Below, one piece after another: positions 1-64,000 of a stretch of 64,000 nt of DNA; position 1 is the first letter of the stretch; each line of letters opens with the position of its first letter. Origin of the DNA: Pycnococcus provasolii (taxonomy: Eukaryota; Chlorophyta; Pseudoscourfieldiophyceae; Pseudoscourfieldiales; Pycnococcaceae); assembly GCA_938743325.2 (NCBI GenBank), contig OW568861.1:1364001-1428000 (forward strand), in the 5' to 3' direction. The notes under the pieces are model-generated. The model was not told the DNA's origin. It ran no database searches and was given only the letters and a program-made list of their open reading frames with translations. Both the position numbers and the translations under genes were made by a program.

Positions 1-3000
1 CTCAGTGAAGCCAGCCGCCAGACCGCCGCCCAGCGTGCACTCGACCCAGCCCGATGAGAGGAACACGCCCGCGTACTCCGTGCCGCCGATCGAGCATCGC
101 ACCGGCGACTCAGAGCTCACGCCCGTGCCATACACGCTCACTGTCGCACCGCCAGACGCTGACACGCGCGCGGGCGATGCGGCGAGCACGCGCACCGACG
201 ATGCAGATGCGTACGTGTACGCGTCCGACACCTGGTGCTGCACGCCCTGCGTCATCGAGAACGGAACCGCGTCCGAGCCGGACGACGGCACCGAGCACCA
301 CACCTGCTCCGCGCTCGTCCACTGCGAAGACACCGCCACCGCGCCGAAGCGACACGATGGCGGGTGCGACGCCGCGAACCCGGACCCAGACACCTCGACG
401 CGATCCGCGCCAGTCAGGCCGTCCGCGCCCTCGATCGCGGGATACGAGACCTCGTCAAGTGCCGTCAGAGGTGCGCGCCAGCCCTGCGTCGACGCTGACA
501 CGTACGCGCCAGATCCTGTCGACGAGACCGACGATGCGAGCGCGGATGACACAAACGTCACAGCAGACGACGAGGCGACACCGACCAGCAGATCGGAGCC
601 AGACAGCCATACCACAGTCTCTATGCCTGACACGACAGCGCGAGGATACGACGCCATCACGCGACCGGGTACGGCGTACGACACGGACCCGACGTGATCG
701 CCGTCCGCGAGCTGCAGCGATCGGAAACCACCAGACATCGCAGGAAGCGTGCACGTCGACGAGGACGATGCGCATGCCGCCTGCTCGACGCCGCCAACCA
801 CCAGCGACGTCGGACGCGGGCCAGATATCAGCGACACGACCACGGATCCGCCCGTCAGCGACGATAGCACGTCCGACGCAGAGTACGCCAACAAGCGCGA
901 CGAGGCCGTGTACTCGTACGATGTCCACGACGCGCCCACGCGCTGGGCGCCTACGCCAAGACTCACGCCCGATGAGGACGGAACGCGTGCAGGCGAAACG
1001 CACTCGTACACGCCCGACCCCGCGCGACGCGTCCACACCATCGAAGTCGTGCCGAACGAGCACTGCCATGCCGAAGGCAGACCGCCGGACGCAGACACCT
1101 CCACCGCCGTGCCGCCCGACTCTGACCCTGACGGCGGCGACGCGCCCGTCACAGACGCGCCGCCGTCGCCCGTCACCTCCAGACGAGCCATCGACGCAGA
1201 TGTCACCTCGCACCGCCAAAGCGACGAAGATGCCATCGACGACGTTGAGCCGCACAAGCCGCCGTCGAACATGTGCGCGCCTATCATGTCCACCAACGAG
1301 CCGCCCGTAGACAACACCACTGATGGATGCACAACAGACACAGAAGCTGAGTCCGATACGTCCACGAGCGCGCGAGGTCCAAGCACGCGCACTGAGCCGC
1401 CGCTCACGCGCAGCCACTGCTCCGCCGACGCGCCCATCGTCAGCCGGCCGCCCGATACCAGACCCACCTCAGTGAAGCCAGCCGCCAGACCGCCGCCCAG
1501 CGTGCACTCGACCCAGCCCGATGAGAGGAACACGCCCGCGTACTCCGCGCCGCCGATCGAGCATCGCACCGGCGACTCAGAGCTCACGCCCGTGCCGTAC
1601 ACGCTCACTGTCGCGCCGCCAGACGCTGACACGCGCGCGGGCGATGCGGCGAGCACGCGCACCGACGATGCAGATGCGTACGTGTACGCGTCCGACACCT
1701 GGTGCTGCACGCCCTGCGTCATCGAGAACGGAACCGCGTCCGAGCCGGACGACGGCACCGAGCACCACACCTGCTCCGCGCTCGTCCACTGCGAAGACAC
1801 CGCCACCGCGCCGAAGCGACACGATGGCGGGTGCGACGCCGCGAACCCGGACCCAGACACCTCGACGCGATCCGCGCCAGTCAGACCCGTCACTGACTGC
1901 ACGCCAGCCGACGCAAGCTCGTCCGGCGCGATCGAAGATACGCGCCAGCCCTGCGTCGACGCTGACACGTACGCGCCAGATCCTGTCGACGAGACCGACG
2001 ATGCGAGCGCGGATGACACAAACGTCACAGCAGACGACGAGGCGACACCGACCAGCAGATCGGAGCCAGACAGCCATACCACAGTCTCTATGCCTGACAC
2101 GACAGCGCGAGGATACGACGCCGTCACGCGACCGGGTACGGCGTACGACACGGACCCGACGTGATCGCCGTCCGCGAGCTGCAGCGATCGGAAGCCAGCA
2201 GACATCGCAGGAAGCGTGCACGTCGACGAGGACGATGCGCATGCCGCCTGCTCGACGCCGCCAACCACCAGCGACGTCGGACGCGGGCCAGATATCAGCG
2301 ACACGACCACGGATCCGCCCGTCAGCGACGATAGCACGCCCGACGCAGAGTACGCCAACAAGCGCGACGAGGCCGTGTACTCGTACGATGTCCACGACGC
2401 GCCCACGCGCTGGGCGCCTACGCCAAGACTCACGCCCGACGAGGACGGAACGCGTGCAGGCGAAACGCACTCGTACACGCCCGACCCCGCGCGACGCGTC
2501 CACACCATCGAAGTCGTGCCGAACGAGCACTGCCATGCCGAAGGCAGACCGCCGGACGCAGACACCTCCACCGCCGTGCCGCCCGACTCTGACCCTGACG
2601 GCGGCGACGCGCCCGTCACAGACGCGCCGCCGTCGCCCGTCACCTCCAGACGAGCCATCGACGCAGATGTCACCTCGCACCGCCAAAGCGACGAAGATGC
2701 CATCGACGACGTTGAGCCGCACAAGCCGCCGTCGAACATGTGCGCGCCTATCACGTCCACCAACGAGCCGCCCGTAGACAACACCACTGACGGATGCACA
2801 ACAGACACAGAAGCTGAGTCCGATACGTCCACGAGCGCGCGAGGACCCAGCACGCGCACCGAGCCGCCGCTCACGCGCAGCCACTGCTCCGCCGACGCGC
2901 CCATCGTCAGCCGGCCGCCCGATACCAGACCCACCTCAGTGAAGCCAGCCGCCAGACCGCCGCCCAGCGTGCACTCGACCCAGCCCGATGAAAGGAACAC

Positions 3001-6000
3001 GCCCGCGTACTCCGCGCCGCCGATCGAGCATCGCACCGGCGACTCAGAGCTCACGCCCGTGCCGTACACGCTCACTGTCGCACCGCCAGACGCTGACACG
3101 CGCGCGGGCGATGCGGCGAGCACGCGCACCGACGATGCAGATGCGTACGTGTACGCGTCCGACACCTGGTGCTGCACGCCCTGCGTCATCGAGAACGGAA
3201 CCGCGTCCGAGCCGGACGACGGCACCGAGCACCACACCTGCTCCGCGCTCGTCCACTGCGAAGACACCGCCACCGCGCCGAAGCGACACGATGGCGGGTG
3301 CGACGCCGCGAACCCGGACCCAGACACCTCGACGCGATCCGCGCCAGTCAGACCCGTCACTGACTCCACGCCAGCCGACGCAAGCTCGTCCGGCGCGATC
3401 GAAGATACGCGCCAGCCCTGCGTCGACGCTGACACGTACGCGCCAGATCCTGTCGACGAGACCGACGATGCGAGCGCGGATGATACAAACGTCACAGCAG
3501 ACGACGAGGCGACACCGACCAGCAGATCGGAGCCAGACAGCCATACCACAGTCTCTATGCCTGACACGACAGCGCGAGGATACGACGCCGTCACGCGACC
3601 GGGTACGGCGTACGACACTGACCCGACGTGATCGCCGTCCGCGAGCTGCAGCGATCGGAAACCAGCAGACATCGCAGGAAGCGTGCACGTCGACGAGGAC
3701 GATGCGCATGCCGCCTGCTCGACGCCGCCAACCACCAGCGACGTCGGACGCGGGCCCGATATCAGCGACACGACCACGGATCCGCCCGTCAGCGACGATA
3801 GCACGCCCGACGCAGAGTACGCCAACAAGCGCGACGAGGCCGTGTACTCGTACGATGTCCACGACGCGCCCACGCGCTGGGCGCCTACGCCCAGACTCAC
3901 GCCCGACGAGGACGGAACGCGTGCAGGCGAAACGCACTCGTACACGCCCGACCCCGCGCGACGCGTCCACACCATCGAAGTCGTGCCGAACGAGCACTGC
4001 CACGCCGAAGGCAGACCGCCGGACGCAGACACCTCCACCGCCGTGCCGCCCGACTCTGACCCTGACGGCGGCGACGCGCCCGTCACAGACGCGCCGCCGT
4101 CGCCCGTCACCTCCAGACGAGCCATCGACGCAGATGTCACCTCGCACCGCCAAAGCGACGAAGATGCCATCGACGACGTTGAGCCGCACAAGCCGCCGTC
4201 GAACATGTGCGCGCCTATCATGTCCACCAACGAGCCGCCCGTAGACAACACCACTGATGGATGCACAACAGACACAGAAGCTGAGTCCGATACGTCCACG
4301 AGCGCGCGAGGACCCAGCACGCGCACTGAGCCGCCGCTCACGCGCAGCCACTGCTCCGCCGACGCGCCCATCGTCAGCCGGCCGCCCGATACCAGACCCA
4401 CCTCAGTGAAGCCAGCCGCCAGACCGCCGCCCAGCGTGCACTCGACCCAGCCCGATGAAAGGAACACGCCCGCGTACTCCGTGCCGCCGATCGAGCATCG
4501 CACCGGCGACTCAGAGCTCACGCCCGTGCCGTACACGCTCACTGTCGCGCCGCCAGACGCTGACACGCGCGCGGGCGATGCGGCGAGCACGCGCACCGAC
4601 GATGCAGATGCGTACGTGTACGCGTCCGACACCTGGTGCTGCACGCCCTGCGTCATCGAGAACGGAACCGCGTCCGAGCCGGACGACGGCACCGAGCACC
4701 ACACCTGCTCCGCGCTCGTCCACTGCGAAGACACCGCCACCGCGCCGAAGCGACACGATGGCGGGTGCGACGCCGCGAACCCGGACCCAGACACCTCGAC
4801 GCGATCCGCGCCAGTCAGACCGTCCGCGCCCTCGATCGCGGGATACGAGACCTCGTCAAGTGCCGTCAGAGGTGCGCGCCAGCCCTGCGTCGACGCTGAC
4901 ACGTACGCGCCAGATCCTGTCGACGAGACCGACGATGCGAGCGCGGATGACACAAACGTCACAGCAGACGACGAGGCGACACCGACCAGCAGATCGGAGC
5001 CAGACAGCCATACCACAGTCTCTATGCCTGACACGACAGCGCGAGGATACGACGCCGTCACGCGACCGGGTACGGCGTACGACACGGACCCGACGTGATC
5101 GCCGTCCGCGAGCTGCAGCGATCGGAAACCAGCAGACATCGCAGGAAGCGTGCACGTCGACGAGGACGATGCGCATGCCGCCTGCTCGACGCCGCCAACC
5201 ACCAGCGACGTCGGACGCGGGCCAGATATCAGCGACACGACCACGGATCCGCCCGTCAGCGACGATAGCACGTCCGACGCAGAGTACGCCAACAAGCGCG
5301 ACGAGGCCGTGTACTCGTACGACGTCCACGACGCGCCCACGCGCTGGGCGCCTACGCCAAGACTCACGCCCGATGAGGACGGAACGCGTGCAGGCGAAAC
5401 GCACTCGTACACGCCCGACCCCGCGCGACGCGTCCCCACCATCGAAGTCGTGCCGAACGAGCACTGCCACGCCGAAGGCAGACCGCTGGATGCAGACACC
5501 TCCACCGCCGTGCCGCCCGACTCTGACCCTGACGGCGGCGACGCGCCTGTCACAGACGCGCCGCCGTCGCCCGTCACCTCCAGACGAGCCATCGACGCAG
5601 ATGTCACCTCGCACCGCCAAAGCGACGAAGATGCCATCGAAGACGTTGAGCCGCACAAGCCGCCGTCGAACATGTGCGCGCCTATCACGTCCACCAACGA
5701 GCCGCCCGTAGACAACACCACTGATGGATGCACAACAGACACAGAAGCTGAGTCCGATACGTCCACGAGCGCGCGAGGACCCAGCACGCGCACCGAGCCG
5801 CCGCTCACGCGCAGCCACTGCTCCGCCGACGCGCCCATCGTCAGCCGGCCGCCCGATACCAGACCCACCTCAGTGAAGCCAGCCGCCAGACCGCCGCCCA
5901 GCGTGCACTCGACCCAGCCCGATGAAAGGAACACGCCCGCGTACTCCGTGCCGCCGATCGAGCATCGCACCAGCGACTCAGAGCTCACGCCCGTGCCGTA

Positions 6001-9000
6001 CACGCTCACTGTCGCGCCGCCAGACGTCGACACGCGCGCGGGCGATGCGGCGAGCACGCGCACCGACGATGCAGATGCGTACGTGTACGCGTCCGACACC
6101 TGGTGCTGCACGCCCTGCGTCATCGAGAACGGAACCGCGTCCGAGCCGGACGACGGCACCGAGCACCACACCTGCTCCGCGCTCGTCCACTGCGAAGACA
6201 CCGCCACCGCGCCGAAGCGACACGATGGCGGGTGCGACGCCGCGAACCCGGACCCAGACACCTCGACGCGATCCGCGCCAGTCAGGCCGTCCGCACCCTC
6301 GATTGCGGGATACGAGACCTCGTCAAGTGCCGTCAGAGGTGTGCGCCAGCCCTGCGTCGACGCTGACACGTACGCGCCAGATCCTGTCGACGAGACCGAC
6401 GATGCGAGCGCGGATGACACAAACGTCACAGCAGACGACGAGGCGACACCGACCAGCAGATCGGAGCCAGACAGCCATACCACAGTCTCTATGCCTGACA
6501 CGACAGCGCGAGGATACGACGCCGTCACGCGACCGGGTACGGCGTACGACACTGACCCGACGTGATCGCCGTCCGCGAGCTGCAGCGATCGGAAACCAGC
6601 AGACATCGCAGGAAGCGTGCACGTCGACGAGGACGATGCGCATGCCGCCTGCTCGACGCCGCCAACCACCAGCGACGTCGGACGCGGGCCAGATATCAGC
6701 GACATGACCACGGATCCGCCCGTCAGCGACGATAGCACGCCCGACGCAGAGTACGCCAACAAGCGCGACGAGGCCGTGTACCCGTACGATGTCCACGACG
6801 CGCCCACGCGCTGGGCGCCTACGCCCAGACTCACGCCCGATGAGGACGGAACGCGTGCAGGCGAAACGCACTCGTACACGCCCGACCCCGCGCGACGCGT
6901 CCACACCATCGAAGTCGTGCCGAACGAGCACTGCCACGCCGAAGGCAGACCGCCGGATGCAGACACCTCCACCGCCGTGCCGCCCGACTCTGACCCTGAC
7001 GGCGGCGACGCGCCCGTCACAGACGCGCCGCCGTCGCCCGTCACCTCCAGACGAGCCATCGACGCAGATGTCACCTCACACCGCCAAAGCGACGAAGATG
7101 CCATCGACGACGTTGAGCCGCACAAGCCGCCGTCGAACATGTGCGCGCCTGTCACGTCCACCAACGAGCCGCCCGTAGACAATACCACTGATGGATGCAC
7201 AACAGACACAGAAGCTGAGTCCGATACGTCCACGAGCGCGCGAGGACCCAGCACGCGCACCGAGCCGCCGCTCACGCGCAGCCACTGCTCCGCCGACGCG
7301 CCCATCGTCAGCCGGCCGCCCGATACCAGACCCACCTCAGTGAAGCCAGCCGCCAGACCGCCGCCCAGCGTGCACTCGACCCAGCCCGATGAGAGGAACA
7401 CGCCCGCGTACTCCGCGCCGCCGATCGAGCATCGCACCGGCGACTCAGAGCTCACGCCCGTGCCGTACACGCTCACTGTCGCGCCGCCAGACGCTGACAC
7501 GCGCGCGGGCGATGCGGCGAGCACGCGCACCGACGATGCAGATGCGTACGTGTACGCGTCCGACACCTGGTGCTGCACGCCCTGCGTCATCGAGAACGGA
7601 ACCGCGTCCGAGCCGGACGACGGCACCGAGCACCACACCTGCTCCGCGCTCGTCCACTGCGAAGACACCGCCACCGCGCCGAAGCGACACGATGGCGGGT
7701 GCGACGCCGCGAACCCGGACCCAGACACCTCGACGCGATCCGCGCCAGTCAGACCCGTCACTGACTCCACGCCAGCCGACGCAAGCTCGTCCGGCGCGAT
7801 CGAAGATACGCGCCAGCCCTGCGTCGACGCTGACACGTACGCGCCAGATCCTGTCGACGAGACCGACGATGCGAGCGCGGATGACACAAACGTCACAGCA
7901 GACGACGAGGCGACACCGACCAGCAGATCGGAGCCAGACAGCCATACCACAGTCTCTATGCCTGACACGACAGCGCGAGGATACGACGCCGTCACGCGAC
8001 CGGGTACGGCGTACGACACTGACCCGACGTGATCGCCGTCCGCGAGCTGCAGCGATCGGAAGCCAGCAGACATCGCAGGAAGCGTGCACGTCGACGAGGA
8101 CGATGCGCATGCCGCCTGCTCGACGCCGCCAACCACCAGCGACGTCGGACGCGGGCCAGATATCAGCGACATGACCACGGATCCGCCCGTCAGCGACGAT
8201 AGCACGCCCGACGCAGAGTACGCCAACAAGCGCGACGAGGCCGTGTACCCGTACGATGTCCACGACGCGCCCACGCGCTGGGCGCCTACGCCCAGACTCA
8301 CGCCCGATGAGGACGGAACGCGTGCAGGCGAAACGCACTCGTACACGCCCGACCCCGCGCGACGCGTCCACACCATCGAAGTCGTGCCGAACGAGCACTG
8401 CCACGCCGAAGACAGACCGCCGGATGCAGACACCTCCACCGCCGTGCCGCCCGACTCTGACCCTGACGGCGGCGACGCGCCTGTCACAGACGCGCCGCCG
8501 TCGCCCGTCACCTCCAGACGAGCCATCGACGCAGATGTCACCTCGCACCGCCAAAGCGACGAAGATGCCATCGACGACGTTGAGCCGCACAAGCCGCCGT
8601 CGAACATGTGCGCGCCTATCACGTCCACCAACGAGCCGCCCGTAGACAATACCACTGATGGATGCACAACAGACACAGAAGCTGAGTCCGATACGTCCAC
8701 GAGCGCGCGAGGACCCAGCACGCGCACCGAGCCGCCGCTCACGCGCAGCCACTGCTCCGCCGACGCGCCCATCGTCAGCCGGCCGCCCGATACCAGACCC
8801 ACCTCAGTGAAGCCAGCCGCCAGACCGCCGCCCAGCGTGCACTCGACCCAGCCCGATGAAAGGAACACGCCCGCGTACTCCGTGCCGCCGATCGAGCATC
8901 GCACCGGCGACTCAGAGCTCACGCCCGTGCCGTACACGCTCACTGTCGCGCCGCCAGACGCTGACACGCGCGCGGGCGATGCGGCGAGCACGCGCACCGA

Positions 9001-12000
9001 CGATGCAGATGCGTACGTGTACGCGTCCGACACCTGGTGCTGCACACCCTGCGTCATCGAGAACGGAACCGCGTCCGAGCCGGACGACGGCACCGAGCAC
9101 CACACCTGCTCCGCGCTCGTCCACTGCGAAGACACCGCCACCGCGCCGAAGCGACACGATGGCGGGTGCGACGCCGCGAACCCGGACCCAGACACCTCGA
9201 CGCGATCCGCGCCAGTCAGACCGTCCGCGCCCTCGATCGCGGGATACGAGACCTCGTCAAGTGCCGTCAGAGGTGCGCGCCAGCCCTGCGTCGACGCTGA
9301 CACGTACGCGCCAAATCCTGTCGACGAGACCGACGATGCGAGCGCGGATGACACAAACGTCACAGCAGACGACGAGGCGACACCGACCAGCAGATCGGAG
9401 CCAGACAGCCATACCACAGTCTCTATGCCTGACACGACAGCGCGAGGATACGACGCCGTCACGCGACCGGGTACGGCGTACGACACTGACCCGACGTGAT
9501 CGCCGTCCGCGAGCTGCAGCGATCGGAAACCAGCAGACATCGCAGGAAGCGTGCACGTCGACGAGGACGATGCGCATGCCGCCTGCTCGACGCCGCCAAC
9601 CACCAGCGACGTCGGACGCGGGCCAGATATCAGCGACACGACCACGGATCCGCCCGTCAGCGACGATAGCACGCCCGACGCAGAGTACGCCAACAAGCGC
9701 GACGAGGCCGTGTACTCGTACGATGTCCACGACGCGCCCACGCGCTGGGCGCCTACGCCCAGACTCACGCCCGACGAGGACGGAACGCGTGCAGGCGAAA
9801 CGCACTCGTACACGCCCGACCCCGCGCGACGCGTCCACACCATCGAAGTCGTGCCGAACGAGCACTGCCACGCCGAAGGCAGACCGCCGGATGCAGACAC
9901 CTCCACCGCCGTGCCGCCCGACTCTGACCCTGACGGCGGCGACGCGCCCGTCACAGACGCGCCGCCGTCGCCCGTCACCTCCAGACGAGCCATCGACGCA
10001 GATGTCACCTCACACCGCCAAAGCGACGAAGATGCCATCGACGACGTTGAGCCGCACAAGCCGCCGTCGAACATGTGCGCGCCTATCACGTCCACCAACG
10101 AGCCGCCCGTAGACAACACCACTGATGGATGCACAACAGACACAGAAGCTGAGTCCGATACGTCCACGAGCGCGCGAGGACCCAGCACGCGCACCGAGCC
10201 GCCGCTCACGCGCAGCCACTGCTCCGCCGACGCGCCCATCGTCAGCCGGCCGCCCGATACCAGACCCACCTCAGTGAAGCCAGCCGCCAGACCGCCGCCC
10301 AGCGTGCACTCGACCCAGCCCGATGAAAGGAACACGCCCGCGTACTCCGTGCCGCCGATCGAGCATCGCACCGGCGACTCAGAGCTCACGCCCGTGCCGT
10401 ACACGCTCACTGTCGCGCCGCCAGACGCTGACACGCGCGCGGGCGATGCGGCGAGCACGCGCACCGACGATGCAGATGCGTACGTGTACGCGTCCGACAC
10501 CTGGTGCTGCACACCCTGCGTCATCGAGAACGGAACCGCGTCCGAGCCGGACGACGGCACCGAGCACCACACCTGCTCCGCGCTCGTCCACTGCGAAGAC
10601 ACCGCCACCGCGCCGAAGCGACACGATGGCGGGTGCGACGCCGCGAACCCGGACCCAGACACCTCGACGCGATCCGCGCCAGTCAGGCCGTCCGCGCCCT
10701 CGATCGCGGGATACGAGACCTCGTCAAGTGCCGTCAGAGGTGCGCGCCAGCCCTGCGTCGACGCTGACACGTACGCGCCAGATCCTGTCGACGAGACCGA
10801 CGATGCGAGCGCGGATGACACAAACGTCACAGCAGACGACGAGGCGACGCCGACCAGCAGATCGGAGCCAGACAGCCATACCACAGTCTCTATGCCTGAC
10901 ACGACAGCGCGAGGATACGACGCCGTCACGCGACCGGGTACGGCGTACGACACGGACCCGACGTGATCGCCGTCCGCGAGCTGCAGCGATCGGAAACCAG
11001 CAGACATCGCAGGAAGCGTGCACGTCGACGAGGACGATGCGCATGCCGCCTGCTCGACGCCGCCAACCACCAGCGACGTCGGACGCGGGCCAGATATCAG
11101 CGACACGACCACGGATCCGCCCGTCAGCGACGATAGCACGCCCGACGCAGAGTACGCCAACAAGCGCGACGAGGCCGTGTACTCGTACGATGTCCACGAC
11201 GCGCCCACGCGCTGGGCGCCTACGCCAAGACTCACGCCCGACGAGGACGGAACGCGTGCAGGCGAAACGCACTCGTACACGCCCGACCCCGCGCGACGCG
11301 TCCACACCATCGAAGTCGTGCCGAACGAGCACTGCCACGCCGAAGGCAGGCCGCCGGACGCAGACACCTCCACCGCCGTGCCGCCCGACTCTGACCCTGA
11401 CGGCGGCGACGCGCCCGTCACAGACGCGCCGCCGTCGCCCGTCACCTCCAGACGAGCCATCGACGCAGATGTCACCTCACACCGCCAAAGCGACGAAGAT
11501 GCCATCGACGACGTTGAGCCGCACAAGCCGCCGTCGAACATGTGCGCGCCTACCACGTCCACCAACGAGCCGCCCGTAGACAATACCACTGATGGATGCA
11601 CAACAGACACAGAAGCTGAGTCCGATACGTCCACGAGCGCGCGAGGACCCAGCACGCGCACCGAGCCGCCGCTCACGCGCAGCCACTGCTCCGCCGACGC
11701 GCCCATCGTCAGCCGGCCGCCCGATACCAGACCCACCTCAGTGAAGCCAGCCGCCAGACCGCCGCCCAGCGTGCACTCGACCCAGCCCGATGAGAGGAAC
11801 ACGCCCGCGTACTCCGCGCCGCCGATCGAGCATCGCACCGGCGACTCAGAGCTCACGCCCGTGCCGTACACGCTCACTGTCGCGCCGCCAGACGCTGACA
11901 CGCGCGCGGGCGATGCGGCGAGCACGCGCACCGACGATGCAGATGCGTACGTGTACGCGTCCGACACCTGGTGCTGCACGCCCTGCGTCATCGAGAACGG

Positions 12001-15000
12001 AACCGCGTCCGAGCCGGACGACGGCACCGAGCACCACACCTGCTCCGCGCTCGTCCACTGCGAAGACACCGCCACCGCGCCGAAGCGACACGATGGCGGG
12101 TGCGACGCCGCGAACCCGGACCCAGACACCTCGACGCGATCCGCGCCAGTCAGACCCGTCACTGACTCCACGCCAGCCGACGCAAGCTCGTCCGGCGCGA
12201 TCGAAGATACGCGCCAGCCCTGCGTCGACGCTGACACGTACGCGCCAAATCCTGTCGACGAGACCGACGAAGCGAGCGCGGATGACACAAACGTCACAGC
12301 AGACGACGAGGCGACGCCGACCAGCAGATCGGAGCCAGACAGCCATACCACAGTCTCTATGCCTGACACGACAGCGCGAGGATACGACGCCGTCACGCGA
12401 CCGGGTACGGCGTACGACACGGACCCGACGTGATCGCCGTCCGCGAGCTGCAGCGATCGGAAACCACCAGACATCGCAGGAAGCGTGCACGTCGACGAGG
12501 ACGATGCGCATGCCGCCTGCTCGACGCCGCCAACCACCAGCGACGTCGGACGCGGGCCAGATATCAGCGACACGACCACGGATCCGCCCGTCAGCGACGA
12601 TAGCACGCCCGACGCAGAGTACGCCAACAAGCGCGACGAGGCCGTGTACTCGTACGACGTCCACGACGCGCCCACGCGCTGGGCGCCTACGCCCAGACTC
12701 ACGCCCGATGAGGACGGAACGCGTGCAGGCGAAACGCACTCGTACACGCCCGACCCCGCGCGACGCGTCCCCACCATCGAAGTCGTGCCGAACGAGCACT
12801 GCCACGCCGAAGGCAGACCGCCGGATGCAGACACCTCCACCGCCGTGCCGCCCGACTCTGACCCTGACGGCGGCGACGCGCCCGTCACAGACGCGCCGCC
12901 GTCGCCCGTCACCTCCAGACGAGCCATCGACGCAGATGTCACCTCACACCGCCAAAGCGACGAAGATGCCATCGACGACGTTGAGCCGCACAAGCCGCCG
13001 TCGAACATGTGCGCGCCTATCACGTCCACCAACGAGCCGCCCGTAGACAACACCACTGATGGATGCACAACAGACACAGAAGCTGAGTCCGATACGTCCA
13101 CGAGCGCGCGAGGACCCAGCACGCGCACCGAGCCGCCGCTCACGCGCAGCCACTGCTCCGCCGACGCGCCCATCGTCAGCCGGCCGCCCGATACCAGACC
13201 CACCTCAGTGAAGCCAGCCGCCAGACCGCCGCCCAGCGTGCACTCGACCCAGCCCGATGAAAGGAACACGCCCGCGTACTCCGTGCCGCCGATCGAGCAT
13301 CGCACCGGCGACTCAGAGCTCACGCCCGTGCCGTACACGCTCACTGTCGCGCCGCCAGACGCTGACACGCGCGCGGGCGATGCGGCGAGCACGCGCACCG
13401 ACGATGCAGATGCGTACGTGTACGCGTCCGACACCTGGTGCTGCACACCCTGCGTCATCGAGAACGGAACCGCGTCCGAGCCGGACGACGGCACCGAGCA
13501 CCACACCTGCTCCGCGCTCGTCCACTGCGAAGACACCGCCACCGCGCCGAAGCGACACGATGGCGGGTGCGACGCCGCGAACCCGGACCCAGACACCTCG
13601 ACGCGATCCGCGCCAGTCAGACCCGTCACTGACTCCACGCCAGCCGACGCAAGCTCGTCCGGCGCGATCGAAGATACGCGCCAGCCCTGCGTCGACGCTG
13701 ACACGTACGCGCCAGATCCTGTCGACGAGACCGACGAAGCGAGCGCGGATGACACAAACGTCACAGCAGACGACGAGGCGACGCCGACCAGCAGATCGGA
13801 GCCAGACAGCCATACCACAGTCTCTATGCCTGACACGACAGCGCGAGGATACGACGCCGTCACGCGACCGGGTACGGCGTACGACACGGACCCGACGTGA
13901 TCGCCGTCCGCGAGCTGCAGCGATCGGAAACCACCAGACATCGCAGGAAGCGTGCACGTCGACGAGGACGATGCGCATGCCGCCTGCTCGACGCCGCCAA
14001 CCACCAGCGACGTCGGACGCGGGCCAGATATCAGCGACACGACCACGGATCCGCCCGTCAGCGACGATAGCACGTCCGACACAGAGTACGCCAACAAGCG
14101 CGACGAGGCCGTGTACTCGTACGACGTCCACGACGCGCCCACGCGCTGGGCGCCTACGCCCAGACTCACGCCCGACGAGGACGGAACGCGTGCAGGCGAA
14201 ACGCACTCGTACACGCCCGACCCCGCGCGACGCGTCCACACCATCGAAGTCGTGCCGAACGAGCACTGCCACGCCGAAGGCAGGCCGCCGGACGCAGACA
14301 CCTCCACCGCCGTGCCGCCCGACTCTGACCCTGACGGCGGCGACGCGCTCGTCACAGACGCGCCGCCGTCGCCCGTCACCTCCAGACGAGCCATCGACGC
14401 AGATGTCACCTCGCACCGCCAAAGCGACGAAGATGCCATCGACGACGTTGAGCCGCACAAGCCGCCGTCGAACATGTGCGCGCCTACCACGTCCACCAAC
14501 GAGCCGCCCGTAGACAATACCACTGATGGATGCACAACAGACACAGAAGCTGAGTCCGATACGTCCACGAGCGCGCGAGGACCCAGCACGCGCACCGAGC
14601 CGCCGCTCACGCGCAGCCACTGCTCCGCCGACGCGCCCATCGTCAGCCGGCCGCCCGATACCAGACCCACCTCAGTGAAGCCAGCCGCCAGACCGCCGCC
14701 CAGCGTGCACTCGACCCAGCCCGATGAGAGGAACACGCCCGCGTACTCCGTGCCGCCGATCGAGCATCGCACCGGCGACTCAGAGCTCACGCCCGTGCCG
14801 TACACGCTCACTGTCGCGCCGCCAGACGCTGACACGCGCGCGGGCGATGCGGCGAGCACGCGCACCGACGATGCAGATGCGTACGTGTACGCGTCCGACA
14901 CCTGGTGCTGCACGCCCTGCGTCATCGAGAACGGAACCGCGTCCGAGCCGGACGACGGCACCGAGCACCACACCTGCTCCGCGCTCGTCCACTGCGAAGA

Positions 15001-18000
15001 CACCACCACCGCGCCGAAGCGACACGATGGCGGGTGCGACGCCGCGAACCCGGACCCAGACACCTCGACGCGATCCGCGCCAGTCAGGCCGTCCGCGCCC
15101 TCGATCGCGGGATACGAGACCTCGTCAAGTGCCGTCAGAGGTGCGCGCCAGCCCTGCGTCGACGCTGACACGTACGCGCCAGATCCTGTCGACGAGACCG
15201 ACGAGGCGAGCGCGGATGACACAAACGTCACAGCAGACGACGAGGCGACGCCGACCAGCAGATCGGAGCCAGACAGCCATACCACAGTCTCTATGCCTGA
15301 CACGACAGCGCGAGGATACGGCGCCGTCACGCGACCGGGTACGGCGTACGACACGGACCCGACGTGATCGCCGTCCGCGAGCTGCAGCGATCGGAAACCA
15401 CCAGACATCGCAGGAAGCGTGCACGTCGACGAGGACGATGCGCATGCCGCCTGCTCGACGCCGCCAACCACCAGCGACGTCGGACGCGGGCCAGATATCA
15501 GCGACACGACCACGGATCCGCCCGTCAGCGACGATAGCACGCCCGACGCAGAGTACGCCAACAAGCGCGACGAGGCCGTGTACTCGTACGACGTCCACGA
15601 CGCGCCCACGCGCTGGGCGCCTACGCCAAGACTCACGCCCGACGAGGACGGAACGCGTGCAGGCGAAACGCACTCGTACACGCCCGACCCCGCGCGACGC
15701 GTCCACACCATCGAAGTCGTGCCGAACGAGCACTGCCACGCCGAAGGCAGACCGCCGGACGCAGACACCTCCACCGCCGTGCCGCCTGACTCTGACCCTG
15801 ACGGCGGCGACGCGCCCGTCACAGACGCGCCGCCGTCGCCCGTCACCTCCAGACGAGCCATCGACGCAGATGTCACCTCGCACCGCCAAAGCGACGAAGA
15901 TGCCATCGACGACGTTGAGCCGCACAAGCCGCCGTCGAACATGTGCGCGCCTATCACGTCCACCAACGAGCCGCCCGTAGACAATACCACCGACGGATGC
16001 ACAACAGACACAGAAGCTGAGTCCGATACGTCCACGAGCGCGCGAGGACCCAGCACGCGCACCGAGCCGCCGCTCACGCGCAGCCACTGCTCCGCCGACG
16101 CGCCCATCGTCAGCCGGCCGCCCGATACCAGACCCACCTCAGTGAAGCCAGCCGCCAGACCGCCGCCCAGCGTGCACTCGACCCAGCCCGATGAAAGGAA
16201 CACGCCCGCGTACTCCGCGCCGCCGATCGAGCATCGCACCGGCGACTCAGAGCTCACGCCCGTGCCGTACACGATCACTGTCGCGCCGCCAGACGCTGAC
16301 ACGCGCGCGGGCGATGCGGCGAGCACGCGCACCGACGATGCAGATGCGTACGTGTACGCGTCCGACACCTGGTGCTGCACGCCCTGCGTCATCGAGAACG
16401 GAACCGCGTCCGAGCCGGACGACGGCACCGAGCACCACACCTGCTCCGCGCTCGTCCACTGCGAAGACACCGCCACCGCGCCGAAGCGACACGATGGCGG
16501 GTGCGACGCCGCGAACCCGGACCCAGACACCTCGACGCGATCCGCGCCAGTCAGGCCGTCCGCGCCCTCGATCGCGGGATACGAGACCTCGTCAAGTGCC
16601 GTCAGAGGTGCGCGCCAGCCCTGCGTCGACGCTGACACGTACGCGCCAGATCCTGTCGACGAGACCGACGAGGCGAGCGCGGATGACACAAACGTCACAG
16701 CAGACGACGAGGCGACACCGACCAGCAGATCGGAGCCAGACAGCCATACCACAGTCTCTATGCCTGACACGACAGCGCGAGGATACGACGCCGTCACGCG
16801 ACCGGGTACGGCGTACGACACGGACCCGACGTGATCGCCGTCCGCGAGCTGCAGCGATCGGAAACCAGCAGACATCGCAGGAAGCGTGCACGTCGACGAG
16901 GACGATGCGCATGCCGCCTGCTCGACGCCGCCAACCACCAGCGACGTCGGACGCGGGCCAGATATCAGCGACACGACCACGGATCCGCCCGTCAGCGACG
17001 ATAGCACGTCCGACACAGAGTACGCCAACAAGCGCGACGAGGCCGTGTACTCGTACGACGTCCACGACGCGCCCACGCGCTGGGCGCCTACGCCAAGACT
17101 CACGCCCGATGAGGACGGAGCGCGTGCAGGCGAAACGCACTCGTACACGCCCGACCCCGCGCGACGCGTCCACACCATCGAAGTCGTGCCGAACGAGCAC
17201 TGCCACGCCGAAGGCAGACCGCCGGACGCAGACACCTCCACCGCCGTGCCGCCCGACTCTGACCCTGACGGCGGCGACGCGCCTGTCACAGACGCGCCGC
17301 CGTCGCCCGTCACCTCCAGACGAGCCATCGACGCAGATGTCACCTCGCACCGCCAAAGCGACGAAGATGCCATCGACGACGTTGAGCCGCACAAGCCGCC
17401 GTCGAACATGTGCGCGCCTACCACGTCCACCAACGAGCCGCCCGTAGACAACACCACTGATGGATGCACAACAGACACAGAAGCTGAGTCCGATACGTCC
17501 ACGAGCGCGCGAGGTCCCAGCACGCGCACCGAGCCGCCGCTCACGCGCAGCCACTGCTCCGCCGACGCGCCCATCGTCAGCCGGCCGCCCGATACCAGAC
17601 CCACCTCAGTGAAGCCAGCCGCCAGACCGCCGCCCAGCGTGCACTCGACCCAGCCCGATGAGAGGAACACGCCCGCGTACTCCGTGCCGCCGATCGAGCA
17701 TCGCACCGGCGACTCAGAGCTCACGCCCGTGCCGTACACGATCACTGTCGCGCCGCCAGACGCTGACACGCGCGCGGGCGATGCGGCGAGCACGCGCACC
17801 GACGATGCAGATGCGTACGTGTACGCGTCCGACACCTGGTGCTGCACGCCCTGCGTCATCGAGAACGGAACCGCGTCCGAGCCGGACGACGGCACCGAGC
17901 ACCACACCTGCTCCGCGCTCGTCCACTGCGAAGACACCGCCACCGCGCCGAAGCGACACGATGGCGGGTGCGACGCCGCGAACCCGGACCCAGACACCTC

Positions 18001-21000
18001 GACGCGATCCGCGCCAGTCAGACCCGTCACTGACTCCACGCCAGCCGACGCAAGCTCGTCCGGCGCGATCGAAGATACGCGCCAGCCCTGCGTCGACGCT
18101 GACACGTACGCGCCAGATCCTGTCGACGAGACCGACGATGCGAGCGCGGATGACACAAACGTCACAGCAGACGACGAGGCGACGCCGACCAGCAGATCGG
18201 AGCCAGACAGCCATACCACAGTCTCTATGCCTGACACGACAGCGCGAGGATACGACGCCGTCACGCGACCGGGTACGGCGTACGACACGGACCCGACGTG
18301 ATCGCCGTCCGCGAGCTGCAGCGATCGGAAACCACCAGACATCGCAGGAAGCGTGCACGTCGACGAGGACGATGCGCATGCCGCCTGCTCGACGCCGCCA
18401 ACCACCAGCGACGTCGGACGCGGGCCAGATATCAGCGACACGACCACGGATCCGCCCGTCAGCGACGATAGCACGCCCGACGCAGAGTACGCCAACAAGC
18501 GCGACGAGGCCGTGTACTCGTACGATGTCCACGACGCGCCCACGCGCTGGGCGCCTACGCCAAGACTCACGCCCGATGAGGACGGAGCGCGTGCAGGCGA
18601 AACGCACTCGTACACGCCCGACCCCGCGCGACGCGTCCACACCATCGAAGTCGTGCCGAACGAGCACTGCCACGCCGAAGGCAGACCGCCGGATGCAGAC
18701 ACCTCCACCGCCGTGCCGCCTGAATCTGACCCTGACGGCGGCGACGCGCCCGTCACAGACGCGCCGCCGTCGCCCGTCACCTCCAGACGAGCCATCGACG
18801 CAGATGTCACCTCGCACCGCCAAAGCGACGAAGATGCCATCGACGACGTTGAGCCGCACAAGCCGCCGTCGAACATGTGCGCGCCTATCACGTCCACCAA
18901 CGAGCCGCCCGTAGACAACACCACTGACGGATGCACAACAGACACAGAAGCTGAGTCCGATACGTCCACGAGCGCGCGAGGACCCAGCACGCGCACCGAG
19001 CCGCCGCTCACGCGCAGCCACTGCTCCGCCGACGCGCCCATCGTCAGCCGGCCGCCCGATACCAGACCCACCTCAGTGAAGCCAGCCGCCAGACCGCCGC
19101 CCAGCGTGCACTCGACCCAGCCAGATGAGAGGAACACGCCCGCGTACTCCGTGCCGCCGATCGAGCATCGCACCGGCGACTCAGAGCTCACGCCCGTGCC
19201 GTACACGCTCACTGTCGCACCGCCAGACGCTGACACGCGCGCGGGCGATGCGGCGAGCACGCGCACCGACGATGCAGATGCGTACGTGTACGCGTCCGAC
19301 ACCTGGTGCTGCACGCCCTGCGTCATCGAGAACGGAACCGCGTCCGAGCCGGACGACGGCACCGAGCACCACACCTGCTCCGCGCTCGTCCACTGCGAAG
19401 ACACCGCCACCGCGCCGAAGCGACACGATGGCGGGTGCGACGCCGCGAACCCGGACCCAGACACCTCGACGCGATCCGCGCCAGTCAGACCCGTCACTGA
19501 CTCCACGCCAGCCGACGCAAGCTCGTCCGGCGCGATCGAAGATACGCGCCAGCCCTGCGTCGACGCTGACACGTACGCGCCAGATCCTGTCGACGAGACC
19601 GACGAGGCGAGCGCGGATGACACAAACGTCACAGCAGACGACGAGGCGACGCCGACCAGCAGATCGGAGCCAGACAGCCATACCACAGTCTCTATGCCTG
19701 ACACGACAGCGCGAGGATACGACGCCGTCACGCGACCGGGTACGGCGTACGACACTGACCCGACGTGATCGCCGTCCGCGAGCTGCAGCGATCGGAAGCC
19801 AGCAGACATCGCAGGAAGCGTGCACGTCGACGAGGACGATGCGCATGCCGCCTGCTCGACGCCGCCAACCACCAGCGACGTCGGACGCGGGCCAGATATC
19901 AGCGACACGACCACGGATCCGCCCGTCAGCGACGATAGCACGCCCGACGCAGAGTACGCCAACAAGCGCGACGAGGCCGTGTACTCGTACGATGTCCACG
20001 ACGCGCCCACGCGCTGGGCGCCTACGCCAAGACTCACGCCCGACGAGGACGGAACGCGTGCAGGCGAAACGCACTCGTACACGCCCGACCCCGCGCGACG
20101 CGTCCACACCATCGAAGTCGTGCCGAACGAGCACTGCCACGCCGAAGGCAGGCCGCCGGATGCAGACACCTCCACCGCCGTGCCGCCTGACTCTGACCCT
20201 GACGGCGGCGACGCGCCCGTCACAGACGCGCCGCCGTCGCCCGTCACCTCCAGACGAGCCATCGACGCAGATGTCACCTCGCACCGCCAAAGCGACGAAG
20301 ATGCCATCGACGACGTTGAGCCGCACAAGCCGCCGTCGAACATGTGCGCGCCTATCACGTCCACCAACGAGCCGCCCGTAGACAACACCACTGATGGATG
20401 CACAACAGACACAGAAGCTGAGTCCGATACGTCCACGAGCGCGCGAGGACCCAGCACGCGCACCGAGCCGCCGCTCACGCGTAGCCACTGCTCCGCCGAC
20501 GCGCCCATCGTCAGCCGGCCGCCCGATACCAGACCCACCTCAGTGAAGCCAGCCGCCAGACCGCCGCCCAGCGTGCACTCGACCCAGCCCGATGAGAGGA
20601 ACACGCCCGCGTACTCCGCGCCGCCGATCGAGCATCGCACCGGCGACTCAGAGCTCACGCCCGTGCCGTACACGCTCACTGTCGCACCGCCAGACGCTGA
20701 CACGCGCGCGGGCGATGCGGCGAGCACGCGCACCGACGATGCAGATGCGTACGTGTACGCGTCCGACACCTGGTGCTGCACGCCCTGCGTCATCGAGAAC
20801 GGAACCGCGTCCGAGCCGGACGACGGCACCGAGCACCACACCTGCTCCGCGCTCGTCCACTGCGAAGACACCGCCACCGCGCCGAAGCGACACGATGGCG
20901 GGTGCGACGCCGCGAACCCGGACCCAGACACCTCGACGCGATCCGCGCCAGTCAGGCCGTCCGCGCCCTCGATCGCGGGATACGAGACCTCGTCAAGTGC

Positions 21001-24000
21001 CGTCAGTGGTGCGCGCCAGCCCTGCGTCGACGCTGACACGTACGCGCCAGATCCTGTCGACGAGACCGACGAAGCGAGCGCGGATGACACAAACGTCACA
21101 GCAGACGACGAGGCGACGCCGACCAGCAGATCTGAGCCAGATAGCCATACCACAGTCTCTATGCCTGACACGACAGCGCGAGGATACGACGCCGTCACGC
21201 GACCGGGTACGGCGTACGACACGGACCCGACGTGATCGCCGTCCGCGAGCTGCAGCGATCGGAAACCACCAGACATCGCAGGAAGCGTGCACGTCGACGA
21301 GGACGATGCGCATGCCGCCTGCTCGACGCCGCCAACCACCAGCGACGTCGGACGCGGGCCAGATATCAGCGACACGACCACGGATCCGCCCGTCAGCGAC
21401 GATAGCACGCCCGACGCAGAGTACGCCAACAAGCGCGACGAGGCCGTGTACTCGTACGATGTCCACGACGCGCCCACGCGCTGGGCGCCTACGCCAAGAC
21501 TCACGCCCGATGAGGACGGAACGCGTGCAGGCGAAACGCACTCGTACACGCCCGACCCCGCGCGACGCGTCCACACCATCGAAGTCGTGCCGAACGAGCA
21601 CTGCCACGCCGAAGGCAGACCGCCGGATGCAGACACCTCCACCGCCGTGCCGCCCGACTCTGACCCTGACGGCGGCGACGCGCCCGTCACAGACGCGCCG
21701 CCGTCGCCCGTCACCTCCAGACGAGCCATCGACGCAGATGTCACCTCGCACCGCCAAAGCGACGAAGATGCCATCGACGACGTTGAGCCGCACAAGCCGC
21801 CGTCGAACATGTGCGCGCCTATCACGTCCACCAACGAGCCGCCCGTAGACAATACCACTGATGGATGCACAACAGACACAGAAGCTGAGTCCGATACGTC
21901 CACGAGCGCGCGAGGTCCCAGCACGCGCACCGAGCCGCCGCTCACGCGCAGCCACTGCTCCGCCGACGCGCCCATCGTCAGCCGGCCGCCCGATACCAGA
22001 CCCACCTCAGTGAAGCCAGCCGCCAGACCGCCGCCCAGCGTGCACTCGACCCAGCCAGATGAGAGGAACACGCCCGCGTACTCCGCGCCGCCGATCGAGC
22101 ATCGCACCGGCGACTCAGAGCTCACGCCCGTGCCGTACACGCTCACTGTCGCACCGCCAGACGCTGACACGCGCGCGGGCGATGCGGCGAGCACGCGCAC
22201 CGACGATGCAGATGCGTACGTGTACGCGTCCGACACCTGGTGCTGCACGCCCTGCGTCATCGAGAACGGAACCGCGTCCGAGCCGGACGACGGCACCGAG
22301 CACCACACCTGCTCCGCGCTCGTCCACTGCGAAGACACCGCCACCGCGCCGAAGCGACACGATGGCGGATGCGACGCCGCGAACCCGGACCCAGACACCT
22401 CGACGCGATCCGCGCCAGTCAGGCCGTCCGCGCCCTCGATCGCGGGATACGAGACCTCGTCAAGTGCCGTCAGAGGTGCGCGCCAGCCCTGCGTCGACGC
22501 TGACACGTACGCGCCAGATCCTGTCGACGAGACCGACGATGCGAGCGCGGATGACACAAACGTCACAGCAGACGACGAGGCGACGCCGACCAGCAGATCG
22601 GAGCCAGACAGCCATACCACAGTCTCTATGCCTGACACGACAGCGCGAGGATACGACGCCGTCACGCGACCGGGTACGGCGTACGACACGGACCCGACGT
22701 GATCGCCGTCCGCGAGCTGCAGCGATCGGAAACCACCAGACATCGCAGGAAGCGTGCACGTCGACGAGGACGATGCGCATGCCGCCTGCTCGACGCCGCC
22801 AACCACCAGCGACGTCGGACGCGGGCCAGATATCAGCGACACGACCACGGATCCGCCCGTCAGCGACGATAGCACGCCCGACGCAGAGTACGCCAACAAG
22901 CGCGACGAGGCCGTGTACTCGTACGATGTCCACGACGCGCCCACGCGCTGGGCGCCTACGCCAAGACTCACGCCCGACGAGGACGGAACGCGTGCAGGCG
23001 AAACGCACTCGTACACGCCCGACCCCGCGCGACGCGTCCCCACCATCGAAGTCGTGCCGAACGAGCACTGCCACGCCGAAGACAGACCGCCGGACGCAGA
23101 CACCTCCACCGCCGTGCCGCCCGACTCTGACCCTGACGGCGGCGACGCGCCTGTCACAGACGCGCCGCCGTCGCCCGTCACCTCCAGACGAGCCATCGAC
23201 GCAGATGTCACCTCGCACCGCCAAAGCGACGAAGATGCCATCGACGACGTTGAGCCGCACAAGCCGCCGTCGAACATGTGCGCGCCTACCACGTCCACCA
23301 ACGAGCCGCCCGTAGACAATACCACTGACGGATGCACAACAGACACAGAAGCTGAGTCCGATACGTCCACGAGCGCGCGAGGACCCAGCACGCGCACCGA
23401 GCCGCCGCTCACGCGCAGCCACTGCTCCGCCGACGCGCCCATCGTCAGCCGGCCGCCCGATACCAGACCCACCTCAGTGAAGCCAGCCGCCAGACCGCCG
23501 CCCAGCGTGCACTCGACCCAGCCCGATGAAAGGAACACGCCCGCGTACTCCGTGCCGCCGATCGAGCATCGCACCGGCGACTCAGAGCTCACGCCCGTGC
23601 CGTACACGCTCACTGTCGCGCCGCCAGACGCTGACACGCGCGCGGGCGATGCGGCGATCACGCGCACCGACGATGCAGATGCGTACGTGTACGCGTCCGA
23701 CACCTGGTGCTGCACGCCCTGCGTCATCGAGAACGGAACCGCGTCCGAGCCGGACGACGGCACCGAGCACCACACCTGCTCCGCGCTCGTCCACTGCGAA
23801 GACACCGCCACCGCGCCGAAGCGACACGATGGTGGGTGCGACGCCGCGAACCCGGACCCAGACACCTCGACGCGATCCGCGCCAGTCAGACCCGTCACTG
23901 ACTCCACGCCAGCCGACGCAAGCTCGCCCGGCGCGATCGAAGATACGCGCCAGCCCTGCGTCGACGCTGACACGTACGCGCCAGATCCTGTCGACGAGAC

Positions 24001-27000
24001 CGACGATGCGAGCGCGGATGACACAAACGTCACAGCAGACGACGAGGCGACGCCGACCAGCAGATCGGAGCCAGACAGCCATACCACAGTCTCTATGCCT
24101 GACACGACAGCGCGAGGATACGACGCCGTCACGCGACCGGGTACGGCGTACGACACGGACCCGACGTGATCGCCGTCCGCGAGCTGCAGCGATCGGAAAC
24201 CAGCAGACATCGCAGGAAGCGTGCACGTCGACGAGGACGATGCGCATGCCGCCTGCTCGACGCCGCCAACCACCAGCGACGTCGGACGCGGGCCAGATAT
24301 CAGCGACACGACCACGGATCCGCCCGTCAGCGACGATAGCACGCCCGACGCAGAGTACGCCAACAAGCGCGACGAGGCCGTGTACTCGTACGATGTCCAC
24401 GACGCGCCCACGCACTGGGCGCCTACGCCAAGACTCACGCCCGACGAGGACGGAGCGCGTGCAGGCGAAACGCACTCGTACACGCCCGACCCCGCGCGAC
24501 GCGTCCACACCATCGAAGTCGTGCCGAACGAGCACTGCCACGCCGAAGACAGACCGCCGGACGCAGACACCTCCACCGCCGTGCCGCCCGACTCTGACCC
24601 TGACGGCGGCGACGCGCCCGTCACAGACGCGCCGCCGTCGCCCGTCACCTCCAGACGAGCCATCGACGCAGATGTCACCTCGCACCGCCAAAGCGACGAA
24701 GATGCCATCGACGACGTTGAGCCGCACAAGCCGCCGTCGAACATGTGCGCGCCTATCACGTCCACCAACGAGCCGCCCGTAGACAATACCACTGACGGAT
24801 GCACAACAGACACAGAAGCTGAGTCCGATACGTCCACGAGCGCGCGAGGACCCAGCACGCGCACTGAGCCGCCGCTCACGCGCAGCCACTGCTCCGCCGA
24901 CGCGCCCATCGTCAGCCGGCCGCCCGATACCAGACCCACCTCAGTGAAGCCAGCCGCCAGACCGCCGCCCAGCGTGCACTCGACCCAGCCCGATGAGAGG
25001 AACACGCCCGCGTACTCCGCGCCGCCGATCGAGCATCGCACCGGCGACTCAGAGCTCACGCCCGTGCCGTACACGCTCACTGTCGCGCCGCCAGACGCTG
25101 ACACGCGCGCGGGCGATGCGGCGAGCACGCGCACCGACGATGCAGATGCGTACGTGTACGCGTCCGACACCTGGTGCTGCACGCCCTGCGTCATCGAGAA
25201 CGGAACCGCGTCCGAGCCGGACGACGGCACCGAGCACCACACCTGCTCCGCGCTCGTCCACTGCGAAGACACCGCCACCGCGCCGAAGCGACACGATGGC
25301 GGGTGCGACGCCGCGAACCCGGACCCAGACACCTCGACGCGATCCGCGCCAGTCAGGCCGTCCGCGCCCTCGATCGCGGGATACGAGACCTCGTCAAGTG
25401 CCGTCAGAGGTGCGCGCCAGCCCTGCGTCGACGCTGACACGTACGCGCCAGATCCTGTCGACGAGACCGACGAGGCGAGCGCGGATGATACAAACGTCAC
25501 AGCAGACGACGAGGCGACACCGACCAGCAGATCGGAGCCAGACAGCCATACCACAGTCTCTATGCCTGACACGACAGCGCGAGGATACGACGCCGTCACG
25601 CGACCGGGTACGGCGTACGACACTGACCCGACGTGATCGCCGTCCGCGAGCTGCAGCGATCGGAAACCACCAGACATCGCAGGAAGCGTGCACGTCGACG
25701 AGGACGATGCGCATGCCGCCTGCTCGACGCCGCCAACCACCAGCGACGTCGGACGCGGGCCAGATATCAGCGACACGACCACGGATCCGCCCGTCAGCGA
25801 CGATAGCACGCCCGACGCAGAGTACGCCAACAAGCGCGACGAGGCCGTGTACTCGTACGATGTCCACGACGCGCCCACGCGCTGGGCGCCTACGCCCAGA
25901 CTCACGCCCGACGAGGACGGAGCGCGTGCAGGCGAAACGCACTCGTACACGCCCGACCCCGCGCGACGCGTCCACACCATCGAAGTCGTGCCGAACGAGC
26001 ACTGCCACGCCGAAGACAGACCGCCGGACGCAGACACCTCCACCGCCGTGCCGCCCGACTCTGACCCTGACGGCGGCGACGCGCCCGTCACAGACGCGCC
26101 GCCGTCGCCCGTCACCTCCAGACGAGCCATCGACGCAGATGTCACCTCGCACCGCCAAAGCGACGAAGATGCCATCGACGACGTTGAGCCGCACAAGCCG
26201 CCGTCGAACATGTGCGCGCCTACCATGTCCACCAACGAGCCGCCCGTAGACAATACCACCGACGGATGCACAACAGACACAGAAGCTGAGTCCGATACGT
26301 CCACGAGCGCGCGAGGACTCAGCACGCGCACTGAGCCGCCGCTCACGCGCAGCCACTGCTCCGCCGACGCGCCCATCATCAGCCGGCCGCCCGATACCAG
26401 ACCCACCTCAGTGAAGCCAGCCGCCAGACCGCCGCCCAGCGTGCACTCGACCCAGCCCGATGAAAGGAACACGCCCGCGTACTCCGTGCCGCCGATCGAG
26501 CATCGCACCGGCGACTCAGAGCTCACGCCCGTGCCGTACACGCTCACTGTCGCGCCGCCAGACGCTGACACGCGCGCGGGCGATGCGGCGAGCACGCGCA
26601 CCGACGATGCAGATGCGTACGTGTACGCGTCCGACACCTGGTGCTGCACGCCCTGCGTCATCGAGAACGGAACCGCGTCCGAGCCGGACGACGGCACCGA
26701 GCACCACACCTGCTCCGCGCTCGTCCACTGCGAAGACACCGCCACCGCGCCGAAGCGACACGATGGCGGGTGCGACGCCGCGAACCCGGACCCAGACACC
26801 TCGACGCGATCCGCGCCAGTCAGACCCGTCACTGACTCCACGCCAGCCGACGCAAGCTCGTCCGGCGCGATCGAAGATACGCGCCAGCCCTGCGTCGACG
26901 CTGACACGTACGCGCCAGATCCTGTCGACGAGACCGACGATGCGAGCGCGGATGACACAAACGTCACAGCAGACGACGAGGCGACGCCGACCAGCAGATC

Positions 27001-30000
27001 GGAGCCAGACAGCCATACCACAGTCTCTATGCCTGACACGACAGCGCGAGGATACGACGCCGTCACGCGACCGGGTACGGCGTACGACACGGACCCGACG
27101 TGATCGCCGTCCGCGAGCTGCAGCGATCGGAAACCACCAGACATCGCAGGAAGCGTGCACGTCGACGAGGACGATGCGCATGCCGCCTGCTCGACGCCGC
27201 CAACCACCAGCGACGTCGGACGCGGGCCAGATATCAGCGACACGACCACGGATCCGCCCGTCAGCGAAGATAGCACGCCCGACGCAGAGTACGCCAACAA
27301 GCGCGACGAGGCCGTGTACTCGTACGATGTCCACGACGCGCCCACGCGCTGGGCGCCTACGCCAAGACTCACGCCCGACGAGGACGGAGCGCGTGCAGGC
27401 GAAACGCACTCGTACACGCCCGACCCCGCGCGACGCGTCCACACCATCGAAGTCGTGCCGAACGAGCACTGCCACGCCGAAGACAGACCGCCGGACGCAG
27501 ACACCTCCACCGCCGTGCCGCCCGACTCTGACCCTGACGGCGGCGACGCGCCCGTCACAGACGCGCCGCCGTCGCCCGTCACCTCCAGACGAGCCATCGA
27601 CGCAGATGTCACCTCGCACCGCCAAAGCGACGAAGATGCCATCGACGACGTTGAGCCGCACAAGCCGCCGTCGAACATGTGCGCGCCTATCACGTCCACC
27701 AACGAGCCGCCCGTAGACAACACCACTGAAGGATGCACAACAGACACAGAAGCTGAGTCCGATACGTCCACGAGCGCGCGAGGACCCAGCACGCGCACTG
27801 AGCCGCCGCTCACGCGCAGCCACTGCTCCGCCGACGCGCCCATCGTCAGCCGGCCGCCCGATACCAGACCCACCTCAGTGAAGCCAGCCGCCAGACCGCC
27901 ACCCAGCGTGCACTCGACCCAGCCCGATGAAAGGAACACGCCCGCGTACTCCGTGCCGCCGATCGAGCATCGCACCGGCGACTCAGAGCTCACGCCCGTG
28001 CCGTACACGCTCACTGTCGCGCCGCCAGACGCTGACACGCGCACGGGCGATGCGGCGAGCACGCGCACCGACGATGCAGATGCGTACGTGTACGCGTCCG
28101 ACACCTGGTGCTGCACGCCCTGCGTCATCGAGAACGGAACCGCGTCCGAGCCGGACGACGGCACCGAGCACCACACCTGCTCCGCGCTCGTCCACTGCGA
28201 AGACACCGCCACCGCGCCGAAGCGACACGATGGCGGGTGCGACGCCGCGAACCCGGACCCAGACACCTCGACGCGATCCGCGCCAGTCAGACCCGTCACT
28301 GACTCCACGCCAGCCGACGCAAGCTCGTCCGGCGCGATCGAAGATACGCGCCAGCCCTGCGTCGACGCTGACACGTACGCGCCAGATCCTGTCGACGAGA
28401 CCGACGATGCGAGCGCGGATGACACAAACGTCACAGCAGACGACGAGGCGACGCCGACCAGCAGATCGGAGCCAGACAGCCATACCACAGTCTCTATGCC
28501 TGACACGACAGCGCGAGGATACGACGCCGTCACGCGACCGGGTACGGCGTACGACACGGACCCGACGTGATCGCCGTCCGCGAGCTGCAGCGATCGGAAA
28601 CCACCAGACATCGCAGGAAGCGTGCACGTCGACGAGGACGATGCGCATGCCGCCTGCTCGCCGCCGCCAACCACCAGCGACGTCGGACGCGGGCCAGATA
28701 TCAGCGACACGACCACGGATCCGCCCGTCAGCGACGATAGCACGCCCGACGCAGAGTACGCCAACAAGCGCGACGAGGCCGTGTACTCGTACGATGTCCA
28801 CGACGCGCCCACGCGCTGGGCGCCTACGCCAAGACTCACGCCCGACGAGGACGGAGCGCGTGCAGGCGAAACGCACTCGTACACGCCCGACCCCGCGCGA
28901 CGCGTCCACACCATCGAAGTCGTGCCGAACGAGCACTGCCACGCCGAAGACAGACCGCCGGACGCAGACACCTCCACCGCCGTGCCGCCCGACTCTGACC
29001 CTGACGGCGGCGACGCGCCCGTCACAGACGCGCCGCCGTCGCCCGTCACCTCCAGACGAGCCATCGACGCAGATGTCACCTCGCACCGCCAAAGCGACGA
29101 AGATGCCATCGACGACGTTGAGCCGCACAAGCCGCCGTCGAACATGTGCGCGCCTATCACGTCCACCAACGAGCCGCCCGTAGACAACACCACCGACGGA
29201 TGCACAACAGACACAGAAGCTGAGTCCGATACGTCCACGAGCGCGCGAGGACCCAGCACGCGCACTGAGCCGCCGCTCACGCGCAGCCACTGCTCCGCCG
29301 ACGCGCCCATCGTCAGCCGGCCGCCCGATACCAGACCCACCTCAGTGAAGCCAGCCGCCAGACCGCCGCCCAGCGTGCACTCGACCCAGCCCGATGAGAG
29401 GAACACGCCCGCGTACTCCGCGCCGCCGATCGAGCATCGCACCGGCGACTCAGAGCTCACGCCCGTGCCGTACACGCTCACTGTCGCGCCGCCAGACGCT
29501 GACACGCGCGCGGGCGATGCGGCGAGCACGCGCACCGACGATGCAGATGCGTACGTGTACGCGTCCGACACCTGGTGCTGCACGCCCTGCGTCATCGAGA
29601 ACGGAACCGCGTCCGAGCCGGACGACGGCACCGAGCACCACACCTGCTCCGCGCTCGTCCACTGCGAAGACACCGCCACCGCGCCGAAGCGACACGATGG
29701 CGGGTGCGACGCCGCGAACCCGGACCCAGACACCTCGACGCGATCCGCGCCAGTCAGACCCGTCACTGACTCCACGCCAGCCGACGCAAGCTCGTCCGGC
29801 GCGATCGAAGATACGCGCCAGCCCTGCGTCGACGCTGACACGTACGCGCCAGATCCTGTCGACGAGACCGACGAGGCGAGCGCGGATGACACAAACGTCA
29901 CAGCAGACGGCGAGGCGACGCCGACCAGCAGATCGGAGCCAGACAGCCATACCACAGTCTCTATGCCTGACACGACAGCGCGAGGATACGACGCCGTCAC

Positions 30001-33000
30001 GCGACCGGGTACGGCGTACGACACGGACCCGACGTGATCGCCGTCCGCGAGCTGCAGCGATCGGAAACCACCAGACATCGCAGGAAGCGTGCACGTCGAC
30101 GAGGACGATGCGCATGCCGCCTGCTCGACGCCGCCAACCACCAGCGACGTCGGACACGGACCAGATATCAGCGACACGACCACGGATCCGCCCGTCAGCG
30201 ACGATAGCACGCCCGACGCAGAGTACGCCAACAAGCGCGACGAGGCCGTGTACTCGTACGATGTCCACGACGCGCCCACGCGCTGGGCGCCTACGCCAAG
30301 ACTCACGCCCGACGAGGACGGAGCGCGTGCAGGCGAAACGCACTCGTACACGCCCGACCCCGCGCGACGCGTCCACACCATCGAAGTCGTGCCGAACGAG
30401 CACTGCCACGCCGAAGGCAGACCGCCGGATGCAGACACCTCCACCGCCGTGCCGCCCGACTCTGACCCTGACGGCGGCGACGCGCCCGTCACAGACGCAC
30501 CGCCGTCGCCCGTCACCTCCAGACGAGCCATCGACGCAGATGTCACCTCGCACCGCCAAAGCGACGAAGATGCCATCGACGACGTTGAGCCGCACAAGCC
30601 GCCGTCGAACATGTGCGCGCCTACCACGTCCACCAACGAGCCGCCCGTAGACAATACCACTGACGGATGCACAACAGACACAGAAGCTGAGTCCGATACG
30701 TCCACGAGCGCGCGAGGACCCAGCACGCGCACTGAGCCGCCGCTCACGCGCAGCCACTGCTCCGCCGACGCGCCCATCGTCAGCCGGCCGCCCGATACCA
30801 GACCCACCTCAGTGAAGCCAGCCGCCAGACCGCCGCCCAGCGTGCACTCGACCCAGCCCGATGAGAGGAACACGCCCGCGTACTCCGTGCCGCCGATCGA
30901 GCATCGCACCGGCGACTCAGAGCTCACGCCCGTGCCGTACACGCTCACTGTCGCGCCGCCAGACGCTGACACGCGCGCGGGCGATGCGGCGAGCACGCGC
31001 ACCGACGATGCAGATGCGTACGTGTACGCGTCCGACACCTGGTGCTGCACGCCCTGCGTCATCGAGAACGGAACCGCGTCCGAGCCGGACGACGGCACCG
31101 AGCACCACACCTGCTCCGCGCTCGTCCACTGCGAAGACACCGCCACCGCGCCGAAGCGACACGATGGCGGGTGCGACGCCGCGAACCCGGACCCAGACAC
31201 CTCGACGCGATCCGCGCCAGTCAGGCCGTCCGCGCCCTCGATCGCGGGATACGAGACCTCGTCAAGTGCCGTCAGAGGTGCGCGCCAGCCCTGCGTCGAC
31301 GCTGACACGTACGCGCCAGATCCTGTCGACGAGACCGACGATGCGAGCGCGGATGACACAAACGTCACAGCAGACGACGAGGCGACACCGACCAGCAGAT
31401 CGGAGCCAGACAGCCATACCACAGTCTCTATGCCTGACACGACAGCGCGAGGATACGACGCCGTCACGCGACCGGGTACGGCGTACGACACGGACCCGAC
31501 GTGATCGCCGTCCGCGAGCTGCAGCGATCGGAAACCACCAGACATCGCAGGAAGCGTGCACGTCGACGAGGACGATGCGCATGCCGCCTGCTCGACGCCG
31601 CCAACCACCAGCGACGTCGGACGCGGGCCAGATATCAGCGACACGACCACGGATCCGCCCGTCAGCGACGATAGCACGCCCGACGCAGAGTACGCCAACA
31701 AGCGCGACGAGGCCGTGTACTCGTACGATGTCCACGACGCGCCCACGCGCTGGGCGCCTACGCCAAGACTCACGCCCGATGAGGAAGGAACGCGTGCAGG
31801 TGAAACGCACTCGTACACGCCCGACCCCGCGCGACGCGTCCACACCATCGAAGTCGTGCCGAACGAGCACTGCCACGCCGAAGACAGACCGCCGGACGCA
31901 GACACCTCCACCGCCGTGCCGCCCGACTCTGACCCTGACGGCGGCGACGCGCCCGTCACAGACGCGCCGCCGTCGCCCGTCACCTCCAGACGAGCCATCG
32001 ACGCAGATGTCACCTCGCACCGCCAAAGCGACGAAGATGCCATCGACGACGTTGAGCCGCACAAGCCGCCGTCGAACATGTGCGCGCCTATCACGTCCAC
32101 CAACGAGCCGCCCGTAGACAACACCACTGACGGATGCACAACAGACACAGAAGCTGAGTCCGATACGTCCACGAGCGCGCGAGGACCCAGCACGCGCACT
32201 GAGCCGCCGCTCACGCGCAGCCACTGCTCCGCCGACGCGCCCATCGTCAGCCGGCCGCCCGATACCAGACCCACCTCAGTGAAGCCAGCCGCCAGACCGC
32301 CGCCCAGCGTGCACTCGACCCAGCCCGATGAGAGGAACACGCCCGCGTACTCCGCGCCGCCGATCGAGCATCGCACCGGCGACTCAGAGCTCACGCCCGT
32401 GCCGTACACGCTCACTGTCGCGCCGCCAGACGCTGACACGCGCGCGGGCGATGCGGCGAGCACGCGCACCGACGATGCAGATGCGTACGTGTACGCGTCC
32501 GACACCTGGTGCTGCACGCCCTGCGTCATCGAGAACGGAACCGCGGCCGAGCCGGACGACGGCACCGAGCACCACACCTGCTCCGCGCTCGTCCACTGCG
32601 AAGACACCGCCACCGCGCCGAAGCGACACGATGGCGGGTGCGACGCCGCGAACCCGGACCCAGACACCTCGACGCGATCCGCGCCAGTCAGACCCGTCAC
32701 TGACTCCACGCCAGCCGACGCAAGCTCGTCCGGCGCGATCGAAGATACGCGCCAGCCCTGCGTCGACGCTGACACGTACGCGCCAGATCCTGTCGACGAG
32801 ACCGACGATGCGAGCGCGGATGACACAAACGTCACAGCAGACGACGAGGCGACGCCGACCAGCAGATCGGAGCCAGACAGCCATACCACAGTCTCTATGC
32901 CTGACACGACAGCGCGAGGATACGACGCCGTCACGCGACCGGGTACGGCGTACGACACGGACCCGACGTGATCGCCGTCCGCGAGCTGCAGCGATCGGAA

Positions 33001-36000
33001 ACCACCAGACATCGCAGGAAGCGTGCACGTCGACGAGGACGATGCGCATGCCGCCTGCTCGCCGCCGCCAACCACCAGCGACGTCGGACGCGGGCCAGAT
33101 ATCAGCGACACGACCACGGATCCGCCCGTCAGCGACGATAGCACGCCCGACGCAGAGTACGCCAACAAGCGCGACGAGGCCGTGTACTCGTACGATGTCC
33201 ACGACGCGCCCACGCGCTGGGCGCCTACGCCCAGACTCACGCCCGATGAGGACGGAGCGCGTGCAGGCGAAACGCACTCGTACACGCCCGACCCCGCGCG
33301 ACGCGTCCACACCATCGAAGTCGTGCCGAACGAGCACTGCCACGCCGAAGACAGACCGCCGGACGCAGACACCTCCACCGCCGTGCCGCCCGACTCTGAC
33401 CCTGACGGCGGCGACGCGCCAGTCACAGACGCGCCGCCGTCGCCCGTCACCTCCAGACGAGCCATCGACGCAGATGTCACCTCGCACCGCCAAAGCGACG
33501 AAGATGCCATCGACGACGTTGAGCCGCACAAGCCGCCGTCGAACATGTGCGCGCCTATCACGTCCACCAACGAGCCGCCCGTAGACAACACCACTGACGG
33601 ATGCACAACAGACACAGAAGCTGAGTCCGATACGTCCACGAGCGCGCGAGGACCCAGCACGCGCACTGAGCCGCCGCTCACGCGTAGCCACTGCTCCGCC
33701 GACGCGCCCATCGTCAGCCGGCCGCCCGATACCAGACCCACCTCAGTGAAGCCAGCCGCCAGACCGCCGCCCAGCGTGCACTCGACCCAGCCCGATGAGA
33801 GGAACACGCCCGCGTACTCCGCGCCGCCGATCGAGCATCGCACCGGCGACTCAGAGCTCACGCCCGTGCCGTACACGCTCACTGTCGCGCCGCCAGACGC
33901 TGACACGCGCGCGGGCGATGCGGCGAGCACGCGCACCGACGATGCAGATGCGTACGTGTACGCGTCCGACACCTGGTGCTGCACGCCCTGCGTCATCGAG
34001 AACGGAACCGCGTCCGAGCCGGACGACGGCACCGAGCACCACACCTGCTCCGCGCTCGTCCACTGCGAAGACACCGCCACCGCGCCGAAGCGACACGATG
34101 GCGGATGCGACGCCGCGAACCCGGACCCAGACACCTCGACGCGATCCGCGCCAGTCAGGCCGTCCGCGCCCTCGATCGCGGGATACGAGACCTCGTCAAG
34201 TGCCGTCAGAGGTGCGCGCCAGCCCTGCGTCGACGCTGACACGTACGCGCCAGATCCTGTCGACGAGACCGACGATGCGAGCGCGGATGATACAAACGTC
34301 ACAGCAGACGACGAGGCGACGCCGACCAGCAGATCGGAGCCAGACAGCCATACCACAGTCTCTATGCCTGACACGACAGCGCGAGGATACGACGCCGTCA
34401 CGTGACCGGGTACGGCGTACGACACGGACCCGACGTGATCGCCGTCCGCGAGCTGCAGCGATCGGAAACCACCAGACATCGCAGGAAGCGTGCACGTCGA
34501 CGAGGACGATGCGCATGCCGCCTGCTCGACGCCGCCAACCACCAGCGACGTCGGACGCGGGCCAGATATCAGCGACACGACCACGGATCCGCCCGTCAGC
34601 GACGATAGCACGCCCGACGCAGAGTACGCCAACAAGCGCGACGAGGCCGTGTACTCGTACGATGTCCACGACGCGCCCACGCGCTGGGCGCCTACGCCAA
34701 GACTCACGCCCGACGAGGACGGAGCGCGTGCAGGCGAAACGCACTCGTACACGCCCGACCCCGCGCGACGCGTCCACACCATCGAAGTCGTGCCGAACGA
34801 GCACTGCCACGCCGAAGACAGACCGCCGGACGCAGACACCTCCACCGCCGTGCCGCCCGACTCTGACCCTGACGGCGGCGACGCGCCCGTCACAGACGCA
34901 CCGCCGTCGCCCGTCACCTCCAGACGAGCCATCGACGCAGATGTCACCTCGCACCGCCAAAGCGACGAAGATGCCATCGACGACGTTGAGCCGCACAAGC
35001 CGCCGTCGAACATGTGAGCGCCTACCACGTCCACCAACGAGCCGCCCGTAGACAATACCACTGACGGATGCACAACAGACACAGAAGCTGAGTCCGATAC
35101 GTCCACGAGCGCGCGAGGACCCAGCACGCGCACCGAGCCGCCGCTCACGCGCAGCCACTGCTCCGCCGACGCGCCCATCGTCAGCCGGCCGCCCGATACC
35201 AGACCCACCTCAGTGAAGCCAGCCGCCAGACCGCCGCCCAGCGTGCACTCGACCCAGCCCGATGAGAGGAACACGCCCGCGTACTCCGTGCCGCCGATCG
35301 AGCATCGCACCGGCGACTCAGAGCTCACGCCCGTGCCGTACACGCTCACTGTCGCGCCGCCAGACGCTGACACGCGAGCGGGCGATGCGGCGAGCACGCG
35401 CACCGACGATGCAGATGCGTACGTGTACGCGTCCGACACCTGGTGCTGCACGCCCTGCGTCATCGAGAACGGAACCGCGTCCGAGCCGGACGACGGCACC
35501 GAGCACCACACCTGCTCCGCGCTCGTCCACTGCGAAGACACCGCCACCGCGCCGAAGCGACACGATGGCGGATGCGACGCCGCGAACCCGGACCCAGACA
35601 CCTCGACGCGATCCGCGCCAGTCAGACCCGTCACTGACTCCACGCCAGCCGACGCAAGCTCGTCAAGTGCCGTCAGAGGTGCGCGCCAGCCCTGCGTCGA
35701 CGCCGACACGTACGCGCCAGATCCTGTCGACGAGACCGACGATGCGAGCGCGGATGACACAAACGTCACAGCAGACGACGAGGCGACGCCGACCAGCAGA
35801 TCGGAGCCAGACAGCCATACCACAGTCTCTATGCCTGACACGACAGCGCGAGGATACGACGCCGTCACGCGACCGGGTACGGCGTACGACACGGACCCGA
35901 CGTGATCGCCGTCCGCGAGCTGCAGCGATCGGAAGCCAGCAGACATCGCAGGAAGCGTGCACGTCGACGAGGACGATGCGCATGCCGCCTGCTCGACGCC

Positions 36001-39000
36001 GCCAACCACCAGCGACGTCGGACGCGGGCCAGATATCAGCGACACGACCACGGATCCGCCCGTCAGCGACGATAGCACGCCCGACGCAGAGTACGCCAAC
36101 AAGCGTGACGAGGCCGTGTACTCGTACGATGTCCACGACGCGCCCACGCGCTGGGCGCCTACGCCAAGACTCACGCCCGATGAGGAAGGAACGCGTGCAG
36201 GCGAAACGCACTCGTACACGCCCGACCCCGCGCGACGCGTCCACACCATCGACGTCGTGCCGAACGAGCACTGCCACGCCGAAGACAGACCGCCGGACGC
36301 AGACACCTCCACCGCCGTGCCGCCCGACTCTGACCCTGACGGCGGCGACGCGCCCGTCACAGACGCGCCGCCGTCGCCCGTCACCTCCAGACGAGCCATC
36401 GACGCAGATGTCACCTCGCACCGCCAAAGCGACGAAGATGCCATCGACGACGTTGAGCCGCACAAGCCGCCGTCGAACATGTGCGCGCCTATCACGTCCA
36501 CCAACGAGCCGCCCGTAGACAATACCACTGAAGGATGCACAACAGACACAGAAGCTGAGTCCGATACGTCCACGAGCGCGCGAGGACCCAGCACGCGCAC
36601 CGAGCCGCCGCTCACGCGCAGCCACTGCTCCGCCGACGCGCCCATCGTCAGCCGGCCGCCCGATACCAGACCCACCTCAGTGAAGCCAGCCGCCAGACCG
36701 CCACCCAGCGTGCACTCGACCCAGCCCGATGAAAGGAACATGCCCGCGTACTCCGTGCCGCCGATCGAGCATCGCACCGGCGACTCAGAGCTCACGCCCG
36801 TGCCGTACACGCTCACTGTCGCGCCGCCAGACGTCGACACGCGCGCGGGCGATGCGGCGAGCACGCGCACCGACGATGCAGATGCGTAAGTGTACGCGTC
36901 CGACACCTGGTGCTGCACGCCCTGCGTCATCGAGAACGGAACCGCGTCCGAGCCGGACGACGGCACCGAGCACCACACCTGCTCCGCGCTCGTCCACTGC
37001 GAAGACACCGCCACCGCGCCGAAGCGACACGATGGCGGATGCGACGCCGCGAACCCGGACCCAGACACCTCGACGCGATCCGCGCCAGTCAGACCCGTCA
37101 CTGACTCCACGCCAGCCGACGCAAGCTCGTCAAGTGCCGTCAGAGGTGCGCGCCAGCCCTGCGTCGACGCTGACACGTACGCGCCAGATCCTGTCGACGA
37201 GACCGACGATGCGAGCGCGGATGACACAAACGTCACAGCAGACGACGAGGCGACACCGACCAGCAGATCGGAGCCAGACAGCCATACCACAGTCTCTATG
37301 CCTGACACGACAGCGCGAGGATACGACGCCGTCACGCGACCGGGTACGGCGTACGACACGGACCCGACGTGATCGCCGTCCGCGAGCTGCAGCGATCGGA
37401 AGCCAGCAGACATCGCAGGAAGCGTGCACGTCGACGAGGACGATGCGCATGCCGCCTGCTCGACGCCGCCAACCACCAGCGACGTCGGACGCGGGCCAGA
37501 TATCAGCGACACGACCACGGATCCGCCCGTCAGCGAAGATAGCACGCCCGACGCAGAGTACGCCAACAAGCGCGACGAGGCCGTGTACTCGTACGATGTC
37601 CACGACGCGCCCACGCGCTGGGCGCCTACGCCAAGACTCACGCCCGACGAGGACGGAGCGCGTGCAGGCGAAACGCACTCGTACACGCCCGACCCCGCGC
37701 GACGCGTCCACACCATCGAAGTCGTGCCGAACGAGCACTGCCACGCCGAAGACAGACCGCCGGACGCAGACACCTCCACCGCCGTGCCGCCCGACTCTGA
37801 CCCTGACGGCGGCGACGCGCTCGTCACAGACGCGCCGCCGTCGCCCGTCACCTCCAGACGAGCCATCGACGCAGATGTCACCTCGCACCGCCAAAGCGAC
37901 GAAGATGCCATCGACGACGTTGAGCCGCACAAGCCGCCGTCGAACATGTGCGCGCCTATCACGTCCACCAACGAGCCGCCCGTAGACAACACCACTGACG
38001 GATGCACAACAGACACAGAAGCTGAGTCCGATACGTCCACGAGCGCGCGAGGACCCAGCACGCGCACCGAGCCGCCGCTCACGCGCAGCCATTGCTCCGC
38101 CGACGCGCCCATCGTCAGCCGGCCGCCCGATACCAGACCCACCTCAGTGAAGCCAGCCGCCAGACCGCCGCCCAGCGTGCACTCGACCCAGCCCGATGAG
38201 AGGAACACGCCCGCGTACTCCGTGCCGCCGATCGAGCATCGCACCGGCGACTCAGAGCTCACGCCCGTGCCGTACACGCTCACTGTCGCGCCGCCAGACG
38301 CTGACACGCGCGCGGGCGATGCGGCGAGCACGCGCACCGACGATGCAGATGCGTACGTGTACGCGTCCGACACCTGGTGCTGCACGCCCTGCGTCATCGA
38401 GAACGGAACCGCGTCCGAGCCGGACGACGGCACCGAGCACCACACCTGCTCCGCGCTCGTCCACTGCGAAGACACCGCCACCGCGCCGAAGCGACACGAT
38501 GGCGGATGCGACGCCGCGAACCCGGACCCAGACACCTCGACGCGATCCGCGCCAGTCAGACCCGTCACTGACTCCACGCCAGCCGACGCAAGCTCGTCAA
38601 GTGCCGTCAGAGGTGCGCGCCAGCCCTGCGTCGACGCCGACACGTACGCGCCAGATCCTGTCGACGAGACCGACGATGCGAGCGCGGATGATACAAACGT
38701 CACAGCAGACGACGAGGCGACGCCGACCAGCAGATCGGAGCCAGACAGCCATACCACAGTCTCTATGCCTGACACGACAGCGCGAGGATACGACGCCGTC
38801 ACGCGACCGGGTACGGCGTACGACACGGACCCGACGTGATCGCCGTCCGCGAGCTGCAGCGATCGGAAGCCAGCAGACATCGCAGGAAGCGTGCACGTCG
38901 ACGAGGACGATGCGCATGCCGCCTGCTCGACGCCGCCAACCACCAGCGACGTCGGACGCGGGCCAGATATCAGCGACACGACCACGGATCCGCCCGTCAG

Positions 39001-42000
39001 CGACGATAGCACGCCCGACGCAGAGTACGCCAACAAGCGCGACGAGGCCGTGTACTCGTACGATGTCCACGACGCGCCCACGCGCTGGGCGCCTACGCCA
39101 AGACTCACGCCCGATGAGGAAGGAACGCGTGCAGGCGAAACGCACTCGTACACGCCCGACCCCGCGCGACGCGTCCACACCATCGAAGTCGTGCCGAACG
39201 AGCACTGCCACGCCGAAGACAGACCGCCGGACGCAGACACCTCCACCGCCGTGCCGCCCGACTCTGACCCTGACGGCGGCGACGCGCCCGTCACAGACGC
39301 GCCGCCGTCGCCCGTCACCTCCAGACGAGCCATCGACGCAGATGTCACCTCGCACCGCCAAAGCGACGAAGATGCCATCGACGACGTTGAGCCGCATAAG
39401 CCGCCGTCGAACATGTGCGCACCTATCATGTCCACCAACGAGCCGCCCGTAGACAACACCACTGACGGATGCACAACAGACACAGAAGCTGAGTCCGATA
39501 CGTCCACGAGCGCGCGAGGACCCAGCACGCGCACCGAGCCGCCGCTCACGCGCAGCCATTGCTCCGCCGACGCGCCCATCGTCAGCCGGCCGCCCGATAC
39601 CAGACCCACCTCAGTGAAGCCAGCCGCCAGACCGCCGCCCAGCGTGCACTCGACCCAGCCCGATGAGAGGAACACGCCCGCGTACTCCGTGCCGCCGATC
39701 GAGCATCGCACCGGCGACTCAGAGCTCACGCCCGTGCCGTACACGCTCACTGTCGCGCCGCCAGATGCTGACACGCGCGCGGGCGATGCGGCGAGCACGC
39801 GCACCGACGATGCAGATGCGTACGTGTACGCGTCCGACACCTGGTGCTGCACGCCCTGCGTCATCGAGAACGGAACCGCGTCCGAGCCGGACGACGGCAC
39901 CGAGCACCACACCTGCTCCGCGCTCGTCCACTGCGAAGACACCGCCACCGCGCCGAAGCGACACGATGGCGGATGCGACGCCGCGAACCCGGACCCAGAC
40001 ACCTCGACGCGATCCGCGCCAGTCAGACCGTCCGCGCCCTCGATCGCGGGATACGAGACCTCGTCAAGTGCCGTCAGAGGTGCGCGCCAGCCCTGCGTCG
40101 ACGCCGACACGTACGCGCCAGATCCTGTCGACGAGACCGACGATGCGAGCGCGGATGATACAAACGTCACAGCAGACGACGAGGCGACGCCGACCAGCAG
40201 ATCGGAGCCAGACAGCCATACCACAGTCTCTATGCCTGACACGACAGCGCGAGGATACGACGCCGTCACGCGACCGGGTACGGCGTACGACACTGACCCG
40301 ACGTGATCGCCGTCCGCGAGCTGCAGCGATCGGAAACCACCAGACATCGCAGGAAGCGTGCACGTCGACGAGGACGATGCGCATGCCGCCTGCTCGACGC
40401 CGCCAACCACCAGCGACGTCGGACGCGGGCCAGATATCAGCGACACGACCACGGATCCGCCCGTCAGCGACGATAGCACGCCCGACGCAGAGTACGCCAA
40501 CAAGCGCGACGAGGCCGTGTACTCGTACGATGTCCACGACGCGCCCACGCGCTGGGCGCCTACGCCAAGACTCACGCCCGACGAGGACGGAGCGCGTGCA
40601 GGCGAAACGCACTCGTACACGCCCGACCCCGCGCGACGCGTCCACACCATCGAAGTCGTGCCGAACGAGCACTGCCATGCCGAAGGCAGACCGCCGGACG
40701 CAGACACCTCCACCGCCGTGCCGCCCGACTCTGACCCTGACGGCGGCGACGCGCCCGTCACAGACGCACCGCCGTCGCCCGTCACCTCCAGACGAGCCAT
40801 CAACGCAGATGTCACCTCGCACCGCCAAAGCGACGAAGATGCCATCGACGACGTTGAGCCGCACAAGCCGCCGTCGAACATGTGCGCGCCTATCACGTCC
40901 ACCAACGAGCCGCCCGTAGACAACACCACTGACGGATGCACAACAGACACAGAAGCTGAGTCCGATACGTCCACGAGCGCGCGAGGACCCAGCACGCGCA
41001 CCGAGCCGCCGCTCACGCGCAGCCACTGCTCCGCCGACGCGCCCATCGTCAGCCGGCCGCCCGATACCAGACCCACCTCAGTGAAGCCAGCCGCCAGACC
41101 GCCGCCCAGCGTGCACTCGACCCAGCCCGATGAGAGGAACACGCCCGCGTACTCCGTGCCGCCGATCGAGCATCGCACCGGCGACTCAGAGCTCACGCCC
41201 GTGCCGTACACGCTCACTGTCGCGCCGCCAGACGCTGACACGCGCGCGGGCGATGCGGCGAGCACGCGCACCGACGATGCAGATGCGTACGTGTACGCGT
41301 CCGACACCTGGTGCTGCACGCCCTGCGTCATCGAGAACGGAACCGCGTCCGAGCCGGACGACGGCACCGAGCACCACACCTGCTCCGCGCTCGTCCACTG
41401 CGAAGACACCGCCACCGCGCCGAAGCGACACGATGGCGGATGCGACGCCGCGAACCCGGACCCAGACACCTCGACGCGATCCGCGCCAGTCAGACCCGTC
41501 ACTGACTCCACGCCAGCCGACGCAAGCTCGTCCGGCGCGATCGAAGATACGCGCCAGCCCTGCGTCGACGCCGACACGTACGCGCCAGATCCTGTCGACG
41601 AGACCGACGAGGCGAGCGCGGATGACACAAACGTCACAGCAGACGACGAGGCGACGCCGACCAGCAGATCGGAGCCAGACAGCCATACCACAGTCTCTAT
41701 GCCTGACACGACAGCGCGAGGATACGACGCCGTCACGCGACCGGGTACGGCGTACGACACGGACCCGACGTGATCGCCGTCCGCGAGCTGCAGCGATCGG
41801 AAACCACCAGACATCGCAGGAAGCGTGCACGTCGACGAGGACGATGCGCATGCCGCCTGCTCGACGCCGCCAACCACCAGCGACGTCGGACGCGGGCCAG
41901 ATATCAGCGACACGACCACGGATCCGCCCGTCAGCGACGATAGCACGCCCGACGCAGAGTACGCCAACAAGCGCGACGAGGCCGTGTACTCGTACGATGT

Positions 42001-45000
42001 CCACGACGCGCCCACGCACTGGGCGCCTACGCCAAGACTCACGCCCGACGAGGACGGAGCGCGTGCAGGCGAAACGCACTCGTACACGCCCGACCCCGCG
42101 CGACGCGTCCACACCATCGAAGTCGTGCCGAACGAGCACTGCCACGCCGAAGACAGACCGCCGGACGCAGACACCTCCACCGCCGTGCCGCCCGACTCTG
42201 ACCCTGACGGCGGCGACGCGCCCGTCACAGACGCGCCGCCGTCGCCCGTCACCTCCAGACGAGCCATCGACGCAGATGTCACCTCGCACCGCCAAAGCGA
42301 CGAAGATGCCATCGACGACGTTGAGCCGCACAAGCCGCCGTCGAACATGTGCGCGCCTATCACGTCCACCAACGAGCCGCCCGTAGACAACACCACTGAC
42401 GGATGCACAACAGACACAGAAGCTGAGTCCGATACGTCCACGAGCGCGCGAGGACCCAGCACGCGCACTGAGCCGCCGCTCACGCGCAGCCACTGCTCCG
42501 CCGACGCGCCCATCGTCAGCCGGCCGCCCGATACCAGACCCACCTCAGTGAAGCCAGCCGCCAGACCGCCGCCCAGCGTGCACTCGACCCAGCCCGATGA
42601 GAGGAACACGCCCGCGTACTCCGTGCCGCCGATCGAGCATCGCACCGGCGACTCAGAGCTCACGCCCGTGCCGTACACGCTCACTGTCGCGCCACCAGAC
42701 GCTGACACGCGCGCGGGCGATGCGGCGAGCACGCGCACCGACGATGCAGATGCGTACGTGTACGCGTCCGACACCTGGTGCTGCACGCCCTGCGTCATCG
42801 AGAACGGAACCGCGTCCGAGCCGGACGACGGCACCGAGCACCACACCTGCTCCGCGCTCGTCCACTGCGAAGACACCGCCACCGCGCCGAAGCGACACGA
42901 TGGCGGATGCGACGCCGCGAACCCGGACCCAGACACCTCGACGCGATCCGCGCCAGTCAGACCCGTCACTGACTCCACGCCAGCCGACGCAAGCTCGTCA
43001 AGTGCCGTCAGAGGTGCGCGCCAGCCCTGCGTCGACGCCGACACGTACGCGCCAGATCCTGTCGACGAGACCGACGATGCGAGCGCGGATGACACAAACG
43101 TCACAGCAGACGACGAGGCGACGCCGACCAGCAGATCGGAGCCAGACAGCCATACCACAGTCTCTATGCCTGACACGACAGCGCGAGGATACGACGCCGT
43201 CACGCGACCGGGTACGGCGTACGACACGGACCCGACGTGATCGCCGTCCGCGAGCTGCAGCGATCGGAAACCACCAGACATCGCAGGAAGCGTGCACGTC
43301 GACGAGGACGATGCGCATGCCGCCTGCTCGACGCCGCCAACCACCAGCGACGTCGGACGCGGGCCAGATATCAGCGACACGACCACGGATCCGCCCGTCA
43401 GCGACGATAGCACGCCCGACGCAGAGTACGCCAACAAGCGCGACGAGGCCGTGTACTCGTACGATGTCCACGACGCGCCCACGCGCTGGGCGCCTACGCC
43501 AAGACTCACGCCCGACGAGGACGGAGCGCGTGCAGGCGAAACGCACTCGTACACGCCCGACCCCGCGCGACGCGTCCACACCATCGAAGTCGTGCCGAAC
43601 GAGCACTGCCACGCCGAAGACAGACCGCCGGACGCAGACACCTCCACCGCCGTGCCGCCCGACTCTGACCCTGACGGCGGCGACGCGCCTGTCACAGACG
43701 CACCGCCGTCGCCCGTCACCTCCAGACGAGCCATCGACGCAGATGTCACCTCACACCGCCAAAGCGACGAAGATGCCATCGACGACGTTGAGCCGCACAA
43801 GCCGCCGTCGAGCATGTGCGCGCCTATCACGTCCACCAACGAGCCGCCCGTAGACAACACCACTGACGGATGCACAACAGACACAGAAGCTGAGTCCGAT
43901 ACGTCCACGAGCGCGCGAGGACCCAGCACGCGCACTGAGCCGCCGCTCACGCGCAGCCACTGCTCCGCCGACGCGCCCATCGTCAGCCGGCCGCCCGATA
44001 CCAGACCCACCTCAGTGAAGCCAGCCGCCAGACCGCCGCCCAGCGTGCACTCGACCCAGCCCGATGAGAGGAACACGCCCGCGTACTCCGCGCCGCCGAT
44101 CGAGCATCGCACCGGCGACTCAGAGCTCACGCCCGTGCCGTACACGCTCACTGTCGCGCCGCCAGACGTCGACACGCGCGCGGGCGATGCGGCGAGCACG
44201 CGCACCGACGATGCAGATGCGTACGTGTACGCGTCCGACACCTGGTGCTGCACGCCCTGCGTCATCGAGAACGGAACCGCGTCCGAGCCGGACGACGGCA
44301 CCGAGCACCACACCTGCTCCGCGCTCGTCCACTGCGAAGACACCGCCACCGCGCCGAAGCGACACGATGGCGGATGCGACGCCGCGAACCCGGACCCAGA
44401 CACCTCGACGCGATCCGCGCCAGTCAGACCGTCCGCGCCCTCGATCGCGGGATACGAGACCTCGTCAAGTGCCGTCAGAGGTGCGCGCCAGCCCTGCGTC
44501 GACGCTGACACGTACGCGCCAGATCCTGTCGACGAGACCGACGATGCGAGCGCGGATGACACAAACGTCACAGCAGACGACGAGGCGACGCCGACCAGCA
44601 GATCGGAGCCAGACAGCCATACCACAGTCTCTATGCCTGACACGACAGCGCGAGGATACGACGCCGTCACGCGACCGGGTACGGCGTACGACACGGACCC
44701 GACGTGATCGCCGTCCGCGAGCTGCAGCGATCGGAAGCCAGCAGACATCGCAGGAAGCGTGCACGTCGACGAGGACGATGCGCATGCCGCCTGCTCGACG
44801 CCGCCAACCACCAGCGACGTCGGACGCGGGCCAGATATCAGCGACACGACCACGGATCCGCCCGTCAGCGAAGATAGCACGCCCGACGCAGAGTACGCCA
44901 ACAAGCGCGACGAGGCCGTGTACTCGTACGATGTCCACGACGCGCCCACGCGCTGGGCGCCTACGCCCAGACTCACGCCCGACGAGGACGGAACGCGTGC

Positions 45001-47712
45001 AGGCGAAACGCACTCGTACACGCCCGACCCCGCGCGACGCGTCCACACCATCGAAGTCGTGCCGAACGAGCACTGCCACGCCGAAGACAGACCGCCGGAC
45101 GCAGACACCTCCACCGCCGTGCCGCCCGACTCTGACCCTGACGGCGGCGACGCGCCCGTCACAGACGCGCCGCCGTCGCCCGTCACCTCCAGACGAGCCA
45201 TCGACGCAGATGTCACCTCGCACCGCCAAAGCGACGAAGATGCCATCGACGACGTTGAGCCGCACAAGCCGCCGTCGAACATGTGCGCGCCTATCACGTC
45301 CACCAACGAGCCGCCCGTAGACAACACCACTGACGGATGCACAACAGACACAGAAGCTGAGTCCGATACGTCCACGAGCGCGCGAGGACCCAGCACGCGC
45401 ACCGAGCCGCCGCTCACGCGCAGCCACTGCTCCGCCGACGCGCCCATCGTCAGCCGGCCGCCCGATACCAGACCCACCTCAGTGAAGCCAGCCGCCAGAC
45501 CGCCGCCCAGCGTGCACTCGACCCAGCCCGATGAGAGGAACACGCCCGCGTACTCCGCGCCGCCGATCGAGCATCGCACCGGCGACTCAGAGCTCACGCC
45601 CGTGCCGTACACGCTCACTGTCGTGCCGCCAGACGCTGACACGCGCGCGGGCGATGCGGCGAGCACGCGCACCGACGATGCAGATGCGTACGTGTACGCG
45701 TCCGACACCTGGTGCTGCACGCCCTGCGTCATCGAGAACGGAACCGCGTCCGAGCCGGACGACGGCACCGAGCACCACACCTGCTCCGCGCTCGTCCACT
45801 GCGAAGACACCGCCACCGCGCCGAAGCGACACGATGGCGGGTGCGACGCCGCGAACCCGGACCCAGACACCTCGACGCGATCCGCGCCAGTCAGACCCGT
45901 CACTGACTCCACGCCAGCCGACGCAAGCTCGTCAAGTGCCGTCAGAGGTGCGCGCCAGCCCTGCGTCGACGCCGACACGTACGCGCCAGATCCTGTCGAC
46001 GAGACCGACGAGGCGAGCGCGGATGACATAAACGTCACAGCAGACGACGAGGCGACACCGACCAGCAGATCGGAGCCAGACAGCCATACCACAGTCTCTA
46101 TGCCTGACACGACAGCGCGAGGATACGACGCCGTCACGCGACCGGGTACGGCGTACGACACGGACCCGACGTGATCGCCGTCCGCGAGCTGCAGCGATCG
46201 GAAACCACCAGACATCGCAGGAAGCGTGCACGTCGACGAGGACGATGCGCATGCCGCCTGCTCGCCGCCGCCAACCACCAGCGACGTCGGACGCGGGCCA
46301 GATATCAGCGACACGACCACGGATCCGCCCGTCAGCGAAGATAGCACGCCCGACGCAGAGTACGCCAACAAGCGCGACGAGGCCGTGTACTCGTACGATG
46401 TCCACGACGCGCCCACGCGCTGGGCGCCTACGCCAAGACTCACGCCCGACGAGGACGGAGCGCGTGCAGGCGAAACGCACTCGTACACGCCCGACCCCGC
46501 GCGACGCGTCCACACCATCGAAGTCGTGCCGAACGAGCACTGCCACGCCGAAGACAGACCGCCGGACGCAGACACCTCCACCGCCGTGCCGCCCGACTCT
46601 GACCCTGACGGCGGCGACGCGCCCGTCACAGACGCACCGCCGTCGCCCGTCACCTCCAGACGAGCCATCAACGCAGATGTCACCTCGCACCGCCAAAGCG
46701 ACGAAGACGCCATCGACGACGTTGAGCCGCACAAGCCGCCGTCGAACATGTGCGCGCCTATCACGTCCACCAACGAGCCGCCCGTAGACAATACCACTGA
46801 CGGATGCACAACAGACACAGAAGCTGAGTCCGATACGTCCACGAGCGCGCGAGGACCCAGCACGCGCACTGAGCCGCCGCTCACGCGCAGCCACTGCTCC
46901 GCCGACGCGCCCATCGTCAGCCGGCCGCCCGATACCAGACCCACCTCAGTGAAGCCAGCCGCCAGACCGCCGCCCAGCGTGCACTCGACCCAGCCCGATG
47001 AGAGGAACACGCCCGCGTACTCCGCGCCGCCGATCGAGCATCGCACCGGCGACTCAGAGCTCACGCCCGTGCCGTACACGCTCACTGTCGCGCCGCCAGA
47101 CGCTGACACGCGCGCGGGCGATGCGGCGAGCACGCGCACCGACGATGCAGATGCGTACGTGTACGCGTCCGACACCTGGTGCTGCACGCCCTGCGTCATC
47201 GAGAACGGAACCGCGTCCGAGCCGGACGACGGCACCGAGCACCACACCTGCTCCGCGCTCGTCCACTGCGAAGACACCGCCACCGCGCCGAAGCGACACG
47301 ATGGCGGGTGCGACGCCGCGAACCCGGACCCAGACACCTCGACGCGATCCGCGCCAGTCAGGCCGTCCGCGCCCTCGATCGCGGGATACGAGACCTCGTC
47401 AAGTGCCGTCAGAGGTGCGCGCCAGCCCTGCGTCGAAGCCGACACGTACGCGCTAGATCCTGTCGACGAGACCGACGATGCGAGCGCGGATGACACAAAT
47501 GTCACAGCAGACGACGAGGCGACACCGACCAGCAGATCGGAGCCAGACAGCCATACCACAGTCTCTATGCCTGACACGACAGCGCGAGGATACGACGCCG
47601 TCACGCGACCGGGTACGGCGTACGACACGGACCCGACGTGATCGCCGTCCGCGAGCTGCAGCGATCGGAAACCACCAGACATCGCAGGAAGCGTGCACGT
47701 CGACGAGGAGGA
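1..47712 (-). repeat. Coding tandem array, 1,467-bp unit, about 32.5 copies in window
   Basis: Units recur at exactly 1,467 bp (position 1, 1468, 2935 and so on), with no insertion or deletion in any copy. The array is cut by the left window edge and ends on the right at about 47709-47714, where identity to the unit is lost. Copies differ by scattered single-base changes. The unit is 3 x 489, so the reading frame passes unchanged from copy to copy. Read on the minus strand in the frame whose codons begin (low coordinate) at 1, 4, 7 and so on, each unit gives five to six IPT/TIG-like modules of roughly 80-95 residues. Shared rare variants occur in distant copies, as expected from unequal exchange or gene conversion. 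Confidence 0.97.
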
Positions 47713-49066
47713 TGACGTTTCGCAGTTCGCTCTTTCTTTGGCGTGAATTAGAAGATTTCTAGCGTTGTTTTCGAAGATGAAAGTATTGGCAAGTACTGCG
47801 CCTGTCTCCGTTGATGCTTGAATGTTGTAATCAAATTGTTGTGCCACTTTTGACTCGATGCTCAACGGTGCGCTCTGTTTTGTTTGGAATTGCGCTCCTA
47901 GTCTTACGTGTACTCGTCTCTTGAATTGAGGTAGTGCTGGTGATATGCACTCGACTGTGTTTTGCAAATGCAAGGTGATTTGCCTTGCATGTACGTGTTG
48001 TATTGATCCAAAGCTGCATGCGATGTAAGACCCGGTGGAATCGTCGCGATCATGTGACGATGATAGTTGAAGCTGCATCGTTGCGCCTCCTTCTTCTGGG
48101 CTGTGCAGTGGTAAGTGGTTCTTAACCAGTTGCGGTTCGTCTGTAAAAGTGACTTTGCCGCTTCCCAAGCAATCTTCAGCATGGTAAAGAGTTTCTCCGG
48201 TACCAATCCATGGCTGCGTTTGGCTTGCGCACAATCGCGACGTCGTCTCCATGAAGTCAGGGCGCTCTAGTTCAACGCGCGAAATTGCAGAGGATATGAA
48301 GTTCGCACTTAATGCCCTTCTTGGTTGGTCCACGGAGTAAAAGTTGGTAGTTGGCCGGTTGTGAGTCATGGTGGTGACGACGAGCGCGCCCAGTCCATGT
48401 GTCCATACAACGCCCGTCGGGTGGACGCTGCGTATGACCGCCGGTTCCTGAAACTGGTATGCACCTCCGTCGATATAATCCAAGCCGTTCGATGTCAAGC
48501 TAACAGAGGCGAATCCGGCATCTCCCACAAGTGCGGGTGTGTTGCACACAACAGCCTGTGCGCTGAGCTCGAGAGCCGGTTGAGCCGGGCCGGCGTCGCC
48601 CCCGAAGTGGCAGCTCCAGTCGGCAAACGAGTCAAAGTGTTCCTATCAAGTTTGTCGTGTTGTGGTGTTGATTGAGTTTGTGAGTGTACTTGCAGACATT
48701 GGCGTGCATATTGCGCCCACTGCTTCTGGTGTGCAAGTCGTGCAAACTTACCCCGACCACGGTGACACCGTGCGACCCAACGGCAGCACCCGCGAGAGGC
48801 CAGATTTCGATATCTTCGTCTCCCCCCGTGGCGCGTGTCAGCGTCGCCAGTAGCGTCGCCAGCGTGAGCAGGCCGACTCTCGTGCGTCTCACGGTCGCGC
48901 TCACGCTAGCAGTGTCGCCTCGTCTTGCGCGCGCGTGTCCTGGCGCCTCCGCGGCGCAGGTATCGCCGACGGCGCCGACGTCTTCGTGTGGTCGTCTCCG
49001 TCGTGTTTTGTGCTTCGCCATCACGTGTATTTGCGCCCCCACCAGGTTATGTTCTTCTCCTGGCAT
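1..49066 (-). CDS. Giant secreted IPT/TIG-repeat protein (partial; C-terminus off left edge); join of 48752-49066 and 1-48642
   Basis: Exon 1 (48752-49066) starts at the first in-frame ATG, with a purine at -3; a second ATG lies at 49021. It ends in a hydrophobic stretch (VGLLTLATLLATLT) that looks like a signal segment after a long Arg-rich n-region. Exon 2 runs open from 48642 to base 1, 16,214 codons with no in-frame stop that I can find. Across the splice the protein reads VTVVG|EHFDSFADWSCHFGG, a continuous IPT/TIG-like strand pair. About 310 unique residues follow, with further C-x-FG ... VEC-SP motifs, then the 489-residue repeats. Each repeat has five Cys pairs, four of them closed by V/Y/W-x-C or W-R-C motifs, and motifs such as VSGSGF and SCRFG typical of IPT/TIG beta-sandwiches. 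The unit contains no Lys and no Asn and is rich in Ser, Val, Gly and Ala. A role as an extracellular adhesin, scale or matrix protein is inference. The off-window end decides whether it is anchored. Confidence 0.85.
418..473 (-). repeat. Variable 56-bp cassette of the repeat unit (first of 33 occurrences)
   Basis: At this place in every unit (418-473 plus multiples of 1,467) one of three versions is found. Type A encodes RAPLTALDEVSYPAIEG, type B RVSSIAPDELASAGVES, and type C is a hybrid, RAPLTALDELASAGVES. By eye there are 15 A, 13 B and 5 C among 33 units. Type C is confined to units at about 35.6, 37.1, 38.6, 43.0 and 45.9 kb, near the N-terminal end of the gene. A and B share the six bases ctcgtc at the point where C switches. 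Flanking sequence is nearly invariant, so this is a swapped block rather than drift. Confidence 0.9.
48643..48751 (-). other. Intron 1 of the giant repeat gene (109 nt, phase 0)
   Basis: The donor on the minus strand is GTAAGT at 48751-48746, directly after a GGG codon, and the acceptor is TAG ending at 48643. Removing it joins VTVVG to EHFDSF in frame and completes a recognisable IPT/TIG N-terminal half. The exon 2 frame has a stop just inside the intron (48643-48645) and the exon 1 frame runs on only into low-quality sequence. No strong TACTAAC-type branch site was seen. Confidence 0.8.
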
Positions 49067-50029
49067 GGCAGCGCACCGCCCCCGCCGCTCTCCCGGCGTG
49101 CTCGTCCGTGCCTGCGCGCCTATTCGGCGTCGTTCGCAGGCGCGCGCGTCTCCGAGCAGTCGGCGGCGCGCGTGATGTTCGCGCGTGATGGCGTGTTTGC
49201 TGATGGGGGGGAAGTAGAGTACGGTGCCGACCTGGGAGGTGGGGTGTGTCGTGCACGCGCACACTGGTCGTCTGCGGCGGTCGTCGGACACGTGCGCTGA
49301 GGGCGGGGGGAGAGCCCAGAGACCAGAGGGAGGGAGGGCCAGGCGACGTCTCAGGCATCAGGTCGGGTCACCTTGCAAGCAGGCATGGAAACGTGACATC
49401 ACTCACTCAACACGAGGCTACGGTGAGAGGTAAGTCGCGTGGATTGCGTGGGAGGTGAAGTTCCCGCCAGCTGTTCCCGCCTAAGGTTAAGCCCTTTTGG
49501 CGGTGGTATGACAGTTCCATAGACTAGTCTATCGTAGTGAGCGTCACTCGGGCATTCCTTCTTCCCTCCCATAGTCCCATAGTCCCAGGTCCTTTTCTTT
49601 TCCCTCCCATGTTCATGTCGCAGCAGCAGAGTTGAGAGAGAAGGGAAATGTGAATGCATTCCACGCCTCTCCACACCCACGAATGCCGTGCAGCCTTGCC
49701 GAGTTGCCGCCGGATTCCGTCCTCTCCGTTCTATCTGGCACCCCAGGGTGAGGACCCGGGCTCTGCCTCTCGTTTGGCAGGTCACGGGGGGTGGTAAGAA
49801 AAGGGAAAGGTTTACCTTTACGGCTTTTCCATGGAGTTTTTCCATGGACCTTTTCCATGGACCTTTTCCATGGTAAGATCTCTACGGCGATTCCTTAGGC
49901 CCACCCCTTTTGGTTGGCACAGGTGGAATTTCGTACCATGTGATAGGTCGACTCGCCAAGTCGAGATCTCTCTCCCCCTTCCCCGGCCCCCGAAGCGTTC
50001 CCCCCTTGCCCCGATCCCCACAACGCGCC
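49067..50029. promoter_or_regulatory. Divergent intergenic region between the giant repeat gene and the PC-esterase-like gene
   Basis: The two flanking genes are transcribed away from each other, so both promoters and 5' leaders should lie here. I see no clear TATA box. The stretch contains a perfect 14-bp palindrome (ATAGACTAGTCTAT, 49519-49532), pyrimidine-rich blocks around 49560-49615, and the CCATGG minisatellite near 49824-49873. Short open frames here have no recognisable domain. Confidence 0.4.
49824..49873. repeat. Short tandem repeat of TTTTCCATGGA(CC), four copies
   Basis: Four near-perfect copies of a 12-14 bp unit centred on the palindrome CCATGG lie about 160-205 bp upstream of the ATG at 50030. 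Each copy contains an ATG. The last copy runs into CCATGGTAAGATC, which resembles a splice donor, so an upstream non-coding exon or a leader with upstream ATGs is possible. No further evidence supports either reading. Confidence 0.75.
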
Positions 50030-53000
50030 ATGCCGCCGTCGACGCCAGCCGCGGCGCACGCGATCGCGCCGCGCGCCACCGGCGGGTACCTCGCGTGGTA
50101 CCTCGACAGACTCGCGAAGAAACAACCCGCCGTCGCGCAACTCGTCAAGGCGCACCCGATCGCGATCGTTGTGGGGGCCGTCCTGATCGTTGCAACCGCC
50201 GTCGCGCTCGTCGCGTCGTCGGGGGAACACACAAACTCAGGTGCGTGGAGAATACGCGCGGAGGAAAGGAGGGCGTGGGAACGATGCACGGCCAACGAAC
50301 AGCGGGCGTGGATAACGCAGAGGTACGAGTGCGACTACAGACTGCCGCCGGCGACGCCGACGATAACTGGCGAGCCGAACGAGGAGGCGAAACGCGCGAT
50401 CGACGCGTGGACCGTAGCAAGGATGGATGAGCAGAAGGAGACGCGATGTGCCGTCGTGATCGTTGGAGGAATCAAACCGGGGCTGTGGATGGACACGGTC
50501 GGTGACTTGCAAGTCGCGCAGTGCCAACTCGTCCTGTTGCCTGCGGCGGGACGCGACGGGGACGCGGCGGTGACGGAGATATCCTCCAGGAGATCTACGC
50601 CCAACAGAGCTGACCAAACACAACGGTCACAGCCACCGACGAGGACGCACGCACTTCCCGTGCCCAAGGGTGCGTCGCTCTCCGACTACATCGGACGTGC
50701 ACTCGACGCCACGAACGCCGACGACGCGATCGTCGTGCTCCCTTACCGTATCACCTCAGCGATGGCGCTCAAGGCTCTGGGCAAGGTTCTGCGCGCTCGG
50801 CCTGAGGTGAACGCCGTCGCCTTCTCGTGGTCTGGCGCCGGGAATGACGCCAACGCGGGAGGCGAGGCGGCGACGGAGGCTCGCGAGGGTGCTCGCGGTA
50901 TGGCGCAGGACAACCTCGCGTTCGCCGTGAGCTACTTCGACGCGCTGAGCTTCGACACCGTCGCACTGCCGAACGACGCGCATGACGCGCCGGCGGTGCA
51001 GCTTAGCGGCGTGCCAGGTGGCGCGATGGGCCATGTGCACGAACTTGCAACTGGACTGTTGGAGCAGCCGCTCGCCACCTCGCAAAAATCACCCAAGTTT
51101 CTCCTTCTTGCCATGCGCCGCGAGACGAGGTTGCTTGACAACGTCGCGTACACGCGGATGGCTTGCAGTCCCGACGGGAATATGATGGGCGGTTGCTCGT
51201 GCCGTGCACAACCAGCGCTCGCATGCGCAACAAAGTCTCGGGAGGAGGGGGCAACGCCAAGCTCGCCGGGTGTTCGCTTTCACGACGATGTGAACTACGT
51301 GCGAGGTGCGCAGGCACTGCGCACGGGAAGGCGCGGGGGCGCCTCCTCGTCTGACGCGATTCGGCGACATCAGGAGGCGGTGGCGGCGCAGCGTGCACAA
51401 GCGCACAACACATTCATGGAGGATGAATTCGAGGATGCGCACACGCACGCGTGGCGCGAGGCTCGGTCTGTGCAAGACCGCGCGGCGGCCGAGGGTGAGC
51501 TGCGCCACCACAACCTCTCTCCCGAAGAGCATATACGAGATGCCGAGAGCTCTGCGCGCCAGCAGCGGCTCACCGAGCTGACACGTACACGCATCATGAA
51601 CCTCACTCGCATGGCGATGATTGGCTCGAAGGCTGCCGACGGTGGCATGGACGATGCGGTTACGCAGCGCATGGCGGAGCTGTATGCCGGCGACACGCAG
51701 CTTGAAGATCGCGAGGTGACGATGGACCTAGATGCGGACCAGGATAGCATTATGAGGGATGTGGTTGAGCGTCAAGAGCGCGAGCATGCCGTTGCGGCAT
51801 ATGAGGCTTCAGAACAGGAGATGATCGAGCTTCTGCAAGGAAACACCTCGGCGATTTCGAACGGCACCACTTCGCCCGACGATGAGGGCACGCTCGACGA
51901 CGAAAGGCAGCAGAGCGCTTTGTCATTCGCGTACAATGCGGTGAAGGGCGCGGCGAGTCGATTCTTCACACGCGTTGGGCTCGACGCACAGCGCCCTGGA
52001 CTTGAAAACTTCGTCCCACCAGCCCCGAAAATGGACGCTGTGAAGCAGGCTGTGGACCGCCACCCGCTCGATCCCTTCGCTACCACGAGACAGGGACTGG
52101 TGAAGGACCCGAGGGACGGGTCGACGGTTCTGCCATGGGGTGGATTTGTGCGCCGCTGCATGAATACAAAGGACATGGTGGGAAGTCCTCACGTGCTATT
52201 GATAGGTTCTGAAATTCTCAGGTCGCTCTATTCCGACATTGGCCTTGCACTGAAGGATGGGTGCGTTGTGAATAATCTTGCCTCCGTTCGAAAGCGGGGT
52301 TGTTTCGAATTTTGCTAACCTAATCTCACTCATTAAATACACACGACAAATCAGGTATGCCGACTACTACGAGCCCGCGCACTCGTATTACGAGTTGAGC
52401 ATGGTGAGAGAAGGTGGACATCGTAAGATTCGGAGGACGTACGGCGAGACTCTGTCCACCGACACATGGAACTGCGGTCCCGTGGGGAAGGAGCGCGGTG
52501 TACTCGACGGCGACATCGAGGAGGAGGACATGCAGAGCCTCGCGGAGGGTACGGACCGTGCGAAAGATGACGAAGGGCGGCGTCGGTTCCAGCATTCGGG
52601 CTGGGATGCGCGTCCAATCATGAACCTCGGTGAGGAGGCACCAATCAATCGCTACGACGAGTCGTGCGCGCTGAAGCCGTGTCGACTGCAGGAGCTTCGC
52701 ACATTCAATGTGCCACAGTCTGGAGACACGATGCTAAAGTCAATTGGCGGCGCGGGCGGCTTCTCTCTCTCGTTTCTCGGCGTGGCGAGGCCGCACTGCC
52801 GCGGATTTCCAGACATGCTACGCAAGGCTGCGCACGCGGCGGAGGATGATCGCAAGGTGGGCACCGTCCTGGTATCCAATCCCGGCCTTTGGGTGTGCGC
52901 GAATGGCGACGAGGAACGGTGGTCCCACGAGTCAGGTGAGGTTGACTTTCGGCTGCAGACGGACCTTCGTGCGATGGTGGAAGACATCGAACGCACCTTC

Positions 53001-54203
53001 CCCGACGCACGGAAAATCTGGATTTCTCGCACGTGGACAACCAACTACCAGCTGCAGAAGTGCATGCAGTTTGTGGATGACTACGCCACGCGCACGCTCC
53101 CGGAGACGTGGGAGCGAGTTGACGTGGGAACGGCGACTGGGGGCCGCTGTGACCTTCTAGCGAGCGATGGCATGCACCTGAATGCGATGGGAATTCGCGC
53201 GGTGGCTGACTCGCTGCTCGCGGGCATCTGCATCGACCCGCTGAAGGGCAAAGCCCCGGTGAGCCCGCCCCCGATGCCAAGTACAAGAGGATATCCCAAG
53301 GAGAAGATGCAACAGCTCTGTGAGCGCAAGCGCATCGACGGGTTCACCTCGAGGCTTGCTGGCCTTTCGCTGATGGTTGACGGCGAGCCTGGAACTTTCC
53401 GCGATCGCCAGCAGCTCCGCTCCGCTGCACGCGTGGACGCGATCAAGAATAAGACGGACGAGTGGCTCAGCGCCACGGTACGGGAGCGCATCGGCAAGAT
53501 CGCTCACACGGATCTCAGGTTGCGCGGTGGTGACGAAGACGATCCTCTGACGTTTGCGGAGCGTGCGGCAAACGCCTCCTACCTGCACGAGGAGGGAGGC
53601 GCGGCGGCTGTGGAACACATGATCGCGACGGCGACGAACGTGAGCGTCTTTGCTGAGAACGCGACGAGGAGCGTGGAGGAGCGGGAATCCGGCATGTCTG
53701 CGCGAGAGAAGCTCGAGCGCGCGGCGCAGGCGTACGAGCATGAGCGTAAGGAGGTTGCTGCGCGGCGTGGAGGAAATGGCGGGTGGTTCGGCTCACGCGT
53801 GGGCCTGCCCGATACGTCCAAGTCACTGGAGGCGTACGAGGCTGGTAAGAAAAGAGACGCGATGCGCGAAGCCATCCGTGGCGAAGATGCATCAGAGCAG
53901 CGTGAGGATAGCATCAGCGATGACGCCGTGAACGCGCTGCCGGCATCGGCGGGCGACGAGACGATGGCGCCGTATACATCCACCGGAACTGGCGCGGACG
54001 TTGTGGGTGATGGATTTGTGGCGAGGCAAACGCCAACGGATGCGGTGGAGGCTGCCGCGTCTGCTGCAAGAGAACACCCTATCAAGGGTGTCTTCACCGT
54101 TGGACCACCAACCGCACCAACCGCGACTCCACGCAAGGCTGCTGGAAAGGGAGGCAAGTCCAAGAAGGGCGGTAAGAAATCGAACAAAAAGGCTCGTGGA
54201 TAA
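50030..54203 (+). CDS. Type II membrane protein with SGNH/PC-esterase-like domain; join of 50030-52260 and 52355-54203
   Basis: The spliced product is 1,359 aa. I chose the ATG at 50030 because it begins a short cytoplasmic tail followed by one membrane span (residues about 43-63), a Golgi type II layout. Residues 70-460 are an unrecognised luminal region. Residues about 460-720 are Glu/Arg-rich and likely helical or coiled. A PC-esterase-like (SGNH) domain of the Cas1p/TBL/NXPE type follows. Its block I reads LLIGSEILRSLY (G726-S727-E728). There is SNPGLW near N919, a strand IWISRTW, and the terminal DGMHLN with D1015 and H1018. The tail is low in complexity and ends in a Lys/Gly-rich segment. 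Family members acetylate or deacetylate glycans. Here the usual GDS is GSE, so the Ser nucleophile position is changed and activity is uncertain. It faces the giant gene divergently and the receptor-like gene convergently. Confidence 0.75.
52261..52354 (+). other. Intron of the PC-esterase-like gene (94 nt, phase 2)
   Basis: The donor is GG|GTGCGT at 52261 and the acceptor is CAG ending at 52354, with a branch-like TGCTAAC at 52313-52319. Splicing joins LALKDG to YADYYEPAHSYYEL in frame within the esterase domain. Unspliced reading stops at 52318. Confidence 0.85.
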
Positions 54204-54531
54204 GTCTACCGGACTATACTGGACGGAGGAGCTAGCTGTGTAGCTGGCTTTCCTCTTCGTGTCAGTCAGCGCGATGATCGTCGGCCAGCAGGGCTCGTCG
54301 ATTTGATAGAATTTTTCAATGCCATGTGAATTAATTTAAATTGCTTTATTATTTGTTACTTTTTTCAAAGTAGAACTGTTTCGCTTCTTTGGACACATGA
54401 ATGTGCAAGAGCATAATCCCCATTCCTCGAATTCCCCGTCTTAGTCTATTTACGATAGAACCAATTCACAACAGTCTAACATGATGGTGTGTGTTTTAGT
54501 CTTAAATTTGGGAACGATTTCAACGATCCTC
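54204..54531. other. Convergent intergenic spacer (3' ends of two genes)
   Basis: This 328-bp stretch separates the stop codons of the PC-esterase-like gene and the receptor-like gene. The middle (about 54300-54370) is AT-rich, with ttaatttaaattgctttatt-like sequence, and could carry polyadenylation signals for both. No gene is seen in it. Confidence 0.5.
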
Positions 54532-57500
54532 CTACTCCTCTTCATGCTCGAGCGCCGTTTTGAGCCTCTTCTTGTCCAACTTCTTGAAACCAATACTGTT
54601 GAGTTCGCTATCGTCCAAGTCGCGCAAGTCACTCACATCGACGGCGCCGTATTCCCGCAATTCGTCTTCGAATTGGCCAAGGGAATGTTCAGCAAGCCAT
54701 GCCTTGAGATCCTTTTTCTTCGTATCATCGCCACCACCGCCGTCGGCTGATTGAGATGTCGTATTCACAATGCTGCCCTCGATGCGTTCACCATCAATCT
54801 CGATGTGAATGACACTCTCGTCATCGTCGTTCTCTTCTTTCTTCACCTCTTCCTTCTTCTTTGTTTTCTTAGCCACATCCTCGTCGTCTTCCTCATCGTC
54901 ATCCACCACCTTCTTGTTCTGCTGCTGAGTATGTTTTCCCTCCTTCGCTACGGGATCTGGAGTCGCAGTCACGGTGAGATTCGTCGTAGTTTGAGAAGTT
55001 GGAGGAGGCGAAGGTGACTTTTCACCTCCACCATCATTCCTGCTCTTCTCATCTGGGTGTTCCTGACGCTGCTGCATTCGACGGCGCACCAACCATGCTC
55101 CTCCCAAGATGATGAGCACGGCTACCGCACCTCCCGCCGCACCTGCCGCGGTACCACCTCCACTATCGCCCGAAGAAGAAGGCGAAGGAGCGGGCGAATT
55201 AATGTTGATGACGATATTATACGTCACGACGCTGATGCTCACACGGTCGAGACCGCGTTCGACGAGTTCGTCGGCAAGCGAACCGCTCTCTATCACATCT
55301 TGGAAAACGGTCTCCGCCGCCTTTGCACTTGCCTCGTCTTCGTATGCGGCGATGCGGAATGCAACGTCGATGCCACTTGTTGTCGCAGCCGCGGGAGGTT
55401 GCTGCAGCATTGCACGCCTATGCGAAGCTCCGGTACTCGGAAGCAAAGACGACAAATCGGGAGGTGTTGCGCTTGCACTGACAGAGTCGATAATCACCTG
55501 ATCCGTCTTGACTTCCATCTTTTCCGCGACAGATTCCGAGAAGATTCTTCTTGCTTCGTTTGTGAATGAACTCACTGTGTAGCCGCTCAGTTTTACTGTC
55601 GATGCAAGTGCAACGGCCTGTTGTGAGTCAGCTTGCTGCGCCTGCGCAAGGGTTGTTGTTGCTGATGTTGTTGGTGTTGGTGATGCCGTTGTCGGTGCCG
55701 GTGCCGCTGTTGTCGGGGTCGGCGCCGCCGTTGTCGGTGCCGCCGTTGTCGTCGTCGGTGCCGCTGTTGTCAGTGTCGGTGCCGCCGTTGTGGAAGTTGA
55801 GGACGCACAAGCCTGCGTGTTGCACGACTGAGATGTCGACGGCTTAGTGTCGGAGCAGTACGAGTCCGACACGCTCTGCCCGTCCGATTGCGTGCACGTC
55901 ACGGAGCGTGTCTGCGTGCCTCCTCCGCACGATGCCGAGCACGACGACCACGCGTCGGTGCCGTACGAGTACGTGTAGCATTCCTGCGTGTTGCACGACT
56001 GAGATGTCGACGGCTTGGTGTCAGAGCAGTACGAGTCCGACACGCTCTGCCCGTCCGATTGCGTGCACGTCACGGAGCGCGTCTGCGTGCCCCCTCCACA
56101 CGACGTCGAACACGATGACCACGCGCCTCTATTGTAAAAGTATGTGCTGCATTCCTGCGTGTTGCACGACTGAGATGTTGACGGCTTGGTGTCAGAGCAG
56201 TACGAGTCCGACACGCTCTGGCCGTCCGATCGCTTGCATGTCACGGAGCGCGTCTGCGTGCCTCCTCCACACGATGCCGAGCACGACAGCCACGCACCCG
56301 TGCCGTAATAGTACGTGTAGCATTCCTGCGTGTTGCACGACTGAGATGTCGACGGCTTAGTGCCCGAGCAGTACGAGTCCGACACGCTCTGGCCGTCCGA
56401 TCGCTTGCATGTCACGGAGCGCGTCTGCGTGCCTCCTCCGCACGACGCCGAGCACGACGACCACACGTCGGTGCTGTACGCGTAGGTGTACGATGGAGGC
56501 GGCGGCGGGCTCAGACAAGCCTGAGTGTTGCATGACTGGCTTATTGACGGCTTCGTGCCCGAGCACATCGTGTCTGCTACTGCTTGTCCATCCGAACGTA
56601 GACAGGTCACCGAACGGGTGCGCGTGCCACCTCCGCACGTTTCGGAACACGAGCCAAACGATCCTTCCGAAAACGCATATGTGTACGATATTGTCGTGGT
56701 TATTGTCGTCGTAGTAGTCGTATACACGTTAGTCGTCGTCGGCGTCATCGCATTGGTGCAGTACGACGTTTCCCTGCAACACTGATACGAGGAACCCCAT
56801 GTCGAACAACTTTGATAGCCCGAGGAGCAGGAGAAGTATGATGTTACGCATTGGCTGCAGTCGCCTCCATCCCATCCGCACGCGGCAACGTTGCACCCAT
56901 CGTCGCACTCGCCGTCGCCAATGTAAAAGTCTGGGCAGGCCGCTGAGCACGCGCCAGTTGTGTTCGTCGCGTTCGCTCCACACTGGTCCATCATAATGTA
57001 CGCTAGATTAGAGACATAGCTAGGAATGTCTAAAGCTTCTGTCAAATTTGTCCCTTTGTACGCGTCCATGCACGCCTGGCTCAGGCCAAAATCCACAACA
57101 AAATCACACTCCGGGATGCCGCTGCTTATGCCAGCAAGTCTGTGTGCTTCAAAAACCGACATTACACCACTTTTGCACGTGGACGCACTCGTGTCCAAAT
57201 TTGATGCACAAGATTGTTGTGTTGTGCATGACTCACTCGACGACGGCTTCATGCCAGAGCAGTATGATTCAGACACTATTGTGCCATCCGAGCGCATGCA
57301 CTGAACAGCTCGGAAGCGTATTCCCGAGCACGAGCATGCGGTCCAATTCCCTGATACGTACGAAAATGTACAGTCATTCGCATCAAAGTTGCACTCAGCA
57401 TTATAGCAATCGGCGTCACAGTAACCGTCACCAATCCACGTGAGATAGCAATGAGGAGCACAGTAAATCTTAGGCGGTGGCGGTGCGCTTGGCATATTTT

Positions 57501-60500
57501 GACAGGTCAACCTGAGTATGTCAAAATACCATTCGTCGTTGTACCAAAGAGACCACGATTCGTTGTACGGTAGCCACGAAGGGTTTGTAATGTACGCACT
57601 TGATGAGAAGACATATCCCATGTCACTACCTATTGTCGCATTGGAACCAACGATCCAGGAGCTGGAATTCGAATAGAAGAGGTATCGATCGGTACCGTCA
57701 GACTTGCTGAGATGGTAGACGGGTAATCCGTTTGAAGTGAGCGATAAATCCTCGTAGTACGTCCCCAATACGTGCAGCGACTCGTCAGGCATATCAAATT
57801 GCTGAAGTTTGCGTCGTCGCCTGATCTTCCTGCCGTAATTCATCTGATATGATGATGACGTTTGGAATGTGCACATCGGTAAATTGGCAGGTGGTGGTGC
57901 TGGACACGGTTGCGTGTTGCATGAAATGGAGCTAGAAGGTCGCAAGGCAGAATCACAATAAGAATCACTGAGATAATTGCTTAGGGAGTTTGATGACCAC
58001 CAAGATGACCACCAAGAGGACGAGTCCGAGGAGGAGGGTGAGTTCGAGGAGGAGGGTGAGTTTCCCCAAAGAAACTTGAGCCTCCGCCGCTGTCTTCCAC
58101 CGTTAAAAACAGATGAAGAAGTAGTGGTGGTGGTAGCACTTGGTGTACTTTCCTTCACACAATCCACGCTTTGCATTTGAATTCCACCCCCGCATATTCT
58201 CGAGCACTCCCCAAAGGGCTTCGCTTGCCACGTCGCGCGAACATTGATCGGTGGTGCTGTAGTAGTAGTAGTAGCGACATCTGCTATGTTTTTGAACGTT
58301 GCTGTCATGACTGAATCGTGGCGCCAGTCGCCACCAATAAACAAATTCCAATTGTCAGCTCCAACGTTCGATGGGTTCTCAGCTTCTCGAGTTTTCGAGT
58401 AGACCCAACCTCTGGCTTCCCCTGATTTCATCGTCTCTTCTTTTCCAATCCACCAATTTTTGCTATCTGAGTAGTACAAGTAACGATCAGCATGGGAAGA
58501 ACTCTTGTACACGGATTTGCCATTGATCTTCTTCCCATCCATCTCGAAGAAAGTACCCAAGACGTGACTTGCAGACGACGAACTGATTCCCGATCCAGAT
58601 CTGAGTTGGAACGTGACGGATGGCTTTGATCCAAAGTTCATGCAGAACGTCTTGACATTGTATGGTCCCCATCGGTAAGCGGAAAGTTCCTGTATAGGCT
58701 CAGAGTTCGACCCAAAACTCATTGATTTTGATACGCTACCTAGCCCCCACACTAATTCTATCGATCCACCCACGTATCCATAATTTTTGTTTGAATACTT
58801 CAACCTGCCCTGAACGCCGACTTCTAGCCGAGTATCAGATGGAACATTACCACAAGGTAAACCGCCAGGTGCATACACTGCACTCAGAGTAATGTCCATC
58901 TCAGGTCTAAGGGCGTAGTAAACCTGAGATTCAAGAGCTGCTGAAAATGAGCCAATTCCAAAGCCCTTCCTAAGAGAACCTCTGTCCACATAAAGTCCAG
59001 CGTAAAAAATTGGAAGCAATCTCATGGTCAGCTCAGCCTCAATCGATGTCAATGCATAGGGAGCATACGAATCTCCGCTCAAGGCATCGTAGTTATTCTC
59101 CCTAGTAAAAACCACATCCGATGTTTTCTTCTTTTCGCTGCCTTCCCAGAGATATTCAAATGTTGCCTTTGCCGTCGTAGGCACATCTTTCATCATCTGA
59201 ATTTTAGCACGAGCTTTGAAGGACACAAGCATCTGTACATCGAGCTGAAACATGAGCCCAAAGTGTGCACCCACGCCAGCAACCCGTCCTCCAACGCAAA
59301 GGCCGGGCAAGCACCTTCGTTCTATCATGGTGCTCTTGTCGAAGGTTTTGCTCATGGATGCTTGAATATCAGCTGCACCGTCACCTAGCATCGACAAACC
59401 AAGTTCGCCATTGAGCTGTACTTTCTTGATGGGATTCAAATCGCAGCAGACTGACCAACCCGAACACCAACCGCAGGTTGGCCAGCCCGATTTCACGTGG
59501 GCGTAAACCTCTCCTGTACCTCTCACCCCACAGTTTTCGCAATCGATGTTGTACTGCGTGCCACTGCGACTTGTCCAGCTATGACTTTTCATTCCCTCGA
59601 AAGTCTTCGTGAGAGTATTTGGTCCATAGAATCGCCTTTGAGGATTTGCAGCAGCAATGCTACTATTGCCATCGTCAGGATGATCCGTCATCATCCTCAT
59701 CGACACTTCTTCCTCCAGAAGCTTGCGGCTCTCCTTCACAGTAGTATTAGGATCTCCAACAACGACGAGATCATCATTTCTCAATGGCATGTTTAACTTC
59801 CACGCATGTTCAAGTCCCTTTTGCATCGCCGACTGGATGATTTCCTCGGTACCGCCAAACCCATCCTCATCTGGACTTCTTCCCTCGCGATACTTCCGAA
59901 AGGTCTCTGGGCGACCTCTGAAGTACTCGACAGTCGACTCCTCGAAGCACTCGTGAAAGTCAGCATGAACAAGAATCAGCTCAATCGATGCGGAACTACT
60001 ATTGCTGCCACTTCCATCATCATCAATCTCGTATGATACGATTGGATCCGAAACAACACGATGGCGAAATTGGCGCTTCTTATGATTGCCCAAATCTTGC
60101 TCGCTGTGACCTGCAGTTTCCACGCCTGTGGTGGAATTTTTAGAGCACCACCATTTGCTATTCACTAAGATGGAATCCTTCTTCAAGGCTTGATACGCTT
60201 CAGGGAGCACGTGCTTGCCATTCTTCAGATCAACCACCAGTGTCACTTTCAGTGCAAGATTATCGTCATCACCATCCTCCTCCTCCTCCCTATCGCCTTT
60301 GTTGACGTCGCTCGAGAGCTTATTGATGGTGGTCCAGTGCCTCGGCTCTAAGCGCCTTCCCGCCTGGATGTGTTTGGCCAATTCCTCCTGGCTCATCATC
60401 TCGACGCCGAAGTTGTCATCGTCGACATCATTAAGGGATATCGCGCCGCCGCAATGCACATCAATCAACGCATTCTGCGCAGCTTCATCTTCGTCAAGCA

Positions 60501-61005
60501 TCACCACGTGCCCATGTCGCTTCGCGGAGTACTGGAAGTAGATCATATGCCCGCTCACTGGATCGTGATATTCGTAGCGATGCTCAAAACCATGACTGCC
60601 CGTGTCAGTGGTGGACTTTGGGGCTGCATGCTTTGGCCTGAGACCATCTTCATGCATCTTATGCTCCATAAGCAGAGACGCTGAAATCGGACGAGGCTCA
60701 GATGTAAGGCTTCGAACAGTCGTCGCGTCATCATTCTCGCCTCGCATATCCTCTTTCTTTGTGACGACGACGTCATTGTGTACATCTGTACCGCCATCGA
60801 CTTCTCCTTCGACCGATCCTGGTTCATCATAATGAATTGGCTGCAAGTTCGTCTCAGATGACAAACGTTCAGATTGCTGAGCATCAGCAACACCGCACGC
60901 CAGCAAAACTACCAAAAAAAGGAGAAGCAACAGAGCACCGGTGACATCCGTGGAACGTAGCAGCCGTGACGCTTGGTGATTGACACGTCGCCGCGCGGTC
61001 ATCAT
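54532..61005 (-). CDS. Receptor-like protein: signal peptide, LNR and TSP1 modules, one membrane span, cytoplasmic SAM domain
   Basis: A single open frame gives 2,157 aa without introns. Residues 1-45 hold a signal peptide (GALLLLLFLVVLLACGVADA, then QQ). Residues about 100-800 form an unrecognised ectodomain with a Cys-rich core (DCENCG ... CGWCSGWSVCC). Two related modules beginning HVLGT lie near 813-905 and 1077-1170. A TSP1-like module near 945-1065 carries a Ser/Trp-rich insert. LNR/Notch modules with G-D-G-x-C-D lie at 1182-1212 and 1353-1386, with another TSP1-like module just after the first. Five tandem TSP1 modules (CSASCGGGTQTRSVTC type) occupy 1439-1733. A Thr/Ala/Pro mucin-like stalk follows, then a SEA-like region (about 1788-1935), a membrane span (about 1950-1973), an acidic/Lys-rich linker, and a SAM domain at 2099-2152. 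It is probably a surface receptor or adhesion protein; the ligand is unknown. Confidence 0.85.
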   Translation of the reverse strand: MMTARRRVNHQASRLLRSTDVTGALLLLLFLVVLLACGVADAQQSERLSSETNLQPIHYDEPGSVEGEVDGGTDVHNDVVVTKKEDMRGENDDATTVRSLTSEPRPISASLLMEHKMHEDGLRPKHAAPKSTTDTGSHGFEHRYEYHDPVSGHMIYFQYSAKRHGHVVMLDEDEAAQNALIDVHCGGAISLNDVDDDNFGVEMMSQEELAKHIQAGRRLEPRHWTTINKLSSDVNKGDREEEEDGDDDNLALKVTLVVDLKNGKHVLPEAYQALKKDSILVNSKWWCSKNSTTGVETAGHSEQDLGNHKKRQFRHRVVSDPIVSYEIDDDGSGSNSSSASIELILVHADFHECFEESTVEYFRGRPETFRKYREGRSPDEDGFGGTEEIIQSAMQKGLEHAWKLNMPLRNDDLVVVGDPNTTVKESRKLLEEEVSMRMMTDHPDDGNSSIAAANPQRRFYGPNTLTKTFEGMKSHSWTSRSGTQYNIDCENCGVRGTGEVYAHVKSGWPTCGWCSGWSVCCDLNPIKKVQLNGELGLSMLGDGAADIQASMSKTFDKSTMIERRCLPGLCVGGRVAGVGAHFGLMFQLDVQMLVSFKARAKIQMMKDVPTTAKATFEYLWEGSEKKKTSDVVFTRENNYDALSGDSYAPYALTSIEAELTMRLLPIFYAGLYVDRGSLRKGFGIGSFSAALESQVYYALRPEMDITLSAVYAPGGLPCGNVPSDTRLEVGVQGRLKYSNKNYGYVGGSIELVWGLGSVSKSMSFGSNSEPIQELSAYRWGPYNVKTFCMNFGSKPSVTFQLRSGSGISSSSASHVLGTFFEMDGKKINGKSVYKSSSHADRYLYYSDSKNWWIGKEETMKSGEARGWVYSKTREAENPSNVGADNWNLFIGGDWRHDSVMTATFKNIADVATTTTTAPPINVRATWQAKPFGECSRICGGGIQMQSVDCVKESTPSATTTTTSSSVFNGGRQRRRLKFLWGNSPSSSNSPSSSDSSSWWSSWWSSNSLSNYLSDSYCDSALRPSSSISCNTQPCPAPPPANLPMCTFQTSSSYQMNYGRKIRRRRKLQQFDMPDESLHVLGTYYEDLSLTSNGLPVYHLSKSDGTDRYLFYSNSSSWIVGSNATIGSDMGYVFSSSAYITNPSWLPYNESWSLWYNDEWYFDILRLTCQNMPSAPPPPKIYCAPHCYLTWIGDGYCDADCYNAECNFDANDCTFSYVSGNWTACSCSGIRFRAVQCMRSDGTIVSESYCSGMKPSSSESCTTQQSCASNLDTSASTCKSGVMSVFEAHRLAGISSGIPECDFVVDFGLSQACMDAYKGTNLTEALDIPSYVSNLAYIMMDQCGANATNTTGACSAACPDFYIGDGECDDGCNVAACGWDGGDCSQCVTSYFSCSSGYQSCSTWGSSYQCCRETSYCTNAMTPTTTNVYTTTTTTITTTISYTYAFSEGSFGSCSETCGGGTRTRSVTCLRSDGQAVADTMCSGTKPSISQSCNTQACLSPPPPPSYTYAYSTDVWSSCSASCGGGTQTRSVTCKRSDGQSVSDSYCSGTKPSTSQSCNTQECYTYYYGTGAWLSCSASCGGGTQTRSVTCKRSDGQSVSDSYCSDTKPSTSQSCNTQECSTYFYNRGAWSSCSTSCGGGTQTRSVTCTQSDGQSVSDSYCSDTKPSTSQSCNTQECYTYSYGTDAWSSCSASCGGGTQTRSVTCTQSDGQSVSDSYCSDTKPSTSQSCNTQACASSTSTTAAPTLTTAAPTTTTAAPTTAAPTPTTAAPAPTTASPTPTTSATTTLAQAQQADSQQAVALASTVKLSGYTVSSFTNEARRIFSESVAEKMEVKTDQVIIDSVSASATPPDLSSLLPSTGASHRRAMLQQPPAAATTSGIDVAFRIAAYEDEASAKAAETVFQDVIESGSLADELVERGLDRVSISVVTYNIVININSPAPSPSSSGDSGGGTAAGAAGGAVAVLIILGGAWLVRRRMQQRQEHPDEKSRNDGGGEKSPSPPPTSQTTTNLTVTATPDPVAKEGKHTQQQNKKVVDDDEEDDEDVAKKTKKKEEVKKEENDDDESVIHIEIDGERIEGSIVNTTSQSADGGGGDDTKKKDLKAWLAEHSLGQFEDELREYGAVDVSDLRDLDDSELNSIGFKKLDKKRLKTALEHEEE
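55803..56690 (-). repeat. Five tandem TSP1-coding repeats inside the receptor-like gene
   Basis: Each unit encodes about 53-58 residues with the order W-S-S-C-S-x-S-C-G-G-G-T-Q-T-R-S-V-T-C, then SDGQ, and ends CNTQEC or CNTQAC. Four of the five are almost identical at the DNA level, with the most upstream one (near 56640) more divergent. This points to recent internal duplication or homogenisation. Confidence 0.9.
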
Positions 61006-61108
61006 GGATCTTGCTTGAGCAAGGCTTGATCCTGTTAGGGGTAGGAGGGGGCAGGGTGGTGTGTTGTATGTCAGCTCGACGTTCGTTGTTTTTGTCTCGG
61101 TTGCTCGT

Positions 61109-61172
61109 CTAACCCTAACCCGAACTCCTAACCCTAACCCTAACCCGAACTCCTAACCCTAACCCTAATCCG
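61109..61172. repeat. Interstitial telomere-like CCCTAA block
   Basis: The stretch consists of three blocks of CTAACCCTAACCC type, the first two separated from the next by a CGAACTC spacer, with about seven to eight TAACCC units in all (TTAGGG on the other strand). It lies about 104-167 bp upstream of the start of the minus-strand receptor-like gene. Genes continue on both sides, so it is not a chromosome end here. It may be a repaired break, or a telo-box-like promoter element as known in plants. Confidence 0.85.
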
Positions 61173-62151
61173 TCCCACTCCTAGCGAAGCGAAGGTGAGG
61201 CGAGGCAGGTGAGCGCTGAGCAGCCAGCTCCTCAAGAGGTGATGAGGAAGCGACCGAGAAGAATTGACTCCGGCGATGCTGCTGCCGTAGTAGTAGTAGC
61301 ACCTCAGCCTTGTCCCGCTCTGCCCGTGCGGATCTCTCTCGCTCTCCACGACGCGGCCACGGCGACGCTGAGACCGCTCCAGCGAAAGCCAACGCACGCA
61401 ACAGGGTGGAGGTGGTGATGGCGTTCGCACGTCATCACTCTTCAGCGTCACATACATCAGCGTCCACCATCGACTGGCCAAAGACAAGTAGCACGCGAGC
61501 TCGAGCTCGAGCCGCGCCCTTGCTGTCGTCCTCTCGTCGTCAGGTGTGCCACGGAGAGACTTCACGCATACCGAGATAGATGAATCTCTCGCCGTCCTCG
61601 CCCGCGTGCAGAGACATGGAAGAAGAAGAAAGGCAGGAGTCGGTCGTAGTAGCAAGCCAGCCTTAAGTGCTCTTTCCTCTTCTGTAAGCGCAAGGCTTTC
61701 GCCGTTCCTCGCTGTGCGCTCACCCTCCGTCCGTCCATGCCGAGCAAGTCGTCGTTCCATGCAAGGCGTATTTCATCCCGCGCGCACACATGTACTTGTG
61801 GGAGGGCAGGCAGATTTGTGCGTACCTTCTTTTGTTTAGTTTGTTATCAGACCACCACCACGGCCAGCCAGCGCGTGCACGCGACGCACACTCGGGGGAG
61901 AGAGGCAGGCTGTGCGTGTTCAGCCGAGCGGGGCGCAGTACGACGGATGCTGTTGGCGGAAGTGTATGTGGTTGGTGGCGAGGTGACGGTGGCACTCCGT
62001 CCGTCGCTTGTTGCGTGGGCACTCACTGGGAGGGCTTATTATGCGGTTGAGTTTTCCTCCCACAAGGCAAAAGCGCAGGGCGAGGGGCGAGGGGAAGGAT
62101 GGAGGGTCAGGTGATTTGGTCGGGGTAAAGGACCTAAAAAGGATGGGAAGG

Positions 62152-62201
62152 CTTGGTAGAAACAAGGGGAGATAACAAGATGTTATCTCCCCTTGGTAGA
62201 A
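62152..62201. repeat. 15-bp stem hairpin between two 10-bp direct repeats
   Basis: CAAGGGGAGATAACA (62163-62177) and its exact reverse complement (62181-62195) flank a 3-base loop. The ten bases CTTGGTAGAA occur at 62152-62161 and again at 62192-62201. The layout resembles a tiny insertion with a duplicated target, or a hairpin grown by replication slippage. It is too short to encode anything. Confidence 0.8.
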
Positions 62202-62521
62202 GTTTGTGAGCGGTACTGTACCGAGAGAGCGTGGAAATTCGCCGACCTGCAGTCCCGTTGTACTGGAATGACGAGATTCCATCGCCAAGCAACGCGAGAC
62301 CGACACTTGCACTCCCACCACATACTTCCTAATCAATAATATCTGCTTGCCTGCCACCAACCTACCATACGCCCCATGGCCCTTTTTGTTGGCTACTAAA
62401 AAGCACTGAAAAACGTGAGGCGACAAGATTCGCCGGCCTTGATTGACAAGTCTGCCACATCCCCTCTCATCTGATCATCTCTCACTGTCTGGCGGCTGTG
62501 GTGGTTTAACGATCGATGTGG

Positions 62522-62601
62522 GATCATTACGAAGCCATGGGAGGGGGACTTCGTTATCATACCGTCGTAATGATCGAAGTCACGGGTGGGGGACTTCGTT
62601 A
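62522..62601. repeat. Paired inverted and direct short repeats
   Basis: GATCATTACGA at 62522-62532 is matched in reverse complement at 62565-62575, and GGGGGACTTCGTTA occurs at 62543-62556 and 62588-62601. The two pairs interleave. Their purpose is unknown. They lie about 550 bp upstream of the SAM-PLAC8 start. Confidence 0.7.
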
Positions 62602-63148
62602 GGAAAGGCTGGAATCTGGATTCGTCTGCATCTAGTCTACAGCCTTAGTCTAACCAGGCCAGGCTGAAAAGTGAAAAGGCAAGACCACTACCCGGGTAGA
62701 CGGAGGAAAGCGAAGATACTTCGCCGGATCGTCGTTGCGCCGACACATACAGTATCATCACGCATCACGCAATCGAACATACGCAGCAATCGAACAGGTC
62801 GGGTACGATATTGTGTATGTATGTAGCGTTGGCAACGACATGCCAACGTCATCTGCCCATCGAACCGCCAATCGTCGACGTCCGTCCATCTTGACGATCC
62901 ACTTGGTGAATTGCTTCACGACATGATGTCACAACTCGCATGTGCAGCTGAGATACGTATGTACATATGCACCTACACGGCAGCTAACATAAGAACCGAT
63001 ATAGGTAATAAGCACACCCGACGCCCCCGCTCAACGCTCAACTCGCACCGCACCAAAGTCCGCTCCAACGCACACCGGCTAAGTCGCCACTTCACAGCAA
63101 GATACGTCGTAAAGAAAGCTTGGACCAACATACCTCAGCCGACTGGTC

Positions 63149-64000
63149 ATGTCCGACTTGTCTACGTTCCTTGCGCAGGCTAAGGTGGAGAAGTACGAAA
63201 GCAAGCTCCGCCAGCTCGGTGTACACAGCCCCGCAGATGTCCAAGAGCTCAACGATGACGACCTCGCTAGCGTGGGCATGAAAAAACTCGAGATCAAGAG
63301 ACTTAGGAACACTGGCCTGCCACCTGATGCACCAGTCGCTGTTGCCGCCACAAAGCAGGTGGCTGCTCCCGTGGCTGCTCCCGTGGCTGCTCCCGTCGCC
63401 GCTCCTGTGGCAGTTTCTACAGGAGTAGCCGTGGCCGCACCAGTCGTCATGGCATCTCCGTTCGTTCCTCTTCAACAAGCTTTGGTGATGCCAGGATGGC
63501 ACGCGGAATTGTGCGGGTGCGGTAGCGGAGACTGCCTAGTTTGCTGCACGGGTTGTGGAGCGCCGTGCTGTCTCGTCGGAGCAGTTGACAAGTACGTACT
63601 ACTATTGGTCAAAATCATAAATATCGCGTGTGTTTGTGTTGGTGTTGGTGCGGTTCTATGCACGACTCGAGTCTGTATGATTAGCGAAGAAGGAGTCAAC
63701 ACCTTACACTTACTCAAGTGCTCTTATATACTAACAAATATGACTCAACAAATACAACAGGATGTTGGTGACTGGACAAGTCGTCGAACCTTGTGGCGGG
63801 AGCGGTGTACCGTGCGTCATTCACTGTCTTATTGGCGGCTTGATTCAATCAGCTTCGATCTTGCTTGTTGGCCCGTGTGCTGCACAACTGCACTTTGGAT
63901 CGTGCTACGCTTGCACATTTCGTGGCCGCGTCCGTGCCAAGTACAACATAGGCGGTGACGGTTGCAACGATTGCTGCATCCACTACTGCTGTGGCCCATG
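63149..64000 (+). CDS. SAM-PLAC8 fusion protein (partial; 3' end off right edge); join of 63149-63591 and 63761-64000
   Basis: The ATG at 63149 begins a SAM domain (residues about 3-58, with LSTFLAQAKVEKY and VGMKKLEIKRLR). A Val-Ala-Ala-Pro repeat linker (about 68-100) leads into a PLAC8-type Cys-rich domain. Exon 1 carries CGCGSGDCLVCCTGCGAPCC and exon 2 carries VGPCAAQLHFGSCYACTFRGR and then GDGCNDCCIHYCCGP. PLAC8 proteins are small Cys-rich membrane-associated proteins linked to cell size, metal handling or calcium influx in plants and animals. The SAM fusion suggests oligomerisation or docking. Its SAM domain resembles that of the divergent receptor-like neighbour. The C-terminus is not in view. 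Confidence 0.85.
63592..63760 (+). other. Intron of the SAM-PLAC8 gene (169 nt, phase 2)
   Basis: The donor is AA|GTACGT and the acceptor is CAACAG ending at 63760, with a perfect TACTAAC branch motif at 63729-63735, 25 nt before the acceptor. Splicing joins GAVDK to MLVTGQVVEPCGG within the PLAC8 domain in frame. Confidence 0.88.

Follow-up and report, generated by a model that had tools for sequence, protein, structure and literature searches.

The window, a stretch of 64,000 nucleotides from Pycnococcus provasolii, carries on its minus strand a reading frame (codons at 1, 4, 7 and so on) that is free of stops from position 48642 down to position 1, a run of 16,214 codons. Together with an upstream exon of 105 codons, this gives a visible protein of at least 16,319 residues (~1.6 MDa) whose C-terminus lies beyond the window. 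The single giant frame of more than 16,300 codons put forward in the preliminary description, with its end outside the window, is thus upheld: 16,319 codons are visible, and no stop occurs down to base 1. The gene comprises the following parts:

48752–49066, minus strand: exon 1, 105 codons, with the ATG, a basic stretch, a hydrophobic segment (VGLLTLATLLATL) and the opening part of TIG module N1
48643–48751, minus strand: intron, 109 bp, GT...AG, phase 0
47713–48642, minus strand: unique N-terminal part of exon 2, with the remainder of N1, N2, N3 and the start of the array-entering module
1–47712, minus strand: array part of exon 2, with 32 complete units of 489 residues (1,467 bp) and a partial unit of 259 residues

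Within the unique part of exon 2, N1 is the rest of the first TIG module, N2 a weak region and N3 a TIG_plexin-like module below the cut-off; the 489-residue periodicity begins at plus coordinate ~47712, and the array leaves the window at its left edge without a stop. The GT–AG intron (48751–48643) was borne out, as its removal completes the first TIG domain: splicing lifts the score of this domain from 18.2 to 31.6 bits with Pfam, and from 10.0 to 16.9 bits with a profile from the window's other modules, a gain matched by 1 of 500 shuffles of the exon 1 piece. As for the signal segment claimed for the N-terminus, a hydrophobic stretch is indeed present and forms the hydropathy maximum, but it is short and begins only at residue 64 counted from the first ATG; translation may therefore start elsewhere. 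With the C-terminus outside the window, no anchor can be seen. The misleading open frames reported on both strands are also real, recurrent stretches of 488 codons (plus) and 452 codons (minus) being decoys among the longest open stretches. When one majority unit was shuffled with its dinucleotides preserved, any stop-free frame arose in 0.1% of 3,000 shuffles; since the 16,214 codons are one 489-codon frame recopied and the trials are not independent, homology and selection provide the stronger evidence.

The array consists of at least 32.5 copies of a super-repeat of six modules. All 32 complete units are exactly 1,467 bp long and in register, with no length change and a period divisible by three, and their DNA identity (96.0–99.5%) falls little with distance. 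In one reference unit, the modules lie as follows:

44680–46146, minus strand: reference unit in the module register, M1 to M6
45916–46146, minus strand: M1
45679–45915, minus strand: M2
45409–45678, minus strand: M3
45169–45408, minus strand: M4
44911–45168, minus strand: M5
44680–44910, minus strand: M6

These six modules are mutually divergent (19–38% identity in the reference unit), and like modules return at every sixth position. The ten cysteines of the reference unit are spaced as five pairs, with one pair in five of the six modules, an arrangement that would be compatible with an oxidising setting. Neither lysine nor asparagine occurs in any of the 15,907 array codons. Judged from its sequence, the chain appears to hold about 200 modules, many of them recognisable as Ig-like (IPT/TIG).

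The IPT/TIG identity was confirmed with the Pfam profile (PF01833), against which two units scored 103.4 bits (cut-off 20.9; E = 6.7e-30). All four chunks of the frame matched (E = 1.3e-101, 9.8e-101, 1.8e-100 and 2.6e-39), with 15 + 16 + 13 + 6 = 50 TIG stretches at E ≤ 0.01. By contrast, no Pfam family was found in the four ORFs of other frames that were scanned; no NCBIfam model reached its cut-off. Taken module by module in the one reference unit out of 32 to which the Pfam and shuffle tests refer, M2, M3 and M5 individually exceed the Pfam TIG cut-off, as does spliced N1, whereas M1, M4 and M6 alone fall below it, M4 and M6 having no Pfam match at all. The Cys-paired IPT/TIG modules of the preliminary description are therefore recovered in part, with M2, M3 and M5 passing and all but one of the six modules cysteine-paired, but M1, M4 and M6 failing on their own. 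A profile of four rows (N1, M2, M3 and M5), weak and yielding low scores, placed M4 (10.8 bits) and M6 (10.4 bits) above all 200 of their own shuffles (best 7.4 and 9.6, respectively) and N3 (8.9 bits) above its best shuffle (6.2), and recognised neither M1, equalled or beaten by 193 of 200 shuffles, nor N2, equalled or beaten by 180 of the 197 shuffles that were scored. Continuation of the fold through the unique N-terminal part accordingly holds for spliced N1, but N2 is weak and N3 below the Pfam cut-off. A 15-row profile of the protein's own modules found Plexin-A1 (E = 9.5e-9), Plexin-A2 (2.7e-5), the Met/HGF receptor (7.5e-4), Plexin-A4 (0.0015) and, weakly, CAMTA1 (0.031); the plexin and Met stretches matched are IPT domains. 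This own-module approach outperformed a plain sequence search against PDB chains, in which two units gave only weak matches to Plexin-A1 (E = 0.015 and 0.25). A match to a ribosomal protein in the same chains (E = 0.014) is probably due to chance.

The structural check proposed for one 489-residue unit failed: AlphaFold, given the whole unit with 32 near-identical rows, returned no usable fold (pLDDT 35.1). A model of M3 alone (15 rows) has seven strands at a moderate pLDDT of 61.6. Its top Foldseek match is the TIG domain of CAMTA1 (probability 1.00, TM 0.54, E = 0.07); no match reached E = 0.001, and an ATPase and other unrelated chains were also among the matches. Homology by both the Pfam and the own-module profile links the protein to the IPT/TIG family, to which the first, weak fold match (CAMTA1) also belongs. 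Known members (plexin, Met, CAMTA, EBF and fibrocystin) have between one and about a dozen TIG domains, in contrast to the ~200 modules in near-identical six-module units seen here.

Purifying selection acts between the units. With the opening 15 bases of each unit and bases 300–360 left out, 55 variants are synonymous against 30.4 ± 4.4 expected, a count as high as this being reached in none of 2,000 simulations, and none creates a stop (2.8 expected; P = 0.047). The pN/pS ratio is 0.21 outside an alternative cassette that is carried by one module junction (codons 0–5 and 100–120 excluded). Constraint is uneven, with pN/pS of 0.79 in the cassette and 0.80 in M6 (41 codons measured). The antisense frame whose third positions coincide with those of the gene has a synonymous excess too (45 versus 28.4), one stop per consensus unit and three variants that add stops.

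The sense strand is also poor in AA dinucleotides (observed/expected 0.08, whereas two neighbouring genes have 0.98 and 1.02), and AATAAA and TGTAA are both absent from its 47.7 kb. Permuting synonymous codons in one unit gave 3.1 ± 1.6 AA against 1 observed (P = 0.165); avoidance of AA as a separate signal was rejected at this value, and the scarcity follows from codon and residue choice. More tentatively, the scarcity may in addition protect a transcript of more than 48 kb from premature polyadenylation. The motif counts, which stem from one unit repeated 32 times, speak against shielding from cryptic splicing: CTAAC and GTAAG are absent, but donor-like GTGAG (133 versus 62 expected) and branch-like CTGAC (116 versus 34) are in excess.

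Linkage is almost nil between variants more than 60 bp apart, and the units combine shared variants in mosaic fashion. Assemblies are known to have difficulty with near-identical tandem units, and an assembler that mixed copies could yield such a lack of linkage. Every one of the 496 pairs of complete units, however, differs by at least 8 bases, 46 variants are specific to single units, and the longest exact in-register run shared by copies is 849 bp; the array is therefore not a simple assembly duplication. We regard it as unlikely that a real gene owes its copy number and mosaic pattern partly to assembly, the true protein being shorter or longer.

On balance, we favour as probable a secreted or surface-anchored giant rod of ~200 IPT/TIG-type modules, comparable to titin in length and functioning in the manner of bacterial giant adhesins such as MpAFP and the Periscope proteins. 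The chain would enter the secretory pathway, the cysteine pairs would form disulfides, and the modules, folding end to end, would build a rod of ~0.7–0.8 micrometres. Such a rod may project a head domain, either the N-terminal TIG modules or the unseen C-terminal part, from the cell, and could serve adhesion or act as an extracellular fibre.

In size the protein falls in the same class as other green-algal giants. Polyketide synthases, which make up most of the largest green-algal proteins, reach 22,244 residues in Volvox and 21,004 in Chlamydomonas, and a Bathycoccus protein of unknown kind has 16,310 (PMC6681478). The present protein is thus not a size record, although counting it among the larger algal proteins is fair, as a floor of at least 16,319 residues, by the list given there, which names no IPT/TIG protein and has several entries marked ‘unknown’. 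An extracellular filament protein of Chlamydomonas, the mastigoneme protein MST1, is described as having nine Ig-like domains, mostly head to tail, along with cysteine-rich and poly-proline regions and N-glycosylation, and AlphaFold2 missed most of these Ig-like domains (PMC11015965), much as AlphaFold performed poorly on the whole unit here. Unlike N-glycosylated MST1 with its nine domains, the present array is without asparagine.

Comparable in architecture are bacterial surface proteins. The giant adhesin MpAFP, which uses the type I secretion route, is described as carrying ~120 Ig-like domains, identical at the DNA level, in a proposed rod of 0.6 micrometres built from a single, calcium-stabilised repeat of 104 residues; here, by contrast, the gene is spliced, each unit holds six different modules, and cysteines are paired. 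Periscope proteins are bacterial surface stalks, each a single chain in which tandem domains, E-set Ig-like folds among them, are highly identical and are kept alike at the coding level, and the review of this class notes that highly similar adjacent domains tend toward misfolding (PMC9704523). The Pycnococcus protein resembles them in being a single chain with units 96.0–99.5% identical in DNA, and differs in that its adjacent modules are dissimilar (19–38% identity); because the gene appears spliced, the class in its bacterial definition cannot simply be carried over. Unequal recombination could change the length of the array within a population, as in Periscope proteins. More tentatively, the protein may be a eukaryotic Periscope counterpart: a near-micrometre rod with a Lys- and Asn-free array and a length tuned by recombination, in which gene conversion would homogenise the units yet shuffle variants more than ~60 bp apart, and alternative hinge cassettes would recur along the rod.

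An intracellular or ciliary structural ruler resembling titin seems improbable. Titin likewise has super-repeats of Ig-like modules, a length near micrometres would suit such a role, and intracellular TIG proteins exist, CAMTA and EBF among them; yet the cysteine pairs, present in all modules of the unit but one, and the hydrophobic N-terminal segment argue against it, as do the best sequence matches, which are to the receptor proteins Plexin-A1 and Met, known as ectodomains. A polyprotein precursor, in which one cut per unit would release many copies of a six-module protein, would account for near-identical units of constant length, and by eye each consensus unit holds one RR pair (within TRRAG). 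This pair, however, sits between the two cysteines of M5, in a domain rather than a linker, and KR and KK sites are absent because the array lacks lysine; with cleavage motifs searched by eye, we consider this reading decidedly improbable. That the array is no gene but a GC-rich satellite of 1,467 bp whose frame stays open by chance is scarcely credible: near-identity that falls little with distance and several long ORFs per unit on both strands would fit it, but it is opposed by TIG homology in the gene frame and none in four ORFs of other frames, by the synonymous excess with its low pN/pS and lack of stop-creating variants, by a constant period divisible by three, by the rarity of open frames in shuffles, and by TIG-type domains in unique exon 2 and across the splice to exon 1. 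The locus is very probably one protein-coding gene and not junk satellite.

Scans with short peptide patterns, which reach close relatives only, found none for the unit, the unique N-terminus or two neighbouring proteins in viral contigs, nor for the N-terminus and first part of the array in genome contigs; both collections are viral or prokaryotic. The intron and the neighbouring genes, which are of LNR/TSP1/SAM type, fit a eukaryotic host; neither a tRNA nor an Rfam match reaching the gathering score was found in the window. Among the open-licence papers listed by the literature searches, none described a giant protein of IPT/TIG repeats from an alga or protist, which is weak evidence of novelty. 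New here are the six-module super-repeat, the array free of lysine and asparagine, the AA-poor sense strand, the near-zero linkage beyond 60 bp and the junction cassette.

Repeat masking, fragmented assembly or omission during annotation can easily hide genes of this kind, and microbial eukaryotes may thus have many giant surface proteins that go unnoticed. The separation of like modules by six divergent modules per unit offers a testable design rule against misfolding. Should repeat number vary among strains, eukaryotes would share a surface strategy described for bacteria.

A minus-strand frame (codons at 1, 4, 7 and so on) stays open from 48642 all the way to base 1, 16,214 codons in all, and exceeds every other open stretch in the window; the next longest, at 54535-61152, has 2,206. 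The repeat array within it starts near 47712 and comprises 32 complete units, each precisely 1,467 bp long with no length difference among them, and a partial unit of 259 residues. With the 105 codons of exon 1, the visible protein reaches 16,319 residues and then runs off the window, its C terminus unseen; the computed mass of the 16,214-residue part alone is 1,600.6 kDa. The open frame of more than 16,300 codons and the units of about 1.47 kb proposed in the preliminary description are thus both borne out.

Features of the giant gene and its neighbours
49066-48752, minus strand: exon 1 of the giant gene, 105 codons
48751-48643, minus strand: intron of the giant gene, 109 bp, GT...AG, phase 0
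49910-54203, plus strand: head-to-head neighbour of the giant gene, two long ORFs of 802 and 641 codons
54535-61005, minus strand: 2,157-codon ORF with LNR/Notch (two stretches) and seven TSP1_ADAMTS stretches (thrombospondin type 1)
63149-63955, plus strand: ORF carrying a SAM domain at its N terminus (SAM_TNK, 39.6 bits)

The openness of 16,214 codons is that of a single 489-codon frame repeated, and is not independent evidence of coding; when one unit was shuffled 3,000 times with its dinucleotides preserved, 0.1% of the results had an open frame of any kind. Variation between units was examined at 92 variants, leaving out the first 15 bases of the unit and the cassette, a variable segment at the junction of modules M1 and M2. 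Synonymous variants numbered 55, against 30.4 ± 4.4 expected when the same mutations were placed at random (0 of 2,000 placements as high), and nonsynonymous variants 37 against 58.8; none made a stop in the giant frame (2.8 expected, P = 0.047). With the cassette excluded, pN/pS between units is 0.21, the modules ranging from 0.06 (M2) up to 0.32 (M3), with M6 at 0.80 over 41 measured codons. The antisense frame that shares the gene's third positions also has a synonymous excess (45 against 28.4 expected), which the shared register would produce, but it contains one stop per consensus unit, and three variants add more.

Pfam TIG (PF01833) matched two units in six stretches (E = 6.7e-30) and, in the search that the preliminary description had proposed, all four chunks of the entire frame (E = 1.3e-101, 9.8e-101, 1.8e-100 and 2.6e-39, with 15, 16, 13 and 6 stretches individually at E ≤ 0.01). 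No Pfam family was found in four ORFs of other frames (two plus, two minus), and no NCBIfam model exceeded its own cut-off. Each unit consists of six modules of 77-90 residues with 19-38% mutual identity; the figure of about 200 modules is a count of periods (192 from the complete units, some three from the partial one, and a few more at the N terminus). The TIG-like character claimed for the modules holds individually for half of the reference unit (44680-46146): M2, M3 and M5 score 26.2, 30.9 and 21.1 bits, above the cut-off, and M1, M4 and M6 do not reach it. M1 matches Qn_am_d_aIII, another Ig-like family, with 15.1 bits alone and 28.2 bits over two units (cut-off 22); M4 and M6, searched singly against Pfam, gave no match. 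A four-row profile built from M2, M3, M5 and N1 (the first TIG module) gave low scores for M4, M6 and the N-terminal module N3 (10.8, 10.4 and 8.9 bits) that nevertheless lie above every one of 200 shuffles made per module; it failed on M1, where 193 of 200 shuffles did as well, and on N2, a weak N-terminal region (180 of 197). A 15-row profile of the window's own modules matched Plexin-A1 (E = 9.5e-9), Plexin-A2, Met and Plexin-A4, and weakly CAMTA1 (0.031).

Structure prediction of one 489-residue unit, proposed as a check, gave a pLDDT of only 35.1. The model predicted for M3 alone has seven strands (pLDDT 61.6, pTM 0.56), and Foldseek placed the CAMTA1 TIG domain first (probability 1.00, TM 0.54, E = 0.07), with EBF3 IPT/TIG at rank 27 amid unrelated chains such as F1-ATPases. 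Because no match to this model reached E = 0.001, the predicted likeness to the CAMTA1 and EBF3 folds would be support rather than proof.

Alone, the 86 residues that open exon 2 match part of the TIG profile (positions 26-82) and, at 18.2 bits, miss the cut-off of 20.9; once they are joined to the end of exon 1, the score rises to 31.6 bits over positions 6-82, in agreement with the GT-AG intron described earlier. Re-scored with a profile of the gene's other modules, splicing raises the match from 10.0 to 16.9 bits; when the exon-1 piece was shuffled 500 times, one shuffle scored as well. The hydrophobic stretch VGLLTLATLLATL in exon 1, described as a signal segment, is present but begins at residue 64, so distant from the first ATG that another start codon or an extra upstream exon is possible.

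Neighbouring units (lag 1) are on average 0.980 identical, and the mean stays within 0.973-0.982 over lags 1 to 30 (0.962 at lag 31, one pair only). Linkage of common variants is high within 60 bp (r2 0.68, the majority of these pairs lying inside the cassette) and 0.02-0.05 at greater distance; units therefore resemble mosaics, a pattern that gene conversion combined with unequal exchange would produce and that an assembler mixing copies could mimic. The cassette occupies unit bases 303-356 approximately, each half in two versions; 14 of the 32 units have one pairing, 13 have the other and five a recombinant, while the fourth combination occurs in none. It is highly divergent (pN/pS 0.79), although the units are about 98% identical elsewhere.

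In composition, the 32 complete units contain no lysine and no asparagine, and thus no N-glycosylation sequon; AAA, AAG, AAC, AAT, ATT, AGA, AGG and ACC are unused in 15,907 array codons, and 907 of 910 Glu/Gln codons are GAG or CAG; counts in the 2,157-codon neighbour are GAA 59 and GAG 58. AA occurs just 37 times in the 47,721 bases of the array's sense strand (observed/expected 0.08, against 0.98 and 1.02 in two neighbouring genes), with no avoidance beyond codon and residue choice when synonymous codons were permuted in one unit (P = 0.165). Serine makes up 20% of the chain, and the one unit tested has a pI of 5.05.

By eye, the 802- and 641-codon ORFs look like one SGNH-hydrolase-like gene with a short intron near 52261-52354; Pfam gave no match in either. 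A 13-bp repeat, CTTTTCCATGGAC, lies between this neighbour and the giant gene (nearly four copies, 49824-49873). The 54535-61005 ORF has a C-terminal SAM-like match slightly below the Pfam cut-off (21.4 bits, cut-off 23), and a 171-bp tandem repeat (55812-56490, four copies, 88% matches) overlaps its TSP1 part; short interstitial telomere-like CTAACC repeats lie upstream (61109-61172). The SAM ORF, probably spliced, continues into a Cys-rich stretch, PLAC8-like by eye. An intergenic inverted repeat (62163-62195, by eye) has 14-bp arms around GGGGAGATAACAAGATGTTATCTCCCC.

The longest proteins named in a survey covering the proteomes of plants and green algae (PMC6681478) are four polyketide synthases (22,244, 21,004, 18,193 and 16,440 residues) and two proteins listed as unknown (18,533 and 16,310). 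With its end unseen, the giant protein would rank sixth by length there; it is no size record, and the suggestion that it is among the larger algal proteins would stand, as a lower bound, if the host is an alga.

Related architectures offer context, and any function they may suggest would be by analogy only. As summarized in one review (PMC9704523), the Periscope proteins of bacteria form stalks from a single chain whose domains, some of them E-set Ig-like, are highly identical, very similar neighbouring repeats risk misfolding, and neighbours in mammalian systems are 30-40% identical; in the giant gene the six-module unit is homogenized, yet adjacent modules stay divergent. An expression study of a flagellate placed IPT-domain genes in its cell adhesion class (PMC7852580), and TIG domains are reported in four genes upregulated in a dinoflagellate exposed to nanoplastics (PMC7695302). 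For MpAFP, four tandem Ig-like repeats are given as ~19 nm and 120 repeats as a proposed 0.6 micrometres (PMC4083281). We infer that the giant protein is probably an extracellular or surface rod; about 200 modules, smaller than the MpAFP repeats, would by our own estimate extend ~0.7-0.8 micrometres if straight.
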